Origin: Emticicia sp. CRIBPO
GTDB taxonomy: Bacteria > Bacteroidota > Bacteroidia > Cytophagales > Spirosomataceae
Direction of reading: 5' to 3'
Assembly (NCBI RefSeq): GCF_009905725.1
Contig: NZ_JAAAKV010000017.1
Location: 1 to 64,000 of the forward strand
Length of the DNA: 64,000 nt
The notes beneath the pieces were generated by a model. The model was not told the DNA's origin, searched no databases, and saw only the letters and a list, made by a program, of their open reading frames with translations. Numbering within the stretch: the stretch's first letter is position 1; every line of letters begins with the position of its first letter. This document shows, piece after piece, positions 1 to 64,000 of this stretch. The translations under genes and the position numbers were made by a program.

Positions 1-84
1 AGCGGTTAGCGGTTAGCGGTTAGCGGTTAGCGGTTAGCGGTTAGCGGTTAGCGGTTAGCGGTTAGCGGTTAGCGGTTAGCGGTT
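1..84. repeat. Heptamer tandem repeat (AGCGGTT)x12
   Basis: Twelve perfect head-to-tail copies of the 7-base unit AGCGGTT fill the first 84 bases and probably continue to the left of the window. Seven is not a multiple of three, so the tract cannot encode a simple peptide repeat. The last copy also forms the outer part of the left arm of the hairpin that follows. Confidence 0.97.
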
Positions 85-113
85 GAAATGCACGGCTGTG
101 CATTTCAACCGCT
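78..113. repeat. 16-bp perfect stem-loop ending the heptamer array
   Basis: The left arm is bases 78-93 and the right arm 98-113, with a GGCT loop; all 16 pairs are perfect. The outer 7 bp of the stem are one repeat unit and its complement (AGCGGTT / AACCGCT). There is no T-run after it, so it is not a classical terminator. It may end an upstream transcript or belong to a REP-like repeat family. Confidence 0.8.
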
Positions 114-144
114 ATACAATTTCCGATAAATCATTACCCTCATT

Positions 145-185
145 CTATCATTCAGGCATTCTATCATTCATCACTCTATCATTCA
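145..185. repeat. Three CTATCATTCA direct repeats
   Basis: CTATCATTCA occurs at 145-154, 161-170 and 176-185, at spacings of 16 and 15 bases, just upstream of the gene starting at 204. The spacing of about 1.5 helical turns does not favour a single binding face. No promoter could be assigned here. Confidence 0.6.
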
Positions 186-203
186 ATCATTGAAAATTAT
201 CTT

Positions 204-1031
204 ATGTCCTCTCCCATTTTCCTCAATGACCTCTTTCCAAAGCTGGATGAAAAGCTCATAGAAGTGCTACGGTCTCTTTCAAAGGAAGATTGGGAACGAC
301 AAACCATTGCCCCTTTATGGAAAGTGAAGGATGTTGCCGCCCATCTGCTGGACGGAAATATCAGGACCTTGTCGATGCTCAAAGACGGTTATTTCGGCGA
401 TAGTCCCGGAGAAATTTCGTCTTACCAGGATCTGCTCAGCTACCTGAACAGGCTCAATGCAGAATGGGTAAAAGCCATGAAGAGGGTAAGTCCGGCTATC
501 CTGACAGACATGCTGGAGGCCACAGGAAAAGAATACCATCAGTTTCTTACAACGCTCAATCCCTTTGCAGATGCCGCTTTTTCGGTAGCCTGGGCCGGGG
601 AAGATGTTTCTCAAAACTGGTTTCACATCGCCAGAGAATACACCGAAAAATGGCACCATCAGCAACAGATCCGACTGGCTGTGGACCTGGATCATGAATT
701 GTATACCAGGGAATTATATCATCCTCACCTGGAAACATCGATGAGGGCCTTGCCTCATCACTACCGGAATGTGGAAGGCAAAGCAGGAGAAACCATTCAA
801 TTCAGCATCAGCACAGAAGGTGGCGGCGATTGGTTTTTAAGTCATAACGGGCAGGCATGGGCATTGACCGGAAATTCTGAAAACATCATCAGCAAAGTCA
901 ATATCAAAGGAGAAATCGCCTGGCGAATATTCACCAAAGGCATTTCACGGGCCGAAGCCGAAAAGCAAACCGGTATAGAAGGTGATCCGAGAGGAAGCAG
1001 GATATTGGACATGCTGGCGGTGATGGCCTGA
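204..1031 (+). CDS. DinB / maleylpyruvate-isomerase-fold protein
   Basis: A 275-residue soluble protein. The N-terminal half resembles the four-helix DinB/MDMPI_N fold. A conserved-looking WKVKDVAAHLLDGN segment carries His47, and a second segment near residues 141-154 (HIAREYTEKWHHQQ) offers Glu148 and His151/His152. In this superfamily such residues bind a divalent metal, and thiol-dependent transferases and isomerases use the fold. The C-terminal part (about 175-275) resembles the extra domain of the MDMPI group. No signal peptide is present. The ATG at 204 is the first in frame. The gene stands alone, so the substrate is unknown. Confidence 0.75.
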   Translation: MSSPIFLNDLFPKLDEKLIEVLRSLSKEDWERQTIAPLWKVKDVAAHLLDGNIRTLSMLKDGYFGDSPGEISSYQDLLSYLNRLNAEWVKAMKRVSPAILTDMLEATGKEYHQFLTTLNPFADAAFSVAWAGEDVSQNWFHIAREYTEKWHHQQQIRLAVDLDHELYTRELYHPHLETSMRALPHHYRNVEGKAGETIQFSISTEGGGDWFLSHNGQAWALTGNSENIISKVNIKGEIAWRIFTKGISRAEAEKQTGIEGDPRGSRILDMLAVMA

Positions 1032-1160
1032 TTGCGGGAAAAAGGGCTAGGCTTAATTTTTGCAGGTAAGTCTGAGCCGGGGATGGAAAATTAATCATCA
1101 TTCACTCTCTCACTAAATCACAAATAACTTACATTTACGGCCAAATAATCAAGACTTCTT

Positions 1161-2498
1161 TTGAAAACAATACTGATCATCGATGACGAAGAGAAGCTCA
1201 GGACGCTTCTGGGCAGGATACTGGAATCCGAAGGATTTGATGTGCTGCAGGCCGGAAATTGTAAATCAGGGTTAAAAGTATTGGAAAACCACGAAGTTCA
1301 AGTGGTGCTTTCTGACGTCAAACTGCCTGATGGCAACGGCGTTGAGCTGGCAGGAAAAATCAAAACCCTTCATCCTGACCTCGAAATCATTTTGCTGACG
1401 GCCTACGGGAACATCGCCGACGGCGTTCAGGCCATGAAAAACGGGGCGTTTGATTACATCGTAAAAGGAGATGACAACGAAAAAATAATTCCGCTGCTCT
1501 ACAGGGCCCTGGAAAAGGTGCAGCTCAAAAAGAAAGTCAGCGACCTGGAAAAAAGAGTCAATGAAAAATTTTCTTTTGAAGCCATCATAGGCAAATCCAA
1601 AGCCATTCAGCAGGCCAAAGACCTGGCTAAGAAAGTAGCCCCGATAGACACCAATGTGTTACTGACCGGAGAAACCGGCACGGGAAAAGAGGTTTTTGCC
1701 CAGGGGATCCACCAGGGCAGCAACCGTTCAGGTAAGTCATTTGTGAGCCTCAACTGCAGTTCTTTCACAAAAGACATGCTCGAAAGCGAACTTTTCGGTT
1801 ACAAACAGGGGGCTTTTACCGGGGCACACAAAGATAAAAAAGGTTTGCTCGAAGAGGCCAACGGCGGCACTTTGCTGCTTGACGAAATTGGTGAAATGCC
1901 CCTGGAATTACAGGCCAAGCTGCTCAGGGTACTGGAAACCAGCGAGTTCATCAAACTGGGGGATACCAAACCTACAAAAGTGAATTTCAGGCTGATAGCC
2001 GCCACCAACCGGGACCTGAAAAAAGAATACGAAGAAAACCATTTTCGCTCGGACCTTTATTTCAGGCTGAATGTCTTCGAAATACACCTTCCTCCGCTCA
2101 GAGAGCGGATAAAAGACATTGAGCCGCTGACCGAATATTTTGTCAGGCAGTTTGCTGATAAAACCAACAAGAAAGTCAAAGGAGTGAGCCCTGAATTTCT
2201 CGAAAAACTGGAGAAATACCACTGGACAGGCAATATCCGTGAACTGAAAAATATCATTGAGCGGGCAGTGATCCTGGCAGACGAAGAAATACTTACCGTG
2301 GGGCTATTGCCCTTTGATATACAGCAACCTGCCCAGGAACCCGGCAGCACCCTTTCGGCATTTTCGATGGCCAGCGTAGAAAAACTGCACATCCAGAAGG
2401 TAATGAATTATACCCGGGGCAATAAAGCAGAGACAGCCCGTCTCCTGGAAATCGGCATCGCGACCCTTTACCGCAAGCTGGAGGAGTTCGGCATTTAA
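1161..2498 (+). CDS. Sigma-54-dependent NtrC-type response regulator
   Basis: A 445-residue three-domain regulator. Residues 1-120 are a receiver with phospho-acceptor Asp52. Residues about 140-370 are an AAA+ sigma-54 activator domain with Walker A GETGTGKE (170-177), the sigma-54-contacting GAFTGA loop (217-222) and Walker B ending in Asp241-Glu242. The C-terminal Fis-type helix-turn-helix is near 405-440. The start is TTG, because no ATG lies near and the receiver begins KTILIIDD at once. It lies immediately upstream of the kdp genes, whose other regulators are a KdpD half-protein and a kinase at 8448-11290. I infer that it replaces KdpE, which elsewhere is an OmpR-type regulator. Confidence 0.93.
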   Translation: MKTILIIDDEEKLRTLLGRILESEGFDVLQAGNCKSGLKVLENHEVQVVLSDVKLPDGNGVELAGKIKTLHPDLEIILLTAYGNIADGVQAMKNGAFDYIVKGDDNEKIIPLLYRALEKVQLKKKVSDLEKRVNEKFSFEAIIGKSKAIQQAKDLAKKVAPIDTNVLLTGETGTGKEVFAQGIHQGSNRSGKSFVSLNCSSFTKDMLESELFGYKQGAFTGAHKDKKGLLEEANGGTLLLDEIGEMPLELQAKLLRVLETSEFIKLGDTKPTKVNFRLIAATNRDLKKEYEENHFRSDLYFRLNVFEIHLPPLRERIKDIEPLTEYFVRQFADKTNKKVKGVSPEFLEKLEKYHWTGNIRELKNIIERAVILADEEILTVGLLPFDIQQPAQEPGSTLSAFSMASVEKLHIQKVMNYTRGNKAETARLLEIGIATLYRKLEEFGI

Positions 2499-2525
2499 AG
2501 CATTAACCGTTTCGTTTTGATAAGG

Positions 2526-2552
2526 AGCCTATCATTTTGATAGGCTTTTTTT
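2526..2552 (+). terminator. Rho-independent terminator
   Basis: AGCCTATCA, loop TTT, TGATAGGCT (a 9-bp perfect stem) followed directly by six further T residues. It lies 28 bases after the stop codon of the sigma-54 activator gene and separates it from the kdp operon. Confidence 0.88.
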
Positions 2553-2631
2553 ATGGCCTGAAATCCGGAAATATTTTTAATAAACTAATCCACAATCACT
2601 TACAACTTTAAAATCCAGACCGGACCAATAT

Positions 2632-2648
2632 TTGGCACAGGGTGATCA
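2632..2648 (+). promoter_or_regulatory. Candidate sigma-54 promoter of the kdp operon
   Basis: TTGGCAC at 2632-2638 matches the -24 element exactly. The -12 half at the right distance (GATCA) keeps only part of TTGCA. It lies about 20 bases upstream of the first micro-ORF of the kdp operon, directly downstream of a gene for a sigma-54 activator. The location supports the call; the weak -12 half is the reason for modest confidence. Confidence 0.45.
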
Positions 2649-2667
2649 TAATTAAATATTTATCAAA

Positions 2668-2751
2668 ATGATTACCATTATTCTTCTCCTCGTTTTCACG
2701 GCCCTTTACGGTCTGCTTTACAAATCGGTTCAATTCTTCGAAAAAATTTAA
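2668..2751 (+). CDS. 27-residue single-span membrane peptide, kdp leader ORF
   Basis: ATG at 2668 opens a 27-codon frame: a hydrophobic stretch (MITIILLLVFTALYGLLYKS) followed by a short charged tail ending FFEKI, then TAA at 2749. It ends four bases before the kdpF start at 2756, so it would be translated as part of the operon. It is shorter than annotation cut-offs and is not KdpF, which is the next ORF. I do not recognise it. It looks like a second small membrane subunit or an extra KdpF-like peptide. Confidence 0.5.
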   Translation: MITIILLLVFTALYGLLYKSVQFFEKI

Positions 2752-2755
2752 CATC

Positions 2756-2833
2756 ATGACAGCATTACTCATTTTATCGATCCTGGTTTTCGCCTACCTC
2801 GTGTATGTACTGCTGAAACCGGAAAAATTCTAA
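2756..2833 (+). CDS. kdpF: Potassium-transporting ATPase subunit F
   Basis: A 25-residue single-span peptide (MTALLILSILVFAYLVYVLL, then KPEKF). It has the KdpF pattern: one hydrophobic helix with a Y-L-x-Y core and a short Lys-Pro-Glu-x-Phe tail. In E. coli KdpF stabilises the KdpABC complex in the membrane. It starts 4 bases after the preceding micro-ORF and stops 12 bases before kdpA, the usual position for kdpF. Confidence 0.85.
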   Translation: MTALLILSILVFAYLVYVLLKPEKF

Positions 2834-2845
2834 ATCATCAAAAAC

Positions 2846-4570
2846 ATGAACACTGAAATTGCAGGCATAATAGCCATGTTTGTCATCACCCTCCTCCTGG
2901 CCATTCCTTTGGGAAAATACATCGCCAGGGTTTTCGGTGGCGAAAAAACCTTCCTTGACCCGGTGTTTAACCCGGTTGAAAAATTCTTCTTTAAAGCCAG
3001 CCGCATAGATGTGACCAGAGAAATGAACTGGAAACAGCATCTTTATGCTCTTCTTTCTATCAATTTTGTGTGGTTTTTCCTGTCGTTCTTTATCCTGACC
3101 AATCAGGGCTGGTTACCACTCAATCCCGACGGAAACCCTTCCATGTCGCCTGACCTGGCTTTCAACACAGCCATCTCATTTATCGTCAACTGTAATTTAC
3201 AACACTATTCCGGCGAAACGGGCGTGTCTTACCTGGGTCAGCTGATCGGGCTGATGTACCTGCATTTTGTGTCTGCAGCTACGGGTATGGCTGCCTGTGC
3301 GGTCCTGTTCAATGCGATGCGGGAGCGTCAGACCAGCCAGCTCGGAAACTTCTATAATTATTTCCTGAAAAGCTGCACCAGGATTCTCCTGCCGCTTTCC
3401 ATCGTACTGGCTACCTTCCTCGCTTTTAAAGGTGTTCCGATGACTTTCGAAGGAAAAGATACCATCACTACCCTGCAAGGTGACACCGTGAAGGTATCAA
3501 GAGGGCCTGCAGCGGCATTTGTAGCCATCAAGCACCTGGGCACCAACGGTGGCGGCTTTTTCGGAGCCAACTCTGCCCACCCACTTGAAAACCCGGATTA
3601 TTCCACCAATATGGCTGAGATGATCGCCCAGATGATCATTCCTTTTGCGATGATCTTTGCCCTGGGTTATTTCCTGAGAAGAAAGAAAATGGCATGGGCC
3701 ATCTTCGGAGTTATGACCGCAGGATTCTTATTACTGGCTGTCCCGACGGTTATTTTTGAAATGAACGGCAACCCGGCCATCGAAAAAATGGGCATCGCTC
3801 AGCACGCCGGCAGCATGGAAGGTAAGGAAACCAGGTTCGGGGCCGCAGCTTCGGGCTACTGGAGCATTGCAACGACGGTAATCTCCACAGGTTCTGTCAA
3901 CAGCATGCACGATAGCAGTATGCCGATATCAGGGGCCATGCAACTGCTCGCCATGATGATCAATGCCTTTTACGGTGGTTGTGGCGTCGGTATTCTCAAT
4001 TATTATGTCTTTATCATCCTGGCAGTGTTTATTTCAGGACTGATGGTCGGCCGGACACCGGAATTCCTGGGCAAAAAAGTAGAAGCACGGGAAGTGAAAA
4101 TCGCCGCGGTGATTGCCATTCTTCACCCACTGCTGATTCTGGCAGGAACTGCCCTGGCCTCTTATTTTGCTGCCGGTGACACCCCCATGGGCTGGTGGTT
4201 TAACGGCAACGCTACCGGGTGGCTTAACAACCCCGGCTATCACGGATTCTCAGAAATGTTATATGAATACACCTCTTCTTCAGCTAACAACGGCAGCGGT
4301 TTTGAGGGATTGGGCGACAATAATCCTTTCTGGAACATCACTACGGGGATTGTCCTTCTGCTGAGCAGGTATTTACCGATCATCGGGCCTCTGGCCATCG
4401 CAGGTTTGCTGGCTGATAAAAAATACATTCCCGAAAGTGCAGGTACGCTGAAAACCGACTCTTCCACCTTCTCCATTATGGTGTTTGCTGTGATCTTCAT
4501 CATTACCGCCCTTTCATTTTTCCCTGCCCTGGCCCTCGGACCATTCGCAGAATATTTCACCATGTTTTAA
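2846..4570 (+). CDS. kdpA: Potassium-transporting ATPase subunit A
   Basis: A 574-residue polytopic protein, the potassium-channel-like subunit of the KdpFABC pump. It carries the four pore-loop regions expected of KdpA: VNCNLQHYSGETG, GTNGGGFFGANSAHPLENP, STGSVNSMHDSS and SSANNGSGFEGL. These line the selectivity filter that passes K+ to KdpB. About ten membrane helices are apparent and the length is usual for the family. It is followed 12 bases later by kdpB. Expression is presumably induced by potassium limitation through the local two-component proteins; that is inference from the family. Confidence 0.98.
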   Translation: MNTEIAGIIAMFVITLLLAIPLGKYIARVFGGEKTFLDPVFNPVEKFFFKASRIDVTREMNWKQHLYALLSINFVWFFLSFFILTNQGWLPLNPDGNPSMSPDLAFNTAISFIVNCNLQHYSGETGVSYLGQLIGLMYLHFVSAATGMAACAVLFNAMRERQTSQLGNFYNYFLKSCTRILLPLSIVLATFLAFKGVPMTFEGKDTITTLQGDTVKVSRGPAAAFVAIKHLGTNGGGFFGANSAHPLENPDYSTNMAEMIAQMIIPFAMIFALGYFLRRKKMAWAIFGVMTAGFLLLAVPTVIFEMNGNPAIEKMGIAQHAGSMEGKETRFGAAASGYWSIATTVISTGSVNSMHDSSMPISGAMQLLAMMINAFYGGCGVGILNYYVFIILAVFISGLMVGRTPEFLGKKVEAREVKIAAVIAILHPLLILAGTALASYFAAGDTPMGWWFNGNATGWLNNPGYHGFSEMLYEYTSSSANNGSGFEGLGDNNPFWNITTGIVLLLSRYLPIIGPLAIAGLLADKKYIPESAGTLKTDSSTFSIMVFAVIFIITALSFFPALALGPFAEYFTMF

Positions 4571-4582
4571 TCATTTATTAAA

Positions 4583-6625
4583 ATGAACAGAAATAATCAA
4601 ACTTCCTTATTCGATGGTCAGCTGATGAAAGAGGCTTTTGTGCAGTCTTTCGTTAAACTGAACCCGAAACTAATGTTCCGTAACCCCGTTATGTTTACGG
4701 TTGAAATCGGCACATTGATCATGCTTGTGGTTTGTATCACTATATTATTCGGCGAGACCCATGAGGGAAGCTTCGGCTACAACCTCACCGTTTTTCTTAT
4801 CCTGTTACTTACTTTATTATTTGCCAATTTTGCAGAGGCCCTGGCCGAAGCCAGGGGAAAGGCCCAGGCCAATAGCCTCCGCAAAACCAGGGAGGAAACG
4901 CCTGCCAAAAAGATCTTCGTCATCGGTGATATGTACCTGAATGAGGTCAAAGTGGTGCCTTCATCCACCCTCAATAAAGGCGACCTTTTTATCTGCGAAG
5001 AAGGAGATACCATTCCGATGGACGGTGAAATCATAGAAGGTATTGCCACCATCGACGAAAGTGCTATCACAGGAGAATCTGCCCCGGTGATCCGTGAAGC
5101 AGGTGGTGATAAAAGCAGCGTAACCGGAGGTACCAAGGTATTATCTGACAAAATCAAGGTGAGGGTGACCACCCAGCCAGGCGAAAGCTTCCTGGACAAA
5201 ATGATTGCCCTGGTAGAAGGGGCCAGCAGGCAGAAAACGCCTAACGAAATTGCACTGACCATACTCCTGGCGGCATTTACACTGATCTTTATCATCGTGT
5301 GTGTAACTTTGAAGCCTTTTGCAGATTACGCCCATACACCAATTACCATTGCGGCATTTATCGCTCTTTTTGTTTGTCTGATCCCTACCACCATCGGAGG
5401 TTTGCTTTCCGCCATCGGGATTGCAGGTATGGACAGGGCCCTGAGGGCCAATGTGATCACTAAAAGTGGTAAAGCCGTGGAAACTGCCGGGGACATTGAT
5501 GTCTTGCTGCTGGACAAAACCGGAACTATCACCATCGGTAACCGGAAAGCCACCCATTTTTATCCTGCCGTAGGGGTTGATCAGAAGCATTTTATCCAAT
5601 GTGCCACACTCAGCTCCATGGCAGATGAAACACCCGAGGGAAAATCGATCGTGGAACTGGCCGGGGTTAATCCTCTAAGCTATAATGTCAAAGCACCGGT
5701 TTTTATCAGGTTTACCGCAGAAACGAAGAGTTCAGGCATTGATTTTGAACAAACCCGCATCAGGAAAGGAGCCTTTGACTCGATCAGAAACCTGACCGAG
5801 AAAGCCGGAAATCCATTCCCGAAAGATGTGGCGGATAAAGTAACCGCCATATCGACCAACGGAGGTACACCGCTCGTGGTTTGTGAAAACGAAAAAGTGA
5901 TCGGGGTTATAGAACTGCAGGACATCATCAAAACCGGTATCCAGGAGCGGTTTGAAAGGCTGAGAAAAATGGGTGTAAAAACCGTGATGATCACAGGTGA
6001 CAACCCTCTGACCGCCAAATTCATAGCCGACAAAGTGGGCGTGGATGATTTCATTGCCGAAGCGAAACCTGAAGACAAAATGAACTACATCAAAGCGGAG
6101 CAGGCACAGGGTAAACTGGTGGCGATGATGGGAGACGGAACCAACGATGCCCCGGCCCTGGCCCAGGCAGATGTGGGAGTAGCGATGAACAACGGCACCC
6201 AGGCTGCGAAAGAAGCCGGAAACATGGTGGACCTGGACAATGACCCGACCAAACTGATTGAGATCGTGGAAATCGGCAAACAATTGCTCATGACAAGGGG
6301 CACACTGACGACTTTCTCTATTGCCAATGACGTAGCCAAATATTTCGCGATCGTTCCGGCCCTTTTCATTGCTTCGATTCCTGCCTTGCAGGGGCTGAAC
6401 ATCATGAACCTCCACAGTCCGGAAAGTGCGATTTTGTCGGCGGTCATTTTCAATGCCATCATTATTCCGTTGCTCATTCCACTGGCTTTGAAAGGGGTAT
6501 CCTACAAACCCATCGGAGCAAGTGCCATCCTGAGAAGGAACCTGCTCATCTATGGTCTCGGAGGTATTATTATCCCATTCATCGGTATCAAAATCATTGA
6601 CCTCGGCGTCTCATTATTCATCTAA
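4583..6625 (+). CDS. kdpB: Potassium-transporting ATPase ATP-binding subunit B
   Basis: A 680-residue P-type ATPase catalytic subunit of KdpFABC that hydrolyses ATP to drive K+ import. Visible motifs are the actuator TGES (in ITGESAPV), the phosphorylation site [21 protein letters not shown], and the hinge motif [21 protein letters not shown]. The membrane helices at both ends and the length fit KdpB. There is no heavy-metal CPC motif, which separates it from the metal ATPase at 44125. It is followed 13 bases later by kdpC. Confidence 0.98.
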
Positions 6626-6638
6626 AAACATTAAGATC

Positions 6639-7199
6639 ATGAAAAGCTTATTTTCAGTCATCATCCTTACCCTGTTCACTTTGGTGTTGTTCGGGGTGCT
6701 TTACCCACTCGCTATTACAGGTATCGCCGGACTTGCTCCCGGAGCCGGCAAAGGCGAAACCGTAAGTGTCAACCAGAAAGTGCTGGGTTATAAAAAACTC
6801 GGACAATCGTTCACGGCAGAAAAGTATTTCTGGGGCAGGCCCTCAGCAGTATCCTACAATGCAGCGGGTAGTGCGGGCAGCAACAAAGGACCGTCTAACC
6901 CGGCTTATCTCAAAGAAGTGGAAACCAGGATCGACAGTTTCCAGGTGCATCATCCTTATCTCACCAAAAAAGAAATCCCTTCTGAAATGGTGACCGCCTC
7001 AGGCAGCGGACTTGATCCGGACATTTCGCCTGAAGCTGCTATGGTACAGATCAAAAGAGTGGCCACAGCCCGGAATATCTCAGAAACGCAGGTCGCGGCT
7101 TTGGTAGAAAAGAGCATTCAGAAACCCTTACTGGGGCTTTTCGGACCATCGGTCATTAATGTCCTGGAACTTAATGCAGCCCTTGATCAGATTCAATAA
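6639..7199 (+). CDS. kdpC: Potassium-transporting ATPase subunit C
   Basis: A 186-residue subunit with one N-terminal membrane helix (residues about 4-24) and a periplasmic domain containing FTAEKYFWGRPSAV, SNKGPSNPAYL and ASGSGLDPDISPEAA, all typical of KdpC. KdpC assists nucleotide binding and assembly of the Kdp pump. I chose the ATG at 6639, because the frame also extends upstream to 6552 but that extension overlaps kdpB and would put 29 unrelated residues before the membrane helix. Confidence 0.96.
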   Translation: MKSLFSVIILTLFTLVLFGVLYPLAITGIAGLAPGAGKGETVSVNQKVLGYKKLGQSFTAEKYFWGRPSAVSYNAAGSAGSNKGPSNPAYLKEVETRIDSFQVHHPYLTKKEIPSEMVTASGSGLDPDISPEAAMVQIKRVATARNISETQVAALVEKSIQKPLLGLFGPSVINVLELNAALDQIQ

Positions 7200-7206
7200 T
7201 TTTTAT

Positions 7207-7234
7207 GACATTGAAGGATAAAACCTTCAATGTC
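7207..7234 (+). other. Intercistronic hairpin between kdpC and porin gene
   Basis: GACATTGAAGG (7207-7217) pairs perfectly with CCTTCAATGTC (7224-7234) around a 6-base loop. No T-run follows, so it is more likely an RNA-processing or stabilising element, or a partial attenuator, than a full terminator. It sits 32 bases before the chosen porin start codon. Confidence 0.65.
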
Positions 7235-7265
7235 CATTTCAAACATGTACAACAAACCAAAGAAA

Positions 7266-8336
7266 ATGAAAACATTATTTACCGTCGTATTGCTCCTGGT
7301 CTTCTCAGGATTGAAAGCCCAGGTTGACGAGTCTCCCTTAACTTTCTCAGGGTATCTTGAAACTTATTACAGTTATGATTTTCAAAACCCTGGCTCGCAT
7401 GAAAAACCGGCCTTTCTGTATAATTTCAACAGACATAACGAGGTAAACCTCAACCTGGGTTTCATCAAAGCCAACTATGCGACAGACAAAGTCAGAGGCA
7501 ACCTGGCTCTGATGGCGGGTACTTATGCCCAGTACAATTTATCTGCGGAGCAGGGGCTTATGAAACATGTTTTTGAAGCCAATGCCGGTATCAAAGTGGC
7601 GAAAAACCACAACCTGTGGATCGATGCAGGTCTCATGCCCTCTCACATTGGTTTTGAAAGTGCCGTAGGCAAAGACTGCTGGAACCTGAGCCGAAGCCTG
7701 CTGGCCGAAAACTCGCCCTATTATGAAACTGGGGTAAAAATCGGGTACACCTCGGCCAATGAAAAATGGTATGTATCAGGAATGATGCTGAACGGATGGC
7801 AAAGGATCAAAAGACCGGATGGCAACAATACTCCCGCTTTTGGTCACCAACTGACCTACAAACCGAATGGAAGCATCACCTTGAACAGCAGTTCGTTCAT
7901 CGGCAATGACAAACCTGACAGTGTCAGACAAATGCGGTATTTCCATAATTTTTATATGATTGCCCAGCTCAGTCCGAAAGTCGGTACGACATTGGGTTTT
8001 GATTACGGTGCCGAACAGCAGTCTTATAAAAGTAAAAAATACCATTCCTGGTACAGCCCGGTGCTGATCGTCAAAGTGAAAACCTCTGAAAAATCAGCCA
8101 TTGCCCTGCGTACCGAATACTATGCAGACCCGAGAGGCGTGATTATCTCAACCGGCACTGCCAACGGATTCAAAACTTTCGGTTACTCTTTGAATTTTGA
8201 TTACGCCTTTGTGCCTAATGTTTTATGGAGATCCGAAATCAGGGGTTTTAACAACAGAGACGCCATTTTTACGATGAATGACAAGGCATCAAATCATAAC
8301 CTGAGTCTGACGACTTCGCTGGCCATTAGTTTTTAA
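7266..8336 (+). CDS. Outer-membrane beta-barrel porin of the kdp operon
   Basis: A 356-residue protein starting with a signal peptide (KTLFTVVLLLVFSGLKAQ). It continues as alternating aromatic/hydrophobic strands such as LTFSGYLETYYSYDF, and ends with a strand close to the C-terminus (LSLTTSLAISF), as outer-membrane barrels do. It resembles the OmpL-like/BBP2 porin families. It lies between kdpC and the kdpD-like gene in the same direction, so a role in passing K+ or other cations across the outer membrane is plausible but unproven. The ATG at 7266 was preferred over one at 7230 because it places the signal peptide at the N-terminus. Confidence 0.8.
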   Translation: MKTLFTVVLLLVFSGLKAQVDESPLTFSGYLETYYSYDFQNPGSHEKPAFLYNFNRHNEVNLNLGFIKANYATDKVRGNLALMAGTYAQYNLSAEQGLMKHVFEANAGIKVAKNHNLWIDAGLMPSHIGFESAVGKDCWNLSRSLLAENSPYYETGVKIGYTSANEKWYVSGMMLNGWQRIKRPDGNNTPAFGHQLTYKPNGSITLNSSSFIGNDKPDSVRQMRYFHNFYMIAQLSPKVGTTLGFDYGAEQQSYKSKKYHSWYSPVLIVKVKTSEKSAIALRTEYYADPRGVIISTGTANGFKTFGYSLNFDYAFVPNVLWRSEIRGFNNRDAIFTMNDKASNHNLSLTTSLAISF

Positions 8337-8447
8337 AATCTCAACACCCATGTATAAAATGCCTGCCTGATTTCCGGAATATATTCCCTGACTTTCTCGA
8401 AATTTATCAGGTATTTTATCGGGGTATTGCCCAAACCTAAAATATCT

Positions 8448-9572
8448 ATGTCTGAAAAAGAAGAAAATGTACAGCACTTCCTCGATCTGATCAAAAAATC
8501 GCGGCTGGGTAAATTCAAAATTTACATCGGCATGAGTGCCGGCGTGGGCAAAAGCTACCGCATGCTGCAGGAAGCCCATTCCCTGCTCAGAAACGGCATA
8601 GATGTCAAAATAGGCTATATTGAGACCCACCAACGCAAAGAAACCGAGGAACTGCTGGAAGGTCTGCCGTTAGTGCCGAGAAGAAAGCTCTTTTATAAGG
8701 GCAAAGAACTCGAAGAACTGGACCTTCAGGCTGTTATTAACCTTCGTCCCGAGGTCGTCATCATCGACGAACTGGCCCACACCAATATTGAAGGCAGCAA
8801 AAACGAGAAACGCTGGCAGGATGTGGCCGAAATCCTGGAAGCAGGCATCAATGTCATCAGTGCCGTCAACATCCAGCATATTGAAAGCCTCAATGAAGAA
8901 ATCAAGGAAATTACCGGAGTCGAAGTCAAAGAAAGAATCCCTGATATTGTACTCAAGATGGCCGATGAAGTGGTTAACATTGACCTCACTGCCGACGAAC
9001 TGATCATCCGGCTTAAAGAAGGCAAAATTTATAAGCCTGAGAAAATACAGATGGCCCTGAACAACTTTTTCAAAGCCGAGCACATCCTTCAGCTGCGTGA
9101 ACTGGCCCTGAAGGAAGTAGCCAGCCAGGTAGAAAGAAAAGTGGATTCTGAAGTACCCAAAAAAGAAATACCTAGGCATGAGAAATTCATGGCCTGTATC
9201 AGCAGCAATGAAAAGACTGCCCGGAATGTGATCCGTAAAACTGCCCGGCTGGCCAGTTATTATAACAGTAAATGGATGGTACTTTATGTGCAGACACCCA
9301 AGGAAAGCCCGGACAAAATTGCCCTCGACAAGCAAAGGCACCTGATCAATAATTTCAAGCTGGCTACCCAGTCAGGAGCAGAAATCATCAGGACAGAACA
9401 CAGCAGCATTTCAAAAGCCATTATTGACATTGCCGAGCAAAGACAGATTACGACCATATGCATCGGCAAGCCTCATATTAATCTTTTTAATGTAATTCTA
9501 TCGACCAACGTATTCAACGAACTCCTTAAAAAGCTATCTTCCGTTAAAATTGATATAGTCATCCTCTCATAA
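8448..9572 (+). CDS. kdpD: KdpD-type sensor protein, N-terminal half only
   Basis: A 374-residue soluble protein matching the cytoplasmic N-terminus of KdpD. A KdpD domain (about 15-225) has the Walker A motif GMSAGVGKS (28-36), GYIETHQRKET and IIDELAHTN. A universal-stress-protein-like domain follows (about 240-370). The membrane, GAF and kinase parts of full-length KdpD (near 890 residues) are absent. The next gene, whose ATG overlaps this stop as TAATG, encodes a complete separate kinase. The start at 8448 (ATG) was preferred over an upstream TTG at 8427. I infer it relays nucleotide or turgor/K+ information to that kinase. Confidence 0.92.
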   Translation: MSEKEENVQHFLDLIKKSRLGKFKIYIGMSAGVGKSYRMLQEAHSLLRNGIDVKIGYIETHQRKETEELLEGLPLVPRRKLFYKGKELEELDLQAVINLRPEVVIIDELAHTNIEGSKNEKRWQDVAEILEAGINVISAVNIQHIESLNEEIKEITGVEVKERIPDIVLKMADEVVNIDLTADELIIRLKEGKIYKPEKIQMALNNFFKAEHILQLRELALKEVASQVERKVDSEVPKKEIPRHEKFMACISSNEKTARNVIRKTARLASYYNSKWMVLYVQTPKESPDKIALDKQRHLINNFKLATQSGAEIIRTEHSSISKAIIDIAEQRQITTICIGKPHINLFNVILSTNVFNELLKKLSSVKIDIVILS

Positions 9573-11290
9573 TGAAAATAAGAACCAAACTCACCCTTGG
9601 TGTCGGGTTGCTTTTTATCCTGATCACCCTCCTGACCTTCGTCGGGGCAAGGTATATCAACGCCCTCAAAAACGATACTGAAAACATCCTGAAGGCCAAT
9701 TACAACACACTGGAATACTCCAGGAACATCCTTATAGCCCTTGACGAAACCTTTCATCAAAAAGAGGCTTTTGCTAAAATTGAACACAACCTCAGGAAGC
9801 AAAGAAAAAATGTGACTGAAATCGGTGAGAAAGAATCCACAGAAAAGCTGGATGAGCACATCAAACGGCTCAAAGCCAGTCCGTCCGATACCGCCGTCCA
9901 CTTCATGATCAGGGAAGACATTTCAGAGATCATGCGGCTGAACATGGAGGCCATTCAGCGAAAAAGTAATATCGCCAAAGAAACCGCCGAATCAGCAACG
10001 ATCTGGGTTACTTTCACAGGAACCATCTGTTTCCTGATTGCCTTTACCCTGCTGATCAACCTTCCCAACAGCATCGCTAACCCGATCAAAGAACTTACAG
10101 AGAGTATCAGGCAGATAGCCAATAAGAAATATAACCAGAGGGTACATTTTGAATCCCATGATGAGTTCGGGGAACTGGCGAAATCGTTCAATACGATGGC
10201 TAAAAAACTGGAAGAATATAACAACAGCAGCCTTTCCAAACTGCTCTTTGAAAAAAAACGGATTGAAACCCTGATTGACAATATGCACGATGCAGTTATC
10301 GGGCTCGATGAAAACAAAAAAATCCTGTTTGTCAATGACGAGGCCCTGAGGCTGCTCAACATGCAGGGAGAAAATCTCATCGGCTACCCGGCAGCTGAAG
10401 TTTCTGTTTCCAATGACCTCATGCGATCGCTGATCCAGGACATGGGAAATGTTGACGCCGAAACTCAGCCCATCAAAATCTACGCAGATCAGAAGGAAAG
10501 CTATTTCGAAAAAGAACTGGTCAAAATCAACATCACTCCTACGGGCGAGTCTGAAGAGCAATTGATCGGCCATGTGCTTATTCTGAAAAACATCACGCCA
10601 TTCAAAGAGCTTGACTTTGCCAAAACCAACTTCATCGCCATTGTTTCACATGAGTTGAAAACACCGATCTCATCTATGAAAATGAGTTTGCAGCTTCTTG
10701 AAAACAAACAGGTCGGAACATTGAATGAAGAACAGACCCAACTCGTAGAGAGCCTGAAAGACGACAGCAACCGTTTGTTGAAGATTACAGGAGAATTGCT
10801 CAACATGTCGCAGGTGGAAACCGGTAATATTCAGCTCAATATACAACAAAGCCGTCCGGAGCACATTCTTGAATTTGCCATAAATGCCGTTAAAAATCAG
10901 GCTGATCAAAAGCAGATAGAATTAAGTGTTGATCAGTCTGCGAATCTTCCGGATCTCAAGGCTGATGTAGAAAAAACGGCCTGGGTACTGACCAATTTTC
11001 TGACCAATGCGATCAGGTACTCGCCGGAACAGAGTAAAGTGAAACTCGAAATCAGGCAGGAAGATGAATTTCTTGTCTTTTCGGTCAACGACCAGGGCAA
11101 AGGCATTGAACCACGGTACAAAGACAAGGTTTTTGACCGCTATTTCCAGATTCCGGGGAGTAATAAGACGGGAACCGGATTAGGCCTGGCTATCAGCAAA
11201 GATTTTATCCTGGCCCAGGGCGGAAAAATCGGGGTTGAAAGTGAAATTGGGATGGGAAGCACGTTTTTCTTCAAATTGCCTCTGGCGTGA
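9572..11290 (+). CDS. Membrane sensor histidine kinase (HAMP-PAS-HisKA-HATPase)
   Basis: A 572-residue kinase. Membrane helices at about 7-27 and 143-163 flank a helical periplasmic domain of about 115 residues. HAMP follows (165-217), then PAS (230-340), HisKA with His360 in IVSHELKTP, and an HATPase domain with N box FLTNAIRYSP, GQGKGIEP-type G1 box (QGKGIEPRYKDKVFDRYFQ) and TGTGLGLAISK. Its start overlaps the kdpD-half stop by one base, which implies translational coupling. It probably phosphorylates the regulator encoded at 1161, giving a three-gene replacement for KdpD/KdpE. That partner assignment is inference from position. Confidence 0.93.
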   Translation: MKIRTKLTLGVGLLFILITLLTFVGARYINALKNDTENILKANYNTLEYSRNILIALDETFHQKEAFAKIEHNLRKQRKNVTEIGEKESTEKLDEHIKRLKASPSDTAVHFMIREDISEIMRLNMEAIQRKSNIAKETAESATIWVTFTGTICFLIAFTLLINLPNSIANPIKELTESIRQIANKKYNQRVHFESHDEFGELAKSFNTMAKKLEEYNNSSLSKLLFEKKRIETLIDNMHDAVIGLDENKKILFVNDEALRLLNMQGENLIGYPAAEVSVSNDLMRSLIQDMGNVDAETQPIKIYADQKESYFEKELVKINITPTGESEEQLIGHVLILKNITPFKELDFAKTNFIAIVSHELKTPISSMKMSLQLLENKQVGTLNEEQTQLVESLKDDSNRLLKITGELLNMSQVETGNIQLNIQQSRPEHILEFAINAVKNQADQKQIELSVDQSANLPDLKADVEKTAWVLTNFLTNAIRYSPEQSKVKLEIRQEDEFLVFSVNDQGKGIEPRYKDKVFDRYFQIPGSNKTGTGLGLAISKDFILAQGGKIGVESEIGMGSTFFFKLPLA

Positions 11291-11296
11291 AGTAGC

Positions 11297-11413
11297 CGCT
11301 GGTGTTATGCCCCCGATAAATCGGGGCATAACACCAGCGAGTCCGGTAGATACATAGGGTCGTGTGTATCTACCGGACTCGCTGCGGAACAGACGTTGCA
11401 TGCAACGTTTCTG
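11297..11413. repeat. Cluster of three consecutive palindromes
   Basis: Three inverted repeats follow the kinase gene. The first has 17-bp perfect arms at 11297-11313 and 11323-11339. The second has 18-bp perfect arms at 11337-11354 and 11365-11382. The third is the 16-base palindrome ACGTTGCATGCAACGT at 11393-11408, extended by CAG/CTG flanks. The first two share GCG at 11337-11339. The strong stems could end transcription from the left, but their number and length look like a mobile palindromic (REP/BIME-like) element. The rest of the gap to 11544 has no further structure that I see. Confidence 0.85.
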
Positions 11414-11544
11414 CAAAAAAAGCGAAAAGCCAATTGCTAAAAGCCAATACCTAAATCCTAAAGCTAAAAACCACAAATTCAATATGAAATTAAACAGGAA
11501 AACACTTAATTTGCAGCAACTGAAAGCCAAAACTATTTTTAGAA

Positions 11545-12084
11545 ATGCTGATTCAAACCGAGAGACTTAATATTTTCCCTTTAACCTACGAACAGACCAT
11601 CAAATACATCAATAACAACAGTACGCTGGAAAACGAACTGGGTTTGCAATGTCATAAGAGGCAAGTAGCTGAGGATCTGTATGAAGCAGTGGCAGACGGT
11701 ATCTTGCCCAAGCTCGGAAGTACCACAAAAAAGCTTCCTTATCATGCCTTGTGGATCGCTGTAGAAAGAGACCAGAAGTCTATCGTATCCAGTTTTCTTT
11801 TTAAGGGAGAACCTAACAAATTCGGCCAGGTAGAAATCGGATATGGCAGCGAAGCAGGTTTTGAGAACAAAGGTTATATGACCGAAACCCTCTCGGGGGC
11901 CATCAAATGGGCCAGGGAACAAAAAGAAATCAGAAGTATTGTGGCAGAAACAAAACCTCAGAATATTGCTTCTATCAGGGTACTGGCTAAAAACAACTTC
12001 AAGGAAATCAACAAAGAAGATGAAAAAATCATCTGGCGGTTTGATGTAAAATCCCGAAAAGAAAATGCTGCTACACATCAATGA
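11545..12084 (+). CDS. GNAT acetyltransferase, RimJ/RimL type
   Basis: A 179-residue protein with GNAT features. It begins MLIQTERLNIFPL, has a central strand QVEIGYGSEAGFENKGYMTETL around the acetyl-CoA-binding region, and ends with EIRSIVAETKPQNIASIRVLAKNNF, the usual N-x-x-S-x-R-V-L motif of RimJ/RimL-like enzymes. Such enzymes transfer acetyl from acetyl-CoA to protein N-termini or small amines; the substrate here is unknown. It overlaps the next acetyltransferase gene by 20 bases, so the two are translationally linked. Confidence 0.85.
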   Translation: MLIQTERLNIFPLTYEQTIKYINNNSTLENELGLQCHKRQVAEDLYEAVADGILPKLGSTTKKLPYHALWIAVERDQKSIVSSFLFKGEPNKFGQVEIGYGSEAGFENKGYMTETLSGAIKWAREQKEIRSIVAETKPQNIASIRVLAKNNFKEINKEDEKIIWRFDVKSRKENAATHQ

Positions 12085-12640
12085 CCACCTTGAACTTGAA
12101 CTGGTAAAAGAAGATTTCGCCCGGGAAATTTTCGAACTGATAGAAGACAATTATGATTATTTAAGTGAATGGCTGCCTTGGGTAGAAGACACCCGGGATA
12201 TTGAAGACACCCTTGCCTTTATCAGGTTTTCGATGGAGCAAGCAGAAAAAAAGGAGAGTTTCAACTTTGCCATTAAAAACCAGGGAAAAATCACCGGGTT
12301 GATAGGTCTGCATAAAATTGACTACCCCAACCAAAAAACAGCCATAGGTTACTGGCAATCTGAAGACACCCAGGGAAAGGGTTTGATGACACTGGCCTGT
12401 AAAGCCATCCTCGATTACAGTTTTAATGTACTCGGGCTTCAAAAAATAGAAATTGAATGTGCAACAGGTAATTTTAAAAGCCAGGCCATCCCGGCCCGCC
12501 TGAATTTTGTACAGGAAGGTATAAAATTCCAGGCAGCAGAACACAGCAGCGGGTTTGTCGATCACTATGTTTACGCCATGACCTCTGAGCAATGGCTCAA
12601 AACCCGGTCTTCAGACCCTGAATCCCAGCAACCTGCCTGA
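12065..12640 (+). CDS. RimL-like ribosomal-protein-type acetyltransferase
   Basis: A 191-residue GNAT enzyme. The N-terminal LELELVKEDFAREIFELIEDN followed by YLSEWLPWVEDTRD is typical of ribosomal-protein serine N-acetyltransferases. The acetyl-CoA loop region is AIGYWQSEDTQGKGLMT, and the C-terminal motif is IEIECATGNFKSQAIPARLNF. It overlaps the previous GNAT gene by 20 bases and probably forms a two-gene operon with it. The protein or antibiotic-like target cannot be read from the sequence. Confidence 0.88.
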   Translation: MLLHINDHLELELVKEDFAREIFELIEDNYDYLSEWLPWVEDTRDIEDTLAFIRFSMEQAEKKESFNFAIKNQGKITGLIGLHKIDYPNQKTAIGYWQSEDTQGKGLMTLACKAILDYSFNVLGLQKIEIECATGNFKSQAIPARLNFVQEGIKFQAAEHSSGFVDHYVYAMTSEQWLKTRSSDPESQQPA

Positions 12641-12898
12641 CAAAATCAAAAACCTGAGTTTCCAGCTTTCAGGTTGAATCAGCGGAACCGCTTTCTTATT
12701 TCTATGATGGAGCATTGCCAGGTAAATCCTGCTGCTTAATTTTCGTTTTACATGTACTTTCCCCAGCAGAATCAGCATTTCGAGACAAACCAGGAACTCC
12801 TCCATGCCCGCCGGAGCAGGAAGGTCAGCCTCCACTACAAAATTGTAATCCTGAAGTAAAAGCTTTAATTTCTGCCATAAAACCGCCCGGGAATCCAT
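12611..12898 (-). CDS. Small hypothetical protein
   Basis: A 95-residue soluble, basic protein (begins MDSRAVLWQKLKLLLQDY). I recognise no family. It fills an otherwise empty stretch and overlaps the tail of the RimL-like gene by 30 bases on the opposite strand. The ATG at 12898 is the only clear start. The residue composition (leucine-rich helices, few rare residues) looks like a real gene, but a chance frame is not excluded. Confidence 0.5.
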   Translation of the reverse strand: MDSRAVLWQKLKLLLQDYNFVVEADLPAPAGMEEFLVCLEMLILLGKVHVKRKLSSRIYLAMLHHRNKKAVPLIQPESWKLRFLILSGRLLGFRV

Positions 12899-13006
12899 CT
12901 TAAATCAGGTTAATCATCCGGTAACAAAGTACCCGGAAATTAAGCTGAAGTACAATACCTCAATTGTAGTATTATGATGGAAATATATACGAAAACAAAC
13001 CTGAAA

Positions 13007-13867
13007 TTATTGTTTAGCCAGCCATCCGAGGGGAATATGCCAAAGGGTATATTTGAATCCGGACCGGAACAGGTTCATATGCCCGATGGAAGAACTCCCG
13101 CCTTCAGCCACTTCGATGTGCCTTCTTTCAACGCGGGCATTCACAAACACCTCACCGGCCAGTTTATCCACCGCCAGCCTGGTGGCCATCCAGTCGTCTT
13201 CTATGCTGAGCATGAGCATCGGCTGCCTGATTTTTTCATAATGATTTTCAGATTTCCCGGCCAGGGCCAGAATAGACTTCGGATGGATAATCAGGGTTTT
13301 CCAGTCAAAAGCCACACCATAGGGAAGAGGTTCACCCAATTTCTTCACGGCAGAAGGAAAATACCCTTTGATCACACTGAGTAACGGAATAGCCACATGA
13401 AAAAACCAGAGTACCTTAGGTTTGGAAGAGGCATCAAAATACCGCCAGTAGCCCAATTGGGAGCCCACTGTAACAAAAGCATCAAAAGCCTCGTGTGCAT
13501 CTGAAAGGCCGATAAAACTCCCTCCTATGCTATGTCCGATCAGAAATTTTTTACTGCCTGGATGTTTGACCGTCAGGTAGCGGGTGACCGTTTTCCAGTC
13601 TTTTTGTGCCCAGTCCCTCATAGTGGCCTCAAAGCCGTTGAGATCTGCAGGGGCAGAAAGACCGATGCCCCGGTAGTCGAAGGTATAAACCGTATACCCT
13701 GATTCTGCTGCATAGGTAGCAAAAGCGGCATAAAATGACTGTTTTACTCCGGTAGCTGAACAAATAAGCAATATGCGTCCATTGTCTTTTTCCGGGCCAA
13801 AGCGGGTAACCGAAACGGGCACATGATCAGAGGCCTGAATCTCAAAAACGTTGGTTTCTGTTATCAT
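13007..13867 (-). CDS. Alpha/beta hydrolase
   Basis: A 286-residue alpha/beta hydrolase with nucleophile elbow GHSIGG (Ser113), a GY-x-VYTFDYRGIGLS strand-loop typical of lipase/esterase-like members, an acid in LSIEDDWMA (near residue 220) and a likely catalytic histidine in IGHMNLF (His263). There is no signal peptide, so it is cytoplasmic. It resembles the UCP037442-type group of uncharacterised hydrolases. It is monocistronic; the substrate is unknown. Confidence 0.88.
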   Translation of the reverse strand: MITETNVFEIQASDHVPVSVTRFGPEKDNGRILLICSATGVKQSFYAAFATYAAESGYTVYTFDYRGIGLSAPADLNGFEATMRDWAQKDWKTVTRYLTVKHPGSKKFLIGHSIGGSFIGLSDAHEAFDAFVTVGSQLGYWRYFDASSKPKVLWFFHVAIPLLSVIKGYFPSAVKKLGEPLPYGVAFDWKTLIIHPKSILALAGKSENHYEKIRQPMLMLSIEDDWMATRLAVDKLAGEVFVNARVERRHIEVAEGGSSSIGHMNLFRSGFKYTLWHIPLGWLAKQ

Positions 13868-13953
13868 ATTGATATAACTTACTTTTAATAAAAATAACGC
13901 ACTTATTTACCGGATTCGCAGCACCGCCCTCAAAAATTATCAGAAAAGTGTAA

Positions 13954-14577
13954 TCATGCCTTAAAAACACTCCACTGGCCCTCAGACCTGATAAACCATT
14001 TATCTGATAAGGGGGCGTCACTTTCTCTGAAAATGCTTTTTACAACCATCTGCAAGGGGTTGGAAGCTTTAAAATTTGATTTTCCGCAAGCCACCAGTAC
14101 GCCGCGGCTGGGTACAGAAATCACCAGCTGGTCACCAGTCTGCTCTTCAAGTTGCTCCCAGATCTCATCAATCATCAGCAGGCCTGCTTCAAACTCGCCG
14201 TTCATGGTAAACATCATCCCCTCGGCGTCTCCATGGATCTCAAGATTACCGACGATCTGTTTCCGCATATTATCCATGGCGATCCTGAACAAGTCGTTCT
14301 TTCTCACTCCCCAGGTTTCAAGATGTCCGTGGTGAACAATTTCATAGCCGGTACTGTGCTTAATGGCATAAAAACAATAGAGATCCTCGCTGATCCGTTG
14401 ATGCAGAAAAACAGCATCAATCAAAGCTGTACCTAAATACGGCAGGGGTTTAAAAACCGGGAATATCGAATCTGAAAACTCAAAATCAATCCTGTTAGAT
14501 TTACTAAACGGAAAAGATCTTGCCTCAAATTCCAGATCAATGTAGTTGGGAAAGTTTATGTGCATTGCAGATTTCAA
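13954..14577 (-). CDS. DUF1444 (YtpQ-like) protein
   Basis: A 207-residue cytoplasmic protein. The segment WGVRKNDLFRIAMDNMRKQI and the C-terminal GDQLVISVPSRGVLVACG match the pattern of the DUF1444/YtpQ family, which has a W-x-x-x-x-x-L-x-x-A-x-x-N helix followed by a GD-VPSRD-L motif. The family is uncharacterised. Promoter and operon context are not informative: its neighbours on both sides are also single - strand genes. The family assignment is from remembered motifs, so it is moderate. Confidence 0.65.
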   Translation of the reverse strand: MKSAMHINFPNYIDLEFEARSFPFSKSNRIDFEFSDSIFPVFKPLPYLGTALIDAVFLHQRISEDLYCFYAIKHSTGYEIVHHGHLETWGVRKNDLFRIAMDNMRKQIVGNLEIHGDAEGMMFTMNGEFEAGLLMIDEIWEQLEEQTGDQLVISVPSRGVLVACGKSNFKASNPLQMVVKSIFRESDAPLSDKWFIRSEGQWSVFKA

Positions 14578-14726
14578 TTAGAATTTAACCAAATCACTCC
14601 TTATATTCATTTAGACTAATAAAGCAGTATTCGGTCACATATCTGCAACAAATAATTAAGCAACAAAAAACGGAGTTCTGAAAATCAGAAACAATACAGC
14701 AAGAGAACCGCTGTGAGACAAGTCAA

Positions 14727-15242
14727 TCAGGCAGAATAGTTAATGGAGCTAAAAAGTTTCATGGATTTCTTTCTAAAATTTTTAGCCAGTTTTTCATCAT
14801 TTTCCAATTCCTCAATACAATCAATCATACCATTCCGGTAGGCATTGACAATATCTTCGGCTTTGACAAAGATGGTATTCTTGTCATGACTGCTCAAATC
14901 GACATCTCCTGCGTTTGATCTCTTATCATCCCAACTGTACAGAATCTCTCTTATGGGTTCCTTTTTGGACTGAGAAGATTCCGTTTCAGGCTGATGCAAT
15001 AATCGGCACATGGAAACATAGATTTCAGAGGCTGTGCATGGAAGCGGATACTTTTCAAGCATCCATTTTTTTACCCAGTTCTCAAATGTATCTTTCCTGG
15101 GCAAGTCCTCAGACTCCGTAAGAAGGCTAAAACTGCTCATGCTGGAATAGGTGAGCATCAATGCCGGAATGACCCTTCCTTTTTTCAGAGAGTCATCGAT
15201 AGATTCAAAAATTTCAAAAAATTTAGTGTAAGACCAAATCAC
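14727..15242 (-). CDS. Hypothetical protein with LLH motif
   Basis: A 171-residue soluble protein with no signal or membrane segment. It begins SYTKFFEIFESIDDSLKKGR and contains EIYVSMCRLLHQPETESSQSKKE followed by IREILYSWDD. That arrangement resembles an uncharacterised bacterial family with a C-x-L-L-H motif followed by a Y-x-W segment, but I cannot name it. A good Bacteroidota-type promoter (15342-15373) lies about 100 bases upstream on the same strand, supporting expression as a single gene. Confidence 0.65.
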   Translation of the reverse strand: MIWSYTKFFEIFESIDDSLKKGRVIPALMLTYSSMSSFSLLTESEDLPRKDTFENWVKKWMLEKYPLPCTASEIYVSMCRLLHQPETESSQSKKEPIREILYSWDDKRSNAGDVDLSSHDKNTIFVKAEDIVNAYRNGMIDCIEELENDEKLAKNFRKKSMKLFSSINYSA

Positions 15243-15341
15243 GGTATAGTTTAAATTAGGTTATCCCCTGACAGTAGGGTAATCGGGTTATTTTTATTAA
15301 GACAAAATCAATTTTCAGGCTCTTAGTTGTACAAAAGTATT

Positions 15342-15373
15342 CAAAAATATCGCTTTTTTTTGAAAAAATCAAA
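15342..15373 (-). promoter_or_regulatory. Bacteroidota-type promoter
   Basis: Read on the - strand, TTTG (15373-15370) is followed after exactly 20 bases by TATTTTTG (15349-15342), matching the primary-sigma consensus TTTG-N19/20-TAnnTTTG. It would start transcription near 15335 and serve the hypothetical gene starting at 15242, leaving a leader of roughly 90 bases. Confidence 0.65.
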
Positions 15374-16152
15374 TTTAGCCCTTCAACTTTAAGCACCATA
15401 CCTTCAATTTTATCACAAAAACTTCCAAACTGCCCTCGTATGCTACTTCAGGGAAAAACGTATACAAATAAAAAAAATACAATTGCTTTTCCATTTTTCT
15501 TAACCATTTTCTTAGAAAAAAGCGAAGAATTCATTCGAAAAAAAATGAGCTTTACAGCCCTCTTTGTTAAACAATTTAGCTATACGTCAATTCGAAAAGT
15601 TAAACAAAAAAGAACGAAATCTCAAAAAGGCCGACTCTTCAGGTCAAAAACCGAAACACTGAAAAGAACACAGCAAAGCCTTCATCAGGGTCAGTACCCG
15701 CCCCTGTTTAAAAGCGTTCTGCAGGAATTATTAACAAATAAACAAGTAAGATTAAGAAACCAATAAAAAACGATGATCATCTTACTTATTCCGGTCTTCC
15801 TGTAAAAAGACGTCAATAAAATCTGCAACAGCATGTATAACGCCGTAATCCTGAAAATATTAAACTCTGTGGAAATGATTACCGGATACCTTCACAATAA
15901 TCAGCAGGCAAACGGCCCGGCTTGAGATCAATAAACTGGCTATCCGCAGGAATGATTTTTCAAAATGAACAGGAACACAGAATGCCTGTCCTATAACAGA
16001 ATGGGGCTTCCAGATCCTTGCCTGTGTCATTTTCCCGGCTGTAATCACCAAGGTATTTCCCGGCAGAAGAGATCCGGGCAGTTATCACAATTTACCATTA
16101 TAAATAGTTAAGGGTTTTGGCTTTTATATAATTGTCATATTGACAAATACAA

Positions 16153-16179
16153 TTGTAACCAAACTTAATCTATTTTTGC
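16153..16179 (+). promoter_or_regulatory. Promoter-like site in intergenic region
   Basis: TTG at 16153-16155 and TATTTTTG at 16171-16178 resemble the Bacteroidota -33 and -7 elements, with spacing slightly short. It is followed by a 16-codon ORF at 16194 and no full-length gene on this strand, so any product would be a short or noncoding RNA. Confidence 0.35.
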
Positions 16180-16421
16180 AGAATATCCAAATAATGAGCC
16201 ACTTAACTATAGAAAACAAGAGAATCAGAAGCTATTTACTATAGCTGACCAGTAGATATCCGGACTTTTTTTATGGGAGGAGTGCATCTAAAGGCCGTTT
16301 GACCCTGCTTAAAAAGTTTTTTATTTTTTACCCGGGCCGGTAACGCAAAACAAGCACCAGCCGGTTCTTTTTGTTAAGGATTTCTTTACGTCTGAAGTAT
16401 TTACGGAGATTCTTTTGTGTA

Positions 16422-16473
16422 TTTTCCGCCTGAATCCGTTCAGAAGCTGGTCTGACAAGATTCAGGCGGAAAA
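16422..16473. terminator. Long stem-loop after the fabF-like gene
   Basis: Perfect 15-bp arms at 16422-16436 and 16459-16473, with a small inner stem (TCAGA/TCTGA). It lies 18 bases beyond the stop codon of the - strand ketoacyl synthase gene. The flanking T/A runs are part of the stem, so it could act as a terminator on either strand. Confidence 0.6.
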
Positions 16474-16491
16474 ATCCGGAAGAAGTTAACG

Positions 16492-17733
16492 TTACACCTC
16501 AAATTTCTTAAAAACAGAAGTCGCTATATGCCCTCCGAAACCAAAAGTGTTGCTCATGGCATAATTTACAGTTTTGTCTTTTGGTTTCTGTAATACCAGA
16601 TCAAGTTTTCCGACAAATTCTGGCTCAGGCTCGGAAGTATTGATGGTCGGAGGAACCCTGTTTTCCAGAATTGCCTTGATCGTTGCTACCGCTTCAATGG
16701 CCCCGGCCCCTCCCAGCAAATGCCCTGTCATGGACTTGGTAGCACTAACAGAAGCAGAAGGTCCGAAAATCCTCGCCATTGCCTTCAGTTCACTGATATC
16801 CCCGGTGGGCGTTGAGGTGGCATGAGCGTTGATGTAATCAACGGCCGAAGCTTCAATGCCTGCTTCCTGCAGGGCGAGCGTCATCCCCAGAACAGCTCCA
16901 TCACCTTCCGGATGAGTACCTGTTAAATGATAAGCATCGGCAGCAAGCCCGCCTCCCACCACTTCCGCCAGTATTGTGGCATTTCTGGCAATGGCATGTT
17001 CATAGCTTTCCAGGATAACGGCTCCGGCCCCTTCACCCAGCACAAATCCGTCACGCTGCGTATCGAAAGGTCTTGAGGCAGCAGCAGGATTTTCATTGAG
17101 TGTTGACAAAGCCCTGGAAGCATTAAATCCGCCAATAGAACTTGGTGTGATGGAAGCTTCAGAACCTCCGGTAATCATCATGTCGGCTTTGCCCCATCTG
17201 ATGTAATTGAAGGCCTCAATAATGGAGGTATTACTGGCAGAACAAGCTGCTGCCGTAGTAAAATTGACCCCTCTGAGACCATATTTGATGGAAATCACAC
17301 CGGAAGCGATGTTGATGATCCTTTTAGGAATAAAGAAGGGATTAAACCTCGGGGTACCTTCTCCCAGATGGTACTCCCTGAGCTGTTCTTCAAAAGTAGA
17401 AACACCCCCGTCACCCGCTCCCCAGATGACGCCTATCCTGTCGCGGTTGAGCTTTTCGAAATCAATGCCGGCCTGCTGCACCGCTTCCTGAACAACGGTA
17501 AGGGCATATTGGGTAAAAAGGTCATATTTTCTTACATCTGATCTCTCCAATACGATAAGAGGATCAAAATTTTTCACTTCACAGGCAAACCTGGTCTTGA
17601 ATTTTTCCGCGTCAAACTTTGTGATCGGACCTGCTCCGCTCACGCCGGCCATCAGCGAGTTCCAGTACTCCTCTACATTATTTCCGATGGGAGTAAGGGC
17701 TCCCAGACCGGTAATTACGACTCTTTTCATCAT
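16492..17733 (-). CDS. fabF: Beta-ketoacyl-ACP synthase II
   Basis: A 413-residue condensing enzyme with the Cys-His-His triad: Cys164 in TTAAACSASNTS, His304 in NAHATSTPTGD and His338 in MTGHLLGGAGA. The length and the N-terminal RRVVITGLGALTPIGN-like motif (KRVVITGLGALTPIGN) are those of KAS II, which elongates acyl-ACP with malonyl-ACP. Its start overlaps the preceding thioesterase stop as ATGA. The TetR-thioesterase operon context suggests a dedicated, regulated acyl-chain function rather than the housekeeping fabF next to acpP, which is not here. Either role is possible. Confidence 0.9.
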   Translation of the reverse strand: MMKRVVITGLGALTPIGNNVEEYWNSLMAGVSGAGPITKFDAEKFKTRFACEVKNFDPLIVLERSDVRKYDLFTQYALTVVQEAVQQAGIDFEKLNRDRIGVIWGAGDGGVSTFEEQLREYHLGEGTPRFNPFFIPKRIINIASGVISIKYGLRGVNFTTAAACSASNTSIIEAFNYIRWGKADMMITGGSEASITPSSIGGFNASRALSTLNENPAAASRPFDTQRDGFVLGEGAGAVILESYEHAIARNATILAEVVGGGLAADAYHLTGTHPEGDGAVLGMTLALQEAGIEASAVDYINAHATSTPTGDISELKAMARIFGPSASVSATKSMTGHLLGGAGAIEAVATIKAILENRVPPTINTSEPEPEFVGKLDLVLQKPKDKTVNYAMSNTFGFGGHIATSVFKKFEV

Positions 17734-18164
17734 TTTCTGATTTCAGTTTTCATAAGATTGGTATATCCTTTGGCCAGCATGCGGCTTTTGTCCGCATTCC
17801 ACACTTCGCACTGGGCGTTCACAATCTGTTTCCCTTTCTTTAGTATCGAGGTTACAGCAATCACTTTATCATTTTCACGGGCGGGAGCGAAATAATCAAT
17901 CACATTATTGATGGTAGTATAAAAAACCGGCTCTCCGAATGAGAACATCGTCGCACCGATGGCATCGTCTACAATGGCTGCTGTAATGCCTCCATGTAAA
18001 GTTCCGGCAGGATTCATCATTTCGGGCCTGACGGTATATTCAAATGAAAGGGAGCCTTCTTCTGCCGAAAGCATCACCGGATTGAGCCACCTCATCAAAG
18101 GAGACGGCGAAGCGTAGGCATCCTTGCCCACCTGTTCTTTTAAAAATGCTAATACTTTGTTCAT
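17730..18164 (-). CDS. Hotdog-fold acyl-CoA/ACP thioesterase (PaaI-like)
   Basis: A 144-residue hotdog protein with the PaaI/YbgC-type signature NPAGTLHGGITAAIVDDAIGATMFS: the H-G-G motif and the following acidic residue form the active site of thioesterases that cleave acyl-CoA or acyl-ACP. It overlaps its neighbours on both sides by four bases (ATGA), so tetR, this gene and the ketoacyl synthase are translated as one unit. This links hydrolysis and elongation of acyl chains under one regulator. Confidence 0.85.
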   Translation of the reverse strand: MNKVLAFLKEQVGKDAYASPSPLMRWLNPVMLSAEEGSLSFEYTVRPEMMNPAGTLHGGITAAIVDDAIGATMFSFGEPVFYTTINNVIDYFAPARENDKVIAVTSILKKGKQIVNAQCEVWNADKSRMLAKGYTNLMKTEIRK

Positions 18165-18712
18165 TTTGTCAATTCATCAATTATGGTATCGCGGACGGTA
18201 ATAAAATCTTCGTGGCCTGTCAGTCTTGACAACTGTACAATGGCCAGCATGTTTGAAATAATCATCAGGGCTTTGGTACGGGCGGGTATCGTGAAATGAA
18301 ATGCTCCGGAAGCTTGTCCCTCTTCCAGAATAGAGGTGACCCAGCCCAGTACAGACAGCGAAAAAAGGACGAGTTCTTCCCTGATCCGTTCATCCACAGT
18401 ATTGAAATCAGTCGCAAGGGAACCTACCAAACAAACCTTGTTTTCATGACTGGCCCGGTCGTAAATTGAAAGAAATCCTTTCAGTTTCGTCAAAGGATCC
18501 CGGTTTTCAAGTTTTGACTTTAATGTCTCCAGTTTCGCTGTATGATCTCGGATCACCGCCACGCCCAGGTCGGTTTTTGTAGGAAAATGATAGTGTACAG
18601 AGGCTGTTTTGATACCCACCGTTTTTGAGATATCATGAAAACTGAAGGCGTTGAACCCTTTTTTCCTGACCAGCTCGTCTGCCAGTTCTATAATGGTCTC
18701 TTTTGTGTTCAT
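18161..18712 (-). CDS. TetR-family transcriptional regulator
   Basis: A 183-residue repressor-like protein with an N-terminal TetR helix-turn-helix: FSFHDISKTVGIKTASVHYHFPTKTDLG at about 22-50. The C-terminal ligand domain is typical in length. It is the first gene of a three-gene operon with thioesterase and KAS II genes. A palindrome lies inside the operon's promoter (18737-18756), the usual arrangement for autorepression. The ligand may be an acyl-CoA or fatty acid; that is inference from the operon. Confidence 0.93.
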   Translation of the reverse strand: MNTKETIIELADELVRKKGFNAFSFHDISKTVGIKTASVHYHFPTKTDLGVAVIRDHTAKLETLKSKLENRDPLTKLKGFLSIYDRASHENKVCLVGSLATDFNTVDERIREELVLFSLSVLGWVTSILEEGQASGAFHFTIPARTKALMIISNMLAIVQLSRLTGHEDFITVRDTIIDELTK

Positions 18713-18728
18713 AGAAACTATTTTTTCA

Positions 18729-18760
18729 CAAAGTTACCTACCTACTAGTAGATATGCAAA
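18729..18760 (-). promoter_or_regulatory. Promoter with embedded TetR operator
   Basis: On the - strand, TTTG (18760-18757) and TAACTTTG (18736-18729) are separated by exactly 20 bases, a near-perfect Bacteroidota promoter. Between them lies the perfect palindrome CTACTAGTAG (18742-18751), extended imperfectly to ATCTACTAGTAGGT. The start codon of the TetR gene is 17 bases beyond the -7 element. A repressor bound there would block sigma binding. Confidence 0.75.
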
Positions 18761-18823
18761 TTTATTTTTCACATTGAGGGCTTCATCCTTAGAAAGCATG
18801 CTGACGAGGATGATTTTATGCAC

Positions 18824-18857
18824 AAAAAAAGCGGAATTCAATGATGAATTCCGCTTT
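18824..18857 (-). terminator. Rho-independent terminator
   Basis: AAAGCGGAATTCA (18828-18840) and TGAATTCCGCTTT (18845-18857) form a 13-bp perfect stem with a four-base loop. On the - strand it runs into seven T residues. It ends the lipoprotein gene at 18878-19306, 20 bases after its stop codon. Confidence 0.88.
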
Positions 18858-18877
18858 GAAAACTGGTATTTTATTAT

Positions 18878-19306
18878 TCAGGAAGGGGTACCGTTCGTTT
18901 TTACGATAACCCATTTGCCATTTTTTTCTAATGGCCCTTCTTCGTTGTTAATCTGGTCAAAAGTGAGTTTTAAATCTACCAGTTCTTTTAACTTAGCCTC
19001 GTCCACATTCTTAAACTGACCTGACCAACCGCTGCCGGGATCGGTACACAAGGTCAGCAATTTTTTTTCAGGATAATAGTTTAAGATAAATCTGTCTTCC
19101 TTTTTTGCCACTATTTCATAATACGCCCTGTTCTTTTTACTCTTAATGTAATGTTCATACAGCCTTGAAATAGCGTCGCTTCTTTGAGATTTAGAATCTC
19201 CTCCTTTCATGTAAACAGTGCTAACATCGGGATCAATATGCAAAAAACAAGATTTTAGAAGAATGCTTATAATTCCGAAAAGCAGATATTTTATTATTTT
19301 TTTCAT
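18878..19306 (-). CDS. Hypothetical lipoprotein
   Basis: A 142-residue protein with a lipoprotein-type signal (KKIIKYLLFGIISILLKSC; the Cys near residue 20 is the likely lipidation site, although the LKSC lipobox is not canonical). The mature part is mixed charged sequence ending GKWVIVKTNGTPS. I recognise no family. It follows the truncated Crp gene and is closed by a clear terminator. Codon use looks like its neighbours. Confidence 0.65.
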   Translation of the reverse strand: MKKIIKYLLFGIISILLKSCFLHIDPDVSTVYMKGGDSKSQRSDAISRLYEHYIKSKKNRAYYEIVAKKEDRFILNYYPEKKLLTLCTDPGSGWSGQFKNVDEAKLKELVDLKLTFDQINNEEGPLEKNGKWVIVKTNGTPS

Positions 19307-19333
19307 TTTAATTCACCGGATTTATATTGTAAA

Positions 19334-19630
19334 TCAAATTTTGTTAAGAAGTAAAACAGACGCATACGAAACCAGGAAACTACCTGGCGAATAAAATGCT
19401 TTGGTCCACTCTCTTTCTCCTGAAGTCACCCAAGACCTTACTATGCCCTCAGAAACAAAGTAGAAGTTTTCCTGCAACTGGCCGGGAGATAGCAACCTTG
19501 TCTTTTTCGCTACGCTTAACATTTTTATCCTGGACTGTATGTCTGTTATCAGAGGTTCTGAAAGATTAAGCTTTCTGAAGAGTTGTATTAATTGATCCAT
19601 ATTAAGATGTTGTGCGATATTATGGGCCAA
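19334..19630 (-). pseudogene. Truncated Crp/Fnr-type cyclic-nucleotide-binding protein
   Basis: 98 codons matching only the N-terminal sensor half of a Bacteroidota Crp/Fnr-type regulator. DQLIQLFRKLNLSEPLITDI is followed by AKKTRLLSPGQLQENFYFVSEGIVRSW and FYSPGSFLVSYASVLL, then NKI and stop. The family is about 190 residues with a C-terminal helix-turn-helix. Nothing downstream to 19306 restores it, so it lacks the dimer helix and DNA-binding domain. The likely start is the ATG at 19630 or the internal one before DQLI. It is best read as a deletion remnant. Confidence 0.65.
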
Positions 19631-19761
19631 ACATAATACTAATAAACCAAATAAAAAAGAGGGCCGTGAGGCTTAATAAAAGCATTTTTACAGAATTACT
19701 TTTATTAAGATAAATTGTTAAAATAATCTGGTTAAATTGCTTTACCTTAAAGTTATACCCT

Positions 19762-20967
19762 ATGAAACGGCTTAAATTCCTTTGCCTTGCTGTTGTCCTA
19801 TGTTCCTGCCAGACCAGTAAAAATGAACAAAACCCGGCCAGAGGCACTTTTGGCCATGACCTTGACTTTCTCCAAAAATATAAAGAAGTATTAGTACTCA
19901 AGGCCCCGGACAATGATTCGGCCAGGATAGCCGTCATCGGCGATTACCAGGGAAGGGTAATGACCAGCACCGCCGGAGGAAGCACAGGAAACAGTTACGG
20001 GTGGATCAATTATGCCCTGATAGAAAGTGGTAAAACCAATCCGCACATCAATGCTTTCGGCGGAGAAGAACGATTCTGGCTTTCACCTGAAGGCGGACAG
20101 TTTTCGGTTTATTTTAGGAAAGGGGATCCCTTCGACTTTGAGCACTGGCAAACACCTGCCCTGATAGACACAGATAAATTCGACCTGGTCAGTTCGGCTG
20201 TTTCTTCAGCCACCTATCACAAAGCAGCGAAAATCCAGAATTACTCAGGACATTCGTTTGACCTGGATATTACCCGTAAAATATCCGTGCTGAGTCAGGC
20301 AGACATCAGTAAATTACTCCGGACAGAAGTCTTCAAAGGTCTTTCTGTCGTAGCTTTTGAAACAGAGAACATTGTCAAAAATACAGGCAGCGACTGGAAC
20401 AAAGCCGACGGGACCTTGGGCATCTGGATACTGGGCATGTTTAATCCGTCCGACGAAACGACAATGGTGATTCCGGCACAGCATGCCAAAGAAGGATTGA
20501 CAAGCAATTACTTCGGTAACATCCCAGCTGACCGGCTTAAGGTGAGCGACAGTCTTATTTTTTTCAGGGCTGACGGGAAATTCAGAAGTAAAATAGGCAT
20601 TTCACCGTCTTCTGCTCACCCGGTTGCAGGTAGCTACGAAGCAAAAAAAGGTATTCTGACAATTATACAATTTGACCTTGACCCTAAGGCAGATTACCTG
20701 AAATCAACCTGGGAGATACACAAAGAGCCATTCAAAGGTGATGCCATGAATGCCTATAATGACGGCCCGGTGGCAGACGGCACACAAATGGGCCCCTTTT
20801 ATGAGCTGGAATCCAACTCTCCTACCCGGACATTAAAGAAAGGCGAAAGCATGGTGCATCATCACAGGACCTTTCATTTTGAAGGAAACAAAGAGGCTTT
20901 AAATAAAGTAGCTGAAGCCGTTCTGGGTGTAAAACTCGAGACCATTGAAAGTGCTTTCAAAAAATAG
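19762..20967 (+). CDS. DUF6786-type lipoprotein
   Basis: A 401-residue protein with a lipoprotein signal (KRLKFLCLAVVLCSC; Cys16). The mature part reads GHDLDFLQKYKEVLVLKAPDNDSARIAVIGDYQGRVMTST, then INAFGGEERFWLSPEGGQFSVYF, and resembles the DUF6786 family, whose fold appears to be of the galactose-mutarotase type (the FGGEERFWLSPEG segment is reminiscent of it). No catalytic role is established. It is exported and lipid-anchored. It is a single gene, followed 53 bases later by a VOC gene. Confidence 0.7.
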   Translation: MKRLKFLCLAVVLCSCQTSKNEQNPARGTFGHDLDFLQKYKEVLVLKAPDNDSARIAVIGDYQGRVMTSTAGGSTGNSYGWINYALIESGKTNPHINAFGGEERFWLSPEGGQFSVYFRKGDPFDFEHWQTPALIDTDKFDLVSSAVSSATYHKAAKIQNYSGHSFDLDITRKISVLSQADISKLLRTEVFKGLSVVAFETENIVKNTGSDWNKADGTLGIWILGMFNPSDETTMVIPAQHAKEGLTSNYFGNIPADRLKVSDSLIFFRADGKFRSKIGISPSSAHPVAGSYEAKKGILTIIQFDLDPKADYLKSTWEIHKEPFKGDAMNAYNDGPVADGTQMGPFYELESNSPTRTLKKGESMVHHHRTFHFEGNKEALNKVAEAVLGVKLETIESAFKK

Positions 20968-21020
20968 ACAACAGATTTATCCCTGTCGAATGGTGATCTT
21001 GTTACCGGAATACTAAAATC

Positions 21021-21398
21021 ATGAAAACCAAAAAATTCCATAAAGCCGGTGTTCACCTTCCTGTCCGTAACCTGAGAGAAACGCTGGATTATTACCGTGA
21101 TCAGCTGGGCTTTTATGAGGAATGGACTTTCGGACCCGTCGACGGCGGCCTGAGAAGAGATGAGATGCGGTTATTGTTTGGAGAAGACGCGGCATATGTT
21201 GATACTTTTAATAATGACAAAAACTGTCTGAACCTGATCTGGTTTGTAGAAGATATTGAAGCTATCTATACCGAATACCAGAAAAGAGGTATTAAAATCA
21301 TAAGTCCCCTGGAAAGCTACGACTATGGCATGCGGGAATTTGCTTTCTTTGATATTAACGGGTATTATATCAGGGTGTCGGAGGGGATAGAGGAATGA
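21021..21398 (+). CDS. VOC-superfamily (glyoxalase-fold) protein
   Basis: A 125-residue protein beginning KKFHKAGVHLPVRNLRETLDYYRDQLGFYEEW, the first beta-alpha-beta-beta-beta module of the vicinal-oxygen-chelate fold. It ends with YGMREFAFFDINGYYIRVSEG, the second module with a likely metal-ligand Glu. Members include glyoxalases, dioxygenases and bleomycin/fosfomycin resistance proteins; nothing here selects one. A hairpin at 21415 follows. Confidence 0.82.
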   Translation: MKTKKFHKAGVHLPVRNLRETLDYYRDQLGFYEEWTFGPVDGGLRRDEMRLLFGEDAAYVDTFNNDKNCLNLIWFVEDIEAIYTEYQKRGIKIISPLESYDYGMREFAFFDINGYYIRVSEGIEE

Positions 21399-21414
21399 TG
21401 AACAGGGCAAAAAA

Positions 21415-21442
21415 TAAGACCTGTCACTACTGACAGGTCTTA
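21415..21442 (+). terminator. Stem-loop after VOC gene
   Basis: TAAGACCTGTCA (21415-21426), loop CTAC, TGACAGGTCTTA (21431-21442): a 12-bp perfect stem, 17 bases after the VOC stop codon. There is only a weak T-tract after it, so termination is likely but not certain. Confidence 0.7.
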
Positions 21443-21752
21443 AATCTTAAACTTGGTTACTTTGTCCGAAAACAAGAGACTTTTCCAAGCATTGCATTAA
21501 AAAAGTAATTATAATTATTCCCAAAAAAACAAACAGCGGAAAATTTATCCCCACTTTAATTGCCTGGATTTCCCTCCTACTGATTATAACTTTCTGAGGT
21601 CTTTTTTCTTAGAAAAAAACCTTCTTAAACGCACCCTGTTTTTCACAAAAAAATACTACTTTCGCAGAGCTGAAAAGCGTCTGTTTTTCTCCCTCAAAAA
21701 AGGAGCTAACAGGAATTTTCCGGCAACCAACGTGCTTACCTCAAAATAAAAA
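21443..21752. other. Intergenic region before acyltransferase gene
   Basis: 310 bases of AT-rich sequence without an ORF or clear structure. A weak -7-like element (TACTTTCG near 21657-21664) lies about 90 bases before the acyltransferase start, without a clear -33 partner. Confidence 0.4.
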
Positions 21753-22880
21753 ATGACATCCTTAAATCCGGCCCCGGGCCATCAAAACAAGCTGCACGGG
21801 CTTGATCATCTGCGTGCATTGGCCATATTCCTGGTCTTTCTTTTTCACTATGCCATTATGACACCGGGACGACCGGAATGGATGGGTTTCTTCGTTCAGT
21901 TCGGATGGACGGGTGTGGACCTCTTTTTTGTCTTAAGCGGCTTCCTGATTTCTTCCCAGTTGTTTGCACAGATCAGGGAAAGGCAAGCCATTTCGTTCAG
22001 AATTTTCTTTCTGAAACGCGTTTTCAGGATACTTCCGGCTTTTTGGGTGACTTTGCTTCTCTACTTTTGCTTTCCGTTTTTCAGGGAAAGAGAAGCTCTG
22101 CCTCCACTCTGGAAGTTCCTGACTTTTACCCAGAACCTGAGTATGAACATACGCGACTCCGGTACCTTTTCCCACGCCTGGTCGCTTTGTGTGGAAGAGC
22201 ATTTTTACCTGTTTCTGCCTTTGATCCTGATGGTATTGCAAACTTCCGGTCGTTTCAAAAAATCCTATTGGCTGCTGATCCTTCTCTTCCTGGGAGGTTT
22301 TGCGGTGAGAATCTACAGTTGGGAGTATCTCTATGCCCCGCATATGGAGGAAGAAGACAGCTGGCTTTACTGGTATCGTTATCTTTACTATCCTACTTAT
22401 AACCGTCTCGACGGACTTCTGGCAGGCGTTTCGATGGCAGCTATTTACCGGTTTCTGCCGGACTTGTGGACTAAGGTATCAAAATACGGCAATCTCCTGA
22501 TGCTTGCAGGATTGCTGACACTGACGGCAGCTTATCATATCACTTATGACAGCCAGTCCCGAACAACCGTAATCGTAGGTTTTACTTTTGTAGCCATTGG
22601 TTACGGGATTTTAGTGGCCGGGTCTGTAAGTCCTTCCAGTTTTTTGTTTCAATGGAAATCAGGGATCACTACTTTCATAGCGACCCTCTCCTATGCCATT
22701 TACCTGACCCACAAAGGCATTATTCACATGACCCAGGTTATTTTCCTGGATCTGGGAGTTGAGAAGACTGGTAACCTGATGCTGTTATTGTGTACTGTAT
22801 TTTGTGTGCTTGGAGCCTGGATTTTACACCTGGTGGTGGAGAAACCTTTTATGAGGCTGCGGGACAGGGTATTGAGATGA
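21753..22880 (+). CDS. Acyltransferase-3 family membrane protein
   Basis: A 375-residue polytopic protein of the OafA/acyltransferase-3 family. It begins with HGLDHLRALAIFLVFLFHY (the family's R-A-x-A-x-x-x-V-x-x-F-H motif), then FGWTGVDLFFVLSGFLIS and WSLCVEEHFYLFLPL (catalytic-site-like). About ten membrane helices follow, ending LHLVVEKPFMRLRD. Such proteins O-acylate surface sugars, peptidoglycan or lipids using cytoplasmic acyl-CoA. No glycan cluster is nearby, so the acceptor is unknown. Confidence 0.92.
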   Translation: MTSLNPAPGHQNKLHGLDHLRALAIFLVFLFHYAIMTPGRPEWMGFFVQFGWTGVDLFFVLSGFLISSQLFAQIRERQAISFRIFFLKRVFRILPAFWVTLLLYFCFPFFREREALPPLWKFLTFTQNLSMNIRDSGTFSHAWSLCVEEHFYLFLPLILMVLQTSGRFKKSYWLLILLFLGGFAVRIYSWEYLYAPHMEEEDSWLYWYRYLYYPTYNRLDGLLAGVSMAAIYRFLPDLWTKVSKYGNLLMLAGLLTLTAAYHITYDSQSRTTVIVGFTFVAIGYGILVAGSVSPSSFLFQWKSGITTFIATLSYAIYLTHKGIIHMTQVIFLDLGVEKTGNLMLLLCTVFCVLGAWILHLVVEKPFMRLRDRVLR

Positions 22881-22914
22881 AAGAGACGTCATATCACATC
22901 ATCAAAAAATTCAC

Positions 22915-22922
22915 TACATTTG
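22915..22922 (+). promoter_or_regulatory. -7 element TACATTTG
   Basis: TACATTTG at 22915-22922 matches the Bacteroidota -7 consensus TAnnTTTG and lies 25 bases upstream of the ATG at 22948. No good TTTG was seen at the -33 distance. Confidence 0.4.
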
Positions 22923-22947
22923 AAAGCAATCTCAACCACTGTGTACC

Positions 22948-23241
22948 ATGGATAAGTCCAAAAAAAACCTGAGAACCTGCCCGAATGGGCATCAGTACTA
23001 TAAAACCAGTTCCTGCCCGGTTTGTCCGGTCTGTGAAAAGGAACGGGAGCCTGAAAGTCTTTTTCTTAAACGCATCTCAGCACCAGCCCGCCGGGCTCTG
23101 GAGGGTGCAGGGCTTATTTCCTTGTCAAAACTTTCTGAAGTGAGTGTGGCTGATATCCTGAAACTGCACGGCATGGGTCCGGGTTCTATCCCCAAACTGA
23201 GAGAAGCTCTGGAAGAAAAAGGGCTTGGTTTTAAAGAATGA
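22948..23241 (+). CDS. Zinc-ribbon and RNA-polymerase-alpha-CTD-like protein
   Basis: A 97-residue protein in two parts. Residues about 10-32 carry cysteines and a histidine (CPNGHQYYKTSSCPVCPVC), a probable zinc ribbon. Residues about 42-95 (ISAPARRALEGAGLISLSKLSEVSVADILKLHGMGPGSIPKLREAL) match the helix-hairpin-helix C-terminal domain of the RNA polymerase alpha subunit. Stand-alone proteins of this build are common in Bacteroidota, and a role in nucleic-acid binding or transcription is plausible but untested. The ATG at 22948 follows a -7-like promoter element. Confidence 0.75.
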   Translation: MDKSKKNLRTCPNGHQYYKTSSCPVCPVCEKEREPESLFLKRISAPARRALEGAGLISLSKLSEVSVADILKLHGMGPGSIPKLREALEEKGLGFKE

Positions 23242-23478
23242 ATAACAAGATAAATGACCTGCGAAAGAAACCCGGTTCTATAAACAGCATAAGAAATCCG
23301 GGATTTCTATCTTGATAAAGTTTTATTTCAGCCATCGCCATCTTGGTAATGTGTAACTTATATTTTTAAACGAACAACGACCTCCGCGTGCACATCTCAA
23401 AGTTTTATCCCATAAAATCCTTATAATGTAACATTTAATCCGGTTTTTCTGCTGATAAAAAGATTTTAGCAAAAATTG

Positions 23479-23510
23479 TTTGCAATTGAAAAAATACAAA
23501 ACTACTTTTG
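23479..23510 (+). promoter_or_regulatory. Bacteroidota promoter of the SusCD/DoxX/sulfite-dehydrogenase operon
   Basis: TTTG at 23479-23482 and TACTTTTG at 23503-23510 are separated by exactly 20 bases, matching the consensus TTTG-N19/20-TAnnTTTG. Transcription should begin near 23517, about 277 bases before the SusC start codon. Confidence 0.75.
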
Positions 23511-23516
23511 TCTACA

Positions 23517-23793
23517 TAATCTACCATTTTAATAGACTAAAGAATTCCGGGTTTCTGACTGTAATCAGCATCTCAACGAATAGCCTGCATCTATCATAAA
23601 ATCACAGTAAATAATTTAAAAAAAGGTATGACTAAAACCAAAGGAAAGAATATACATAGTACGTAAAAAAAACGCCACTCCTGCTGTAACAAGAGTGGCC
23701 GGTCTTAAAAAAAGGTTCATTGGGGAATGATTCAAGGGGTATTGCAAGGCAATACTCCCACCCTTTATTTTTAATTTAACCAATACAAAGTAA
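23517..23793 (+). promoter_or_regulatory. Long structured 5' leader of the SusC gene
   Basis: About 277 bases of untranslated leader with two stems. GCCACTC (23674-23680) pairs with GAGTGGC (23693-23699), followed by TCTTAAAAAAA. GTATTGC (23739-23745) pairs with GCAATAC (23749-23755), extended by flanking G/C pairs and followed by TTTATTTTT before the start codon. The second stem plus T-run resembles a terminator, so attenuation or small-RNA control is possible. No known riboswitch was recognised. Confidence 0.45.
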
Positions 23794-26700
23794 ATGAAAA
23801 AAAAATTCTTACTACAATTATGGGTCAGCATTTTATTGATTCCGTTAGGAATAGCAGCACAAAGCCCTGAAGCCACCATTAATGCTACGCTTTCAGGCAT
23901 CGTTTCGGATGAAAAAACAAGAGAACCCCTGATCGGGGCATCTATCCAGATCAAAGGCACAACCAACGGGGCCATCACCAATGCAGATGGAAAATTCTAC
24001 CTTAAGACAGGCCAGAAACTGCCTTTTACCCTGATAGTTAATTATATAGGATATGACACCAGAGAGGTTTTGGTAAACACCAATACCATAGAAATAAGGC
24101 TTCTGGCCAATGCCAAACAATTGAGCGAAATTGTGGTGGTGGGCTACGGAACCCAGGAAAGAAAAAACCTGATCGGGTCAGTTTCCAAAGTCGATCCTTC
24201 TGAAGTAAGTGCCATTCCCGTCGGGAGTTTTGATGCACAGCTACAGGGGAAAGTCTCAGGAGTGCAGATCTCCTCTCCTACCGGTGTGCCGGGCGAAACT
24301 GTCAATGTGAGGGTACGTGGAGCGACTTCAATCAACGCCGACAATGACCCTTTGTATGTGGTTGACGGCGTTTTTGTCAACAGCAACAGCTTACAGACCA
24401 TCAGCACAGGAGGAAAGTCCTCCTCACCGATCACCGACATCAATCCTTCTGACATCCAGAGTATTGAAGTACTGAAAGATGCTGAAGCCACAGCCTTGTA
24501 CGGTTCAAGGGGAGCTAACGGCGTGATCCTGATCACCACCAAAAGAGGTAATTTTGACCAGGCCCCGAAAGTCAATTTCAACGCCAGTTACGGTCAGGCC
24601 AAAGCCGTCAAACTATGGGAGCTTACCACCGGCCCGGAACACGCCCAGCTGGTGAACGAATGGTGGATCAATACGGGTAAAGATACCCCGTCTCTGAACA
24701 GAACCGAAGCCAACCGTCCCTTCAGACCGGTTTCGGAAGGCGGAAGAGGATTGCCGGAAGAACAGCAGACTTACGACCGTCTGGGCGAAGCTTTCAGAAC
24801 CGCTACTTTGCAGAACTACGACCTTTCGGTTACCGGAGGTACCAAAACCACGAAATACTACATCGGTGGCGGATACAACGACCAGGAGGCGATCCTCAAA
24901 CCGATTACCTTCAACAGGGCCAGTTTCAAGGTCAACCTTGACCAGAAAATCAATGAGAGGGTTCAGGTGGGTGTCAGCAACACCTTTACCAGAACCTACC
25001 GTAACCAGGCCAGGGCCGGGGATGGTCCGCAGGGAGGTCTGCTTCAGGCAGCTCTGCACACCCCTACTTACCTGTCGCCTTACAATGAACAAGGGGTACT
25101 GGTCGGAAGAGCGGGTTTTGACAACCTCACTTTATTGCTTGAAAACTATGACGTTAATTCTACCAGTTTAAGATACATCGGAAACCTTTATGCCGAAGCC
25201 GAACTATTGTCTAATCTGAAACTCCGCACAAGCTGGGGGGTAGATTACAACAATTACAACGAGTCGGAATACTGGAATACTTTCCTTTTACTCGGAGCCC
25301 AGGGTGGTCTGGCGACTTCGTCCATCAGCCAGTTCTCTTCTCTTCTGAATGAACAAACTTTGACATACCGCAAGAAATTCGGCACCAAACATTCATTTGG
25401 TCTGATCGTGGGTAATACCCTACAGAGCGATGTGCTGACGAGGACCTATGCGGAAGGCCGTGGTTTTGCCAACAACTCCTTCAAAATCATTTCTTCTGCC
25501 GCTACCACCACCAGTACACAAAGCTGGAGCAAAAGCAACCTGGCGTCCTTTTTTGCCAAAGCAGACTATGTTTTCAACAGCAAATACCTGGTTGATTTCA
25601 GCCTGAGGGCCGACGGATCGTCGAGATTCGGAGCTGACAGGAAATGGGGTTATTTCCCTGCCGTAGGTGGTGCCTGGAGAATCAAGCAGGAAGACTTCCT
25701 TAAGGATGTTAAATTCATTTCCGACCTGAAACTGAGGGCAAGCTATGGTATCGTGGGTAACCAGAATGGCATCGGGAACTTTGCAGCTCAGGGTCTGTGG
25801 ACCGGCGGTGCACCGTATCAGGGTAACCCGGGTATTGCTCCGCAGCAACTGGCCAACCCGGACTTAAGATGGGAAAAAACCAACCAGTTCAACATCGGTA
25901 TCGATGCGGCCGTGCTGGAAGGAAAACTTTCTTTCGAACTTAATTACTACAATAAATACACCCGCGACGGCCTTTTGCAGCTCGCTTTGCCGAGCACCAC
26001 CGGTTTTGCCAACTACTGGAGCAATGCCGCGGAAATCAGCAACAAAGGATTTGAGCTGAACATCAACTCTGTCAACTACGATCGTGGCGGACTGACCTGG
26101 ACAACGAGCTTCAACATTGCCCGTAACGTCAACAACATTGAAAAACTGGAAAACCCCCTCCGTTACGGAAGCCGCGAGCTTATCCTGCAGCAACAGGGAA
26201 CACCGTTATACTCGTTCTGGGTTTATAAACAACTTTCTGTTGATCCGCAAACCGGCAACGTCGTCTATGAAGATGTGAACAAAGACGGACAGATCACGGT
26301 TGCTGACCGTCAGATTGTGGGCAGTATCTGGCCGAAATTCTTTGGCGGGCTTACCAACAATGTATCTTACAAAAACTTTGAGTTGTCTGCTTTCCTGTCA
26401 TTCCAGTATGGCAACAAGATCTATAACCACAACAAGTTCTTCGGCGAAGGTGGTGGTGCGAGAGACGCGGCGAGGATCATCTTTGCGAGTAACAATGCCA
26501 GATGGCAAAAGCCGGGCGACATCACCGATGTGCCAAGACCTGACGGTGTGAACGTGAACAATTACCGTGACGGCGGCAGCCGCTGGCTGGAAGACGGTTC
26601 ATTCCTGAGACTTCGCTCCCTGAACCTGTCTTATAACCTTCCGAAAGAAATCGCCAGAAAACTCAGGGCAGACGGCCTGAAAGTGTATGTCAACGGAACC

Positions 26701-26838
26701 AACCTTTTTCTTCTGACCAAATACACCGGTCTTGATCCGGAGTCAAGTGCCAGCAGTGAGCAAAATGCACAGGGGATAGACTTAGGAACGCCTCCGCAGC
26801 CCCGCAGCTACCAGGTGGGTATCAGTGTGACGCTTTAA
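23794..26838 (+). CDS. SusC-type TonB-dependent outer-membrane transporter 1
   Basis: A 1014-residue SusC/RagA protein: signal peptide (1-22), carboxypeptidase-like domain (about 30-115, ATLSGIVSDEKTREPLIGASI and TNADGKFYL), TonB box region ending EIVVVGYGTQ, plug (DPLYVVDGVFV, SIEVLKDAEATALYGSRGANGVILITTKRG) and a C-terminal beta-barrel ending RSYQVGISVTL. With its SusD partner it imports large ligands across the outer membrane using TonB energy. It begins a long + strand gene series and is followed 24 bases later by SusD. No glycan enzymes lie nearby, so the ligand need not be a sugar. Confidence 0.96.
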   Translation: MKKKFLLQLWVSILLIPLGIAAQSPEATINATLSGIVSDEKTREPLIGASIQIKGTTNGAITNADGKFYLKTGQKLPFTLIVNYIGYDTREVLVNTNTIEIRLLANAKQLSEIVVVGYGTQERKNLIGSVSKVDPSEVSAIPVGSFDAQLQGKVSGVQISSPTGVPGETVNVRVRGATSINADNDPLYVVDGVFVNSNSLQTISTGGKSSSPITDINPSDIQSIEVLKDAEATALYGSRGANGVILITTKRGNFDQAPKVNFNASYGQAKAVKLWELTTGPEHAQLVNEWWINTGKDTPSLNRTEANRPFRPVSEGGRGLPEEQQTYDRLGEAFRTATLQNYDLSVTGGTKTTKYYIGGGYNDQEAILKPITFNRASFKVNLDQKINERVQVGVSNTFTRTYRNQARAGDGPQGGLLQAALHTPTYLSPYNEQGVLVGRAGFDNLTLLLENYDVNSTSLRYIGNLYAEAELLSNLKLRTSWGVDYNNYNESEYWNTFLLLGAQGGLATSSISQFSSLLNEQTLTYRKKFGTKHSFGLIVGNTLQSDVLTRTYAEGRGFANNSFKIISSAATTTSTQSWSKSNLASFFAKADYVFNSKYLVDFSLRADGSSRFGADRKWGYFPAVGGAWRIKQEDFLKDVKFISDLKLRASYGIVGNQNGIGNFAAQGLWTGGAPYQGNPGIAPQQLANPDLRWEKTNQFNIGIDAAVLEGKLSFELNYYNKYTRDGLLQLALPSTTGFANYWSNAAEISNKGFELNINSVNYDRGGLTWTTSFNIARNVNNIEKLENPLRYGSRELILQQQGTPLYSFWVYKQLSVDPQTGNVVYEDVNKDGQITVADRQIVGSIWPKFFGGLTNNVSYKNFELSAFLSFQYGNKIYNHNKFFGEGGGARDAARIIFASNNARWQKPGDITDVPRPDGVNVNNYRDGGSRWLEDGSFLRLRSLNLSYNLPKEIARKLRADGLKVYVNGTNLFLLTKYTGLDPESSASSEQNAQGIDLGTPPQPRSYQVGISVTL

Positions 26839-26862
26839 TCTCAGATCTTAAATAATCGAAAA

Positions 26863-28200
26863 ATGAAAAAATTTAAATACCTTTTATACATCGTATTGCT
26901 CACCTCAGCCACCGGCTGTGACAAATACCTGGACGTTCAACCGCTTGAGTCTATTTCAGATACGCAGACAATCTTTGATAAATCTTCTGCCGAAACAGCC
27001 ATCAGAGGGGTTTACTCAGCGTTGAGCAACAGCAACTATTACGGAACTACTTTCCAGTCTATCGGCTATCTGTCAGGCGACAATATTCAATGGACAGGTT
27101 CACAATCGCAGGTACAGGAATTCATCAATAAAAAGGTGAATGCTGAAAACGCCACCATTTCCGGAGCCTGGACCGCCATTTACAGGACCATCAACCGGGC
27201 GAACAACGTGATCGCCAAAGTACCGGGCGTAACAGATCCGTTACTGACCGAAGCCCTGAAAAACCAGATTGTAGGGGAAGCATATTTTGTCCGTGCCCTG
27301 GCTTACTTTGACCTGGCCCGTACCTGGGGCGGTGTGCCGCTTATCGTTACACCGACTTCTAATCCTACCCAGAACAGGGGAATAGCCAGAAGTACCACCG
27401 CCCAGACCTACGCCCAGGTGTTGAAAGACCTGGAGACGGCCGAACCTCTGCTGCCTTCCACGACCGACCGTTTCAGAGCTACCCGCAAGACGGTGTGGGC
27501 CTTACGTTCCCGTTATCACCTTTACCAGAAGGAATGGGCCAAAGCGGAAGAGTATGCAGCCAAACTATTGTCTGACAATACTTTCCAGGCCGTAAAACCT
27601 TACAGTGCGTTCTTCGCCAATGATGCCCGCGGCACCCAGGAATCTGTATTTGAGATCTTCTACTCAGCCAATGAAACCAACACCCACAGAGGACAATGGC
27701 AGCCACAAACCAACGGAGGCACCCGTCAGTGGGCACCGAATGACGCCCTGGTGGCCTTGCTGAATGATGCCACCAAAGGCGGCAACCGCAGCACCCTGGT
27801 AGCCAAAGACAACCAGAACCGCTGGTATGGCAACCTGTATTACCGTACTCCGGCTACTGACCCTACTTATGTGATCCGTATCGCTGAGCTTTACCTGATC
27901 AGGGCTGAGGTACGTGCACAGCAGGATAAACTGGCCGACGCCCTTACAGACCTGAATGTGATCCGCAGCCGTGCCGGCATCAGCCCGAGTACTGCTGCCT
28001 CAAAAGATGCGGTCCTCCTGGATATTGAAAATGAAAGAAGGCTTGAATTTGCCCTGGAACCACACCGTTGGTACGACATCGTCAGGACAGGCCGTGCGGC
28101 ACAGGTGTTCAACGTAACTGACCCGAACAGGCTGGTGCTCCCTATTCCTTCAGGTGAATTACTGATCGACAAGGCATTGGTTCAAAACCCCGGATATTAA
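26863..28200 (+). CDS. SusD/RagB-type outer-membrane lipoprotein 1
   Basis: A 445-residue lipoprotein (signal ending SATGC) with the SusD fold. An N-terminal YLDVQPLESISDTQTIF-like start leads to a TPR helix region (FVRALAYFDLARTWGGVPLI), and the C-terminal motif reads IRIAELYLIRAEVRAQ with ERRLEFALEPHRWYDIVRTG. SusD lids the SusC barrel and binds ligand at the cell surface. It pairs with the SusC immediately upstream and lies 19 bases before the first DoxX-like gene. Confidence 0.96.
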   Translation: MKKFKYLLYIVLLTSATGCDKYLDVQPLESISDTQTIFDKSSAETAIRGVYSALSNSNYYGTTFQSIGYLSGDNIQWTGSQSQVQEFINKKVNAENATISGAWTAIYRTINRANNVIAKVPGVTDPLLTEALKNQIVGEAYFVRALAYFDLARTWGGVPLIVTPTSNPTQNRGIARSTTAQTYAQVLKDLETAEPLLPSTTDRFRATRKTVWALRSRYHLYQKEWAKAEEYAAKLLSDNTFQAVKPYSAFFANDARGTQESVFEIFYSANETNTHRGQWQPQTNGGTRQWAPNDALVALLNDATKGGNRSTLVAKDNQNRWYGNLYYRTPATDPTYVIRIAELYLIRAEVRAQQDKLADALTDLNVIRSRAGISPSTAASKDAVLLDIENERRLEFALEPHRWYDIVRTGRAAQVFNVTDPNRLVLPIPSGELLIDKALVQNPGY

Positions 28201-28219
28201 ACCTTAACCATTTATAACT

Positions 28220-29557
28220 ATGGCTCAAACTATTCAACGCGATCCTGAAGCAGTGTGGAGTAATACCGAAAAAAACCTTTTCAGGTTCTTCGGTATTTAC
28301 TTCCTCCTGCAGGTGTTACCCCTGGACCTGAGGTTCTTCAAGCACCTTTTCAGTTTCAACTGGTTCGACTACCAGGGTATTTTTTACCTGGCCCGCTATT
28401 CTCCGTCATTTACCGGGGATGACAGTTTCATTAACTGGCTGATCATCGCCGTTCTGGCTGCGGCAGGAACTTTGTTGTGGGATAAAATCTACAAAAAAGA
28501 GGTCAATTACGACCAGCTTAATTACTGGGTCAGGGTGCTGGTGAGGTACCGTCTGGCGATCGGGGTGATCGCCTACGGTTTTCTGAAGTTCTTCCCTATC
28601 CAGGCCCCGGTACCTTCTCTGAGCAATCTCAACACGGATTACGGAGACTTTACCTCATGGAAACTGTTTTCGCTGGGTTTAGGCGTGGTGCCTGGCTATC
28701 AGTCGTTTTTAGGATTGGTCGAAATTGCCGGGGGCTTGCTTTTACTGAACCGTAAAACGACCACCATAGGTACACTCATCATTCTTCCGTTTACCGGTAA
28801 TGTGGCTTTTTCAAACATTGCGTATGAAGGTGGTGAATATGTGTATGCTTTTTACCTGATCTCGCTGGCTCTTTATCTTTTTGCTTTTGACGGCATCCGT
28901 CTTTTCAAACTGGTTTCCCTGGAAATCCCGACAGCCCCGAATCGCTTCAAGCCTGTTTTTGCAGGAGAATGGGCCAAATACCGCCTGGCTTTGAAATCGG
29001 TATTCATTTTATTCTTTGTCATTTTTTATGGTTTCAAAACCTACGCAGGGTATAAAAAGGGAGGATACCAGTTTCCGGCAGAAAAAGGGCTGGCCGGGAC
29101 AGAGGGTTTGTACAATGTCAGTGAGTTCAAATGGAACAATCAGTCCATTCCGTACTCAAAAACCGATTCTGTCAGATGGCAGAACGTGGTTTTCGAAAAG
29201 TGGAACACATTGAGTATCCAGTCTAACAAGCCGGTCGTTCCCGAAAATCTGCCGACCGAGGAACTGTTCAAGGATGACTCATCCCGGATTTATGAACTGG
29301 CCGGTTCTCAGGGGCGTCATTATTATTCATACCGGGTCGACAGCCTTAATTCAGGTCTTTTGCTTCAGAACAGGAACAAAAACCATGCGGGTGACCAGCT
29401 GACGCTTTCGTTCAACAGGCTGAATGACTCTACCATTGTGCTTCAGGGTGTGACAGCCGGAAAAGACTCGGTTTACGCCGTATTGAATAAAATCAACAAA
29501 AAATACCTGATCTACGAAGCCAAGAAATCGGGCCGCAGAGGGGGTTTAACCTTGTAA
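28220..29557 (+). CDS. DoxX-like membrane protein with periplasmic C-terminal domain 1
   Basis: A 445-residue protein. Residues about 15-235 hold about six membrane helices with a DoxX-like pattern (VRYRLAIGVIAYGFLKFFPIQ, YQSFLGLVEIAGGLLLLNRKTTTIGTL). One more helix lies near 265-285, then a beta-rich region (about 300-445) with YNVSEFKWNNQSIPY and later VTAGKDSVYAVLNKINKKYLIYE, reminiscent of a lipocalin-like barrel. DoxX/DoxD proteins include subunits of thiosulfate:quinone oxidoreductase and other redox-linked membrane proteins, but the membrane part alone does not establish activity. It is paralogous to the next gene. Confidence 0.7.
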   Translation: MAQTIQRDPEAVWSNTEKNLFRFFGIYFLLQVLPLDLRFFKHLFSFNWFDYQGIFYLARYSPSFTGDDSFINWLIIAVLAAAGTLLWDKIYKKEVNYDQLNYWVRVLVRYRLAIGVIAYGFLKFFPIQAPVPSLSNLNTDYGDFTSWKLFSLGLGVVPGYQSFLGLVEIAGGLLLLNRKTTTIGTLIILPFTGNVAFSNIAYEGGEYVYAFYLISLALYLFAFDGIRLFKLVSLEIPTAPNRFKPVFAGEWAKYRLALKSVFILFFVIFYGFKTYAGYKKGGYQFPAEKGLAGTEGLYNVSEFKWNNQSIPYSKTDSVRWQNVVFEKWNTLSIQSNKPVVPENLPTEELFKDDSSRIYELAGSQGRHYYSYRVDSLNSGLLLQNRNKNHAGDQLTLSFNRLNDSTIVLQGVTAGKDSVYAVLNKINKKYLIYEAKKSGRRGGLTL

Positions 29558-29581
29558 TTCTTAATCAAAAATTCAATCATT

Positions 29582-31252
29582 ATGTCAGATTTAAACTTAA
29601 AAGCAGAACGTGAGGATTTAGGTGCGGAATTACCTGAAACCTCCTCAGAAAACGACCCGAAGGTAGTCGGAGCCGGTCCGTGGCCGGAGTGGCAGAAGAT
29701 TCTCTTCAGGATTGCCTTCGTCTTTTTTATCGCCATGACGCTGCCCAATAATCCGGACTGGTACACCGATATTTTCGCATTCGACTGGCTGCATCTGCAT
29801 TACAGGGACTTGTACGATATCGCCCGCTTTGGTTCGGGACTTGATTTCTTCGGCAACCGCTTCTTCGGCAGTCCGCTGAATGGTTATGCCATATGGGTGA
29901 TCACGTTCGTGTTTGCCATTGCAGTAGGGCTGATCTGGACGGCCGTTGCCTATTTTATCAAAAAAGAACGCAGGGAATATAACCTTCTGTATTACTGGCT
30001 CAAAGTGATCGTCCGTTACAGGGCCGGGATCGGGATCATCGGTTTTGGTTTTACGAAACTCACCCCTACCCAGCTGCCATACCCGTCGTGGGGGATCCTG
30101 AACACTGATTTCGGAGACCTGACCTTACAGAAAATCTACTGGCTTTCTATCGGGATCGTGCCGTGGTATGAAGTATTTACGGGGGTGGTTGAGGTAGCCG
30201 CAGGTGCTTTACTGTTTTTCAGAGCCACCACTTTCTGGGGCTCGGTGTTGTTGTTCGGAGCACTGGCAGATATCGTTTATGTCAACTTTGCCTATGACGG
30301 CGGAGTGCATGTTTACAGCTCTTATTTTGTCCTGTTCTCGGCTTTCTTACTGATTGATTACGTACCTAAAATTTACAGTCTGCTGATCAAAGAACGCTTC
30401 ACGATTCCTTTTACTTATTACCCGGTTTTTGACAAAGCATGGCAAAGAATCACAAGAATCACTTTAAAAACAGTGACCATTGTGCTTTTCCTTCCGGTTT
30501 TTCTTTACCTGGCGATCATCAACTTTCTGTATGACCCTTATAAACAACCGGCCCAGAAAGGCATAAAAGCCCTGCGGGGTAATTATGAAGTGAGCGAATT
30601 CAGGATCAATAACCAGGTCATCCCTTATTCGCCGCTGGACACCGTCAGATGGCAGCAGGCTACGTTTGAAAAATGGACTACGCTGACTTTTAAAACCAAC
30701 AAGCCGGTGGAACTGGACCTTTCCAACGGTGGCGGGGCTCCTATGCGTGATATCGGGCGGACGTTTGAACTCACCGGGGTAGCGGGCGGACAAAGGGTGT
30801 TTTATTATGAAGCCGATACGGTTAACCAGGTGCTTTATCTCCAGGATAAAAATCGCGGAGCCAGGAACCAGGAAAACCGGGAGTTCCAGGGTAACCGTAA
30901 CCAGGCAGCCAACGGTGGCGGCCGTGGTGAAAGAAACCGTCCGGAAGGCCAGAAAAAGGACGAAAAGCAGGATAACTGGATTCCGAAAGAAGCCCTGGCG
31001 ATCATTGGACCTGAAGACCCGAAAATTGATCCGATTGCCCGCTCAGGACGCCGTACCAAAGGCATTGAGTCTGAAAGCCGTCCTTCAAAACGCAACAGGA
31101 TGATCCTGAAATATACCGTCATTGATGGCGGTAACAGGGTCCTTCTGTCAGGCATTAATGAAAACAAGGATTCCATTAATGTCGTCCTCGACAGATATAC
31201 CAAAAAATATGCCCTTTCCAGAAGCACACTGGAAGCGGGTAAGTACGAATAA
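29582..31252 (+). CDS. DoxX-like membrane protein with periplasmic C-terminal domain 2
   Basis: A 556-residue paralogue of the preceding protein, with the same layout: an acidic N-terminal extension, helices with YWLKVIVRYRAGIGIIGFGFTKL and YEVFTGVVEVAAGALLFFRATTFWG, then a C-terminal domain (YEVSEFRINNQVIPYSPLDTVRW; SGINENKDSINVVLDRYTKKYAL). It differs by an insertion rich in Arg, Asn, Gln and Gly (about 420-500). The separate pair of C-terminal domains on one operon suggests a two-subunit membrane complex. The gene lies 25 bases after its paralogue. Function is unproven. Confidence 0.7.
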   Translation: MSDLNLKAEREDLGAELPETSSENDPKVVGAGPWPEWQKILFRIAFVFFIAMTLPNNPDWYTDIFAFDWLHLHYRDLYDIARFGSGLDFFGNRFFGSPLNGYAIWVITFVFAIAVGLIWTAVAYFIKKERREYNLLYYWLKVIVRYRAGIGIIGFGFTKLTPTQLPYPSWGILNTDFGDLTLQKIYWLSIGIVPWYEVFTGVVEVAAGALLFFRATTFWGSVLLFGALADIVYVNFAYDGGVHVYSSYFVLFSAFLLIDYVPKIYSLLIKERFTIPFTYYPVFDKAWQRITRITLKTVTIVLFLPVFLYLAIINFLYDPYKQPAQKGIKALRGNYEVSEFRINNQVIPYSPLDTVRWQQATFEKWTTLTFKTNKPVELDLSNGGGAPMRDIGRTFELTGVAGGQRVFYYEADTVNQVLYLQDKNRGARNQENREFQGNRNQAANGGGRGERNRPEGQKKDEKQDNWIPKEALAIIGPEDPKIDPIARSGRRTKGIESESRPSKRNRMILKYTVIDGGNRVLLSGINENKDSINVVLDRYTKKYALSRSTLEAGKYE

Positions 31253-31259
31253 AGAAACT

Positions 31260-31292
31260 GTTTACCCTTCTGTAAATGCCTGAAGGGTAAAC
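31260..31292 (+). other. Intercistronic hairpin before second SusC
   Basis: GTTTACCCTTC (31260-31270) pairs perfectly with GAAGGGTAAAC (31282-31292) around an 11-base loop. It lies between the second DoxX-like stop (31252) and the SusC gene. No T-run follows. It could stabilise or process the messenger, or partly terminate. Confidence 0.65.
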
Positions 31293-31333
31293 TTTACATG
31301 GATACAATTAAACCAAAGAAAACAAAGACCATT

Positions 31334-34300
31334 ATGAAAAAAAGAAATTTACTGTTGCTGATTCTCCTTTTGCTGAATCTCCCCCTGCCGGGATTTTCGC
31401 AGTCCAATGCTGTCTCCGGCAGTGTCAAAGACAAGGAATCCGGTGAAGCCCTGCCCGGCGTTTCCGTTATCGTGAAAGGGACCAATATCGGAACGACCAC
31501 CGATTCACAGGGCAATTTTAAACTCAATTCTGCTGAAAATGCCACTTTAATCTTCTCTTTTGTCGGGTATTTACCGGTTGAAAAAAAAATAAGCAATAAA
31601 TCTATATTATCTATAGAGTTAATATCAGACGCGAAACAACTTTCCGAAGTCAGGGTGGTGGGTTATGGCACTCAGACCAAAGCTGAATTTACGGGTTCTG
31701 CGGTGCGGGTATCCGGAGATATCATCAAAGAACGGCCTATCCAGAGTTTCGACCAGGCTTTGTCAGGTCGTGCTGCCGGGGTGAATATCGCCCAGCCCAA
31801 CGGCGTACTGAACAACCCGCCGGTGATCAGGATCAGGGGGGTCAACTCCATTTCACTGAGTTCTTATCCGCTGGTGGTGGTAGACGGGATTCCGATCAAC
31901 ACCGGAAACGTATCAACCAGCACAGCTGTGCCGAACAACCCGCTTGGGGACATCAATCCGGCCGACATTGAATCTATTGATGTACTGAAAGACGCGGCTT
32001 CGACCTCTATTTACGGCTCGAGGGCCGCAGCGGGGGTTTTGCTCATCACGACCAAAAGGGGACAATCGGGTAAGCCGAGAATCAACTATGAGGCCTGGAC
32101 GGGCGTTTCTGAAGTGGTGCGTTTACCGGAATTGCTGAACGCCGAACAGTACATCGCCATTAAAAATGAAGCGGTGCTGAACGCCAAAATCCTCGGAGGC
32201 AATGTCAACAACGACAAAGTAGCCTCTGCTTTGTTTTTCCCTAATTTCGATGCCCGGAATAAGCCGATCGATACCCGCTGGTATGATTACATTTACCAGA
32301 CCGGAACTTCCCAGAACCATAACCTGAGTGTATCTGGCGGAACAGCCGCTACCAATTATTATTTCTCGGCCAACTTCACCAAACAAAACGGTTTCCTGGT
32401 TTCCAATGAATTTAACCGTAAATCGGTCAGGTTTAACATTGACCAGGAAGTGAACAAATGGCTGAAACTGAAAGGAAGCGTTTCTTACAACTCGAGCTTT
32501 AACCAGTCGCCTTATGCCGGTTCTTTACCGAACTCCAATTTCTTCCTGGTAGGTGCGGCCCGTCTGGCTACTGCCCTGTCGCCCAATGTCCCGGCCTTCA
32601 ATGCCGATGGATCTTACAATATCAATCCGGCCAGTTTAAATACGATCGGTATAGGCAACAACCAGGTGATCAGCAACTGGGGTAACCCGGTGGCCTTACT
32701 GAGAGAAAACCGCTATACTTCACAAAACAGCCGTATCATCGGTAGTTTTGCAGCGGTTATCAACCTGTATAAAAACCTTGATTTCACGTCTACTTATGCT
32801 GTAGACCGCCTGGATACCGACACTTACAGTTTTGACAGTGCCATCCAGGGCAACGGCTTCTCAAGCCGGGGTAATGCCACGAACATTGCCGCTCTGAGAG
32901 ACAACTGGAACTGGACCAATACTTTATCTTACAATACGATCATTAAAGACAAAAGCTCCGTTTCTGCTTTGGTGGGCTATGACTTTCAGAAGTTTGACTT
33001 TTCTTCATGGGGAGCTTCAAGAACCCAGGGAGCTGACGCTTTCTTCGAAAACTACCAGGGTAACTGGGGGGCTATTTCAGCGACCGGCAACGAAATCGGG
33101 GAAAGGTCGTTCCTGTCTTTCTTCTCGCGTCTGAGCTATGACTGGGACAAGAAATACTTCCTGACGCTCAACTTCAGAAGAGACGGTAACTCGGCCCTGG
33201 GTGCGGGTAAAAAATTCGGGAATTTTGGAGGGATATCCGGCGGATGGTCTCTGTCTGAGGAAGAATTCTATAAGACATCGGCTCTGTATCCAGTGTTGAA
33301 TAACGTGAAGCTGCGTGCCAGCTGGGGTCGTGTAGGCAATGGTAACCTGAGCGATGCCTTCAGTTCTCTGGAACTTTACAGCGGTTCATTGTATGGCAGT
33401 GTGCCCACCTGGTCTATTTCGCAGGCAGGAAACCCGAACCTGGGCTGGGAAACCAGTAATCAGACCAACATCGGGGCTGACCTGGGACTGCTCAACGACA
33501 GGATACAGCTGGAGTTTACGTATTTTGACAACAACGTGGACGGTCTGATCCTGAGTGCCCCGCAGGCAGTTTCAAAAGGTATCCCGGGTAATGCCATTTT
33601 AGGAAACGTCGGTTCCATGTACAACAGGGGTATTGAATTAGGTATCAATGCGACCGTGCTCCGCAAAGGTGATTTCTCCTGGAAAACCTCTTTCAACATC
33701 ACCAGGCTTAATAACAAAGTCACTGCCCTGGCTGAGGGTAACACGGACATTATCGGCACCACCCACGTGGCTTACGAAACCACGAACATCACCCGTGTCG
33801 GCTATTCTGTAGGAAGTATCTACGGTGCTAAGACAGACGGTGTGAACCCGGACAACGGCCGCAGGATATTCATCAACGGACAAGGTAAGAAAGTGCAGTT
33901 CAGCCAGGTGGTAGCTCCCGGAGAAAGCCAGTGGACTTACCTCGACGGCACCAAAGCCCCGGCCATTACAGGATCGGATTATTACCTGATAGGAAATGCC
34001 CTGCCAACCTGGTATGGCGGATTTGCGAACAATTTCAAGTACCGGGATTTTGACCTGGGTGTCAACTTCACGTTCTCAGGCGGTAATGTGGTCATGAACG
34101 GGACAAGGGCCACCTTACTGGATCAGAGGGCTTACAATAATTCGACCGAAATCCTGAACCGCTGGCAAAAGCCGGGTGATATCACGGATATTCCACGCCT
34201 GGTTTATAATGACCAGCTTTCAAGCGGTTCATCGTTTCCGGTATCTACCAATGCCGAAAAAGGTGATTTCCTGAGACTTCAGAATGCCTCATTCGGATAT

Positions 34301-34507
34301 CAGTTGCCCAAGTCGCTGTTTACCAGGATCGGCATTGCTTCTGCGAGGGTCTATCTGCAGGGTTCCAACTTACTGTTGCTGACCAAATACACAGGTACTG
34401 ATCCTGAATCGTCTGTGAATGGTAATTCCAATACCACGCCGGGTGTGGAGAAAAACTCGGTGGGACAGGCAAGAACATTCACGCTGGGTCTCAACCTCGG
34501 TTTCTAA
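31334..34507 (+). CDS. SusC-type TonB-dependent outer-membrane transporter 2
   Basis: A 1057-residue SusC/RagA protein: signal peptide ending PGFSQ, carboxypeptidase-like domain (SGSVKDKESGEALPGVSVIVKG), TonB-box region (RVVGYGTQTKAEFTGS), plug (SYPLVVVDGIPI, SIDVLKDAASTSIYGSRAAAGVLLITTKRG) and a barrel ending ARTFTLGLNLGF. I took ATG 31334, which puts the signal peptide first, rather than 31298. It is a second complete uptake receptor in the same operon as the first. Its divergence from the first copy suggests a different ligand or a duplicated function. Confidence 0.95.
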   Translation: MKKRNLLLLILLLLNLPLPGFSQSNAVSGSVKDKESGEALPGVSVIVKGTNIGTTTDSQGNFKLNSAENATLIFSFVGYLPVEKKISNKSILSIELISDAKQLSEVRVVGYGTQTKAEFTGSAVRVSGDIIKERPIQSFDQALSGRAAGVNIAQPNGVLNNPPVIRIRGVNSISLSSYPLVVVDGIPINTGNVSTSTAVPNNPLGDINPADIESIDVLKDAASTSIYGSRAAAGVLLITTKRGQSGKPRINYEAWTGVSEVVRLPELLNAEQYIAIKNEAVLNAKILGGNVNNDKVASALFFPNFDARNKPIDTRWYDYIYQTGTSQNHNLSVSGGTAATNYYFSANFTKQNGFLVSNEFNRKSVRFNIDQEVNKWLKLKGSVSYNSSFNQSPYAGSLPNSNFFLVGAARLATALSPNVPAFNADGSYNINPASLNTIGIGNNQVISNWGNPVALLRENRYTSQNSRIIGSFAAVINLYKNLDFTSTYAVDRLDTDTYSFDSAIQGNGFSSRGNATNIAALRDNWNWTNTLSYNTIIKDKSSVSALVGYDFQKFDFSSWGASRTQGADAFFENYQGNWGAISATGNEIGERSFLSFFSRLSYDWDKKYFLTLNFRRDGNSALGAGKKFGNFGGISGGWSLSEEEFYKTSALYPVLNNVKLRASWGRVGNGNLSDAFSSLELYSGSLYGSVPTWSISQAGNPNLGWETSNQTNIGADLGLLNDRIQLEFTYFDNNVDGLILSAPQAVSKGIPGNAILGNVGSMYNRGIELGINATVLRKGDFSWKTSFNITRLNNKVTALAEGNTDIIGTTHVAYETTNITRVGYSVGSIYGAKTDGVNPDNGRRIFINGQGKKVQFSQVVAPGESQWTYLDGTKAPAITGSDYYLIGNALPTWYGGFANNFKYRDFDLGVNFTFSGGNVVMNGTRATLLDQRAYNNSTEILNRWQKPGDITDIPRLVYNDQLSSGSSFPVSTNAEKGDFLRLQNASFGYQLPKSLFTRIGIASARVYLQGSNLLLLTKYTGTDPESSVNGNSNTTPGVEKNSVGQARTFTLGLNLGF

Positions 34508-34548
34508 ACCATCCGTCCAAAGCTTCAAAAAATAAAACATCAAAGGAA

Positions 34549-36006
34549 ATGAAACGAACAATCAAACATAAATCGATTTTAAAGCTCAGCGGATTTCTGG
34601 GTCTTTTTCTTATTGGAACTACCGCCTGCAACGAAGCCAAATACCTGAACCCTACCCCGGAAACTTCCATCAGCGGAGCCAATGTAACGGCCAGTCCGGA
34701 AAGAATCCTGGGGCTTGTGAACGGGATATACAGGTCATTGAAAAACGGCAACTTTTATGGTGGCAATTACTACACCTACACCGAAGCCCGCGGAGAGGAA
34801 TTCATCAACCGGACCAGCAATACTTTCACGGCTTTTGAAGCGTGGAGCCAGACGTTAAATTCCGGATCGAACTTTGTCGCAGGTTTCTGGGCCGCAGGCT
34901 ATGCGACCATCAACAATGCCAACATCCTGATCAAAGGACTGACGGACAACCCGAATGTGGTAAGTCCGGCACTGACCAAACAGTACATAGCCGAAGCCAA
35001 GTTTGCCCGTGCTCTGAGTTATTTCAGCCTGGTGACCTTGTATGCACGCCCTTATAACGAAAATAAAGGTACTTCTCCCGGATTACCTTTGAGACTGCTG
35101 GCTGAAACCGGCACTGCCAACAACGCCCTGAAACGCAGTTCTGTAGCCGAAATTTATGCCCAGATCATCAAAGACCTGGATGAGGCTGAAGCCGACCTTC
35201 CGCTGAACCATGCGACTGCTTTGCTCAATACGACCAGGGCTCACCGCAATTCTGCGATTGCCCTGAAAACCAGGGTTTACCTGAACTCAGGCAACTACGC
35301 CAAGGTGATCGAAGAAGCGAAGAAGATTGTTTCAACCCAGGCTCCGTATGCAGCATCGACAGGGGTAAATCATAAACTGCAGAATATCATTGAAATATTC
35401 ACGACCAATTACACCAGCACAGAATCGATCCTGTCGGCCCCGATGACGGAGCTGGACAATGTAACGGGACAAACTTCTTTCCCTTATGTGTTCAACGCCA
35501 ATGCGGAATACAACCTGAACCCGGCGGGCATCTGGGGAGATACGGAATGGAAGAGTACCGACCTGAGGAGAACTTTCTCAAGAACAGCCTCTGGTGTACA
35601 GTTCCTGACCAAATACAACAAGCCGTCGCCGTTCCTTGACTATATGCCGATCATCAGGTACTCAGAAGTGTTGCTGAATTATGCTGAAGCTGCTGCCCGC
35701 ACGGGAGACCTGAGCAAATCTGCAGACCTGCTGAAAGCCGTCAGAAACCGTTCGGATGCATCTTATGTATTCCCGGATAAAGATGTGTCGACGCAAACGG
35801 CTTTGGTCAATACAATCCTGAAAGAAAGGAGAATCGAATTGCTTGGAGAAGGATTCAGGTCCAACGACCTGCTGCGTAACCTTCTGCCTTTACCGGCCAA
35901 ATCAAGCAACGCTTTGTCGGCTCCTGCGGTGAATCCTGCTGATCCGAATTACATTTTCCCTTTACCGAACACGGAAATCACAAGTAATAAATCATTGCTG
36001 GAATAA
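34549..36006 (+). CDS. SusD/RagB-type outer-membrane lipoprotein 2
   Basis: A 485-residue lipoprotein with a signal ending GTTAC. The SusD helices are recognisable in FARALSYFSLVTLYARPYNENKGTSPGLPL and in the C-terminal YSEVLLNYAEAAART plus KERRIELLGEGFRSNDLLRN. It is the partner of the SusC immediately upstream (41-base gap). After it, a short hairpin (36016-36040) leads to the TPR gene. Confidence 0.95.
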   Translation: MKRTIKHKSILKLSGFLGLFLIGTTACNEAKYLNPTPETSISGANVTASPERILGLVNGIYRSLKNGNFYGGNYYTYTEARGEEFINRTSNTFTAFEAWSQTLNSGSNFVAGFWAAGYATINNANILIKGLTDNPNVVSPALTKQYIAEAKFARALSYFSLVTLYARPYNENKGTSPGLPLRLLAETGTANNALKRSSVAEIYAQIIKDLDEAEADLPLNHATALLNTTRAHRNSAIALKTRVYLNSGNYAKVIEEAKKIVSTQAPYAASTGVNHKLQNIIEIFTTNYTSTESILSAPMTELDNVTGQTSFPYVFNANAEYNLNPAGIWGDTEWKSTDLRRTFSRTASGVQFLTKYNKPSPFLDYMPIIRYSEVLLNYAEAAARTGDLSKSADLLKAVRNRSDASYVFPDKDVSTQTALVNTILKERRIELLGEGFRSNDLLRNLLPLPAKSSNALSAPAVNPADPNYIFPLPNTEITSNKSLLE

Positions 36007-36015
36007 TCAAGTCCC

Positions 36016-36040
36016 GCCACAGGAGGAGACCTCCCGTGGC
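36016..36040 (+). other. Intercistronic hairpin after second SusD
   Basis: GCCAC-A-GGAGG (36016-36026) faces CCTCC-C-GTGGC (36030-36040) with a three-base loop and one mismatch. It sits between the SusD stop and the TPR gene, followed by an A/T-rich stretch rather than T-only, so a partial attenuator or processing site is more likely than full termination. Confidence 0.5.
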
Positions 36041-36058
36041 TTAAAAAATTTAAATCTG

Positions 36059-37795
36059 ATGAAAATCAAAACCCTTTTCATTTTACTGATTTCTTTCGGG
36101 CTGTATGCCCAGAGGGTAAGACAAGGCGAACACCAGCACAGTACAGAGCAAAACCAGGAGGCCCATGACGGTTTCAGTCACGACTCCCACAACCACCTGA
36201 ATCATATCCTGGATTACCGCAAGGAAACCCCTTATGTCCCGAACCTGCCTGCTCCGCAGATATTGAAAGGTATCGGTGAAGCCGACTTTAAGATCACCAC
36301 CCGGTCGGTAAAGACCCAGACCTTTTTTAACCAGGGCATAGCCTTGCTGCATGGTTTCTGGGACTTTGAAGCCTACAGGGCTTTTAAAGAAGCCATCAGG
36401 AATGATTCTGCAGCGATTATGCCTTATTACGGACTGTACAGTGCCATCGGGGCGATTGAAGGAGATGAGTTTAAAAGCGATCAGAAACTGGCCGTACGCA
36501 AGCTGAAACAACTCTGGAAAGACGCCACAGAAAGAGAAAAACTCTACGCCGATGCTATCCTGGCCAGGGACTCCGACGAAGAAGGCGGAAAAGCAGCCTA
36601 TCAGAAAAAACTGGAACTGATTGTCCACAAATACCCACAGGATGTAGACGCCAAATTGTTCCTGGCCTTAAGCAAAATGGGTGGCTATGATGCTAAAATG
36701 AACCCGAGAGACGGACAGATCTACGCAGAATACCTTTTGAAAGACCTCCTCCGCACCCACCCACAAAACGCCGGGGTGCATCACTACTGGATACACCTGA
36801 AAGAAAACTGCTGCCCGGAAGAAGCCCTGGAGAGTGCCGAATTCCTGCCTAAAATTGCGACAGGTTCAGGCCATCTGCTGCACATGCCCGGTCATGTGTA
36901 TTATAAGCTGGGTGAATACAAAAAGGCTTATGATGCGTTTTCAGCTGCTTTGAAGTCTGATTCTTTATATATGAAACAACAGCGTATTCCGGAAGTGGAT
37001 ACCTGGAACTACATTCATAACATCAATTATCTGCTGTCTAATTGTGCAGAGGACGGAAGATATGCCACAGCATTGTATTACGCTGAAAAGCTTCAGGACA
37101 TGGAAGCTTCGAAAGAACGTAAAAGGAAATATGAGGGCCGTTTCTTTTACCAGGGGGTGATTGCCCCGGCTAAAATGGAATTGTGTTTCGGATTTTATCA
37201 GAAAGCGGCCGACCGCCTGGCTGCGATCAAACTTGACAATGACAGCCTGTTTTCTGCCAAGGCCATCGCCTACAAAGAAGGTCTGTACTATTTCGCACTG
37301 GGCATGGAAGCCGTAAAAAACAACAAGATCAGTGAAGCCCGGCAATATGCCTACACCCTGGACGCTCTGCTCTGGAGAAACAGCAACCAGGAAAATGCCA
37401 AAGACGTGATTACCACCAAAAGGCTGAACGACCTCAATGTGGCCTCTCTTGAATTGCAGGGACTCATCAAAAGTGTTGAAAACAAGTATGATGAAGCCAT
37501 TAAGCTGCTCAAAAAAGCAAAACAGAAAGAAGATGACCTGGGTTATAGCGAGCCTCCGTCCTATGCCAGACCTGTACTGATCAGCCTGGGTGAAACACAT
37601 CTTAAAGCCGGCAAATTTGAGGAGGCGATTAAAGCTTATGAAGAACTGCTGAAAAGGCATCCCAACTCCGCCAATGCGGTCTGGGGGCTGTACAAAGTTT
37701 ACAAAGCCAAAGGCGACGGGCACAAAGCACATGCCCTCAAAGATCAGCTGAATACCATAACCCAATACGGTGACAAGTCGCTGTACCCACTATAA
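36059..37795 (+). CDS. Secreted TPR protein with histidine-rich N-terminus
   Basis: A 578-residue exported protein: signal peptide (MKIKTLFILLISFGLYAQ), a histidine-rich stretch (about residues 24-50, GEHQHSTEQNQEAHDGFSHD and HNHLNHILDYRK) and then helical repeats. The second part reads QTFFNQGIALLHGFWDFEAYRAFKEAI and later GSGHLLHMPGHVYYKLGEYKKAYDAF, matching a tetratricopeptide family of uncharacterised periplasmic proteins. The His-rich segment could bind Zn or Cu. It lies in the SusC/DoxX/sulfite-dehydrogenase operon, so it may be a scaffold or chaperone. I do not know its function. Confidence 0.72.
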   Translation: MKIKTLFILLISFGLYAQRVRQGEHQHSTEQNQEAHDGFSHDSHNHLNHILDYRKETPYVPNLPAPQILKGIGEADFKITTRSVKTQTFFNQGIALLHGFWDFEAYRAFKEAIRNDSAAIMPYYGLYSAIGAIEGDEFKSDQKLAVRKLKQLWKDATEREKLYADAILARDSDEEGGKAAYQKKLELIVHKYPQDVDAKLFLALSKMGGYDAKMNPRDGQIYAEYLLKDLLRTHPQNAGVHHYWIHLKENCCPEEALESAEFLPKIATGSGHLLHMPGHVYYKLGEYKKAYDAFSAALKSDSLYMKQQRIPEVDTWNYIHNINYLLSNCAEDGRYATALYYAEKLQDMEASKERKRKYEGRFFYQGVIAPAKMELCFGFYQKAADRLAAIKLDNDSLFSAKAIAYKEGLYYFALGMEAVKNNKISEARQYAYTLDALLWRNSNQENAKDVITTKRLNDLNVASLELQGLIKSVENKYDEAIKLLKKAKQKEDDLGYSEPPSYARPVLISLGETHLKAGKFEEAIKAYEELLKRHPNSANAVWGLYKVYKAKGDGHKAHALKDQLNTITQYGDKSLYPL

Positions 37796-37823
37796 AATAT
37801 TATTCATTTAAACATTTTACATC

Positions 37824-38693
37824 ATGAAAACCATCATGTCTTTATTAGTGATTTCTTTGTTTTTTACTGCTTTTACGGTTGATACGTATGAAGAGGAAAT
37901 CAAAAACTGGAAAAATCAGAGAATTGAAAGCCTGAAAAGCGAAGAAGGCTGGCTTAACCTGGCCGGGTTGTTCTGGCTTGAAGAGGGCGAAAACACCATT
38001 GGTGGCGACAAGAAAAACAGCATCGTTTTTCCTGCGGACCACAGTGACGCGTTTCTGGGCAAAGTCATCCTGAAAAACGGCAAGGTTAGTTTTGAATCTT
38101 CCAAAAGCTCTGAAGTGCTGAAAGGCGATGAAAAGGTAAGCCAGGCAGAGGTGTTTCCTTATACCGGTAAACCGGTGGTCCTGAAACACAAAACGCTGAG
38201 ATGGTTCATTATCCAGCGGGGCGACAAATACGCTATCCGCCTGAGAGATCTTGAAGGGCCTTATCTCAAAGAATTCAAAGGTATTGAAAGCTTTCCGCTG
38301 GATCAGAACTGGAAAGTGAAGGCGAAGTTTGTCCCTACCCCAGGCAAAAAACTGAACATCACGGACATCACCGGCCGTACTTACGAACAGGAGTCGCCGG
38401 GTAAACTGGAGTTCAAAATCGATGGCAAAGAATACAGCCTTGAAGCGGTAGGTTCCAAAGAACGCCTGCATTTTGTTTTCGGTGACCTGACCAATAAGCA
38501 TGACACTTATGGCGGCGGAAGGTTCCTGGACGCCAAAGGTCCTGATGCAGAAGGCTTCACCTATCTTGATTTTAATAAAGCTTATAACCCTCCGTGTGCG
38601 TTCACACCGTTTGCCACCTGCCCGCTTCCGACTAAGGAAAACAAGCTGGCAGTAGCGATCAGATCGGGCGAAAAATACCATGGGGATCACTGA
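37824..38693 (+). CDS. DUF1684 exported protein
   Basis: A 289-residue protein with a signal peptide (MKTIMSLLVISLFFTAFT). The C-terminal DUF1684 motifs are clear: NKHDTYGGGRFLDA, then YLDFNKAYNPPCAFTPFA with TCPLPTKENKLAVAI, including Cys258 and Cys266. DUF1684 proteins are exported and of unknown function. The cysteine pair and proximity to redox enzymes suggest a metal or redox role; that is speculation. It is followed 12 bases later by the cytochrome gene. Confidence 0.9.
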   Translation: MKTIMSLLVISLFFTAFTVDTYEEEIKNWKNQRIESLKSEEGWLNLAGLFWLEEGENTIGGDKKNSIVFPADHSDAFLGKVILKNGKVSFESSKSSEVLKGDEKVSQAEVFPYTGKPVVLKHKTLRWFIIQRGDKYAIRLRDLEGPYLKEFKGIESFPLDQNWKVKAKFVPTPGKKLNITDITGRTYEQESPGKLEFKIDGKEYSLEAVGSKERLHFVFGDLTNKHDTYGGGRFLDAKGPDAEGFTYLDFNKAYNPPCAFTPFATCPLPTKENKLAVAIRSGEKYHGDH

Positions 38694-38705
38694 TCAATTT
38701 TAAAA

Positions 38706-39299
38706 ATGAAGAATAAACTGATTCTCCCTTTGGCCGGCTTGTCCTGGTTGCTGATCTCGGCTTTTGCCCAATCAGACGCAGTGGTCATTTCTGATACAGT
38801 TATGGCTGAAAACTATGATACTATTCCCAAAAGCTTCGGACTGGGCAGGATAGCCACACAGGCTGAAATAGACAGTGTGGACATCGACGTCAGACCGGAC
38901 GGGAAAGGATTGCCGGCAGGCAACGGATTAGCAGCCAGAGGGAAACTCATCTTTGAAAACAAATGTGCGGCCTGCCATGGACAGGGAGGAATCGGCGGAC
39001 CAAACGGCTCGCTGGTGACAACCAAAGCCCAGGAAGGAAAAAGGAAAGAAAAAACGATCGGTAACTACTGGCCTTATGCCACCACGGTGTTTGATTACAT
39101 CCGCCGGGCGATGCCTTTTAATGCACCGGGCTCACTCAGCAATGAGGAAGTATATCACCTGACGGCCTACCTGCTGGCCGCCAATCAGATTATTGAAGAA
39201 AAAACGGTGATCAATGCCAGGACATTGCCAAAGGTGGTGATGCCTGCTCATCATTTATTTGTTCCCGATGACAGAAAAGGAGGACCAGAAATAAAATAA
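38706..39299 (+). CDS. SoxD/SorB-like periplasmic cytochrome c
   Basis: A 197-residue exported protein with one haem-c site CAACH (87-91) and a likely axial Met136 in RRAMPFNAPG. Before the haem, FGLGRIATQAEIDSVDIDVRPDGKGLPAG, and after it the NYWPYATTVFDYIRRAMPF motif, are characteristic of SoxD/SorB-type electron acceptors of sulfite or sulfane dehydrogenases. It ends 2 bases before the molybdoenzyme gene, so it is very likely its electron partner. Its signal is Sec-type. Confidence 0.9.
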   Translation: MKNKLILPLAGLSWLLISAFAQSDAVVISDTVMAENYDTIPKSFGLGRIATQAEIDSVDIDVRPDGKGLPAGNGLAARGKLIFENKCAACHGQGGIGGPNGSLVTTKAQEGKRKEKTIGNYWPYATTVFDYIRRAMPFNAPGSLSNEEVYHLTAYLLAANQIIEEKTVINARTLPKVVMPAHHLFVPDDRKGGPEIK

Positions 39300-39301
39300 G
39301 C

Positions 39302-40516
39302 ATGGACAAAATACTCGAAGTCATTCAGAAAATACCTCAGAAGATCTCAAGACGCGGCTTGCTGAGCGGAGCCGCAGCTGTTGTTATTGCCCAAACGGCC
39401 AAAGGACAGATCATACAGAAAGCTGTGGAAGATCCCACCAAAAGTTTCGGGACAGCCGCCGGAGAGGTCGGGACCAGGTCGCCTTTTGTGAAATCGGTCA
39501 AGAAGTTTTCGGACATCTCTTCCAGATCACCGCTGCAGGATTTTTACGGGATGATCACCCCCTCAGACCTTCATTTTGAGAGGCATCATGCGGGTGTTCC
39601 GGCCATTGACCCTGAAAAACATGAACTGCTGATCCATGGCCTGGTAGACAAACCCCTGATATTTAAGTTGTCCGACCTAAAGCGTTTCCCGTCGGTTTCC
39701 AGGATTGCTTTCCTCGAATGCTCCGGCAATTTCAGGTCGGGAAAAGATACACTGACTCCGCAGGAAATCTGCGGTCTGACGAGCCAGAGTGAATGGACAG
39801 GGGTTAAACTGTCCACTATTTTCAGGGAAGTGGGTGTCAAACCCAATGCCACCTGGTTTCTGGCAGAAGGCAGCGATGCAGCTGTGATGACCCGCAGCAT
39901 TCCCGTCAAAAAAGGATGGGATGATGCCATACTGGCTTATGCCCAGAACGGTGAACCGCTTCGCCCGGAACAGGGATATCCAGTCAGGTTGTTTCTGCCC
40001 GGCTGGGAAGGTAACACGAGCGTGAAGTGGCTGAGAAGAATAGAACTTTCAGACGAACCCTACATGACCCGCGAAGAGACCTCCAAGTATACTGAAGGCA
40101 TTAAAGACGGCAAAATAAGGATGTTCAGCTATGACATGGATGCCCGGTCAATCATCACTTATCCTTCTTATCCTCAGAGGGTTGAAAAAGGATGGATAGA
40201 GATCAAAGGACTGGCGTGGTCAGGAAGAGGCAAGGTAGTAAAAGTAGAAGTGAGCACAGACGCCGGTAAAAACTGGCACCTGGCCGAACTCCAGGACCCG
40301 GTGCTAGACAAAGCCCATGTGCGGTTCAGGCATCTGTGGCAATGGAAAGGTGAAGAAACGGAAATCCTGAGCAGGGTGAGTGACGAAACGGGTTATACCC
40401 AGCCTACCTTAAAGCAGCTGGTGGAAGCCCGTGGCAGTGAAATGGGCGGCTATCACATGAATCCCATTACAGCATGGCAGATCAGAAAAGACGGAGGGGT
40501 GTTTTTTAAGCCATGA
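39302..40516 (+). CDS. Tat-exported SoxC/SorA-type molybdenum sulfite dehydrogenase
   Basis: A 404-residue molybdopterin enzyme of the sulfite-oxidase family. The N-terminal SRRGLLSGAAAV (16-27) is a twin-arginine signal. The Mo-ligating cysteine is Cys140 in AFLECSGN, and the C-terminal dimer/Ig-like region (about 285-400) contains IEIKGLAWSGRGKVVKVEVSTD. SoxC/SorA enzymes oxidise sulfite, or sulfane sulfur on SoxY, and pass electrons to a cytochrome c; the SoxD/SorB-like cytochrome is directly upstream. The real substrate is unproven. It ends the operon and is followed by GC-rich repeats and a terminator. Confidence 0.93.
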   Translation: MDKILEVIQKIPQKISRRGLLSGAAAVVIAQTAKGQIIQKAVEDPTKSFGTAAGEVGTRSPFVKSVKKFSDISSRSPLQDFYGMITPSDLHFERHHAGVPAIDPEKHELLIHGLVDKPLIFKLSDLKRFPSVSRIAFLECSGNFRSGKDTLTPQEICGLTSQSEWTGVKLSTIFREVGVKPNATWFLAEGSDAAVMTRSIPVKKGWDDAILAYAQNGEPLRPEQGYPVRLFLPGWEGNTSVKWLRRIELSDEPYMTREETSKYTEGIKDGKIRMFSYDMDARSIITYPSYPQRVEKGWIEIKGLAWSGRGKVVKVEVSTDAGKNWHLAELQDPVLDKAHVRFRHLWQWKGEETEILSRVSDETGYTQPTLKQLVEARGSEMGGYHMNPITAWQIRKDGGVFFKP

Positions 40517-40527
40517 TAAGGAAAAAG

Positions 40528-40621
40528 CCCGCCCGGCGTGACCGTCAGGTCGGACGGGGAGAAGGACCGTCCGGCATGATGGTCAGATCGGACGGGACAA
40601 AGCCTGTCCGGCATGACAGGC
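40528..40621. repeat. Three-copy 37-38-bp GC-rich palindromic repeat
   Basis: Three imperfect units have CCGG at 40533, 40571 and 40608, a period of 38 and 37 bases. The second unit has an inverted repeat CCGTCCG (40567-40573)/CGGACGG (40589-40595); the first has a near-identical stem (40528-40558) and the third a shorter one GCCTGT/ACAGGC (40602-40621). This looks like a REP-type palindrome array just beyond the operon end. Confidence 0.75.
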
Positions 40622-40697
40622 ATCCATAATTAAAGATACGATCAAAGGGTTGATTTGTTAACAGAAATGCTTTATCCGCAAAGCTGAAAGCTGTGAA

Positions 40698-40728
40698 AAG
40701 CCGGACAGAAATGTCCGGCTTCATGGTT
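40698..40728 (+). terminator. Hairpin after the sulfite dehydrogenase gene
   Basis: AAGCCGGACA (40698-40707), loop GAAA, TGTCCGGCTT (40712-40721), then CATGG and seven T residues. A 10-bp perfect stem. It can end the upstream + strand operon; the spacer before the T-tract reduces confidence slightly. Confidence 0.65.
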
Positions 40729-40768
40729 TTTTTCTTGTTCCTGATTTAAAATGATCCAGGAACAGTTA

Positions 40769-43135
40769 TCATTTCTTTGCTAATGTATTGACCCCATTAT
40801 TTCTTACACTTACTCTGTATCCCTTGCTGCTCGTGCATTCCCCGACCTGCTGAACGACAGTAATGACATCGTTTCCTGTAATTTTCCTGCTTAACTTAAC
40901 AATTGTTCCGCTTCCGTCTCCGATCTCTTTGCCACTGGCATCATAAACCATTATTCTTGCACCCGGTACAGCACTGCTTACCACCACGAAATCATTCCCG
41001 ACCAATGGATGCTGAATCACCGGAGCCGGTAATGAAGCACAATCCTGGGTAGGACGGGTACCTCCCGGTCCGCTTTTGATATTACATAACTTCTGCACCG
41101 CGGTCAGGGCATCTCCTGCCTGCAGTTTCCTGCCTATTTTAGTGGCTATGTCCAAATTTGAATACCACGAAACGGAAGTCGTAAATTTAACATTGGCCGT
41201 TCCGGATACCGTTACAGTCGTCAAAGCTCCGTTGGCCAGGGAACTTAAGGAAACCAACTCCTGATCTTTATAAGTAAAAACAGGGTTAAAAACAGGTGTG
41301 GGTAAAGTTGCCGGTGCCGAAACTGCCACAGCGGCTCCTGAAACAGGGCTTTTATCAGTACACAAAGAAATCTGTGCTGTAAATTTATCCCCAACATTGA
41401 ATGGTGCCTTACCAGGCCGGATGAGTGTCCAATCAGTACTACCGACAAATGAGACCGGAAAACCTCCGTTCGTAAACACTGTAACGGTTGCTCCCGGCAC
41501 ATGCCTGACGGAAATTACCTCTGCACATTCATATACAAGAGCCGGATCTATAACAGGGGGAGGCAATCCGGCAGGAAAATCCACTTTATAATCACGGACT
41601 TTCACCATTGCAGAAGGGCTTGAAACCACCCCTCCCACCTCCTGGGTGGCTGTCACAGCATCACCTACACTCAGAGGGTTAAGACCTGTAAAATCTGTTT
41701 TAACAGGATTTCTTGCGTTAGTAACTATCCCTACCGGAACATTATTTACAAACAGTTTTACCGTGGCCCCCAAAATCACTCCCCTGACAGAAACAGCTGT
41801 GGCACATTGATAAAGAGGATCAATAACAATGGGCGGAGAAATAAATGAAGGATCTTTTTGGGTTGTATTATCGACAATCACCCCGCCTCCGGTAGGCGGA
41901 CCACCGCAGGCATTTTTAAGAGCGTCGATATGGGCTAGGTACGCACTGAGACTTCCCCCACCCATCGGCATGGTCCTTTTGTAGGCATTCGGTTCTCCGA
42001 TAGCATTTTTAAGGACTGCACTGCAATATCCGCTCAGCTGCACCGAAACATCAGGAAAGCGACCCGCACTGCCTGCCACATGACAGGTATTGCATCGCCC
42101 TGGCGACGGGACTCCATCCAGGATATTGGATGGACCGGGATTCTGCGGCCAGCTTGCGGCCACAATCGGGTCATACCATACCGGAGATTTTATTCTTCCC
42201 AGAATTCCTGCAAATGCACTTTTTTCAGGATGAACAACGTAAGGATTCTCTCCGGCATGACAGTCGGTGCAGACATCGCCTCCAACCAGACTAGCCCCTC
42301 CCCGCCACCGTTTGAAATCAACCACTTCATCTTTTTTCAAATTATTGTTATCAAAAAAGCAAACTTTCCCGGTTTCAGTCCCAAGGCAGATCACGCCAAA
42401 AAGTGTCGCATTATCAGTCCCTGCCGCGTACCGTGGCAAAGCCAGGCAAACACCTTTGGGATTTGTACTTTCATATATTAACAACTCTGCCCTTGATGAT
42501 TCTGAAATAAACTCTTCGGATATCTCTCCTAAATTACGCCATTCGGGGCCATACATATTTTTCGGGATCGGTACCCCTGCGGCAATACACTCCCTGCAAT
42601 ACTCTTCACCGCTTTTGACAGTGATCATCTTTACCGTTATTCCCCTGTCGTTCAGTTTTTTGATAATTTCCGGCTTAATCCCTCCATACCACCGGGTTGT
42701 ATTATTAAGGACATTGTTCTCTTTTCTGATATCATTGACATATCTTCTTTTGAGTCCATTACTTATGGACAATAACAAATTCGCACTTGCAGGCTTTATT
42801 TTATCAATCAATTCATCCAGAAACAATGCATTGGCCAATATTTTATCATCCACCAGGTCGTAAATATCCCTCTTGCTGTTTTTGATCAAATCTTCTGTTC
42901 TCCTGTCTTTTTTCCATTCCGACTTAAGCAGTTTGTCAATAAAATATTCCTGTGCAGCTTCGATCTGAGATTCTTCCAAAACTACTTCTTTTCCATCCGG
43001 CCCTATCAGTGCCCCGTGTCCGGATGCCACTATAGGGTCGCTTTCATAGACTGGTTTTTTGTTGAATGTACACATTTGCCCTATAAAAACACATAGACAC
43101 AACGAGAGGCAGATTGCAAGATGTTTTGTTTTCAT
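40769..43135 (-). CDS. Exported two-haem protein with Ig-like C-terminal repeats
   Basis: A 788-residue exported protein (start ATG 43135; 43141 is an alternative two codons longer). It has two haem-c motifs, CTDCH (289-293) and CNTCH (348-352), inside an N-terminal region of about 410 residues that I do not recognise. A glycine-rich linker and four C-terminal repeats of about 90-100 residues follow (starting near 435, 534, 628 and 713), each beginning with a P-x-P-V-I/F-x-P segment and a GATVTVF-like strand. The repeats resemble immunoglobulin-like extracellular domains. I infer a surface-attached or cell-wall electron-transfer protein. It is alone on this strand. Confidence 0.75.
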   Translation of the reverse strand: MKTKHLAICLSLCLCVFIGQMCTFNKKPVYESDPIVASGHGALIGPDGKEVVLEESQIEAAQEYFIDKLLKSEWKKDRRTEDLIKNSKRDIYDLVDDKILANALFLDELIDKIKPASANLLLSISNGLKRRYVNDIRKENNVLNNTTRWYGGIKPEIIKKLNDRGITVKMITVKSGEEYCRECIAAGVPIPKNMYGPEWRNLGEISEEFISESSRAELLIYESTNPKGVCLALPRYAAGTDNATLFGVICLGTETGKVCFFDNNNLKKDEVVDFKRWRGGASLVGGDVCTDCHAGENPYVVHPEKSAFAGILGRIKSPVWYDPIVAASWPQNPGPSNILDGVPSPGRCNTCHVAGSAGRFPDVSVQLSGYCSAVLKNAIGEPNAYKRTMPMGGGSLSAYLAHIDALKNACGGPPTGGGVIVDNTTQKDPSFISPPIVIDPLYQCATAVSVRGVILGATVKLFVNNVPVGIVTNARNPVKTDFTGLNPLSVGDAVTATQEVGGVVSSPSAMVKVRDYKVDFPAGLPPPVIDPALVYECAEVISVRHVPGATVTVFTNGGFPVSFVGSTDWTLIRPGKAPFNVGDKFTAQISLCTDKSPVSGAAVAVSAPATLPTPVFNPVFTYKDQELVSLSSLANGALTTVTVSGTANVKFTTSVSWYSNLDIATKIGRKLQAGDALTAVQKLCNIKSGPGGTRPTQDCASLPAPVIQHPLVGNDFVVVSSAVPGARIMVYDASGKEIGDGSGTIVKLSRKITGNDVITVVQQVGECTSSKGYRVSVRNNGVNTLAKK

Positions 43136-43141
43136 GATCAT

Positions 43142-43592
43142 ACTCAGTTTAAAGTTAAGGAAACCGGAATTCAGCGAATTCTAAAAAACAAAGATTGTTT
43201 CTGTAAAAAATATAAATGGCTATTTGAAAGCAGAGAAAAGAAATTACACAATCAGCCCCCTCATTGATCCGGTTCTGATTAACAGGAGTTGAAACTAGAC
43301 CTATATCTATACTATTCCAAATTTAAATCTCCATTTTTATTAAACGGTATCCGTTAAATTATTGGCTATCAAACCAATAAAGCGGCAAACAGCCCCGGAA
43401 AGGGTCGGATTATTTTATTATATTCCAAAAGAAGCTATTTTATCAAAAAATCAAATAAATGCAGGATTTTGCCTTTTGTTCGACTGCGGTCAGGCTTTCA
43501 GACACGGGCTGAACAACATTAAAAAACGATATGTGATATTTACTAAAGCCTTATTACCATCAGCCATAAACGATCAATTACTGCCAGTTACA
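43142..43592. other. Intergenic region leading into the minisatellite
   Basis: 450 bases with no confident gene. It holds the upstream region of the two-haem protein, a small inverted repeat AACGG-TAT-CCGTT at 43343-43355, and a TTG-initiated frame (43362) that runs into the tandem repeat and is probably fortuitous. No clear promoter was found. Confidence 0.45.
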
Positions 43593-44097
43593 TTGCTCCA
43601 ACGTAAAACTACACCGCTTCAACGTAAACTTACATCGCTCCAACGTAAACTTACACCGCTCCAACGTAAAACTACACCGCTCCAACGTAAAACTACACCG
43701 CTCCAACGTAAAACTACACCGCTCCAACGTAAAACTACACCGCTCCAACGTAAACTTACATCGCTCCAACGTAAACTTACATCGCCCCAACGTAAACTTA
43801 CACCGCTCCAACGTAAACTTACATCGCCCCAACGTAAACTTACATCGCTCCAACGTAAACTTACATCGCTCCAACGTAAACTTACATTGCTCCAACGTAA
43901 ACTTACACCGCTCCAATGTAAAACTACATCGTTCCAACGTAAACTTACACCGCTCCAACGTAAACTTACACCGCTCCAACGTAAACTTACACCGCTCCAA
44001 AGTAAACTTACACCGCTCCAACGTAAACTTACACCACTCCAACGTATCTTTACGTTAGCCCAATGCAGAATTACATTACTTCAACGTAAACTAGCAG
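43593..44097. repeat. 24-copy 21-bp minisatellite
   Basis: About 24 head-to-tail copies of a 21-base unit (consensus CTCCAACGTAAACTTACACCG; many copies have AAACTACA instead of AACTTACA) span about 505 bases. The unit contains GTAA-AC-TTAC, an imperfect palindrome. Because 21 is a multiple of three, frames stay open on both strands (repeats LQRKLTP on + and KFTLERC on -), so open reading frames here are no evidence of a protein. It lies 28 bases from the stop codon of the metal ATPase gene. Base variation is concentrated at two or three unit positions. Confidence 0.95.
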
Positions 44098-44124
44098 ACA
44101 ACAATTGGTGAGCTGAATTTCAAG

Positions 44125-46083
44125 TTATGAAAACTTCATTCTTTGTATCCTGACAGCATTCAGGATAGCAAGCAGGGCTACGCCTACATCAGCAAAGACG
44201 GCTTCCCACATGTTGGCTAGGCCTCCGGCTCCGAGAATCAGCACGGCGGCTTTCACGGTGAAGGCCAGGGTGATGTTCTGCCAGACAATCTTTTTGGTTT
44301 CTTTACCGATTTCGATGGCTACCGGGATTTTAGACGGCTTATCGTCCTGGATCACGACATCGGCGGTTTCAATAGTAGCATCGCTGCCGAGCCCGCCCAT
44401 CGCGATGCCCGCATTACTCAGAGCCACCACCGGGGCATCATTGACACCGTCTCCTACAAAAGCAACTGACTCGTTACTGTTCTTGATTTCTTTGACCTTA
44501 CTGACTTTATCCTCAGGTAAAAGATCTCCAAAGGCCTTATCAATGCCTAACTGCTCTGCCACAAACCTGACTACGTTGGTTTTATCTCCGCTCAGCATGG
44601 TGGTTTTCACACCCATGGCGTGCAGCCTGCGGATGGCTTCTTTGGCGTCTGTTTTGATGCTGTCGGCAATGGTCAGGTAGCCGGCAAATTTACCGTCGTG
44701 GGCAATGGCAATGACCGTGTAAACAATGGCATTGTGATCCGTATCGTAATCCACCTTAAATCTATCGAGGAGTTTGAAATTGCCGACCAGCAGGGACTTG
44801 CCTTCTATTTCGGCTTTTAATCCGTGTCCGGCAATTTCTTCTATTTTCTCGAGGGCAATGTCCCTGTCCACTTCCCCGACGTGTTCCCTGATGGCCGAGG
44901 CCACGGGGTGGGTGCTGTTGCTTTCGAGGGCATTGACCCATTGAAGGACCTGGTCTTTATCGAATCCGGGTTTAATGAACACTTCCTGCACTTTAAAGAC
45001 ACCCTCTGTCAATGTGCCGGTTTTGTCCATGACCACATTCTTAATGTTCGCCATGATGTCTAGAAAATTGCTGCCTTTAAACAGGATACCGTGCTTGCTG
45101 GCGGCCCCTATCCCGCCGAAATAACCCAGCGGAATGCTGATGACGAGTGCACAGGGACAGGAGATCACCAGGAATATCAGTGAGCGGTAAAGCCAGTCGC
45201 GGAACACATAGCCTTCCGCAAAGAAATAAGGCAGAAAACAAATCAAAACCGCCAGCAAAGCCACAATGGGGGTATAAATCCGGGCAAATTTCCGGATAAA
45301 CAGTTCCGTAGGGGCTTTTTGAGCGGTAGCATTCTGCACCATTTCCAGTATCTTACTCAGCTTGCTGTCGGCGTAGGCCGTCGAGACTTTTACCAGGCTC
45401 ACAGTATTGAGATTGATCATCCCGGCCAGCACTTTGTCGCCGGCTTTTTTGGTATCGGGAACACTTTCCCCTGTCAGGGCGGCGGTGTTGAAGGAGGCGG
45501 TATCTGAAATCAGTTCTCCGTCAAGGGCGAGTTTTTCACCCGGTTTCAACTGCACAACACTGCCGATTTTGGTGGCTTCTGCTTTGATGGTTTTGGTCTC
45601 ATTGCCTTCCATGATGGTGACGGTATCGGGCCGCTGGTCCAGCAGGGCTTTGATGTTGCCCTTGGCTTTTCTTACCGCCAGCGACTGGAAAATCTCCCCG
45701 ACGGCATAGAACAGCATCACTGCCACACCTTCCGGGTATTCACCAATGGCAAAAGCCCCGATGGTGGCAATGCCCATCAGGAAAAACTCGGTAAAAACAT
45801 CTCCTTTACCGATGGCCTCCGCCGCCTCCTTTAAAACAGGCAGACCGACCGGAAGATAAGCCACAGCAAACCAAAGCAGCCTGACATATCCGGTAAACCA
45901 CTGAGGCTGAATATAATAATCGAGCAAGATACCCGACAACAATAAGACAAAACTAATAACGGCGGGTACAAATATCTTAAAAGGACCTTCTTTTGCTTCA
46001 GCCCCATGATCGTGATCATGGTCGTGGTCGTGATCATGCTCCTTATGCCCTGCCTCTTCTGTAGAACAACAACTATCTGACAT
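44125..46083 (-). CDS. Heavy-metal-translocating P1B-type ATPase
   Basis: A 652-residue metal-exporting ATPase. Its N-terminus is a Cys-Cys and His-Asp-rich tail (SCCSTEE, then alternating HD repeats) instead of a ferredoxin-like metal-binding domain. Signature motifs are the membrane CPC (SCPCALVIS), TGES, DKTGTLTEG, and GDGVNDAPVVALSNAGIAMG. The CPC and HD-rich end fit Zn/Cd/Pb or Co export. I chose ATG 46083; a longer TTG start overlaps the adaptor stop codon. It is the last gene of the efflux operon. The exact metal cannot be read. Confidence 0.92.
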   Translation of the reverse strand: MSDSCCSTEEAGHKEHDHDHDHDHDHGAEAKEGPFKIFVPAVISFVLLLSGILLDYYIQPQWFTGYVRLLWFAVAYLPVGLPVLKEAAEAIGKGDVFTEFFLMGIATIGAFAIGEYPEGVAVMLFYAVGEIFQSLAVRKAKGNIKALLDQRPDTVTIMEGNETKTIKAEATKIGSVVQLKPGEKLALDGELISDTASFNTAALTGESVPDTKKAGDKVLAGMINLNTVSLVKVSTAYADSKLSKILEMVQNATAQKAPTELFIRKFARIYTPIVALLAVLICFLPYFFAEGYVFRDWLYRSLIFLVISCPCALVISIPLGYFGGIGAASKHGILFKGSNFLDIMANIKNVVMDKTGTLTEGVFKVQEVFIKPGFDKDQVLQWVNALESNSTHPVASAIREHVGEVDRDIALEKIEEIAGHGLKAEIEGKSLLVGNFKLLDRFKVDYDTDHNAIVYTVIAIAHDGKFAGYLTIADSIKTDAKEAIRRLHAMGVKTTMLSGDKTNVVRFVAEQLGIDKAFGDLLPEDKVSKVKEIKNSNESVAFVGDGVNDAPVVALSNAGIAMGGLGSDATIETADVVIQDDKPSKIPVAIEIGKETKKIVWQNITLAFTVKAAVLILGAGGLANMWEAVFADVGVALLAILNAVRIQRMKFS

Positions 46084-46121
46084 TTTGTAATTTGTTTTAT
46101 CTTTTTCTGTTTTCCCGTTGA

Positions 46122-47351
46122 TCAATGTGAATGCTCTTCTCCTCCTGCTGCACTGTCCATCGTCGACTGCAGATAGAATGTTCCTTTGATAACGATTTTC
46201 GTTCCTTCAGGCAATTCTTCAAGTGGGGTGACCTGCACAAAACCAAGCTGGGTAGTGCCGGTTTTGACTTCTATCCTTTTGAAGTGAAAGTTACCCTTTT
46301 CTTTCTCATGTTCATCTTCAAAACTGACAAAAATAAATTCTTTTCCGCCGGATTTTACGACTGCTTCGACAGGAAGGGTGTTTACGTCGTTTTTCCCGAT
46401 GTCAATCAGGGCGTTTACATACATACCCGGAATCAGACCTGAGTTTTTGTTATTGATGTCGGCGTGTACGGCAACGGACTTGGTTTCATTCTGGAAAGCT
46501 TTCCCCACACTGAAAATCTTGCCGAGAATTTCCTGGTTGCTCTGGTTGGTCAGGATAAACCTCACATTCTGCCCTTCCTTTATTTTGAAAAGGTCTTTTT
46601 CATACACCAGCAGATCGACGTGTATTTTGGAATTGTCTACAATGGAAAACAGGACCGAATTGGCAGAAATACTGCTGCCTATCTTCACTTTCACATCGGT
46701 GATATAGCCTGAAATAGGGGCTGTAATGGCCAGGACGGAGGTGTTGGCGTTCCCTCCCATCCTGAGGTTCTGGTCCAGGATATCAATTTGTTCCTTTGTG
46801 ATTTTGATCTTATCGGTGACCGCCTGAAGTTCTGAACTTACTTTCTGAAACCCTTTTCTGGCTGTTACATTCTGCTCACTGAGTTCTTTCTGACGGGCAA
46901 ATTCAAGTTCAAGAAAATCCTGGTTCGCTTTTTCTGAGAGAAGTTCTTCCGTCAGTTTGGCTTTCTCCAGTCTTATATTATTGAATTCCAGGCTCTGAAA
47001 AGTGGCAATGCTCTGGCCCTTTTTGACATACTGCCCTTCAATGACGCTGATCGTCCTGACGATTCCACTCATAAAAACCGAAACATCGGCCTGGTTCTGA
47101 GGGGGAGACTTGGTGTAGCCGTTGGCGGTGATGACCTCACTCAGGTTTTTTCTTTCAAAGTTTCCGAACATGATCTGAGTAGCCTCCACCTGGGTGGCAG
47201 TCAGTTCTACCACACCCTCAGGATCATGGTGTTCTTCTTCTTTGGTTTCTTCACTTTTTTTATTGCACGAAGCCAGCAGGGCTCCCGCTGTCAACAGAAG
47301 CACCACATATTTTACCAGCCTGAATTTTATTGCTATCAATTTGATTTTCAT
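46122..47351 (-). CDS. Efflux RND periplasmic adaptor lipoprotein (CusB/CzcB-type)
   Basis: A 409-residue periplasmic adaptor. The lipoprotein signal ends ALLASC (Cys29), followed by a His-Glu-rich stretch (EEEHHDPEG) that could bind metal. Then come the biotinyl-lipoyl-like and helical hairpin segments (GQSIATFQSLEFNNIRLEKAKL, and ITAPISGYITDVKVKIGSSIS) and a beta-barrel part. It links the inner-membrane RND pump (next gene, 7 bases upstream in transcription order) to the outer-membrane channel. Its own C-terminus ends EEHSH. Confidence 0.9.
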   Translation of the reverse strand: MKIKLIAIKFRLVKYVVLLLTAGALLASCNKKSEETKEEEHHDPEGVVELTATQVEATQIMFGNFERKNLSEVITANGYTKSPPQNQADVSVFMSGIVRTISVIEGQYVKKGQSIATFQSLEFNNIRLEKAKLTEELLSEKANQDFLELEFARQKELSEQNVTARKGFQKVSSELQAVTDKIKITKEQIDILDQNLRMGGNANTSVLAITAPISGYITDVKVKIGSSISANSVLFSIVDNSKIHVDLLVYEKDLFKIKEGQNVRFILTNQSNQEILGKIFSVGKAFQNETKSVAVHADINNKNSGLIPGMYVNALIDIGKNDVNTLPVEAVVKSGGKEFIFVSFEDEHEKEKGNFHFKRIEVKTGTTQLGFVQVTPLEELPEGTKIVIKGTFYLQSTMDSAAGGEEHSH

Positions 47352-47358
47352 TGTTCTG

Positions 47359-50300
47359 TTATTTAGTGTTCAACAAATACCGGATATTGTTGACATTCTG
47401 ATTAAAATTATAAATGGACAGAAGATAGTTCTTCCTGATATCCAGAACCGTTTCCAGCCCCTGCATGTACTCCACATAGCCTGCCTCTCCTTTATGATAG
47501 GCTTCGGTAGCTGTTCTGGAAATGACCTCCGCATTGGGCAGGGCCGTTTTAAGATAATAATCTATCATCGACTGGTGGGTCAGCTGGTCCTGCACCTGCC
47601 GGGTCAGTTCGCTTTTGAGCTGATTCCTGAGATATTCAGCCCTTTCCTGTTGTACCAGGATGTCCGTAGCGGCTGCGTTGACCTTCGCTTTTCCGGCCCC
47701 TCCAAAAACAGGGATGCTGATGCCCCCGGTAATGCCCTGAAACCTGGGTGCTCCGTTATAGTAAATCGAACGGTCGCCTACTTCCTGCACTCCCCTGAGC
47801 GATTGCACAAAATAACCCAGTGAAAAATCAGGCTTTCTTTGTGCCTGCTCTGCCTTTTTAAAGGCAGCAGCTACATTGACATGCTGCAGGGATAGTTGCA
47901 GCATTGGGTTCTCTGTGATAAACGCGGTGTCGGCCATGACGGATTTCAGTGCAGTAAACTCATTCTCTGCAATAGCAAAATCCCCGGCCAGGTTGAGTAT
48001 TGTCTTCAGTTTGGTCTTTTCATTTAAGATAAAACCTTCATTCTGCTTCCTCACCTGGATAAGTGTTTGCTGTTTGGTTTCTGCGGTGGTTTTTTCCAGC
48101 AGGTTGGTTTCTCCTGTTTTGAATTTTAAACCGGCAGCCCTTACAAACTCCGTCAGAAGGTCATCCTGCTCCCGGAGTAAGTGGTTGACCGCAGTCAGAT
48201 AGAGCAATGTATTCCAGGACTGCCTGATCTGCAGGTCAATGTCATGCCGGGTAGCCATCAGTTTCAGCTCGCTGTTTTTGATATTCTCCCTGATCAGCTC
48301 CTTTTTAGCCTGAAAAGTGAAGGGACTGAAACTCTGGGAGATGCCGTAATTCTGATCGAAACTCCGGGTGTTGTATTGCCCGAGCATGACTTCGATATTG
48401 GTTTTAGGCAACTCAAAAGCCGTCGGTTTCAGTTGGTTCTGCATTTTAACCGCCAATTCTTCTGCTTTTACAAGGCTGTTGTTCCTGATGCCGAGGTCAA
48501 TGGCCTGCTGAAGATTCAAGGTCGTGGTTTGTGCATGGGCTGAGCCACCTGAAAACAAAGCAACGATAAGCATAACAGTTGCCACACTTCCCTTTTTATT
48601 TATTTTAATGCCTTTTTCAATCAATAAGTACAGGATGGGTAAAAGGAACAGGGTCAGCAAAGTGGCGGAGATCAACCCGCCGATGACCACAGTGGCGAGG
48701 GGTTTCTGCACCTCGGCACCGGCTCCGTTGCTGAGGGCCATGGGCAGGAAGCCCAGTGAGGCCACCGCCGCCGTCATAATCACGGGCCGCAGGCGGACTT
48801 TCGTGCCTTCTCTGATCCTTTCTGTAATATTATCCCAGCCTTCAGACTTCAGCTGGTTGAAATACCCGATGAGGACAATCCCGTTTAAAACCGCCACACC
48901 AAACAAGGCAATGAACCCGATGCCTGCCGAAATACTGAAAGGCATGCCCCGCAGCCAAAGGGCAAACACGCCGCCAATGGCCGAAAGCGGAATGGCCGAA
49001 AAAATCAGCAAAGACTGGCTGACGGAATGAAAGGTAAAATAAAGGAGTACGAAAATAAGGGCCAGGGCGATCGGCACGGCCACAGACAATCTTTTATTGG
49101 CTTCAACCAGGTTTTCAAACTGACCGCCATAGGTGACATAATAGCCTTCCGGAAGTTTAAGTTTTGTGTCCAGCCTTTTCTGAATGTCGTTCACCACACT
49201 CTTGACATCACGCCCGCGGACATTCAGCCCGATTACGATCCTTCTTCTGCCTTCTTCACGGCTGATCTGAGCAGGGCCCTGCTCAAAACTGATGTCGGCG
49301 ATTTGTTCCAGCGGAATCTGGTTACCTTCCGGCAGACTGACGAAAATATTTTTAACGTCGGAAATGTCCTGTCTGAAATCCTTATCCAAACGTACGACGA
49401 GGTCGTATCGTTTCTCTCCTTCATATACAATACCGGTGGCTTCCCCAGCAAAACCGGTCCTGACGACCTTGTTCAGGTCACCCACGTTTAAGCCGTAAAG
49501 GGCCAGTTTGTCGGGATTATACCGGACGGTAATCTGGGGCATCCCGGTGATCTGCTCGGCTTTCACATCGGCCACGCCTTCAATATTCCCGATCAGACCG
49601 ATGGTGGTAGTGGCCGTAGCAGCCAGTTTTTCAAGATCTTCCCCAAAAATCTTGATGGCTACATCGCTCCTTACCCCGGTCATGAGTTCGTTAAACCGCA
49701 TCTGGATAGGCTGGGATATTTCAAAGCTGACACCGGGAATCTGTTCCATTTCTTCTTTCATCAGGTCGGCCAGTTTGTAGAAATCTTTGCTGGTTTTCCA
49801 TTCTTTTTTGTCTTTCAGAATCACAATCAGATCACCGGTCTCAATAGGCATCGGGTCTGTGGGTATTTCCGCCGAACCAATTTTAGATACCACTTCAACC
49901 ACTTCCGGAAACTTGTTTTTGAGTATTTTTTCCAGTTTGGTCGAGGTTTCAATACTCATGTTAAGGGAACTTCCCCCGGCATTTCTGAAGTTGATGGCGT
50001 AGTCGCCTTCTTCCAGGGTAGGGATAAATTCTCCGCCCAGACGGCTGAATACGAGCAAAGCGGCCAGGAACATCACAACGGCAATGCCTACCACCATGGA
50101 TTTTATACGTAAAGCCTTAACCAGGAGCGGATTGTAAATGCGGTAAACTGCGTCAATGATCTTATCGGAAATGTTCTTTTTATGACTGATGTTTTTGCTG
50201 AGGAACAAAGCCGAAGCCATCGGGATGTAAGTCAATGACAAAATAAATGCTCCCAGGATAGCAAAAGAAACCGTCTGGGCCATGGGCTTGAACATCTTGC

Positions 50301-51705
50301 CTTCTGTGCCCACTAAAGCGAGGATCGGCAAATAAACGATCAGGATGATGATCTCCCCAAAAGCAGCACTGCTCCGGATTTTGACGGATGCCTGCATGAC
50401 CTCCTCATCCATCTGCCGAGCGGTCAGCCTGCCTTCTTTGTTCTGATGAAGCCGGTGAATGACCGCTTCCACGATGATGACCGCCCCATCAACGATCAGA
50501 CCAAAGTCAATGGCCCCGAGACTCATGAGGTTGCCGCTGACACCGAACAGGTTCATCATAATGACCGCAAAAAGCAGGGATAAAGGAATAACAGAAGCCA
50601 CCACCAAACCTGCACGCCAGTTGCCCAGCAGCAAAACCAACACAAAAATGACGATCAGAGCCCCTTCAATGAGGTTGGTTTCCACTGTACCAATGGCCCT
50701 GTCGACGAGTTTTGTGCGATCAATGAAGGGTTCTATCTCCACACCTTCCGGCAATGATTTCTTGATTTGTTCGACTTTCTCTTTGGTCCTTTTGACAACG
50801 GCCGAAGAGTTTTCACCTTTGAGCATCAGCACCATTCCCCCTACCACTTCGCCCTTACCGTCTTTGGTTACTGCTCCGTATCGCAGGGCGGACCCTTCAC
50901 GCACAGTAGCCACGTCCCGGATCAGGATGGGGATGCCGTTGTTATTTTTAACGACTATTTTTTCGATGTCGGGGATAGACTTAACCATACCCAATGCCCG
51001 GATAAAATAAACGTAAGGCTGTTTGTCGATGTATGCTCCCCCGGTGTTTTCATTGTTTTTTTCGAGGGCTTCAAATATCTCGGTGATGGTGGTGTTCATG
51101 CTTTTCAGCCTCGAGGGCTCCACCGCTATCTCATATTGTTTCAGATTACCGCCTAAAGTGGTCACTTCAGCAATGCCGCTGGTGCCGAGCAGTTGCGGTT
51201 TAACGACCCAGTCCTGGATACTCCTCAGTTTTGAAGCATCGTACTGGTTTTCATAACCTTTTTTGGCAAAAATGACGTACTGGTAAATCTCGCCCAGACC
51301 TGTGCTGATGGGGGCCAGTTCGGGCACCCCCACACCTTTGGGAATCTGCCGCTCAGCATCTTTCAGCTTTTCACCGATCTGCTGCCGGGCCCAGTAAATG
51401 TCTACATTTTCTTCAAAAACGAGGGTGATGACGCTCAGACCAAAGCGGCTGAAAGAACGCATCTCGACGATCTTCGGGATGGTTTTTACTGCCTGCTCGA
51501 TCGGATAGGTAATAAATTGCTCCACTTCCTGGGTGGCCAGCGTAGGAGCTGTTGTGATGACCTGCACCTGGTTATTGGTGATATCGGGCAGGGCATCTAC
51601 CGGCAGCCTGGTCAGAGAGTATATCCCGGTGAGGATCAGTGCCGCGGTGAATAAGCCTATGATGAACTTATTCTGTATTGAAAACTGAATGATTCTGTCT
51701 AGCAT
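47359..51705 (-). CDS. CzcA/CusA-type RND pump fused to a TolC-like outer-membrane domain
   Basis: A 1448-residue fusion. Residues 1 to about 1035 are a heavy-metal RND transporter with 12 helices (DIYWARQQIGEKLKDAERQIPKG, MAQTVSFAILGAFILSLTYIP, FGLIVDGAVIIVEA). From about 1039 there is a signal-peptide-like stretch (VATVMLIVALFSGGSAHA, then Q) and about 390 residues of a CzcC/TolC-type outer-membrane efflux protein (LNLQQAIDLGIRNN). The internal signal-like segment suggests the product may be cut into pump and channel. The substrate is a divalent metal; Co/Zn/Cd versus Cu/Ag is not decided by sequence alone. Confidence 0.92.
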   Translation of the reverse strand: MLDRIIQFSIQNKFIIGLFTAALILTGIYSLTRLPVDALPDITNNQVQVITTAPTLATQEVEQFITYPIEQAVKTIPKIVEMRSFSRFGLSVITLVFEENVDIYWARQQIGEKLKDAERQIPKGVGVPELAPISTGLGEIYQYVIFAKKGYENQYDASKLRSIQDWVVKPQLLGTSGIAEVTTLGGNLKQYEIAVEPSRLKSMNTTITEIFEALEKNNENTGGAYIDKQPYVYFIRALGMVKSIPDIEKIVVKNNNGIPILIRDVATVREGSALRYGAVTKDGKGEVVGGMVLMLKGENSSAVVKRTKEKVEQIKKSLPEGVEIEPFIDRTKLVDRAIGTVETNLIEGALIVIFVLVLLLGNWRAGLVVASVIPLSLLFAVIMMNLFGVSGNLMSLGAIDFGLIVDGAVIIVEAVIHRLHQNKEGRLTARQMDEEVMQASVKIRSSAAFGEIIILIVYLPILALVGTEGKMFKPMAQTVSFAILGAFILSLTYIPMASALFLSKNISHKKNISDKIIDAVYRIYNPLLVKALRIKSMVVGIAVVMFLAALLVFSRLGGEFIPTLEEGDYAINFRNAGGSSLNMSIETSTKLEKILKNKFPEVVEVVSKIGSAEIPTDPMPIETGDLIVILKDKKEWKTSKDFYKLADLMKEEMEQIPGVSFEISQPIQMRFNELMTGVRSDVAIKIFGEDLEKLAATATTTIGLIGNIEGVADVKAEQITGMPQITVRYNPDKLALYGLNVGDLNKVVRTGFAGEATGIVYEGEKRYDLVVRLDKDFRQDISDVKNIFVSLPEGNQIPLEQIADISFEQGPAQISREEGRRRIVIGLNVRGRDVKSVVNDIQKRLDTKLKLPEGYYVTYGGQFENLVEANKRLSVAVPIALALIFVLLYFTFHSVSQSLLIFSAIPLSAIGGVFALWLRGMPFSISAGIGFIALFGVAVLNGIVLIGYFNQLKSEGWDNITERIREGTKVRLRPVIMTAAVASLGFLPMALSNGAGAEVQKPLATVVIGGLISATLLTLFLLPILYLLIEKGIKINKKGSVATVMLIVALFSGGSAHAQTTTLNLQQAIDLGIRNNSLVKAEELAVKMQNQLKPTAFELPKTNIEVMLGQYNTRSFDQNYGISQSFSPFTFQAKKELIRENIKNSELKLMATRHDIDLQIRQSWNTLLYLTAVNHLLREQDDLLTEFVRAAGLKFKTGETNLLEKTTAETKQQTLIQVRKQNEGFILNEKTKLKTILNLAGDFAIAENEFTALKSVMADTAFITENPMLQLSLQHVNVAAAFKKAEQAQRKPDFSLGYFVQSLRGVQEVGDRSIYYNGAPRFQGITGGISIPVFGGAGKAKVNAAATDILVQQERAEYLRNQLKSELTRQVQDQLTHQSMIDYYLKTALPNAEVISRTATEAYHKGEAGYVEYMQGLETVLDIRKNYLLSIYNFNQNVNNIRYLLNTK

Positions 51706-51809
51706 TTGTAAAGGATTTATGCCTGAAATAATTAAGTGTGCTGCCTATACGGTTTTTCTCCCGGCATTTTAAAATACCGGCGAAATGATGAACAGCAAAA
51801 AATCAATAA

Positions 51810-52130
51810 TCAGGCCCTGGGCGGTTGCCAGATGTTTCCGTAGAAGCCGGAAACGAAGTTGTTGTTGTACAGGTTGTTTTTCACCTTCTGGGTCAGGACA
51901 GGCTGCAGGAGATCAGAAACGGCCACGCCATAATTAAAATCAAAACTCATGTTGGTACCGCAACAGGCACATACACAAAAAGGTGAACAGGATTCGGTAT
52001 CCTCATGATCGTCATGGTCAGTCTGTGCGACGTCCGTTTTGACCGTCTCTGTACAATCCTTCGCATCTCCGCAGGGCAGACATGTGAGCAAAAGCACGTA
52101 CATGGACAATATGACAGATAATAATTTCAC
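51810..52130 (-). CDS. DUF6660 Cys/His-rich exported protein
   Basis: A 106-residue secreted protein. The proposed start is GTG 52130 (VKLLSVILSMYVLLLTCLPCGD), matching the start pattern I recall for DUF6660 proteins; an in-frame ATG at 52172 is 14 codons upstream. The mature part is rich in Cys, His, Asp and Glu (DHDDHEDTESCSPFCVCACC), a likely metal-binding patch. It precedes the metal-efflux genes on the same strand, so a metal-sensing or metal-buffering role in the periplasm is likely by association. Confidence 0.75.
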   Translation of the reverse strand: MKLLSVILSMYVLLLTCLPCGDAKDCTETVKTDVAQTDHDDHEDTESCSPFCVCACCGTNMSFDFNYGVAVSDLLQPVLTQKVKNNLYNNNFVSGFYGNIWQPPRA

Positions 52131-52276
52131 AGCGGCAAATGTAAATGAAAAACAAGTGCAACAGGTTTTCAAAAAGGGATTATTTTTTTAAGGGGCTGAT
52201 TATTAAATTATTGATTCGGGTTATTACTACGCAGAATTTCCAACGGACTAATTAATGAGATGGAACAATCACGGAT

Positions 52277-52308
52277 TTTGTGCAAATAAATATTAAACGC
52301 TATATTGC
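52277..52308 (+). promoter_or_regulatory. Bacteroidota-type promoter of namZ-like gene
   Basis: TTTG at 52277-52280 is followed after exactly 20 bases by TATATTGC (52301-52308), a slightly degenerate -7 element. The start codon at 52347 is about 30 bases after the expected transcription start. Confidence 0.5.
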
Positions 52309-52346
52309 TTACTAATCCAAATCACGTTATTAACAACAAAATTTAA

Positions 52347-53576
52347 ATGATGAAATCCTTTTTTATCCTTATTTGTGTGGCCTTTGTAAGTGCTTCATTT
52401 GTGCTGAAAAATCAGAACATTCAGCAGGAAGACACGAACCTGCCTGCCAAAGCCATCATCACCGGGGCAGAACAAACTGAAAAATACCTTCCTTATCTGA
52501 AAGGCAAGAGGGTGGGTATCCTGGCCAACAGAACGACCATCATCGGCAAAAAACACCTGGTAGACAGCCTCGTAGCAGCCGGCATCAATATTGTCAAGGT
52601 ATTCGGCCCGGAACATGGTTTCAGAGGCAATGCCAGCAACGGTGCGGTGGTCAATGACGAAAAAGACCCTGCCACAGGTATCCAGATCATTTCATTGTAC
52701 GGAAAAAAACGCAAGCCTTCCAAAGAAGACCTGGCCGATGTGGACATTATGATATTTGACATCCAGGATGTAGGCTGCAGGTTTTACACCTATATCAATG
52801 TACTGAGAGACGTGATGGAGTCCTGTGCTGAATTCAATAAGGAGCTGCTGATACTCGACAGACCAAACCCTAACGGCTACCTGGTTGACGGCCCGATTTT
52901 AGACATGAAACTGGTTTCAGGCATAGGTAAATACCCTATTCCGATCGCACACGGTATGACCATCGCGGAATTTGCACAGATGATCAACGGTGAAGGCTGG
53001 ATGCCGGGTAAAGTAACCTGTAAACTAAAGATCATCCCGGTTAAAAATTATACCCATGACATGGAGTACACCCTTCCTGTGGCTCCGTCACCCAATCTCA
53101 ATACCCAGCAGAGTATTATGCTCTACCCTGCCATGTGTTTGTTTGAAGGCACGATCCTCAGCCAGGGACGCGGTACCTATTTCCCTTTCACGGTGTTGGG
53201 AGCCCCGGCATTGAAAGGTAAATATGAGTTTACATTTACCCCTGTGAGTCTGAAAGGAATGAGCGAAACCCCGCTTCACATGAACCAGGCTTGTTACGGC
53301 ATTGATTTCAGAAATTACGACATCAGTAAACTGAGAAAATCGAAAAGGATCAATATCCAGTGGATGAAAGACATGTATGAGGCTTATCCTCAGAAAGATA
53401 AGTTTTTCGACAGGTCGTACAGCACACAGATCGGGAACATTGATTTTCTTGCGGGGGTTTACGACTTCAAAAAACAGATTGAAGCCGGCAAATCCGTTGC
53501 TGAAATTCAGGCTTCATGGGAACCGGGCCTTTCCCAATATAAGACGATGCGGAAGAAATATGTGATTTATAAGTAA
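52347..53576 (+). CDS. NamZ-like exo-beta-N-acetylmuramidase (DUF1343)
   Basis: A 409-residue exported protein (signal peptide about 1-17) of the DUF1343 family, now known to contain exo-beta-N-acetylmuramidases (GH171) that remove N-acetylmuramic acid from the non-reducing end of peptidoglycan fragments. Family motifs present are GKRVGILANRTT, VVKVFGPEHGFRGNASNG, LVDVDIMIFDIQDVGCRFYTY (LADVDIMIFDIQDVG) and LPVAPSPNLNTQQSIMLYPAMC. A peptidoglycan-recycling or scavenging role is likely. It is a single gene with its own promoter and a strong terminator downstream. Confidence 0.9.
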   Translation: MMKSFFILICVAFVSASFVLKNQNIQQEDTNLPAKAIITGAEQTEKYLPYLKGKRVGILANRTTIIGKKHLVDSLVAAGINIVKVFGPEHGFRGNASNGAVVNDEKDPATGIQIISLYGKKRKPSKEDLADVDIMIFDIQDVGCRFYTYINVLRDVMESCAEFNKELLILDRPNPNGYLVDGPILDMKLVSGIGKYPIPIAHGMTIAEFAQMINGEGWMPGKVTCKLKIIPVKNYTHDMEYTLPVAPSPNLNTQQSIMLYPAMCLFEGTILSQGRGTYFPFTVLGAPALKGKYEFTFTPVSLKGMSETPLHMNQACYGIDFRNYDISKLRKSKRINIQWMKDMYEAYPQKDKFFDRSYSTQIGNIDFLAGVYDFKKQIEAGKSVAEIQASWEPGLSQYKTMRKKYVIYK

Positions 53577-53591
53577 CTGACCTCTTTATTC

Positions 53592-53630
53592 TGATCCCTG
53601 TAAATATCGTATTTACGGGGATCATTTTTT
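53592..53630 (+). terminator. Rho-independent terminator
   Basis: TGATCCCTGTAAATA (53592-53606), loop TCG, TATTTACGGGGATCA (53610-53624): 15 pairs including one G-U, followed by six T residues. It lies 16 bases after the NamZ-like stop and ends 10 bases before the next start codon. Confidence 0.92.
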
Positions 53631-53639
53631 AAAATAACC

Positions 53640-54137
53640 ATGCCCCCTACCTTCCGGACCGGAACAGCCGAAGACATTGAACAACTCAGGACCCTCGGCC
53701 TGAGTGCTTATGGTCAGCTGAAACACCTCCTCAGCGAAGAACATTGGCAGATCATCTCTGACAATGTATCAAACGCCGATACCTATTCGACTTTTCTGGC
53801 TAAAGGCACCTGTTTTGTCTGTGAAGAAAACGGGGAGATCACCGGCATGGCTTATTTTATCCCGCAAGGTAATCCCACTCCCATTTTCCAGGAAGACTGG
53901 TGCTATCTCAGACTGGTAGGGGTTCACCCGGCACATGCAGGCAAAGGCATAGGCAAAAAACTGACTGAGCTGTGCATTGAACAAGCCCGCAAAACGAATG
54001 AAAAGACCATTGCTCTGCACACCTCCGATTTCATGGATGCTGCCAGACACATTTATGAGCATCTCGGTTTCAAGGTCTTGAAAGAACTTCAGCCAAGATT
54101 TGGTAAAAGGTACTGGGTTTATACTTTGGAATTATAA
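53640..54137 (+). CDS. GNAT-family N-acetyltransferase
   Basis: A 165-residue GNAT enzyme. The acetyl-CoA-binding motif is LVGVHPAHAGKGIGKKLTELCIEQARK (Q/R-x-x-G-x-G/A type), and DAARHIYEHLGFKV is the usual C-terminal motif B. It begins FRTGTAEDIEQLRTLGL. Substrate unknown. It is directly behind a terminator and may have its own promoter, which I could not identify. Confidence 0.85.
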   Translation: MPPTFRTGTAEDIEQLRTLGLSAYGQLKHLLSEEHWQIISDNVSNADTYSTFLAKGTCFVCEENGEITGMAYFIPQGNPTPIFQEDWCYLRLVGVHPAHAGKGIGKKLTELCIEQARKTNEKTIALHTSDFMDAARHIYEHLGFKVLKELQPRFGKRYWVYTLEL

Positions 54138-54191
54138 TTAAACCCGGAGTGTTATAAAAAATATTTTCACCACATCTTAATTCAAAACACA

Positions 54192-54476
54192 ATGAAAAGA
54201 TTAAATAATATACACCCGGGAGAAGTACTGAAAAATGAATTCCTGAGTCCTTTAAATATTAAAGCTTCGAGATTAGCCAAAGATATTTTCATCCCCCAAA
54301 CCAGGATAAGTGAAATTCTGAGGGGAAACAGAAGGATAACTGCTGATACCGCACTTAGATTATCCAAATACTTCGGAACCACCGCAAAATTCTGGCTAAG
54401 TCTTCAGGATGATTATGATATTGAGGAAGGATTCAGTGTACTGAAAACCGAACTGGATTGTATTACTGCCATCTGA
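54192..54476 (+). CDS. HigA-family antitoxin-like XRE regulator, orphan
   Basis: A 94-residue protein with the HigA/VapI addiction-module signature: NNIHPGEVLKNEFLSPLNIKASRLAKDI, then a helix-turn-helix (IPQTRISEILRGNRRITADTALRL) and YFGTTAKFWLSLQDDYDIE. In toxin-antitoxin modules the HigB toxin gene lies directly upstream, but here the upstream neighbour is a GNAT gene 54 bases away and no HigB is found downstream. It is either orphan or acts as a stand-alone regulator. Confidence 0.85.
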   Translation: MKRLNNIHPGEVLKNEFLSPLNIKASRLAKDIFIPQTRISEILRGNRRITADTALRLSKYFGTTAKFWLSLQDDYDIEEGFSVLKTELDCITAI

Positions 54477-54502
54477 AAACCGACCGAAAATCTTCTTTTA
54501 TA

Positions 54503-54546
54503 GTCTGCCTACAGATGCACACGCCCTTGCATATCTGCGGGCAGAC
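54503..54546 (+). other. Imperfect hairpin downstream of higA-like gene
   Basis: GTCTGCC (54503-54509) pairs with GGCAGAC (54540-54546), and the inner CAGATGCA pairs with TGCATATCTG apart from one bulge. It has no T-run. It may be a terminator-like element or repeat remnant. Confidence 0.45.
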
Positions 54547-54604
54547 GTCTAACTAAACTGCCAATAAATGCAAGCAATATTATATTTTGCTAAGCATTTT
54601 ATCA

Positions 54605-54639
54605 TTTGATTTTAAATAAAAATATTTTATTTACTTTTG
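54605..54639 (+). promoter_or_regulatory. Promoter of the VOC/SRPBCC gene pair
   Basis: TACTTTTG (54632-54639) is a perfect -7 element. TTTG at 54605-54608 is a candidate -33 element but the spacing of 23 bases is longer than usual. It fixes the start of the following gene at ATG 54715 rather than 54637, which lies inside the promoter. Confidence 0.5.
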
Positions 54640-54714
54640 GATTTCAGGCCGTTGAGGCATGTGAAAAAGCTATTTAAAATAACAATTATCAATTTAAAAC
54701 CAATCGACAACAAA

Positions 54715-55155
54715 ATGGCAAGTGTAAGTACCTACCTTAATTTCCCCCGCAATACGGAGGAGGTATTCAATTTTTACAAATCGGTTTTCGGAGGAGAGTT
54801 CGGCGGAGACGGCATCTCCCGTTTCGGAGACATCCCGCCTTCAGATGACATGCCCCCAATGGCTGAAGAAGACAAAAACCTCGTGATGCACGTTGAGCTG
54901 ACCATTCTCGGCGGCCACAAACTGATGGCCACCGATGCCCCGGAAACTATGGGTTTCCAGGTGATCAAAGGCAACAATGTTTACATTAACCTTGAGCCGG
55001 ACTCAAGAGAAGAAACGAAGCAGCTGTTTGACGCTCTTTCGGAAGGCGGAGTCGTGACCATGGAGCTGCAGGATATGTTCTGGGGTGCCTATTATGGCAG
55101 TTGCACAGACAAATACGGAATCAACTGGATGTTTAATTTTGCTCAAAATCAATAA
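54715..55155 (+). CDS. PhnB-like VOC protein
   Basis: A 146-residue protein of the PhnB/3-demethylubiquinone-methyltransferase-like VOC subfamily: STYLNFPRNTEEVFNFYKSVFGGEF, then HVELTILGGHKLMATDAPETMGF and MELQDMFWGAYYGSCTDKYGINWMFNF. PhnB-type proteins bind metals or small ligands but have no proven activity. I took ATG 54715 because the upstream frame lies in the promoter. It is 6 bases before an AHSA1-type gene, so the pair is an operon. Confidence 0.85.
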   Translation: MASVSTYLNFPRNTEEVFNFYKSVFGGEFGGDGISRFGDIPPSDDMPPMAEEDKNLVMHVELTILGGHKLMATDAPETMGFQVIKGNNVYINLEPDSREETKQLFDALSEGGVVTMELQDMFWGAYYGSCTDKYGINWMFNFAQNQ

Positions 55156-55161
55156 TAACCT

Positions 55162-55584
55162 ATGGAACAACCAACAGTAATTACAATTCAGACCAGCATC
55201 GAAGCCCCTGTGGCCAAAGTCTGGGAAAAATGGAATACCCCGGCAGATATTATCCAATGGAATGCTGCTTCTGACGACTGGCACACCACAAAAGCCGAAA
55301 ACGACCTGAGACCGGGCGGCACTCTGTTGTCCAGAATGGAAGCCAAAGACGGAAGTATGGGCTTCGATTTCGGGGCGGTTTATGACCAGGTAATCACGAA
55401 TGAACTCATCGAGTATACCCTTGGCGACGGCAGAAAAGTGAAGATCGTTTTTGAAACAGAAGGCGACATTACCCACGTGACCGAGTCTTTTGAAGCAGAG
55501 AGTCAGAATTCTGTGGAATTACAGCAATACGGCTGGCAGGCCATTCTGAATAACTTCAAGAAGCACGTAGAGGCGGGATTGTAA
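55162..55584 (+). CDS. AHSA1-type SRPBCC-domain protein
   Basis: A 140-residue START-like protein: VITIQTSIEAPVAKVWEKWNTPADIIQWNAASDDWHTTKAENDLRPGG and the C-terminal EGDITHVTESFEAE, QYGWQAILNNFKKHVE. Such small domains bind hydrophobic ligands or modulate chaperones. It is 6 bases behind the VOC gene and followed by a terminator (55593-55627). Confidence 0.85.
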   Translation: MEQPTVITIQTSIEAPVAKVWEKWNTPADIIQWNAASDDWHTTKAENDLRPGGTLLSRMEAKDGSMGFDFGAVYDQVITNELIEYTLGDGRKVKIVFETEGDITHVTESFEAESQNSVELQQYGWQAILNNFKKHVEAGL

Positions 55585-55592
55585 GATTTAAA

Positions 55593-55627
55593 AAAGGAGA
55601 ATTCTGATGAACTCTCCTTTTCCTTTT
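55593..55627 (+). terminator. Terminator-like hairpin
   Basis: AAAGGAGAATTC (55593-55604), loop TGAT, GAACTCTCCTTT (55609-55620): 11 of 12 pairs, followed by a T-rich tail. It ends the VOC/SRPBCC pair, 8 bases after its stop codon. Confidence 0.75.
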
Positions 55628-55681
55628 CACATCTTCTTATCGACCTTTTTTAGTATTTTTGATGATCATTAATCCTTTAAA

Positions 55682-56155
55682 ATGATTTATCTGAAGCGTT
55701 TTTTTATCAAACACAGCCAGTTACTTCTCTATGGCCTCAGTTTGTCTTTGTTACTTTTCGCTCTCAAATGGCTGCAATGGAAATTCATGATCATTGAAAA
55801 CTCCGTTGATATTTATGTGGGGCTGATCGCCGTCTTCTTTACCCTCCTCGGCATCTGGGTGGCTCAGCAGATGACCAGGCCCAAAGTCACCATCATCGAA
55901 AAAGAAGTGTATGTTCAGCATCCGATAAGTTTTGTCCTGAATGAAGAAGAACTTTCCCGGTTGGGGTTAAGTCCCAGGGAATGGGATGTTCTTCAACTGA
56001 TTACCCAGGGTCTGAGCAATGCCGAAATTGCGGAAAGACTATTCGTTTCATTAAGCACCATCAAGACCCACGCCTCGAATGTGTTCCTCAAAATGGAAGT
56101 TAAAAGCAGGACACAAGCCATCGAAAAAGCAAAGAGGCTGAAGATTACTCCTTAA
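55682..56155 (+). CDS. Membrane-anchored LuxR-type DNA-binding protein
   Basis: A 157-residue protein with two membrane helices (about 11-31 and 43-62), a short linker and a C-terminal GerE/LuxR helix-turn-helix at about 93-152 (LSPREWDVLQLITQGLSNAEIAERLFVSLSTIKTHASNVFLKM). No receiver or autoinducer domain is present. The DNA-binding domain is therefore tethered to the membrane, as in some LuxR- or LytTR-type regulators of Bacteroidota. Nearby genes do not reveal its signal. Confidence 0.82.
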   Translation: MIYLKRFFIKHSQLLLYGLSLSLLLFALKWLQWKFMIIENSVDIYVGLIAVFFTLLGIWVAQQMTRPKVTIIEKEVYVQHPISFVLNEEELSRLGLSPREWDVLQLITQGLSNAEIAERLFVSLSTIKTHASNVFLKMEVKSRTQAIEKAKRLKITP

Positions 56156-56165
56156 CCTCTCTTAT

Positions 56166-56663
56166 TTAATCTTTCGCAAATAACACTTTTATTGAACGAA
56201 CTTCCCTGATCCATCGGGCTTGTTTCTTGTCCTGCGGGGCAATGATCCGAAACGGACCTTCGCCTGCCGGAAGCGGGGCTCCGTCTTTTTCAGTCACCAG
56301 CAGAACAACATTGGAAGTAAATTCAGGATCAATTTCAGGCAAAGAATAAACCACTTCGTAGCCATCTGCCGCCTGGATCAGCACCAGCTTGGCCAGGTTT
56401 TCTCCTCTCAGTTTGGCCCCGGTGGTTACCCCTGCCTTTTCAAGTACTTCAATAAGGGCTACTCCTTTAAATTCGTGTTCCTTACCCTCTCTGTCTTTTA
56501 CTTTGTGACTCAACGGTTTAAAAGCAGTCAGGTCTTCCCTTTTAAGTTCAAGCGGGGTCAGCACTTCACCGCTGACGGTAACCACCGCTGCGTTCTGGGC
56601 CAGAACAAACAAAGGGCTGCAGCATAGTAAAATAAGTAAGGAAATGTTTTTGAATTTTATCAT
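56166..56663 (-). CDS. Exported sulfite-oxidase-fold protein lacking the Mo-ligand cysteine
   Basis: A 165-residue protein with signal peptide (about 1-22) and a mature region that resembles the oxidoreductase molybdopterin-binding domain (VTVSGEVLTPLELKREDLTAF, FKGVALIEVLEKAGV, GPFRIIAPQDKKQARWIREVRSI). The mature part contains no cysteine at all, so it cannot ligate Mo by the sulfite-oxidase route. It may be a molybdate/pterin-binding or structural homologue. It follows the dihaem peroxidase gene by 11 bases on the same strand. Confidence 0.7.
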   Translation of the reverse strand: MIKFKNISLLILLCCSPLFVLAQNAAVVTVSGEVLTPLELKREDLTAFKPLSHKVKDREGKEHEFKGVALIEVLEKAGVTTGAKLRGENLAKLVLIQAADGYEVVYSLPEIDPEFTSNVVLLVTEKDGAPLPAGEGPFRIIAPQDKKQARWIREVRSIKVLFAKD

Positions 56664-56674
56664 TGTTTTAAAGA

Positions 56675-57802
56675 TTAATCCGGATCTGAGAATGCCGGGT
56701 TATTAATAAATGTCGTATCGGTGAGCATGTTTAAAAAAGCCAGGATATCCGCCTTTTCTCCGGAAGTCAGCATCAATGTCCTGCCTCCTTTTTCATTGGA
56801 AACGCCTTTCAGAAAACTGCTGAGTGTCGGACTGTCCCGGATGTGTTCGTTGTAATGATCAAGTACCTCGTCCAAAGTTCCGAACCTGCCGTCATGCATA
56901 TAAGGGGCTGTCAGGGCGATATTTCTTAAAGTCGGCACCCTGAAGCGTCCTTTGTCTTCAGCCTGACGGCTGACAACTTCCCGGCCGGAATCCGCAGGTT
57001 CAGCATCCAGTCCGTTGTTATGAAAAAGCTCTTTGAATGTTTTCGGCCCGCCGTGGCAATGTCCGCAATTGGCTCCCCTGACCTGTCTTTCGGGAGCAGG
57101 GGCGTCCATAAAGAGGTTCATTCCCCTCAACTCCTGTGGTGTCGGCTGGTAGGTTCCGGCCAGGTAACGGTCGTAAGGAGAATCGGCAGAAATGAGTGTC
57201 CGTTCAAACTGAGCCAAGGCCTTCCTGATTTTATCTGCGTCGATATCGCCTTCTCCGAAAGCTTTCCTGAACATTTCCCTGTAACCGGGCGTTTGCTGAA
57301 GTTTTCTGACAGAAGTTTCAAGCGACTGCCCCATCTCATGTTCGTTGGTCATCGGGAAAACCGCCTGGTCCTCCAGGCTGGCCGAACGGCCGTCCCAGAA
57401 GAAATTACGTACCCAAAGCAGGTTGACCAGTGACATGGAATTTCTGCTGGTGAGCGACTTATCCACCCCCACACTGAAAGCGAGGCCATCTGTAAAAGCC
57501 AGTTTCTGCCGATGACAGGTACCGCAGGACATCGAATTATCAGCAGATAACTTCTTTTCATAAAACAACTTTCTTCCCAGGGCAACCCCCTCCCTGGTAG
57601 TAGGATTGTTTGAGGGCACATTTATCCTGCCACCAAAATTGGCGGGGTATACAAGCGGATAGGGTTCTGCTTTATTATCAGCAAAACGGAGGCCGCTGAT
57701 AAGAAAACACACAACAAAAATGCTCAAAATCAGCCAACGCACATTCAAAAATTTATGACCTCGGTGAACCGGCCCGGTCCTGATTTGAGCACTCCTTTTC
57801 AT
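56675..57802 (-). CDS. MauG/CcpA-type dihaem cytochrome-c peroxidase
   Basis: A 375-residue exported or membrane-anchored protein (membrane helix near residues 20-37). Two haem-c sites are CGTCH (93-97) and CGHCH (246-250). SRNSMSLVNLLWVRNFFWDGR and RVPTLRNIALTAPYMHDGRFGTLDEVLDHY are typical of the CcpA/MauG peroxidase family. Substrate may be hydrogen peroxide or a protein to be modified. Its ATG follows the TAA of the preceding small gene after one base, so the two are translationally coupled. I took ATG 57802 over the longer frame that starts at 57853. Confidence 0.9.
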   Translation of the reverse strand: MKRSAQIRTGPVHRGHKFLNVRWLILSIFVVCFLISGLRFADNKAEPYPLVYPANFGGRINVPSNNPTTREGVALGRKLFYEKKLSADNSMSCGTCHRQKLAFTDGLAFSVGVDKSLTSRNSMSLVNLLWVRNFFWDGRSASLEDQAVFPMTNEHEMGQSLETSVRKLQQTPGYREMFRKAFGEGDIDADKIRKALAQFERTLISADSPYDRYLAGTYQPTPQELRGMNLFMDAPAPERQVRGANCGHCHGGPKTFKELFHNNGLDAEPADSGREVVSRQAEDKGRFRVPTLRNIALTAPYMHDGRFGTLDEVLDHYNEHIRDSPTLSSFLKGVSNEKGGRTLMLTSGEKADILAFLNMLTDTTFINNPAFSDPD

Positions 57803-57803
57803 G

Positions 57804-58070
57804 TTAAAAATGATTATGTAACAAACTATTAAAGAATTTACCTGGGGCTTCACGGTAGATTTCCAACACGAAACCGCTTCCCGGCCAGGTATTGGATAAA
57901 TCAGTACGGTTAAATTTTTCGATGCATTGGGAAGAGAGGCTCTGGTGGCTGTCTTTCACCGAGTCTCCGGTAATTTTGACTTCACTCCTGTCGGGGGTTT
58001 CCGAAGGCTGACTCTGTGCAAAGGCCTGAGTAGAGACAAGACCGAAAATCAGTAGTCGTTTTTTCATCAT
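57804..58070 (-). CDS. Small secreted protein coupled to the peroxidase gene
   Basis: An 88-residue protein with a signal peptide (KKRLLIFGLVSTQAFAQ) and an unrecognised mature part of about 68 residues. Its TAA stop is one base before the peroxidase ATG. Coupling to the peroxidase gene makes a real gene likely, and by analogy with MauG/MbnP-type pairs it could be a substrate protein of the peroxidase; that is only a suggestion. Confidence 0.55.
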   Translation of the reverse strand: MMKKRLLIFGLVSTQAFAQSQPSETPDRSEVKITGDSVKDSHQSLSSQCIEKFNRTDLSNTWPGSGFVLEIYREAPGKFFNSLLHNHF

Positions 58071-58074
58071 TTAT

Positions 58075-58106
58075 CGATATGTATTTAAAGATATATCGCA
58101 AATATA
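58075..58106 (-). promoter_or_regulatory. ModE-like operator and -7 element
   Basis: CGATAT (58075-58080) and ATATCG (58093-58098) form an imperfect palindrome of 24 bases (CGATATGTAT versus CGATATATCT, 8 of 10 positions matching), placed just upstream of the small-gene start at 58070. A -7-like element TATATTTG lies at 58106-58099 on the - strand; no clear -33 was found. The palindrome would overlap the transcription start and suits repression. ModE boxes are AT-rich palindromes of this general type. Confidence 0.45.
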
Positions 58107-58196
58107 GAGAAGAAACTCGGGGGAAAAAAGGAGAAATGGAAAACGGAGGAAGCAGGCCGGAAGTTATGGAATCGTCCTGATTGTTTGTTAAAAGTG

Positions 58197-58541
58197 TCAG
58201 ATAAGGTTGAGCAGGTCTTTTTCGGCTTCTGCTACGGCTTTAAGCTTGTTTTCCAGGCTCTTATAGGCTGCAATGACCTGCTTTCCGGTTTCGGTGATTT
58301 CGGCACCTCCCCCATTCTGACCGCCTTTCTGGGTGGTGACAAAGGGATTTTTCCCTATAGTATTCATAGCCATCACCATAGCCCAGGCTTTTTTGTACGA
58401 CATACCCATTTGCTTCGCCGCTTTTACGATAGAGCCTGTTTCCTGTATGCCTTCCAGCAATTCGAGCCTGCCGGGACCGAAAAACTTGACATCATCAACA
58501 AAAACCCAGTGACGGAAACTTATTCTGATGTTCTTTTCCAT
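58197..58541 (-). CDS. ModE-like DNA-binding protein, N-terminal domain only
   Basis: A 114-residue protein matching the DNA-binding domain of molybdate regulator ModE: LLEGIQETGSIVKAAKQMGMSYKKAWAMVMAMN, then VTTQKGGQNGGGAEITETG. The two C-terminal TOBE domains that bind molybdate in full ModE are missing. It is probably a short ModE-like repressor; how it senses metal is unclear. It lies 126 bases upstream of a ModE-like box and of the small protein, peroxidase and sulfite-oxidase-fold genes on the same strand. Confidence 0.85.
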   Translation of the reverse strand: MEKNIRISFRHWVFVDDVKFFGPGRLELLEGIQETGSIVKAAKQMGMSYKKAWAMVMAMNTIGKNPFVTTQKGGQNGGGAEITETGKQVIAAYKSLENKLKAVAEAEKDLLNLI

Positions 58542-58574
58542 GATATTTTCAATATAATGATTGACGGTCTGTGT

Positions 58575-59330
58575 TTAAAAATGTTCTGCTATATAAGCCC
58601 TCGCCTCTTCCTGTGTATAAAAAGAAAAATTACGGTAACGATGATGCACATCGATGATTTCTTCGAGGGCTTCTGTTGCCAGCTTCTGGTTTTCCCAGTT
58701 TTTGAGGTCGGCCACTACGGTTTCAAGACATCCCTTTTTATAGGCAATCTGCCCGATGACATGCACCAGTGTTTTATAAACCCTGGCCGGTTTGTCCCAT
58801 TGCAGCTCTTTCAGCAAGGGTAAAATATCCTGGGGATGTGTTCTGCCCCTTAGTTCTATCCCGTGACAAATCTCTCTTCTGATCTCCTTGTCCTGATGAT
58901 GGAGATACAGCCTTGCCCAGCTTAACAGCGGTTCAGGGTTTACCTCTCCCATCTTTTTCATGGAACCGATCACGGCATTTCTGACCGAGTGGTGTTCATC
59001 AAAAAGCCCCTCATCAAAGAATTTCCGGACAATCTCAAAATCCTTTTTCCCGATTTCTCCGGCGGCATTGACTACGGTCTGCCTTACTTTGAAGTCAGGT
59101 TCTTTGAAAAATTGTCGTAACAGAGCCAAAAATGCCGGTTGCAGTTCCGGACGAAGCAGGTACAACCTGCCAACCGCCAGATAGGCCGTTTTACGGATGT
59201 AAGTATCCTCATCTGAAAAATAGGCCAGTGTTCCGGTCAGATTTCCTGATGTTACGTCCTTCTCTATCTGCCCGGTCATCTGAGCCACCAGCTCCACCCG
59301 CTCTTCCTTGCTCAAATCATAAAAAGCCAT
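58575..59330 (-). CDS. HEAT-repeat protein
   Basis: A 251-residue cytoplasmic protein built from about six helix pairs with HEAT-type pattern (RKTAYLAVGRLYLL, KVRQTVVNAAGEIGK, SVRNAVIGSMKKMGE, KEIRREICHGIELRG). ATG 59330 was chosen because it starts MAFYDLSKEER; a longer frame begins at 59369 but overlaps the neighbour gene. HEAT proteins bind proteins or, in the AlkD group, DNA; nothing specifies which here. Single gene on the - strand, possibly co-transcribed with the DinB gene. Confidence 0.75.
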   Translation of the reverse strand: MAFYDLSKEERVELVAQMTGQIEKDVTSGNLTGTLAYFSDEDTYIRKTAYLAVGRLYLLRPELQPAFLALLRQFFKEPDFKVRQTVVNAAGEIGKKDFEIVRKFFDEGLFDEHHSVRNAVIGSMKKMGEVNPEPLLSWARLYLHHQDKEIRREICHGIELRGRTHPQDILPLLKELQWDKPARVYKTLVHVIGQIAYKKGCLETVVADLKNWENQKLATEALEEIIDVHHRYRNFSFYTQEEARAYIAEHF

Positions 59331-59340
59331 AAACCCTGAT

Positions 59341-59796
59341 TTATCTTGTGCCCCATTCCCACAAACCAAACAATACTTTTTTATCCAGAGGATGTCCGGA
59401 TTGTTTCAAAGAAAGTACAATTTGCCCGCGGTGATGCGATTCGTGTGAAATAATATAACCCAGGAAACCTACCGGGTGCGGTTTGAAGCCTTTGATCCTG
59501 CCTTCTTCCAGGCCTCTGTCAATCATCTTTGAAATGGCTTCCCCGCTTTTAATCAGTTCTTTCCGCAGGATGTCTTTGGTAATGTTATCTTTCTCAATTT
59601 TGATAAGTCCGTCCAGCAGATCAGGGGCCGATGCTTTTAACCACATCAGCCTTACATTATGGATATGAGCCAGCTGCTCTCCCACTGTCCTGCCCCTGGA
59701 AGCAGAAATATCCGGAAAATGAGCCTCTTCGATGGCTTCAAGAAGATATAAGTTTATCCTGTTGTTAATATCCCAGGTATCGGTGATCTGCTCCAT
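59341..59796 (-). CDS. DinB-family metal-binding protein
   Basis: A 151-residue protein with the DinB/YfiT four-helix fold. GEQLAHIHNVRLMWL supplies one His cluster and GYIISHESHHRGQIVLSLKQSG the second, giving the expected divalent metal site. Members are thiol-dependent enzymes or DNA-damage-inducible proteins of unknown reaction. It lies 10 bases upstream of the HEAT-repeat gene, so they may be an operon. Confidence 0.85.
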   Translation of the reverse strand: MEQITDTWDINNRINLYLLEAIEEAHFPDISASRGRTVGEQLAHIHNVRLMWLKASAPDLLDGLIKIEKDNITKDILRKELIKSGEAISKMIDRGLEEGRIKGFKPHPVGFLGYIISHESHHRGQIVLSLKQSGHPLDKKVLFGLWEWGTR

Positions 59797-59843
59797 CTTT
59801 ACTTTAGATTACTGGCTCCAAATATACATAAAATCAATATTCA

Positions 59844-62477
59844 TCAGTATATCTCCACCATGAGTGTCGAGTTTGCCGGGATTGTTATTTCTTCCTCAAA
59901 TTCCAGTGAGAACTCCCGTCCGTTCATCTTCACGGCCGTTTTCACATGTTTGTTATCAAGAAGCACCATCACGTTTTTTAATTTGCCCGCTCCGATTTTC
60001 TCCAGGCACAAATTCTTTAGTTTCAGGGTCCCGTATTTAACCTCCAGACTGTGATTCTGCTTGCTTTCTGTCTTTTTCTGACCGTAAGTACCCCACCCTT
60101 CTGCTGCCGTAAATGCCGACCTGAAGTGCTCAGGCTTTATTTTCGGAGCAAGTTTAAGATAGCCTTTCGGGCCGTGATACTCAAAACCTGAAGCAGTGAT
60201 GAAGGCTCCGTAACTGGCCATCGCCCTGGCGTAATGATCGCTGCATTCCACCTCATTGAAAGGGTTTCTTTTCTTCGCATGATATCGGTCGTGGATGGTT
60301 TTGATCAGCAGCAAGCCTTCGTCAGTCATGCCCTCGGCGATCATGTGTGCAGCCACCTGGTGTTCAAACCCGCTCATGCATTCATGAAAATAGGTCACCT
60401 GCCAGGCATCTTTTACGCCGAAAGGTTCCGGGTCATTTTTGGGATTGGTATTCATCAGCAGGCCGCCTTCTCCGGGCAAAGCATAAGGCCGCCCGCCATG
60501 GTGCGTTTGGAGATAAGGCCCTACGTCGGTGAGAAAATTATATTTCCACAAGGCTTTCAAAGCCGACATTGTTTTTTCTTTATCAATGATCCTTTCTTTT
60601 ATGCCCACCTGGTAGGCCCAGGCCTGGCCGTATACCTGGTCGATGTGGCAGGTATCATAGGAGCCCAACACCGTTTTACCGATTTTCGGATCGGGCTGAT
60701 GAATGAAATATTCTCCGTTAAACAATTCCTTTTCCATAGCTGATTTCCCTTTTTCAGCAAATGCCTTACAGGTCCGGGCAAACTCATGATCTCCCATCTC
60801 TTCAGCCATCAGTTCTCCTGCTTTAGCGGCGGCTACACACAAACCTACCAGCCAGGCTATTGCTCCGGGCCACTTGGCGTCGAGGGTATTTTCAAGCTGT
60901 GAGTCTACCATCCCGTCGCCGTTCCGGTCCTGTTTCAGTATAAATTCAATCGCCAGCCTGGTTTTGAGCCAGTTTCTTCTTAAAAAGGCGTCATCCTTAC
61001 TCATCTGGTGCTCGCGGTAAATTCCTAAAACCCGTCCCGCCTGCCCGTCAATGGCGGGTTGCTGATCGTATTCTGCCCTGAAGCCGATGTGTCCGTCTTC
61101 GTGAAAACCAACGCCGAGGTCCACCCGCTCGCGGGTGTCTCTTTCCAGGGCCGGAAAAATCCGGGCCATGGCCTGGGCATATTGCCAGACGTGGGTACAG
61201 GTTCCGGCACACGAGCCCACCCCTTCCCAGGCATAAAACCGGCCGGAAGAAAAACGGTGTGCGGTAGTGGTGGCCAGCGTTGAAGTATTCAGAAAGGTAC
61301 GCTCCAGAAACCACCAGGGCAAGGTACTTTGCTGATACCAGGTATCACACCAGGCCTGCGTCTGAGAAGACAGCATGGCAAAATTCTTCATGACATATTC
61401 TCCTACTTCAGCCGAAGATTTGAATTGCTTTGCATAAAATCTTTTATCCTCGTTTTTAATGGAATAAAATGACAGGTTCGGAAAATACCAGGTAAAAGCA
61501 TAGTGCAGGTCTTTAGATTCCCCCGCCGCAAGCATAAAGGTATTGTTTACAGAACCGGTCAGTTTCTCATTAAAATTGCCGGTGCTCTGAGCTTTATTCT
61601 CCTTATTAAACAGGGTTTCATTCTTAAGGTCTGCACCTGTGTTGACCATAGTATCCTGATTAAGCGAGAAAATGCTGAGGTTACCATAATCAGATTTATG
61701 ATAATAGGCGTCGTCAGCCCAGTTTTTGTTTCTGACACTCATCGTCACCCCATTTTTAAGAGGCTGATTGACACGGGTGTACTGGTCATCAGCAGCGGTA
61801 TAAATCGCCGCCTTATTTTCAAGCCAGCCTGTTAATGAAACATTTACACCGGCTTTGGTTTTGTTTTTCAGATGAAAGGTGTAGACCGTGGCCGGAAGCC
61901 CGGAGTTTACTTCATCCAGCGGGATAAAAGGGGAATAGACTTTCAGGGACACCTCCACCGGAAATTCTGAAGAGGTATACCGGATCGTGGGCATAGGATA
62001 GGTGGCGTCAAAAGCTATTTCATCCCAATCTTCCGCCAGAAGACGTTTGATGACCGTTTTCCCTTCCCATTCAGCTTTAATGGCAAAACCCTGATCCAAC
62101 GGACGGACATCCTTGACAGGTTCTACATAATTGGCCCCGTCAAAAGGCCTTAAAACGGCCATATTCCCCTGGATTTTTTCATGCCACGGGATATCCTTAT
62201 AAATTACCCCGGTCTGATTTTTATTGAATATGTCCCAAAGCCAGAGCCGCCCGTCGCCACCGAGATAAACACAGCCGCAGGCAATCCCGCCGACGGGCAT
62301 ACCTATGTATTGAAGTTCATTTTTACTTTTCAGATAGGTGGTCACTGTGCCCCGCTCTTTGAGTCCCTTGCCTTCTTCAGACAAAAAAACCTGTCCGAAA
62401 TCCGGGTATTTCAAAGCCATCAGCCCGGCAGTAAGCATTCCGGATGTTTTTATAAAATCTCTTCTGTTGTTTTTCAT
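59844..62477 (-). CDS. Tat-exported GH116 glycosidase (glucocerebrosidase-like)
   Basis: An 877-residue enzyme of glycoside hydrolase family 116 (GBA2-type): a twin-arginine signal (NNRRDFIKTSG), an N-terminal beta-rich domain (about 60-330), and a C-terminal catalytic (alpha/alpha) domain with conserved-looking NTLATTTAHRFSSGRF(Y) region, DRNGDGMVDS, DAWQVTYFHECMSGFEHQVAAHM. The family includes beta-glucosidases, beta-xylosidases and glucosylceramidases; the substrate is not clear. I took ATG 62477 because a longer frame overlaps the cupin gene. It lies behind the cupin gene on the same strand (19 bases), a likely operon. Confidence 0.9.
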   Translation of the reverse strand: MKNNRRDFIKTSGMLTAGLMALKYPDFGQVFLSEEGKGLKERGTVTTYLKSKNELQYIGMPVGGIACGCVYLGGDGRLWLWDIFNKNQTGVIYKDIPWHEKIQGNMAVLRPFDGANYVEPVKDVRPLDQGFAIKAEWEGKTVIKRLLAEDWDEIAFDATYPMPTIRYTSSEFPVEVSLKVYSPFIPLDEVNSGLPATVYTFHLKNKTKAGVNVSLTGWLENKAAIYTAADDQYTRVNQPLKNGVTMSVRNKNWADDAYYHKSDYGNLSIFSLNQDTMVNTGADLKNETLFNKENKAQSTGNFNEKLTGSVNNTFMLAAGESKDLHYAFTWYFPNLSFYSIKNEDKRFYAKQFKSSAEVGEYVMKNFAMLSSQTQAWCDTWYQQSTLPWWFLERTFLNTSTLATTTAHRFSSGRFYAWEGVGSCAGTCTHVWQYAQAMARIFPALERDTRERVDLGVGFHEDGHIGFRAEYDQQPAIDGQAGRVLGIYREHQMSKDDAFLRRNWLKTRLAIEFILKQDRNGDGMVDSQLENTLDAKWPGAIAWLVGLCVAAAKAGELMAEEMGDHEFARTCKAFAEKGKSAMEKELFNGEYFIHQPDPKIGKTVLGSYDTCHIDQVYGQAWAYQVGIKERIIDKEKTMSALKALWKYNFLTDVGPYLQTHHGGRPYALPGEGGLLMNTNPKNDPEPFGVKDAWQVTYFHECMSGFEHQVAAHMIAEGMTDEGLLLIKTIHDRYHAKKRNPFNEVECSDHYARAMASYGAFITASGFEYHGPKGYLKLAPKIKPEHFRSAFTAAEGWGTYGQKKTESKQNHSLEVKYGTLKLKNLCLEKIGAGKLKNVMVLLDNKHVKTAVKMNGREFSLEFEEEITIPANSTLMVEIY

Positions 62478-62496
62478 TGTTGTACCCGTGGTTGAA

Positions 62497-62949
62497 TTAT
62501 TCGTCTTTCGTTTGAGGGTTTTCTTCAAACCACTGAACAATGGCGGGCATATTTCTTTCAAAACCGCCGGGGATAAAGAAATTAAGCAGCCCGGCCTTTT
62601 CATCAGATCGGTTCTCAAAATCGTGCATGGTGCCGGCAGGGATCATGAAAAAAGCTCCTCTCCCGGCTTCAATCCATTGCTCTCCTATCAGAAGAGAAGG
62701 TCTGCCTTCCAGCACATAAAAAACTTCGTCATTGGCTTCATGAAAATGAGCTCCGGGACCTGTGGAGTGGGGTTCGAGCCACCATTCTGAAATGCTGTAG
62801 CGGCTTTGGGTTTCTTCTTCGTCGGCTTTAAAGACAGCTTTCATACTGCCCATGTCGTATTTTCTTCCTTCACCAGGTTCCAAAAAAATGGAGCCCTGCG
62901 GCAGGTTCTGAGTTTCAGGAGGCATATTCTGAGTTTTTCGGTTGAACAA
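62497..62949 (-). CDS. Cupin-domain protein
   Basis: A 150-residue single-domain cupin. First motif GPGAHFHEANDEVFYVLEG and second motif FMIPAGTMHDFENRSDE supply the His/Glu metal site. Cupins of this type include sugar isomerases, dioxygenases and regulatory binders; I cannot place it further. It is 19 bases upstream of the GH116 gene, so a role in carbohydrate or glycolipid metabolism is possible by association. Confidence 0.85.
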   Translation of the reverse strand: MFNRKTQNMPPETQNLPQGSIFLEPGEGRKYDMGSMKAVFKADEEETQSRYSISEWWLEPHSTGPGAHFHEANDEVFYVLEGRPSLLIGEQWIEAGRGAFFMIPAGTMHDFENRSDEKAGLLNFFIPGGFERNMPAIVQWFEENPQTKDE

Positions 62950-63054
62950 TCCTATAAATATAATTTACTTCTCATCTCCTGAAAAGCAATTACAGAATTA
63001 TTTAACCCGCCTCAGGGGAAGGATAAGTGGAAAAGATTTTTCGGAAGTATCAGC

Positions 63055-63441
63055 TCAAATTTCGTAGAACTCCATCGGCAGATGATCGGGATCTTCAAAA
63101 AAGGTGAATTTTTTACCCGTAAACTCATCCACACGGACAGGCTCACAAGCGACTCCTTTTTCTTCCAGGTATTTTTTGGCGGCTTCCACATCTTCTACTT
63201 TGAAAGCGACGTGACGCAAACCAAGAGCTTCGGGCCTGGAAACCCTGGCAGGTGGATCCGGGAATGAAAACAGTTCTATGAGATAGTCCCCGTTCAGCGA
63301 CAAGTCCAGTTTATAGGATTGCCGGGCTTCACGGTAAACTTCCTGCTGGACTTCAAATCCGAGTATCTGCGTATAAAACGCCTTGGACCGTTCGTAGTCC
63401 GAGCAGATGATGGCGATGTGATGTAAGCTTTTTAGTATCAT
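63055..63441 (-). CDS. Glyoxalase-I-like protein (YaeR/GloA2 type)
   Basis: A 128-residue VOC protein: LKSLHHIAIICSDYERSKAFYTQILGFEVQQE, GLRHVAFKVEDVEAAKKYLEEKGV and FTFFEDPDHLPMEFYE. This pattern matches the YaeR/GloA2 subfamily, a probable Zn- or Ni-dependent lyase of unproven substrate. Single gene on this strand, followed by a perfect palindrome and the start of the next gene's downstream region. Confidence 0.88.
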   Translation of the reverse strand: MILKSLHHIAIICSDYERSKAFYTQILGFEVQQEVYREARQSYKLDLSLNGDYLIELFSFPDPPARVSRPEALGLRHVAFKVEDVEAAKKYLEEKGVACEPVRVDEFTGKKFTFFEDPDHLPMEFYEI

Positions 63442-63447
63442 AGTAGA

Positions 63448-63467
63448 ATCGTGCCTCGAGGCACGAT
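63448..63467. repeat. 20-base perfect palindrome
   Basis: ATCGTGCCTCGAGGCACGAT (63448-63467) is self-complementary. It lies 7 bases upstream of the glyoxalase start on the - strand and 15 bases after the truncated dehydrogenase stop, so it is a candidate operator or transcription-terminating element. It has no T-run. Confidence 0.6.
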
Positions 63468-63481
63468 ATTACGGTACGACG

Positions 63482-64000
63482 TTACGGTAGTACACGGTTC
63501 GGAAGAGCCTCCCCCTTTAAGCCGGCGATGACGTTTTCTACCGCGAGTCTTGTCATTTCCAGCCGGGTTTCGAGCGTAGCCGAACCAATATGCGGCAATA
63601 TACAGACATTCGGCATATCGAGCAAAGGATTCCCGGCTTTCATCGGTTCCGGGTTGGTTACGTCCAGACCTGCTCCCCAGATGATTCCTTTTTCAAGGGC
63701 CTCAGCCAGGTCTTCTTCATTGTGAATCGCTCCCCTGGCGGTATTGATAAAAATAGCGTCTGGTTTCATTTTGCTGAAGACTTCCTTGTTAAACATCCCC
63801 CTGGTTTCATCCGTAAGGGCGGTGTGAACCGTCAGGACATCGCTGTTGGCCAGCAATTCGTCAAAGCTCACTTTACGGGCGTTCAGATCTTGTTCAGCTT
63901 CGGGGTTATTGCTCCGGTTATAATAAATAATGTCCATGCCATAAGCACTCTTGCATAGACGGGCCATCTCGAAACCGATTTTACCCAGACCGAACACGCC
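63482..64000 (-). CDS. 2-hydroxyacid dehydrogenase (5' end outside window)
   Basis: The C-terminal 173 or so residues of a D-isomer-specific 2-hydroxyacid dehydrogenase; the start lies beyond the right edge. Visible are the NAD-binding FGLGKIG motif at the window edge, the SDVLTVHTALTDETRGM segment with FINTARGAIHNEEDLAEAL, the catalytic Glu region GLDVTNPEPMKAGNPLLDMP and the catalytic His in NVCILPHIGSATLETR. Glyoxylate/hydroxypyruvate reductase or 2-ketogluconate reductase are likely closest families. Substrate cannot be set from this part. Confidence 0.85.
   Translation of the reverse strand, partial: GVFGLGKIGFEMARLCKSAYGMDIIYYNRSNNPEAEQDLNARKVSFDELLANSDVLTVHTALTDETRGMFNKEVFSKMKPDAIFINTARGAIHNEEDLAEALEKGIIWGAGLDVTNPEPMKAGNPLLDMPNVCILPHIGSATLETRLEMTRLAVENVIAGLKGEALPNRVLP

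What the first reader, a model, noticed from the sequence alone, without database searches (positions are those of the whole stretch)
23794..40516. Candidate operon coupling two SusCD uptake pairs to a SoxC/SorA-type sulfite dehydrogenase
Seen: ten genes on one strand (SusC, SusD, two DoxX-like, SusC, SusD, TPR, DUF1684, cytochrome c, Tat-exported molybdoenzyme) with gaps of 2 to about 80 bases and a single good promoter. Known: SoxC/SorA with a SoxD/SorB-type cytochrome oxidises sulfite or sulfane sulfur; DoxX-related proteins occur in thiosulfate:quinone oxidoreductase; SusCD is normally tied to polysaccharide use. No glycoside hydrolase or sulfatase lies in this run, which is unusual for SusCD. 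Inference: TonB-dependent import of a sulfur-containing ligand with periplasmic oxidation of the released sulfur. I know of no described system with this gene set.
Basis: partly seen in the sequence, partly recalled or inferred. Interest (0 to 1): 0.82.

Follow-up and report, generated by a model that had tools for sequence, protein, structure and literature searches.

The report
Sulfur-linked SusCD uptake and oxidation operon
In this bacterium, nutrient-uptake gates normally used for sugars sit in one conserved gene set with a sulfite-oxidising enzyme, behind a folded RNA leader that related bacteria also place before other sulfur genes, which points to a dedicated way of scavenging sulfur compounds.

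Summary
In detail: ten co-directional genes, gaps 2-52 nt. The set is conserved. In 79 readable relatives (80 kept of 170 found), DoxX1-DoxX2 are always together, 65 have SusC1-SusD1-DoxX1-DoxX2-cyt c-SoxC in that order, and 5 have all ten genes. SoxC and its cytochrome are closest to Paracoccus SoxCD, but the cytochrome has one haem, no SoxB was found, and SoxC keeps a sulfite-oxidase arginine (68 of 68) that Paracoccus SoxC lacks: sulfite oxidation is likelier than sulfane oxidation. Variant operons swap in sulfonate-monooxygenase-like, sulfate-exporter-like and OAH-sulfhydrylase genes. New here: a covarying leader ~90 nt before SusC1. In this genome it occurs at 2 of 50 SusC genes examined. 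In relatives it also precedes split halves of the operon, SusCD-sulfatase operons and receptor-exporter operons; it is missing from many others, all 13 Dyadobacter loci included. One relative has a SAM riboswitch before module B. Best reading: a sulfur-scavenging SusCD operon with periplasmic sulfite oxidation. Ligand, DoxX roles and RNA partner are unknown; nothing is tested in vivo.

The parts
23479..23510 (+). Candidate Bacteroidota-type promoter TTTG-N20-TACTTTTG
   Evidence: pattern match only (consensus recalled); such a match lies upstream of 6 of 20 leaders scanned
23664..23796 (+). Structured leader: A-run, hairpin P1 with loop GC[GT]GNAAC (23674-23699), then less certain helices up to the SusC1 start
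   Evidence: (19 leaders): covariation score 0.666 vs 0.229 shuffled (0/500), slid <=0.172; 49.2 bits; fold z -2.7
23794..26838 (+). SusC1, TonB-linked outer membrane transporter
   Evidence: TIGR04056 835.8 bits
26863..28200 (+). SusD1 surface lipoprotein
   Evidence: PF14322, PF07980
28220..29557 (+). DoxX1, membrane protein of unclassified family
   Evidence: no Pfam/NCBIfam match; 37% identical to DoxX2; beside DoxX2 in 79 of 79 runs
29582..31252 (+). DoxX2, helical membrane part plus barrel at residues ~327-542
31298..34507 (+). SusC2
   Evidence: TIGR04056 790.1 bits
34549..36006 (+). SusD2
   Evidence: PF07980, PF14322; best PDB chain 3l22_A, 169 bits
36059..37795 (+). Exported TPR protein with His-rich N-terminus
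   Evidence: TPR models
37824..38693 (+). DUF1684 protein with FHA-like part
   Evidence: PF07920 144.8 bits; AlphaFold pLDDT 88; Foldseek 4fj4_B E 7.9e-10, FHA domains weaker
38706..39299 (+). Mono-haem SoxD-like cytochrome c
   Evidence: best PDB chain 2xts_B, 112 bits; one CXXCH here and in 68 of 68 relatives
39302..40516 (+). SoxC-like molybdoenzyme with SRRG (Tat-type) leader
   Evidence: TIGR04555 481 bits; best PDB chain 2xts_A, 293 bits
40698..40721 (+). Terminator-like hairpin after soxC
   Evidence: consensus match

Best explanation
This is a modular sulfur-scavenging operon. SusC1-SusD1 (and, as a second exchangeable module, SusC2-SusD2) carry a sulfur-containing organic ligand, probably an organosulfonate or an amide/peptide conjugate of one, across the outer membrane. 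Sulfite is released from it (step not identified in this genome), and the SoxC-like molybdoenzyme with its mono-haem SoxD-like cytochrome oxidises sulfite to sulfate in the periplasm, passing electrons to the respiratory chain. Companion genes, joined to the operon in relatives but on another contig here, handle the products: a PF03601 sulfate-exporter-like protein, OAH sulfhydrylase and an Rrf2 regulator. In part of the family the operon is tied to other sulfur operons by a structured RNA leader. Shown by computation: conserved order, family memberships, shared leader, sulfur context. Inferred: a sulfur ligand, sulfite as SoxC substrate, control by sulfur supply. Unknown: exact ligand and the roles of DoxX1/2, TPR, DUF1684 and the FAD protein.
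For: Conserved order: 65 of 79 runs have the six-gene core, all 65 in one order; 5 of 79 have all ten genes and one more lacks only TPR. DoxX2 and SoxC: 65 and 62 of 200 family genomes by my cut, both in 59, within 10 kb in 51 of the 59. SoxCD assignment. Arg at the chicken R190 position in 68 of 68 full-length SoxC of the loci, absent from 2xts SoxC. Swapped-in genes: LLM protein nearest to alkanesulfonate monooxygenase (TIGR03565 250 bits, under its 518 cut-off), OAH sulfhydrylase (649 bits; in 2 runs), PF03601 exporter-like gene in 24 of 79 runs (one member tested by Pfam). The same companions cluster on contig C1 here. Leader: 2 of 50 SusC genes here; 74 places in 62 of 200 genomes, 45 within 20 kb of DoxX2/SoxC; of the 29 others, 10 are SusCD-sulfatase and 5 receptor plus exporter/DUF1684/Rrf2. 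Control: 40 leaderless SusC loci here, 2 with sulfatase, 0 with core-type genes. SAM riboswitch before SusC2 in Spirosoma terrae.
Against: No ligand evidence. SusC1 is nearest to a solved SusC whose ligand the output does not state, then to RagA, a peptide importer (recalled). No sulfite-releasing enzyme was found in this genome: the LLM query found nothing (no positive control). Oxidising scavenged sulfite fits energy gain or detoxification too. 13 of 79 runs lack SoxC (in 2 of them SoxC is close by, one contig is 3 kb, one has SoxC about 32 kb away). The leader reaches 43 bits in only 26 of 80 loci (18 of them seeds of the model) and in none of 13 Dyadobacter loci, which all have SoxC. 14 of the 29 off-core leader places are not clearly sulfur genes. 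The sulfatase operons are related to one another and the control loci come from a single other genome, so the contrast is weaker than its p-value. A SAM riboswitch was found in 1 of 29 sources searched.
Confidence: 0.6

Rival explanations
1. Lithoheterotrophic energy or detoxification system: SoxCD mainly takes electrons from sulfite set free during growth on sulfonated or sulfated carbon sources; SusCD is there for carbon.
For: SoxD-like cytochrome and SoxC in 66 of 79 runs; SusCD-sulfatase operons share the leader; an exporter-like gene would remove sulfate.
Against: OAH sulfhydrylase and an aminotransferase in the companion cluster and the SAM riboswitch in one relative point to assimilation; no carbohydrate enzyme among the ten genes.
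Confidence: 0.2
2. True sulfane dehydrogenase: SoxCD oxidises a protein- or peptide-bound sulfane sulfur, with the DoxX proteins feeding the quinone pool.
For: Closest solved pair is Paracoccus SoxCD; TIGR04555 above cut-off.
Against: No SoxB match in this genome and 0 of 200 over cut-off (none of the 14 control genomes was over it either); SoxY 0 of 200, control empty; sulfite-oxidase arginine; one haem instead of two.
Confidence: 0.1
3. Peptide or amide uptake locus (RagAB-like) whose sulfur link is incidental: cyanophycinase-like, amidase and amidohydrolase partners show that the ligand is a peptide or amide.
For: S51 cyanophycinase-like gene in 15 of 79 runs; a SusC-SusD-cyanophycinase operon shares the leader here; an amidase follows a leader-bearing receptor; RagA among the SusC1 hits.
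Against: Sulfatases, LLM protein, exporter-like gene and SAM riboswitch in the same set.
Confidence: 0.1

Closest known systems
SoxCD of Paracoccus pantotrophus (PDB 2xts)
   Same: Both subunits are the best PDB matches; adjacent gene pair; Cys of the active-site motif conserved
   Different: One haem, no SoxB found, Arg in the ECSGN[FY]R motif, cytochrome gene before soxC, SusCD context
Stand-alone soxC-cytochrome c pairs on Paracoccus, Methylobacterium, Paraburkholderia and Allomeiothermus plasmids
   Same: 47-55% identity to the window SoxC, paired with a small cytochrome c, no sox genes annotated in the stretches read (that gene table is incomplete)
   Different: No SusCD or DoxX neighbours; none of the five aligned has the arginine
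SusCD polysaccharide utilization loci
   Same: SusC/SusD pairs head the operon
   Different: No carbohydrate enzyme; cargo is sulfur oxidation
Taurine/sulfonate desulfonation gene sets (recalled)
   Same: Sulfonate-monooxygenase-like, exporter-like and sulfite dehydrogenase genes occur in variants
   Different: TonB/SusCD import, DoxX pair, RNA leader
DonS-type antisense RNAs at Bacteroides susC genes (PMC7366714, passages read)
   Same: RNA element at a susC gene; on the minus strand the hairpin has a terminator shape
   Different: Minus-strand promoter pattern in only 2 of 20 leaders; further plus-strand structure predicted

Membership tests
SoxC / SoxCD sulfane dehydrogenase | TIGR04555 score above curated cut-off | tested here: met
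   481 vs 420 bits
SoxC / SoxCD sulfane dehydrogenase | Di-haem SoxD partner (recalled for Paracoccus) | tested here: not met
   one CXXCH in the window cytochrome and in 68 of 68 relatives
SoxC / SoxCD sulfane dehydrogenase | Works with SoxB in the same genome | tested here: not met
   no match in G000 at E<=1e-3; 0 of 200 over cut-off, weaker matches in 164 of 200 (best 318 of 550 bits); control genomes over cut-off 0 of 14
SoxC / SoxCD sulfane dehydrogenase | SoxY carrier present | tested here: inconclusive
   0 of 200, but the control rang nowhere
Sulfite oxidase/dehydrogenase (SorA, SorT, SO) | SorA or SorT model above cut-off | tested here: not met
   128.6 of 600 and 122.1 of 570 bits
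Sulfite oxidase/dehydrogenase (SorA, SorT, SO) | Arg at chicken R190 position (role and numbering recalled) | tested here: met
Sulfite oxidase/dehydrogenase (SorA, SorT, SO) | Sulfite:cytochrome c activity | not testable with these tools
   needs an enzyme assay
Polysaccharide utilization locus | Paired SusC and SusD | tested here: met
Polysaccharide utilization locus | Carbohydrate-active enzyme in the operon | tested here: not met
   no such family in the ten genes at E<=1e-3
DoxX/DoxD family (thiosulfate:quinone oxidoreductase) | Match to a DoxX or DoxD model | tested here: not met
   no Pfam family at E<=0.1, no NCBIfam at E<=0.01
DoxX/DoxD family (thiosulfate:quinone oxidoreductase) | Fold of the membrane domain | tested here: inconclusive
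Known Rfam leader or riboswitch | Rfam match at gathering score in the window leader | tested here: not met
   0 matches; at E<=5 four, all far below gathering

The most novel reading that the evidence does not exclude
The leader before SusC1 is a new class of sulfur-responsive cis-regulatory RNA (riboswitch or attenuator): a hairpin with conserved loop GC[GT]GNAAC and a second helix, closed by an A-run/U-run pairing that could be the switch before the SusC start. In part of the family it would define a sulfur regulon of TonB/SusCD operons (this operon and its halves, SusCD-sulfatase, receptor-exporter), filling the place that a SAM riboswitch takes in one relative.
Probability: 0.27. Interest if true: 0.88.

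Novelty: new variant of a known kind. Interest (0 to 1): 0.72.

Why it matters
It would mean that the SusCD machinery, known for glycans, also serves a widespread sulfur-acquisition system in environmental Bacteroidota, joined to sulfite oxidation. It turns soxC genes in genomes without a sox cluster from 'partial Sox' annotations into a testable pathway, and it supplies a leader RNA with a ready set of operons for ligand or protein-partner searches.

Tried and rejected
Antisense (DonS-like) RNA for the leader: the minus-strand terminator shape is there, but minus-strand TAnnTTTG boxes were seen in 2 of 20 leaders, plus-strand ones upstream in 6 of 20; not excluded. DNA palindrome as operator: stems vary with compensation, so unlikely. 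General SusC leader: not in this genome (2 of 50 examined of 54 found), although weak hits (25-29 bits) precede some other SusC genes in relatives. Rfam near-hits on two leaders were far below gathering. Controls that the leader did not pass: two of five measures (pairs with changes on both sides, 318/500; further pair types, 214/500) do not exceed shuffles; one of five (further types, 418/500); the RNAalifold consensus of the long form keeps only P1 and four pairs that never vary. Leader seeds: 19 of the 25 found went into alignment A4; L111, L115, L128, L135, L140 and L174 were left out by eye. Fold searches for DoxX2 gave no firm family; no match there shows nothing. Counts of DoxX2 and SoxC genomes rest on lists that I cut by hand: DoxX2 down to 310 bits, with a fragment in G199 left out, SoxC down to 629 bits, with the split SoxC of G072 left out. 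One search was wasted (the stretch given lay in a catalase-peroxidase gene). In one search minus-strand loci were not turned; redone.

Literature: gene-set searches (7 of 7 listed; 0; 20 of 46; 15 of 15; 0; 0; 15 of 138); leader searches (20 of 259; 2 of 2; 12 of 229). In some searches the word susc mostly matched 'susceptib', so they show little. None of the listed titles describes the set or the leader; PMC open-licence papers only.
Full report

Conserved neighbourhood. A scan of genome contigs with a DoxX2 alignment found 170 relatives; the best 80 were kept. A run was taken as neighbouring + strand ORFs with gaps up to 400 nt, labelled by BLAST. In one of the 80 DoxX2 could not be read; of the other 79, DoxX1 is in 79 runs, SusC1 and SusD1 in 75, cytochrome and SoxC in 66, an FAD protein in 54, a cyanophycinase-like gene in 15. 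65 have the six-gene core and all 65 keep the order. Five (two Runella, three Spirosoma) have all ten genes, the three Spirosoma with an inserted OAH sulfhydrylase or cyanophycinase-like gene or both; a further Runella lacks only TPR. Contig ends cut some loci. Genera include Emticicia, Runella, Spirosoma, Dyadobacter, Flavobacterium, Chitinophaga, Niastella, Mucilaginibacter, Pedobacter, Pontibacter and Hymenobacter. In 200 genomes of the window's family (which overlap with these) DoxX2 passes my cut in 65 and SoxC in 62, both in 59; they lie within 10 kb in 51 of those 59.

Modules. The maps show three exchangeable units: SusC1-SusD1-DoxX1-DoxX2; SusC2-SusD2-TPR-DUF1684; cytochrome-SoxC. 13 of 79 runs lack SoxC; in two of these it is close by behind another ORF, one is a 3 kb contig, and one has it about 32 kb away. 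Elsewhere cytochrome-SoxC stands behind SusCD, an exported amidohydrolase, an LLM monooxygenase and an amino-acid permease (L084, L101, and L065, which by its length is the Spirosoma oryzicola plasmid). The LLM protein is nearest to alkanesulfonate monooxygenase (TIGR03565, 250 bits, below the 518 cut-off), so its substrate is a lead, not a result. An OAH sulfhydrylase (649 bits) sits inside two runs. A protein of the PF03601 family (175 bits) that also resembles the putative sulfate exporter model TIGR00698 (84 bits, below its 232 cut-off) is in 24 of 79 runs; one member was tested against the models, the rest by BLAST.

Companions in this genome. The FAD protein (67%) and the exporter-like protein (69%) are neighbours on contig C1, in a cluster with what I read as a SulP permease, a DUF1684 paralogue, an Rrf2 regulator, OAH sulfhydrylase and an aminotransferase (these names are from the sequences and from similarity to relatives, not from models run on them). 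So genes joined to the operon in relatives stand together here. A second enzyme of the sulfite oxidase superfamily, 34% identical, lies on C37.

What SoxC does. SoxC and the cytochrome have 2xts_A (293 bits) and 2xts_B (112 bits) as best PDB chains. No SoxB was found here at E<=1e-3, and 0 of 200 family genomes pass the SoxB cut-off, although 164 have weaker matches and none of the 14 control genomes passed it either; the SoxY search was empty without a working control. The cytochrome has a single CXXCH, here and in 68 of 68 relatives. Bacteroidota SoxC reads ECSGN[FY]R in 68 of 68 full-length relatives, with Arg at the chicken sulfite oxidase R190 position, where Paracoccus SoxC has Gly; the numbering and role of R190 are recalled. 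Stand-alone soxC-cytochrome pairs exist on Proteobacteria and Deinococcota plasmids, without the arginine in the five aligned; one search shows a canonical sox cluster for comparison. I infer sulfite oxidation.

The leader. Upstream of SusC1 lies an A-run followed by a hairpin with a conserved loop. In 19 aligned leaders 8 of 10 pairs show changes on both sides; the covariation score is 0.666 against 0.229 shuffled and at most 0.172 when slid, while two of the five measures (pairs with changes on both sides, further pair types) do not exceed shuffles. Rfam has no such family in the window. Seven leaders fold better than shuffles (z -2.1 to -4.3). The consensus of 11 long leaders keeps P1 and four pairs that never vary. 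In 11 short leaders the second helix has three pair types at one position, and the A-run can pair with a U-run, but those A-U pairs show no compensation. A covariance model finds two strong sites in this genome: the window, and a SusC-SusD-cyanophycinase operon on C3. Of the 54 SusC-like places listed, 50 were examined and only these 2 carry it. Among the 80 loci it reaches 43 bits in 26, of which 18 were seeds; all 13 Dyadobacter loci lack it though they have SoxC. In 12 chosen relatives there were 17 sites at 36 bits or more; the next gene was SusC-like in 16 by script, and the 17th stands before a SusC2 that reads as two ORFs.

The regulon. In 200 family genomes 62 have the leader at E<=1e-5, at 74 places. 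45 lie within 20 kb of DoxX2 or SoxC. I fetched all 29 others: 10 SusCD with sulfatases (BLAST, Pfam for L309, L325, L326 and L328); 5 large TonB-receptor-type genes with the exporter, DUF1684 or Rrf2 (receptor confirmed by Pfam in one, L316); 3 such receptors before a 518-residue or truncated gene, one with an amidase (L320); the own C3 operon; 6 cut by contig or stretch ends; 4 unclear, at 41 bits or less. So 15 of 29 have clear sulfur-type cargo and 14 do not. As a control, 40 leaderless SusC loci of this genome gave 2 with a sulfatase and 0 with core-type genes. Fisher's test of 10 of 10 against 2 of 40 gives p 6e-9, which is optimistic: the sulfatase operons are related to one another and were set against another genome. 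In Spirosoma terrae a SAM riboswitch (64 bits, gathering 44) stands before the SusC2-SusD2 pair that follows the core; it is the only one in the 29 sources searched at gathering. Together these make a sulfur link the best reading.

Mechanism and limits. I propose import of an organic sulfur ligand by SusCD, release of sulfite, periplasmic oxidation by SoxC and its cytochrome, and disposal or re-use of sulfate. Shown: linkage, families, leader. Inferred: ligand class, direction of regulation. OAH sulfhydrylase and the SAM riboswitch favour assimilation; the oxidation itself favours energy or detoxification. No enzyme that releases sulfite was found in this genome (without a positive control).

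Literature. Searches of the open PMC library showed no paper on the set or the leader among the listings seen (two of them are nearly useless because the term matched 'susceptibility'). I read passages of PMC7366714 and PMC11697453 on DonS, of PMC9331221 on a DoxX gene in a Flavobacterium haem operon, and of PMC3797975 on Starkeya sox genes. Other papers were seen only as listings.

Noticed in passing
L199 3909-3979 (own contig C1), L316 2808-2877, L317 2800-2871: tRNA-Met-like elements (CAT anticodon by ARAGORN in L199 and L317; Rfam tRNA at only 47.6 and 37.7 bits in L199 and L316) stand inside sulfur gene clusters, just before DUF1684 or Rrf2 genes in L316 and L317. Real tRNAs or tRNA mimics.
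   Followed up: partly
L118 16687-16784: SAM riboswitch (RF00162) 246 nt upstream of a SusC-SusD pair, to my knowledge an unusual target.
   Followed up: partly
window 43362-44111 + / 43578-44042 -: Repetitive ORFs reading LQRKLTP on one strand and ERCKFTL on the other for about 500 nt; probably a DNA repeat rather than a gene.
   Followed up: no
L187 8788-10828 (Paracoccus pantotrophus pPAN2): A soxC with its own cytochrome c and no other sox gene annotated around it, closer (55%) to the window SoxC than the soxC of the Paracoccus ferrooxidans sox cluster is (42%).
   Followed up: partly
L231, L234, L235, L238: Weak forms of the leader hairpin (27-29 bits) precede other SusC genes in relatives, so a broader SusC leader family may exist.
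   Followed up: no
L208 853-6287 (own contig C3): SusC-SusD-cyanophycinase-like operon with the same leader.
   Followed up: yes
window 44125-51705 -: What reads as a heavy-metal efflux set (P-type ATPase, membrane fusion protein, RND pump) lies beyond the operon on the other strand (no model run).
   Followed up: no
L337 (G027, Emticicia): SusC2 and TPR of a leader-bearing module B each read as two ORFs, so this copy may be broken.
   Followed up: no
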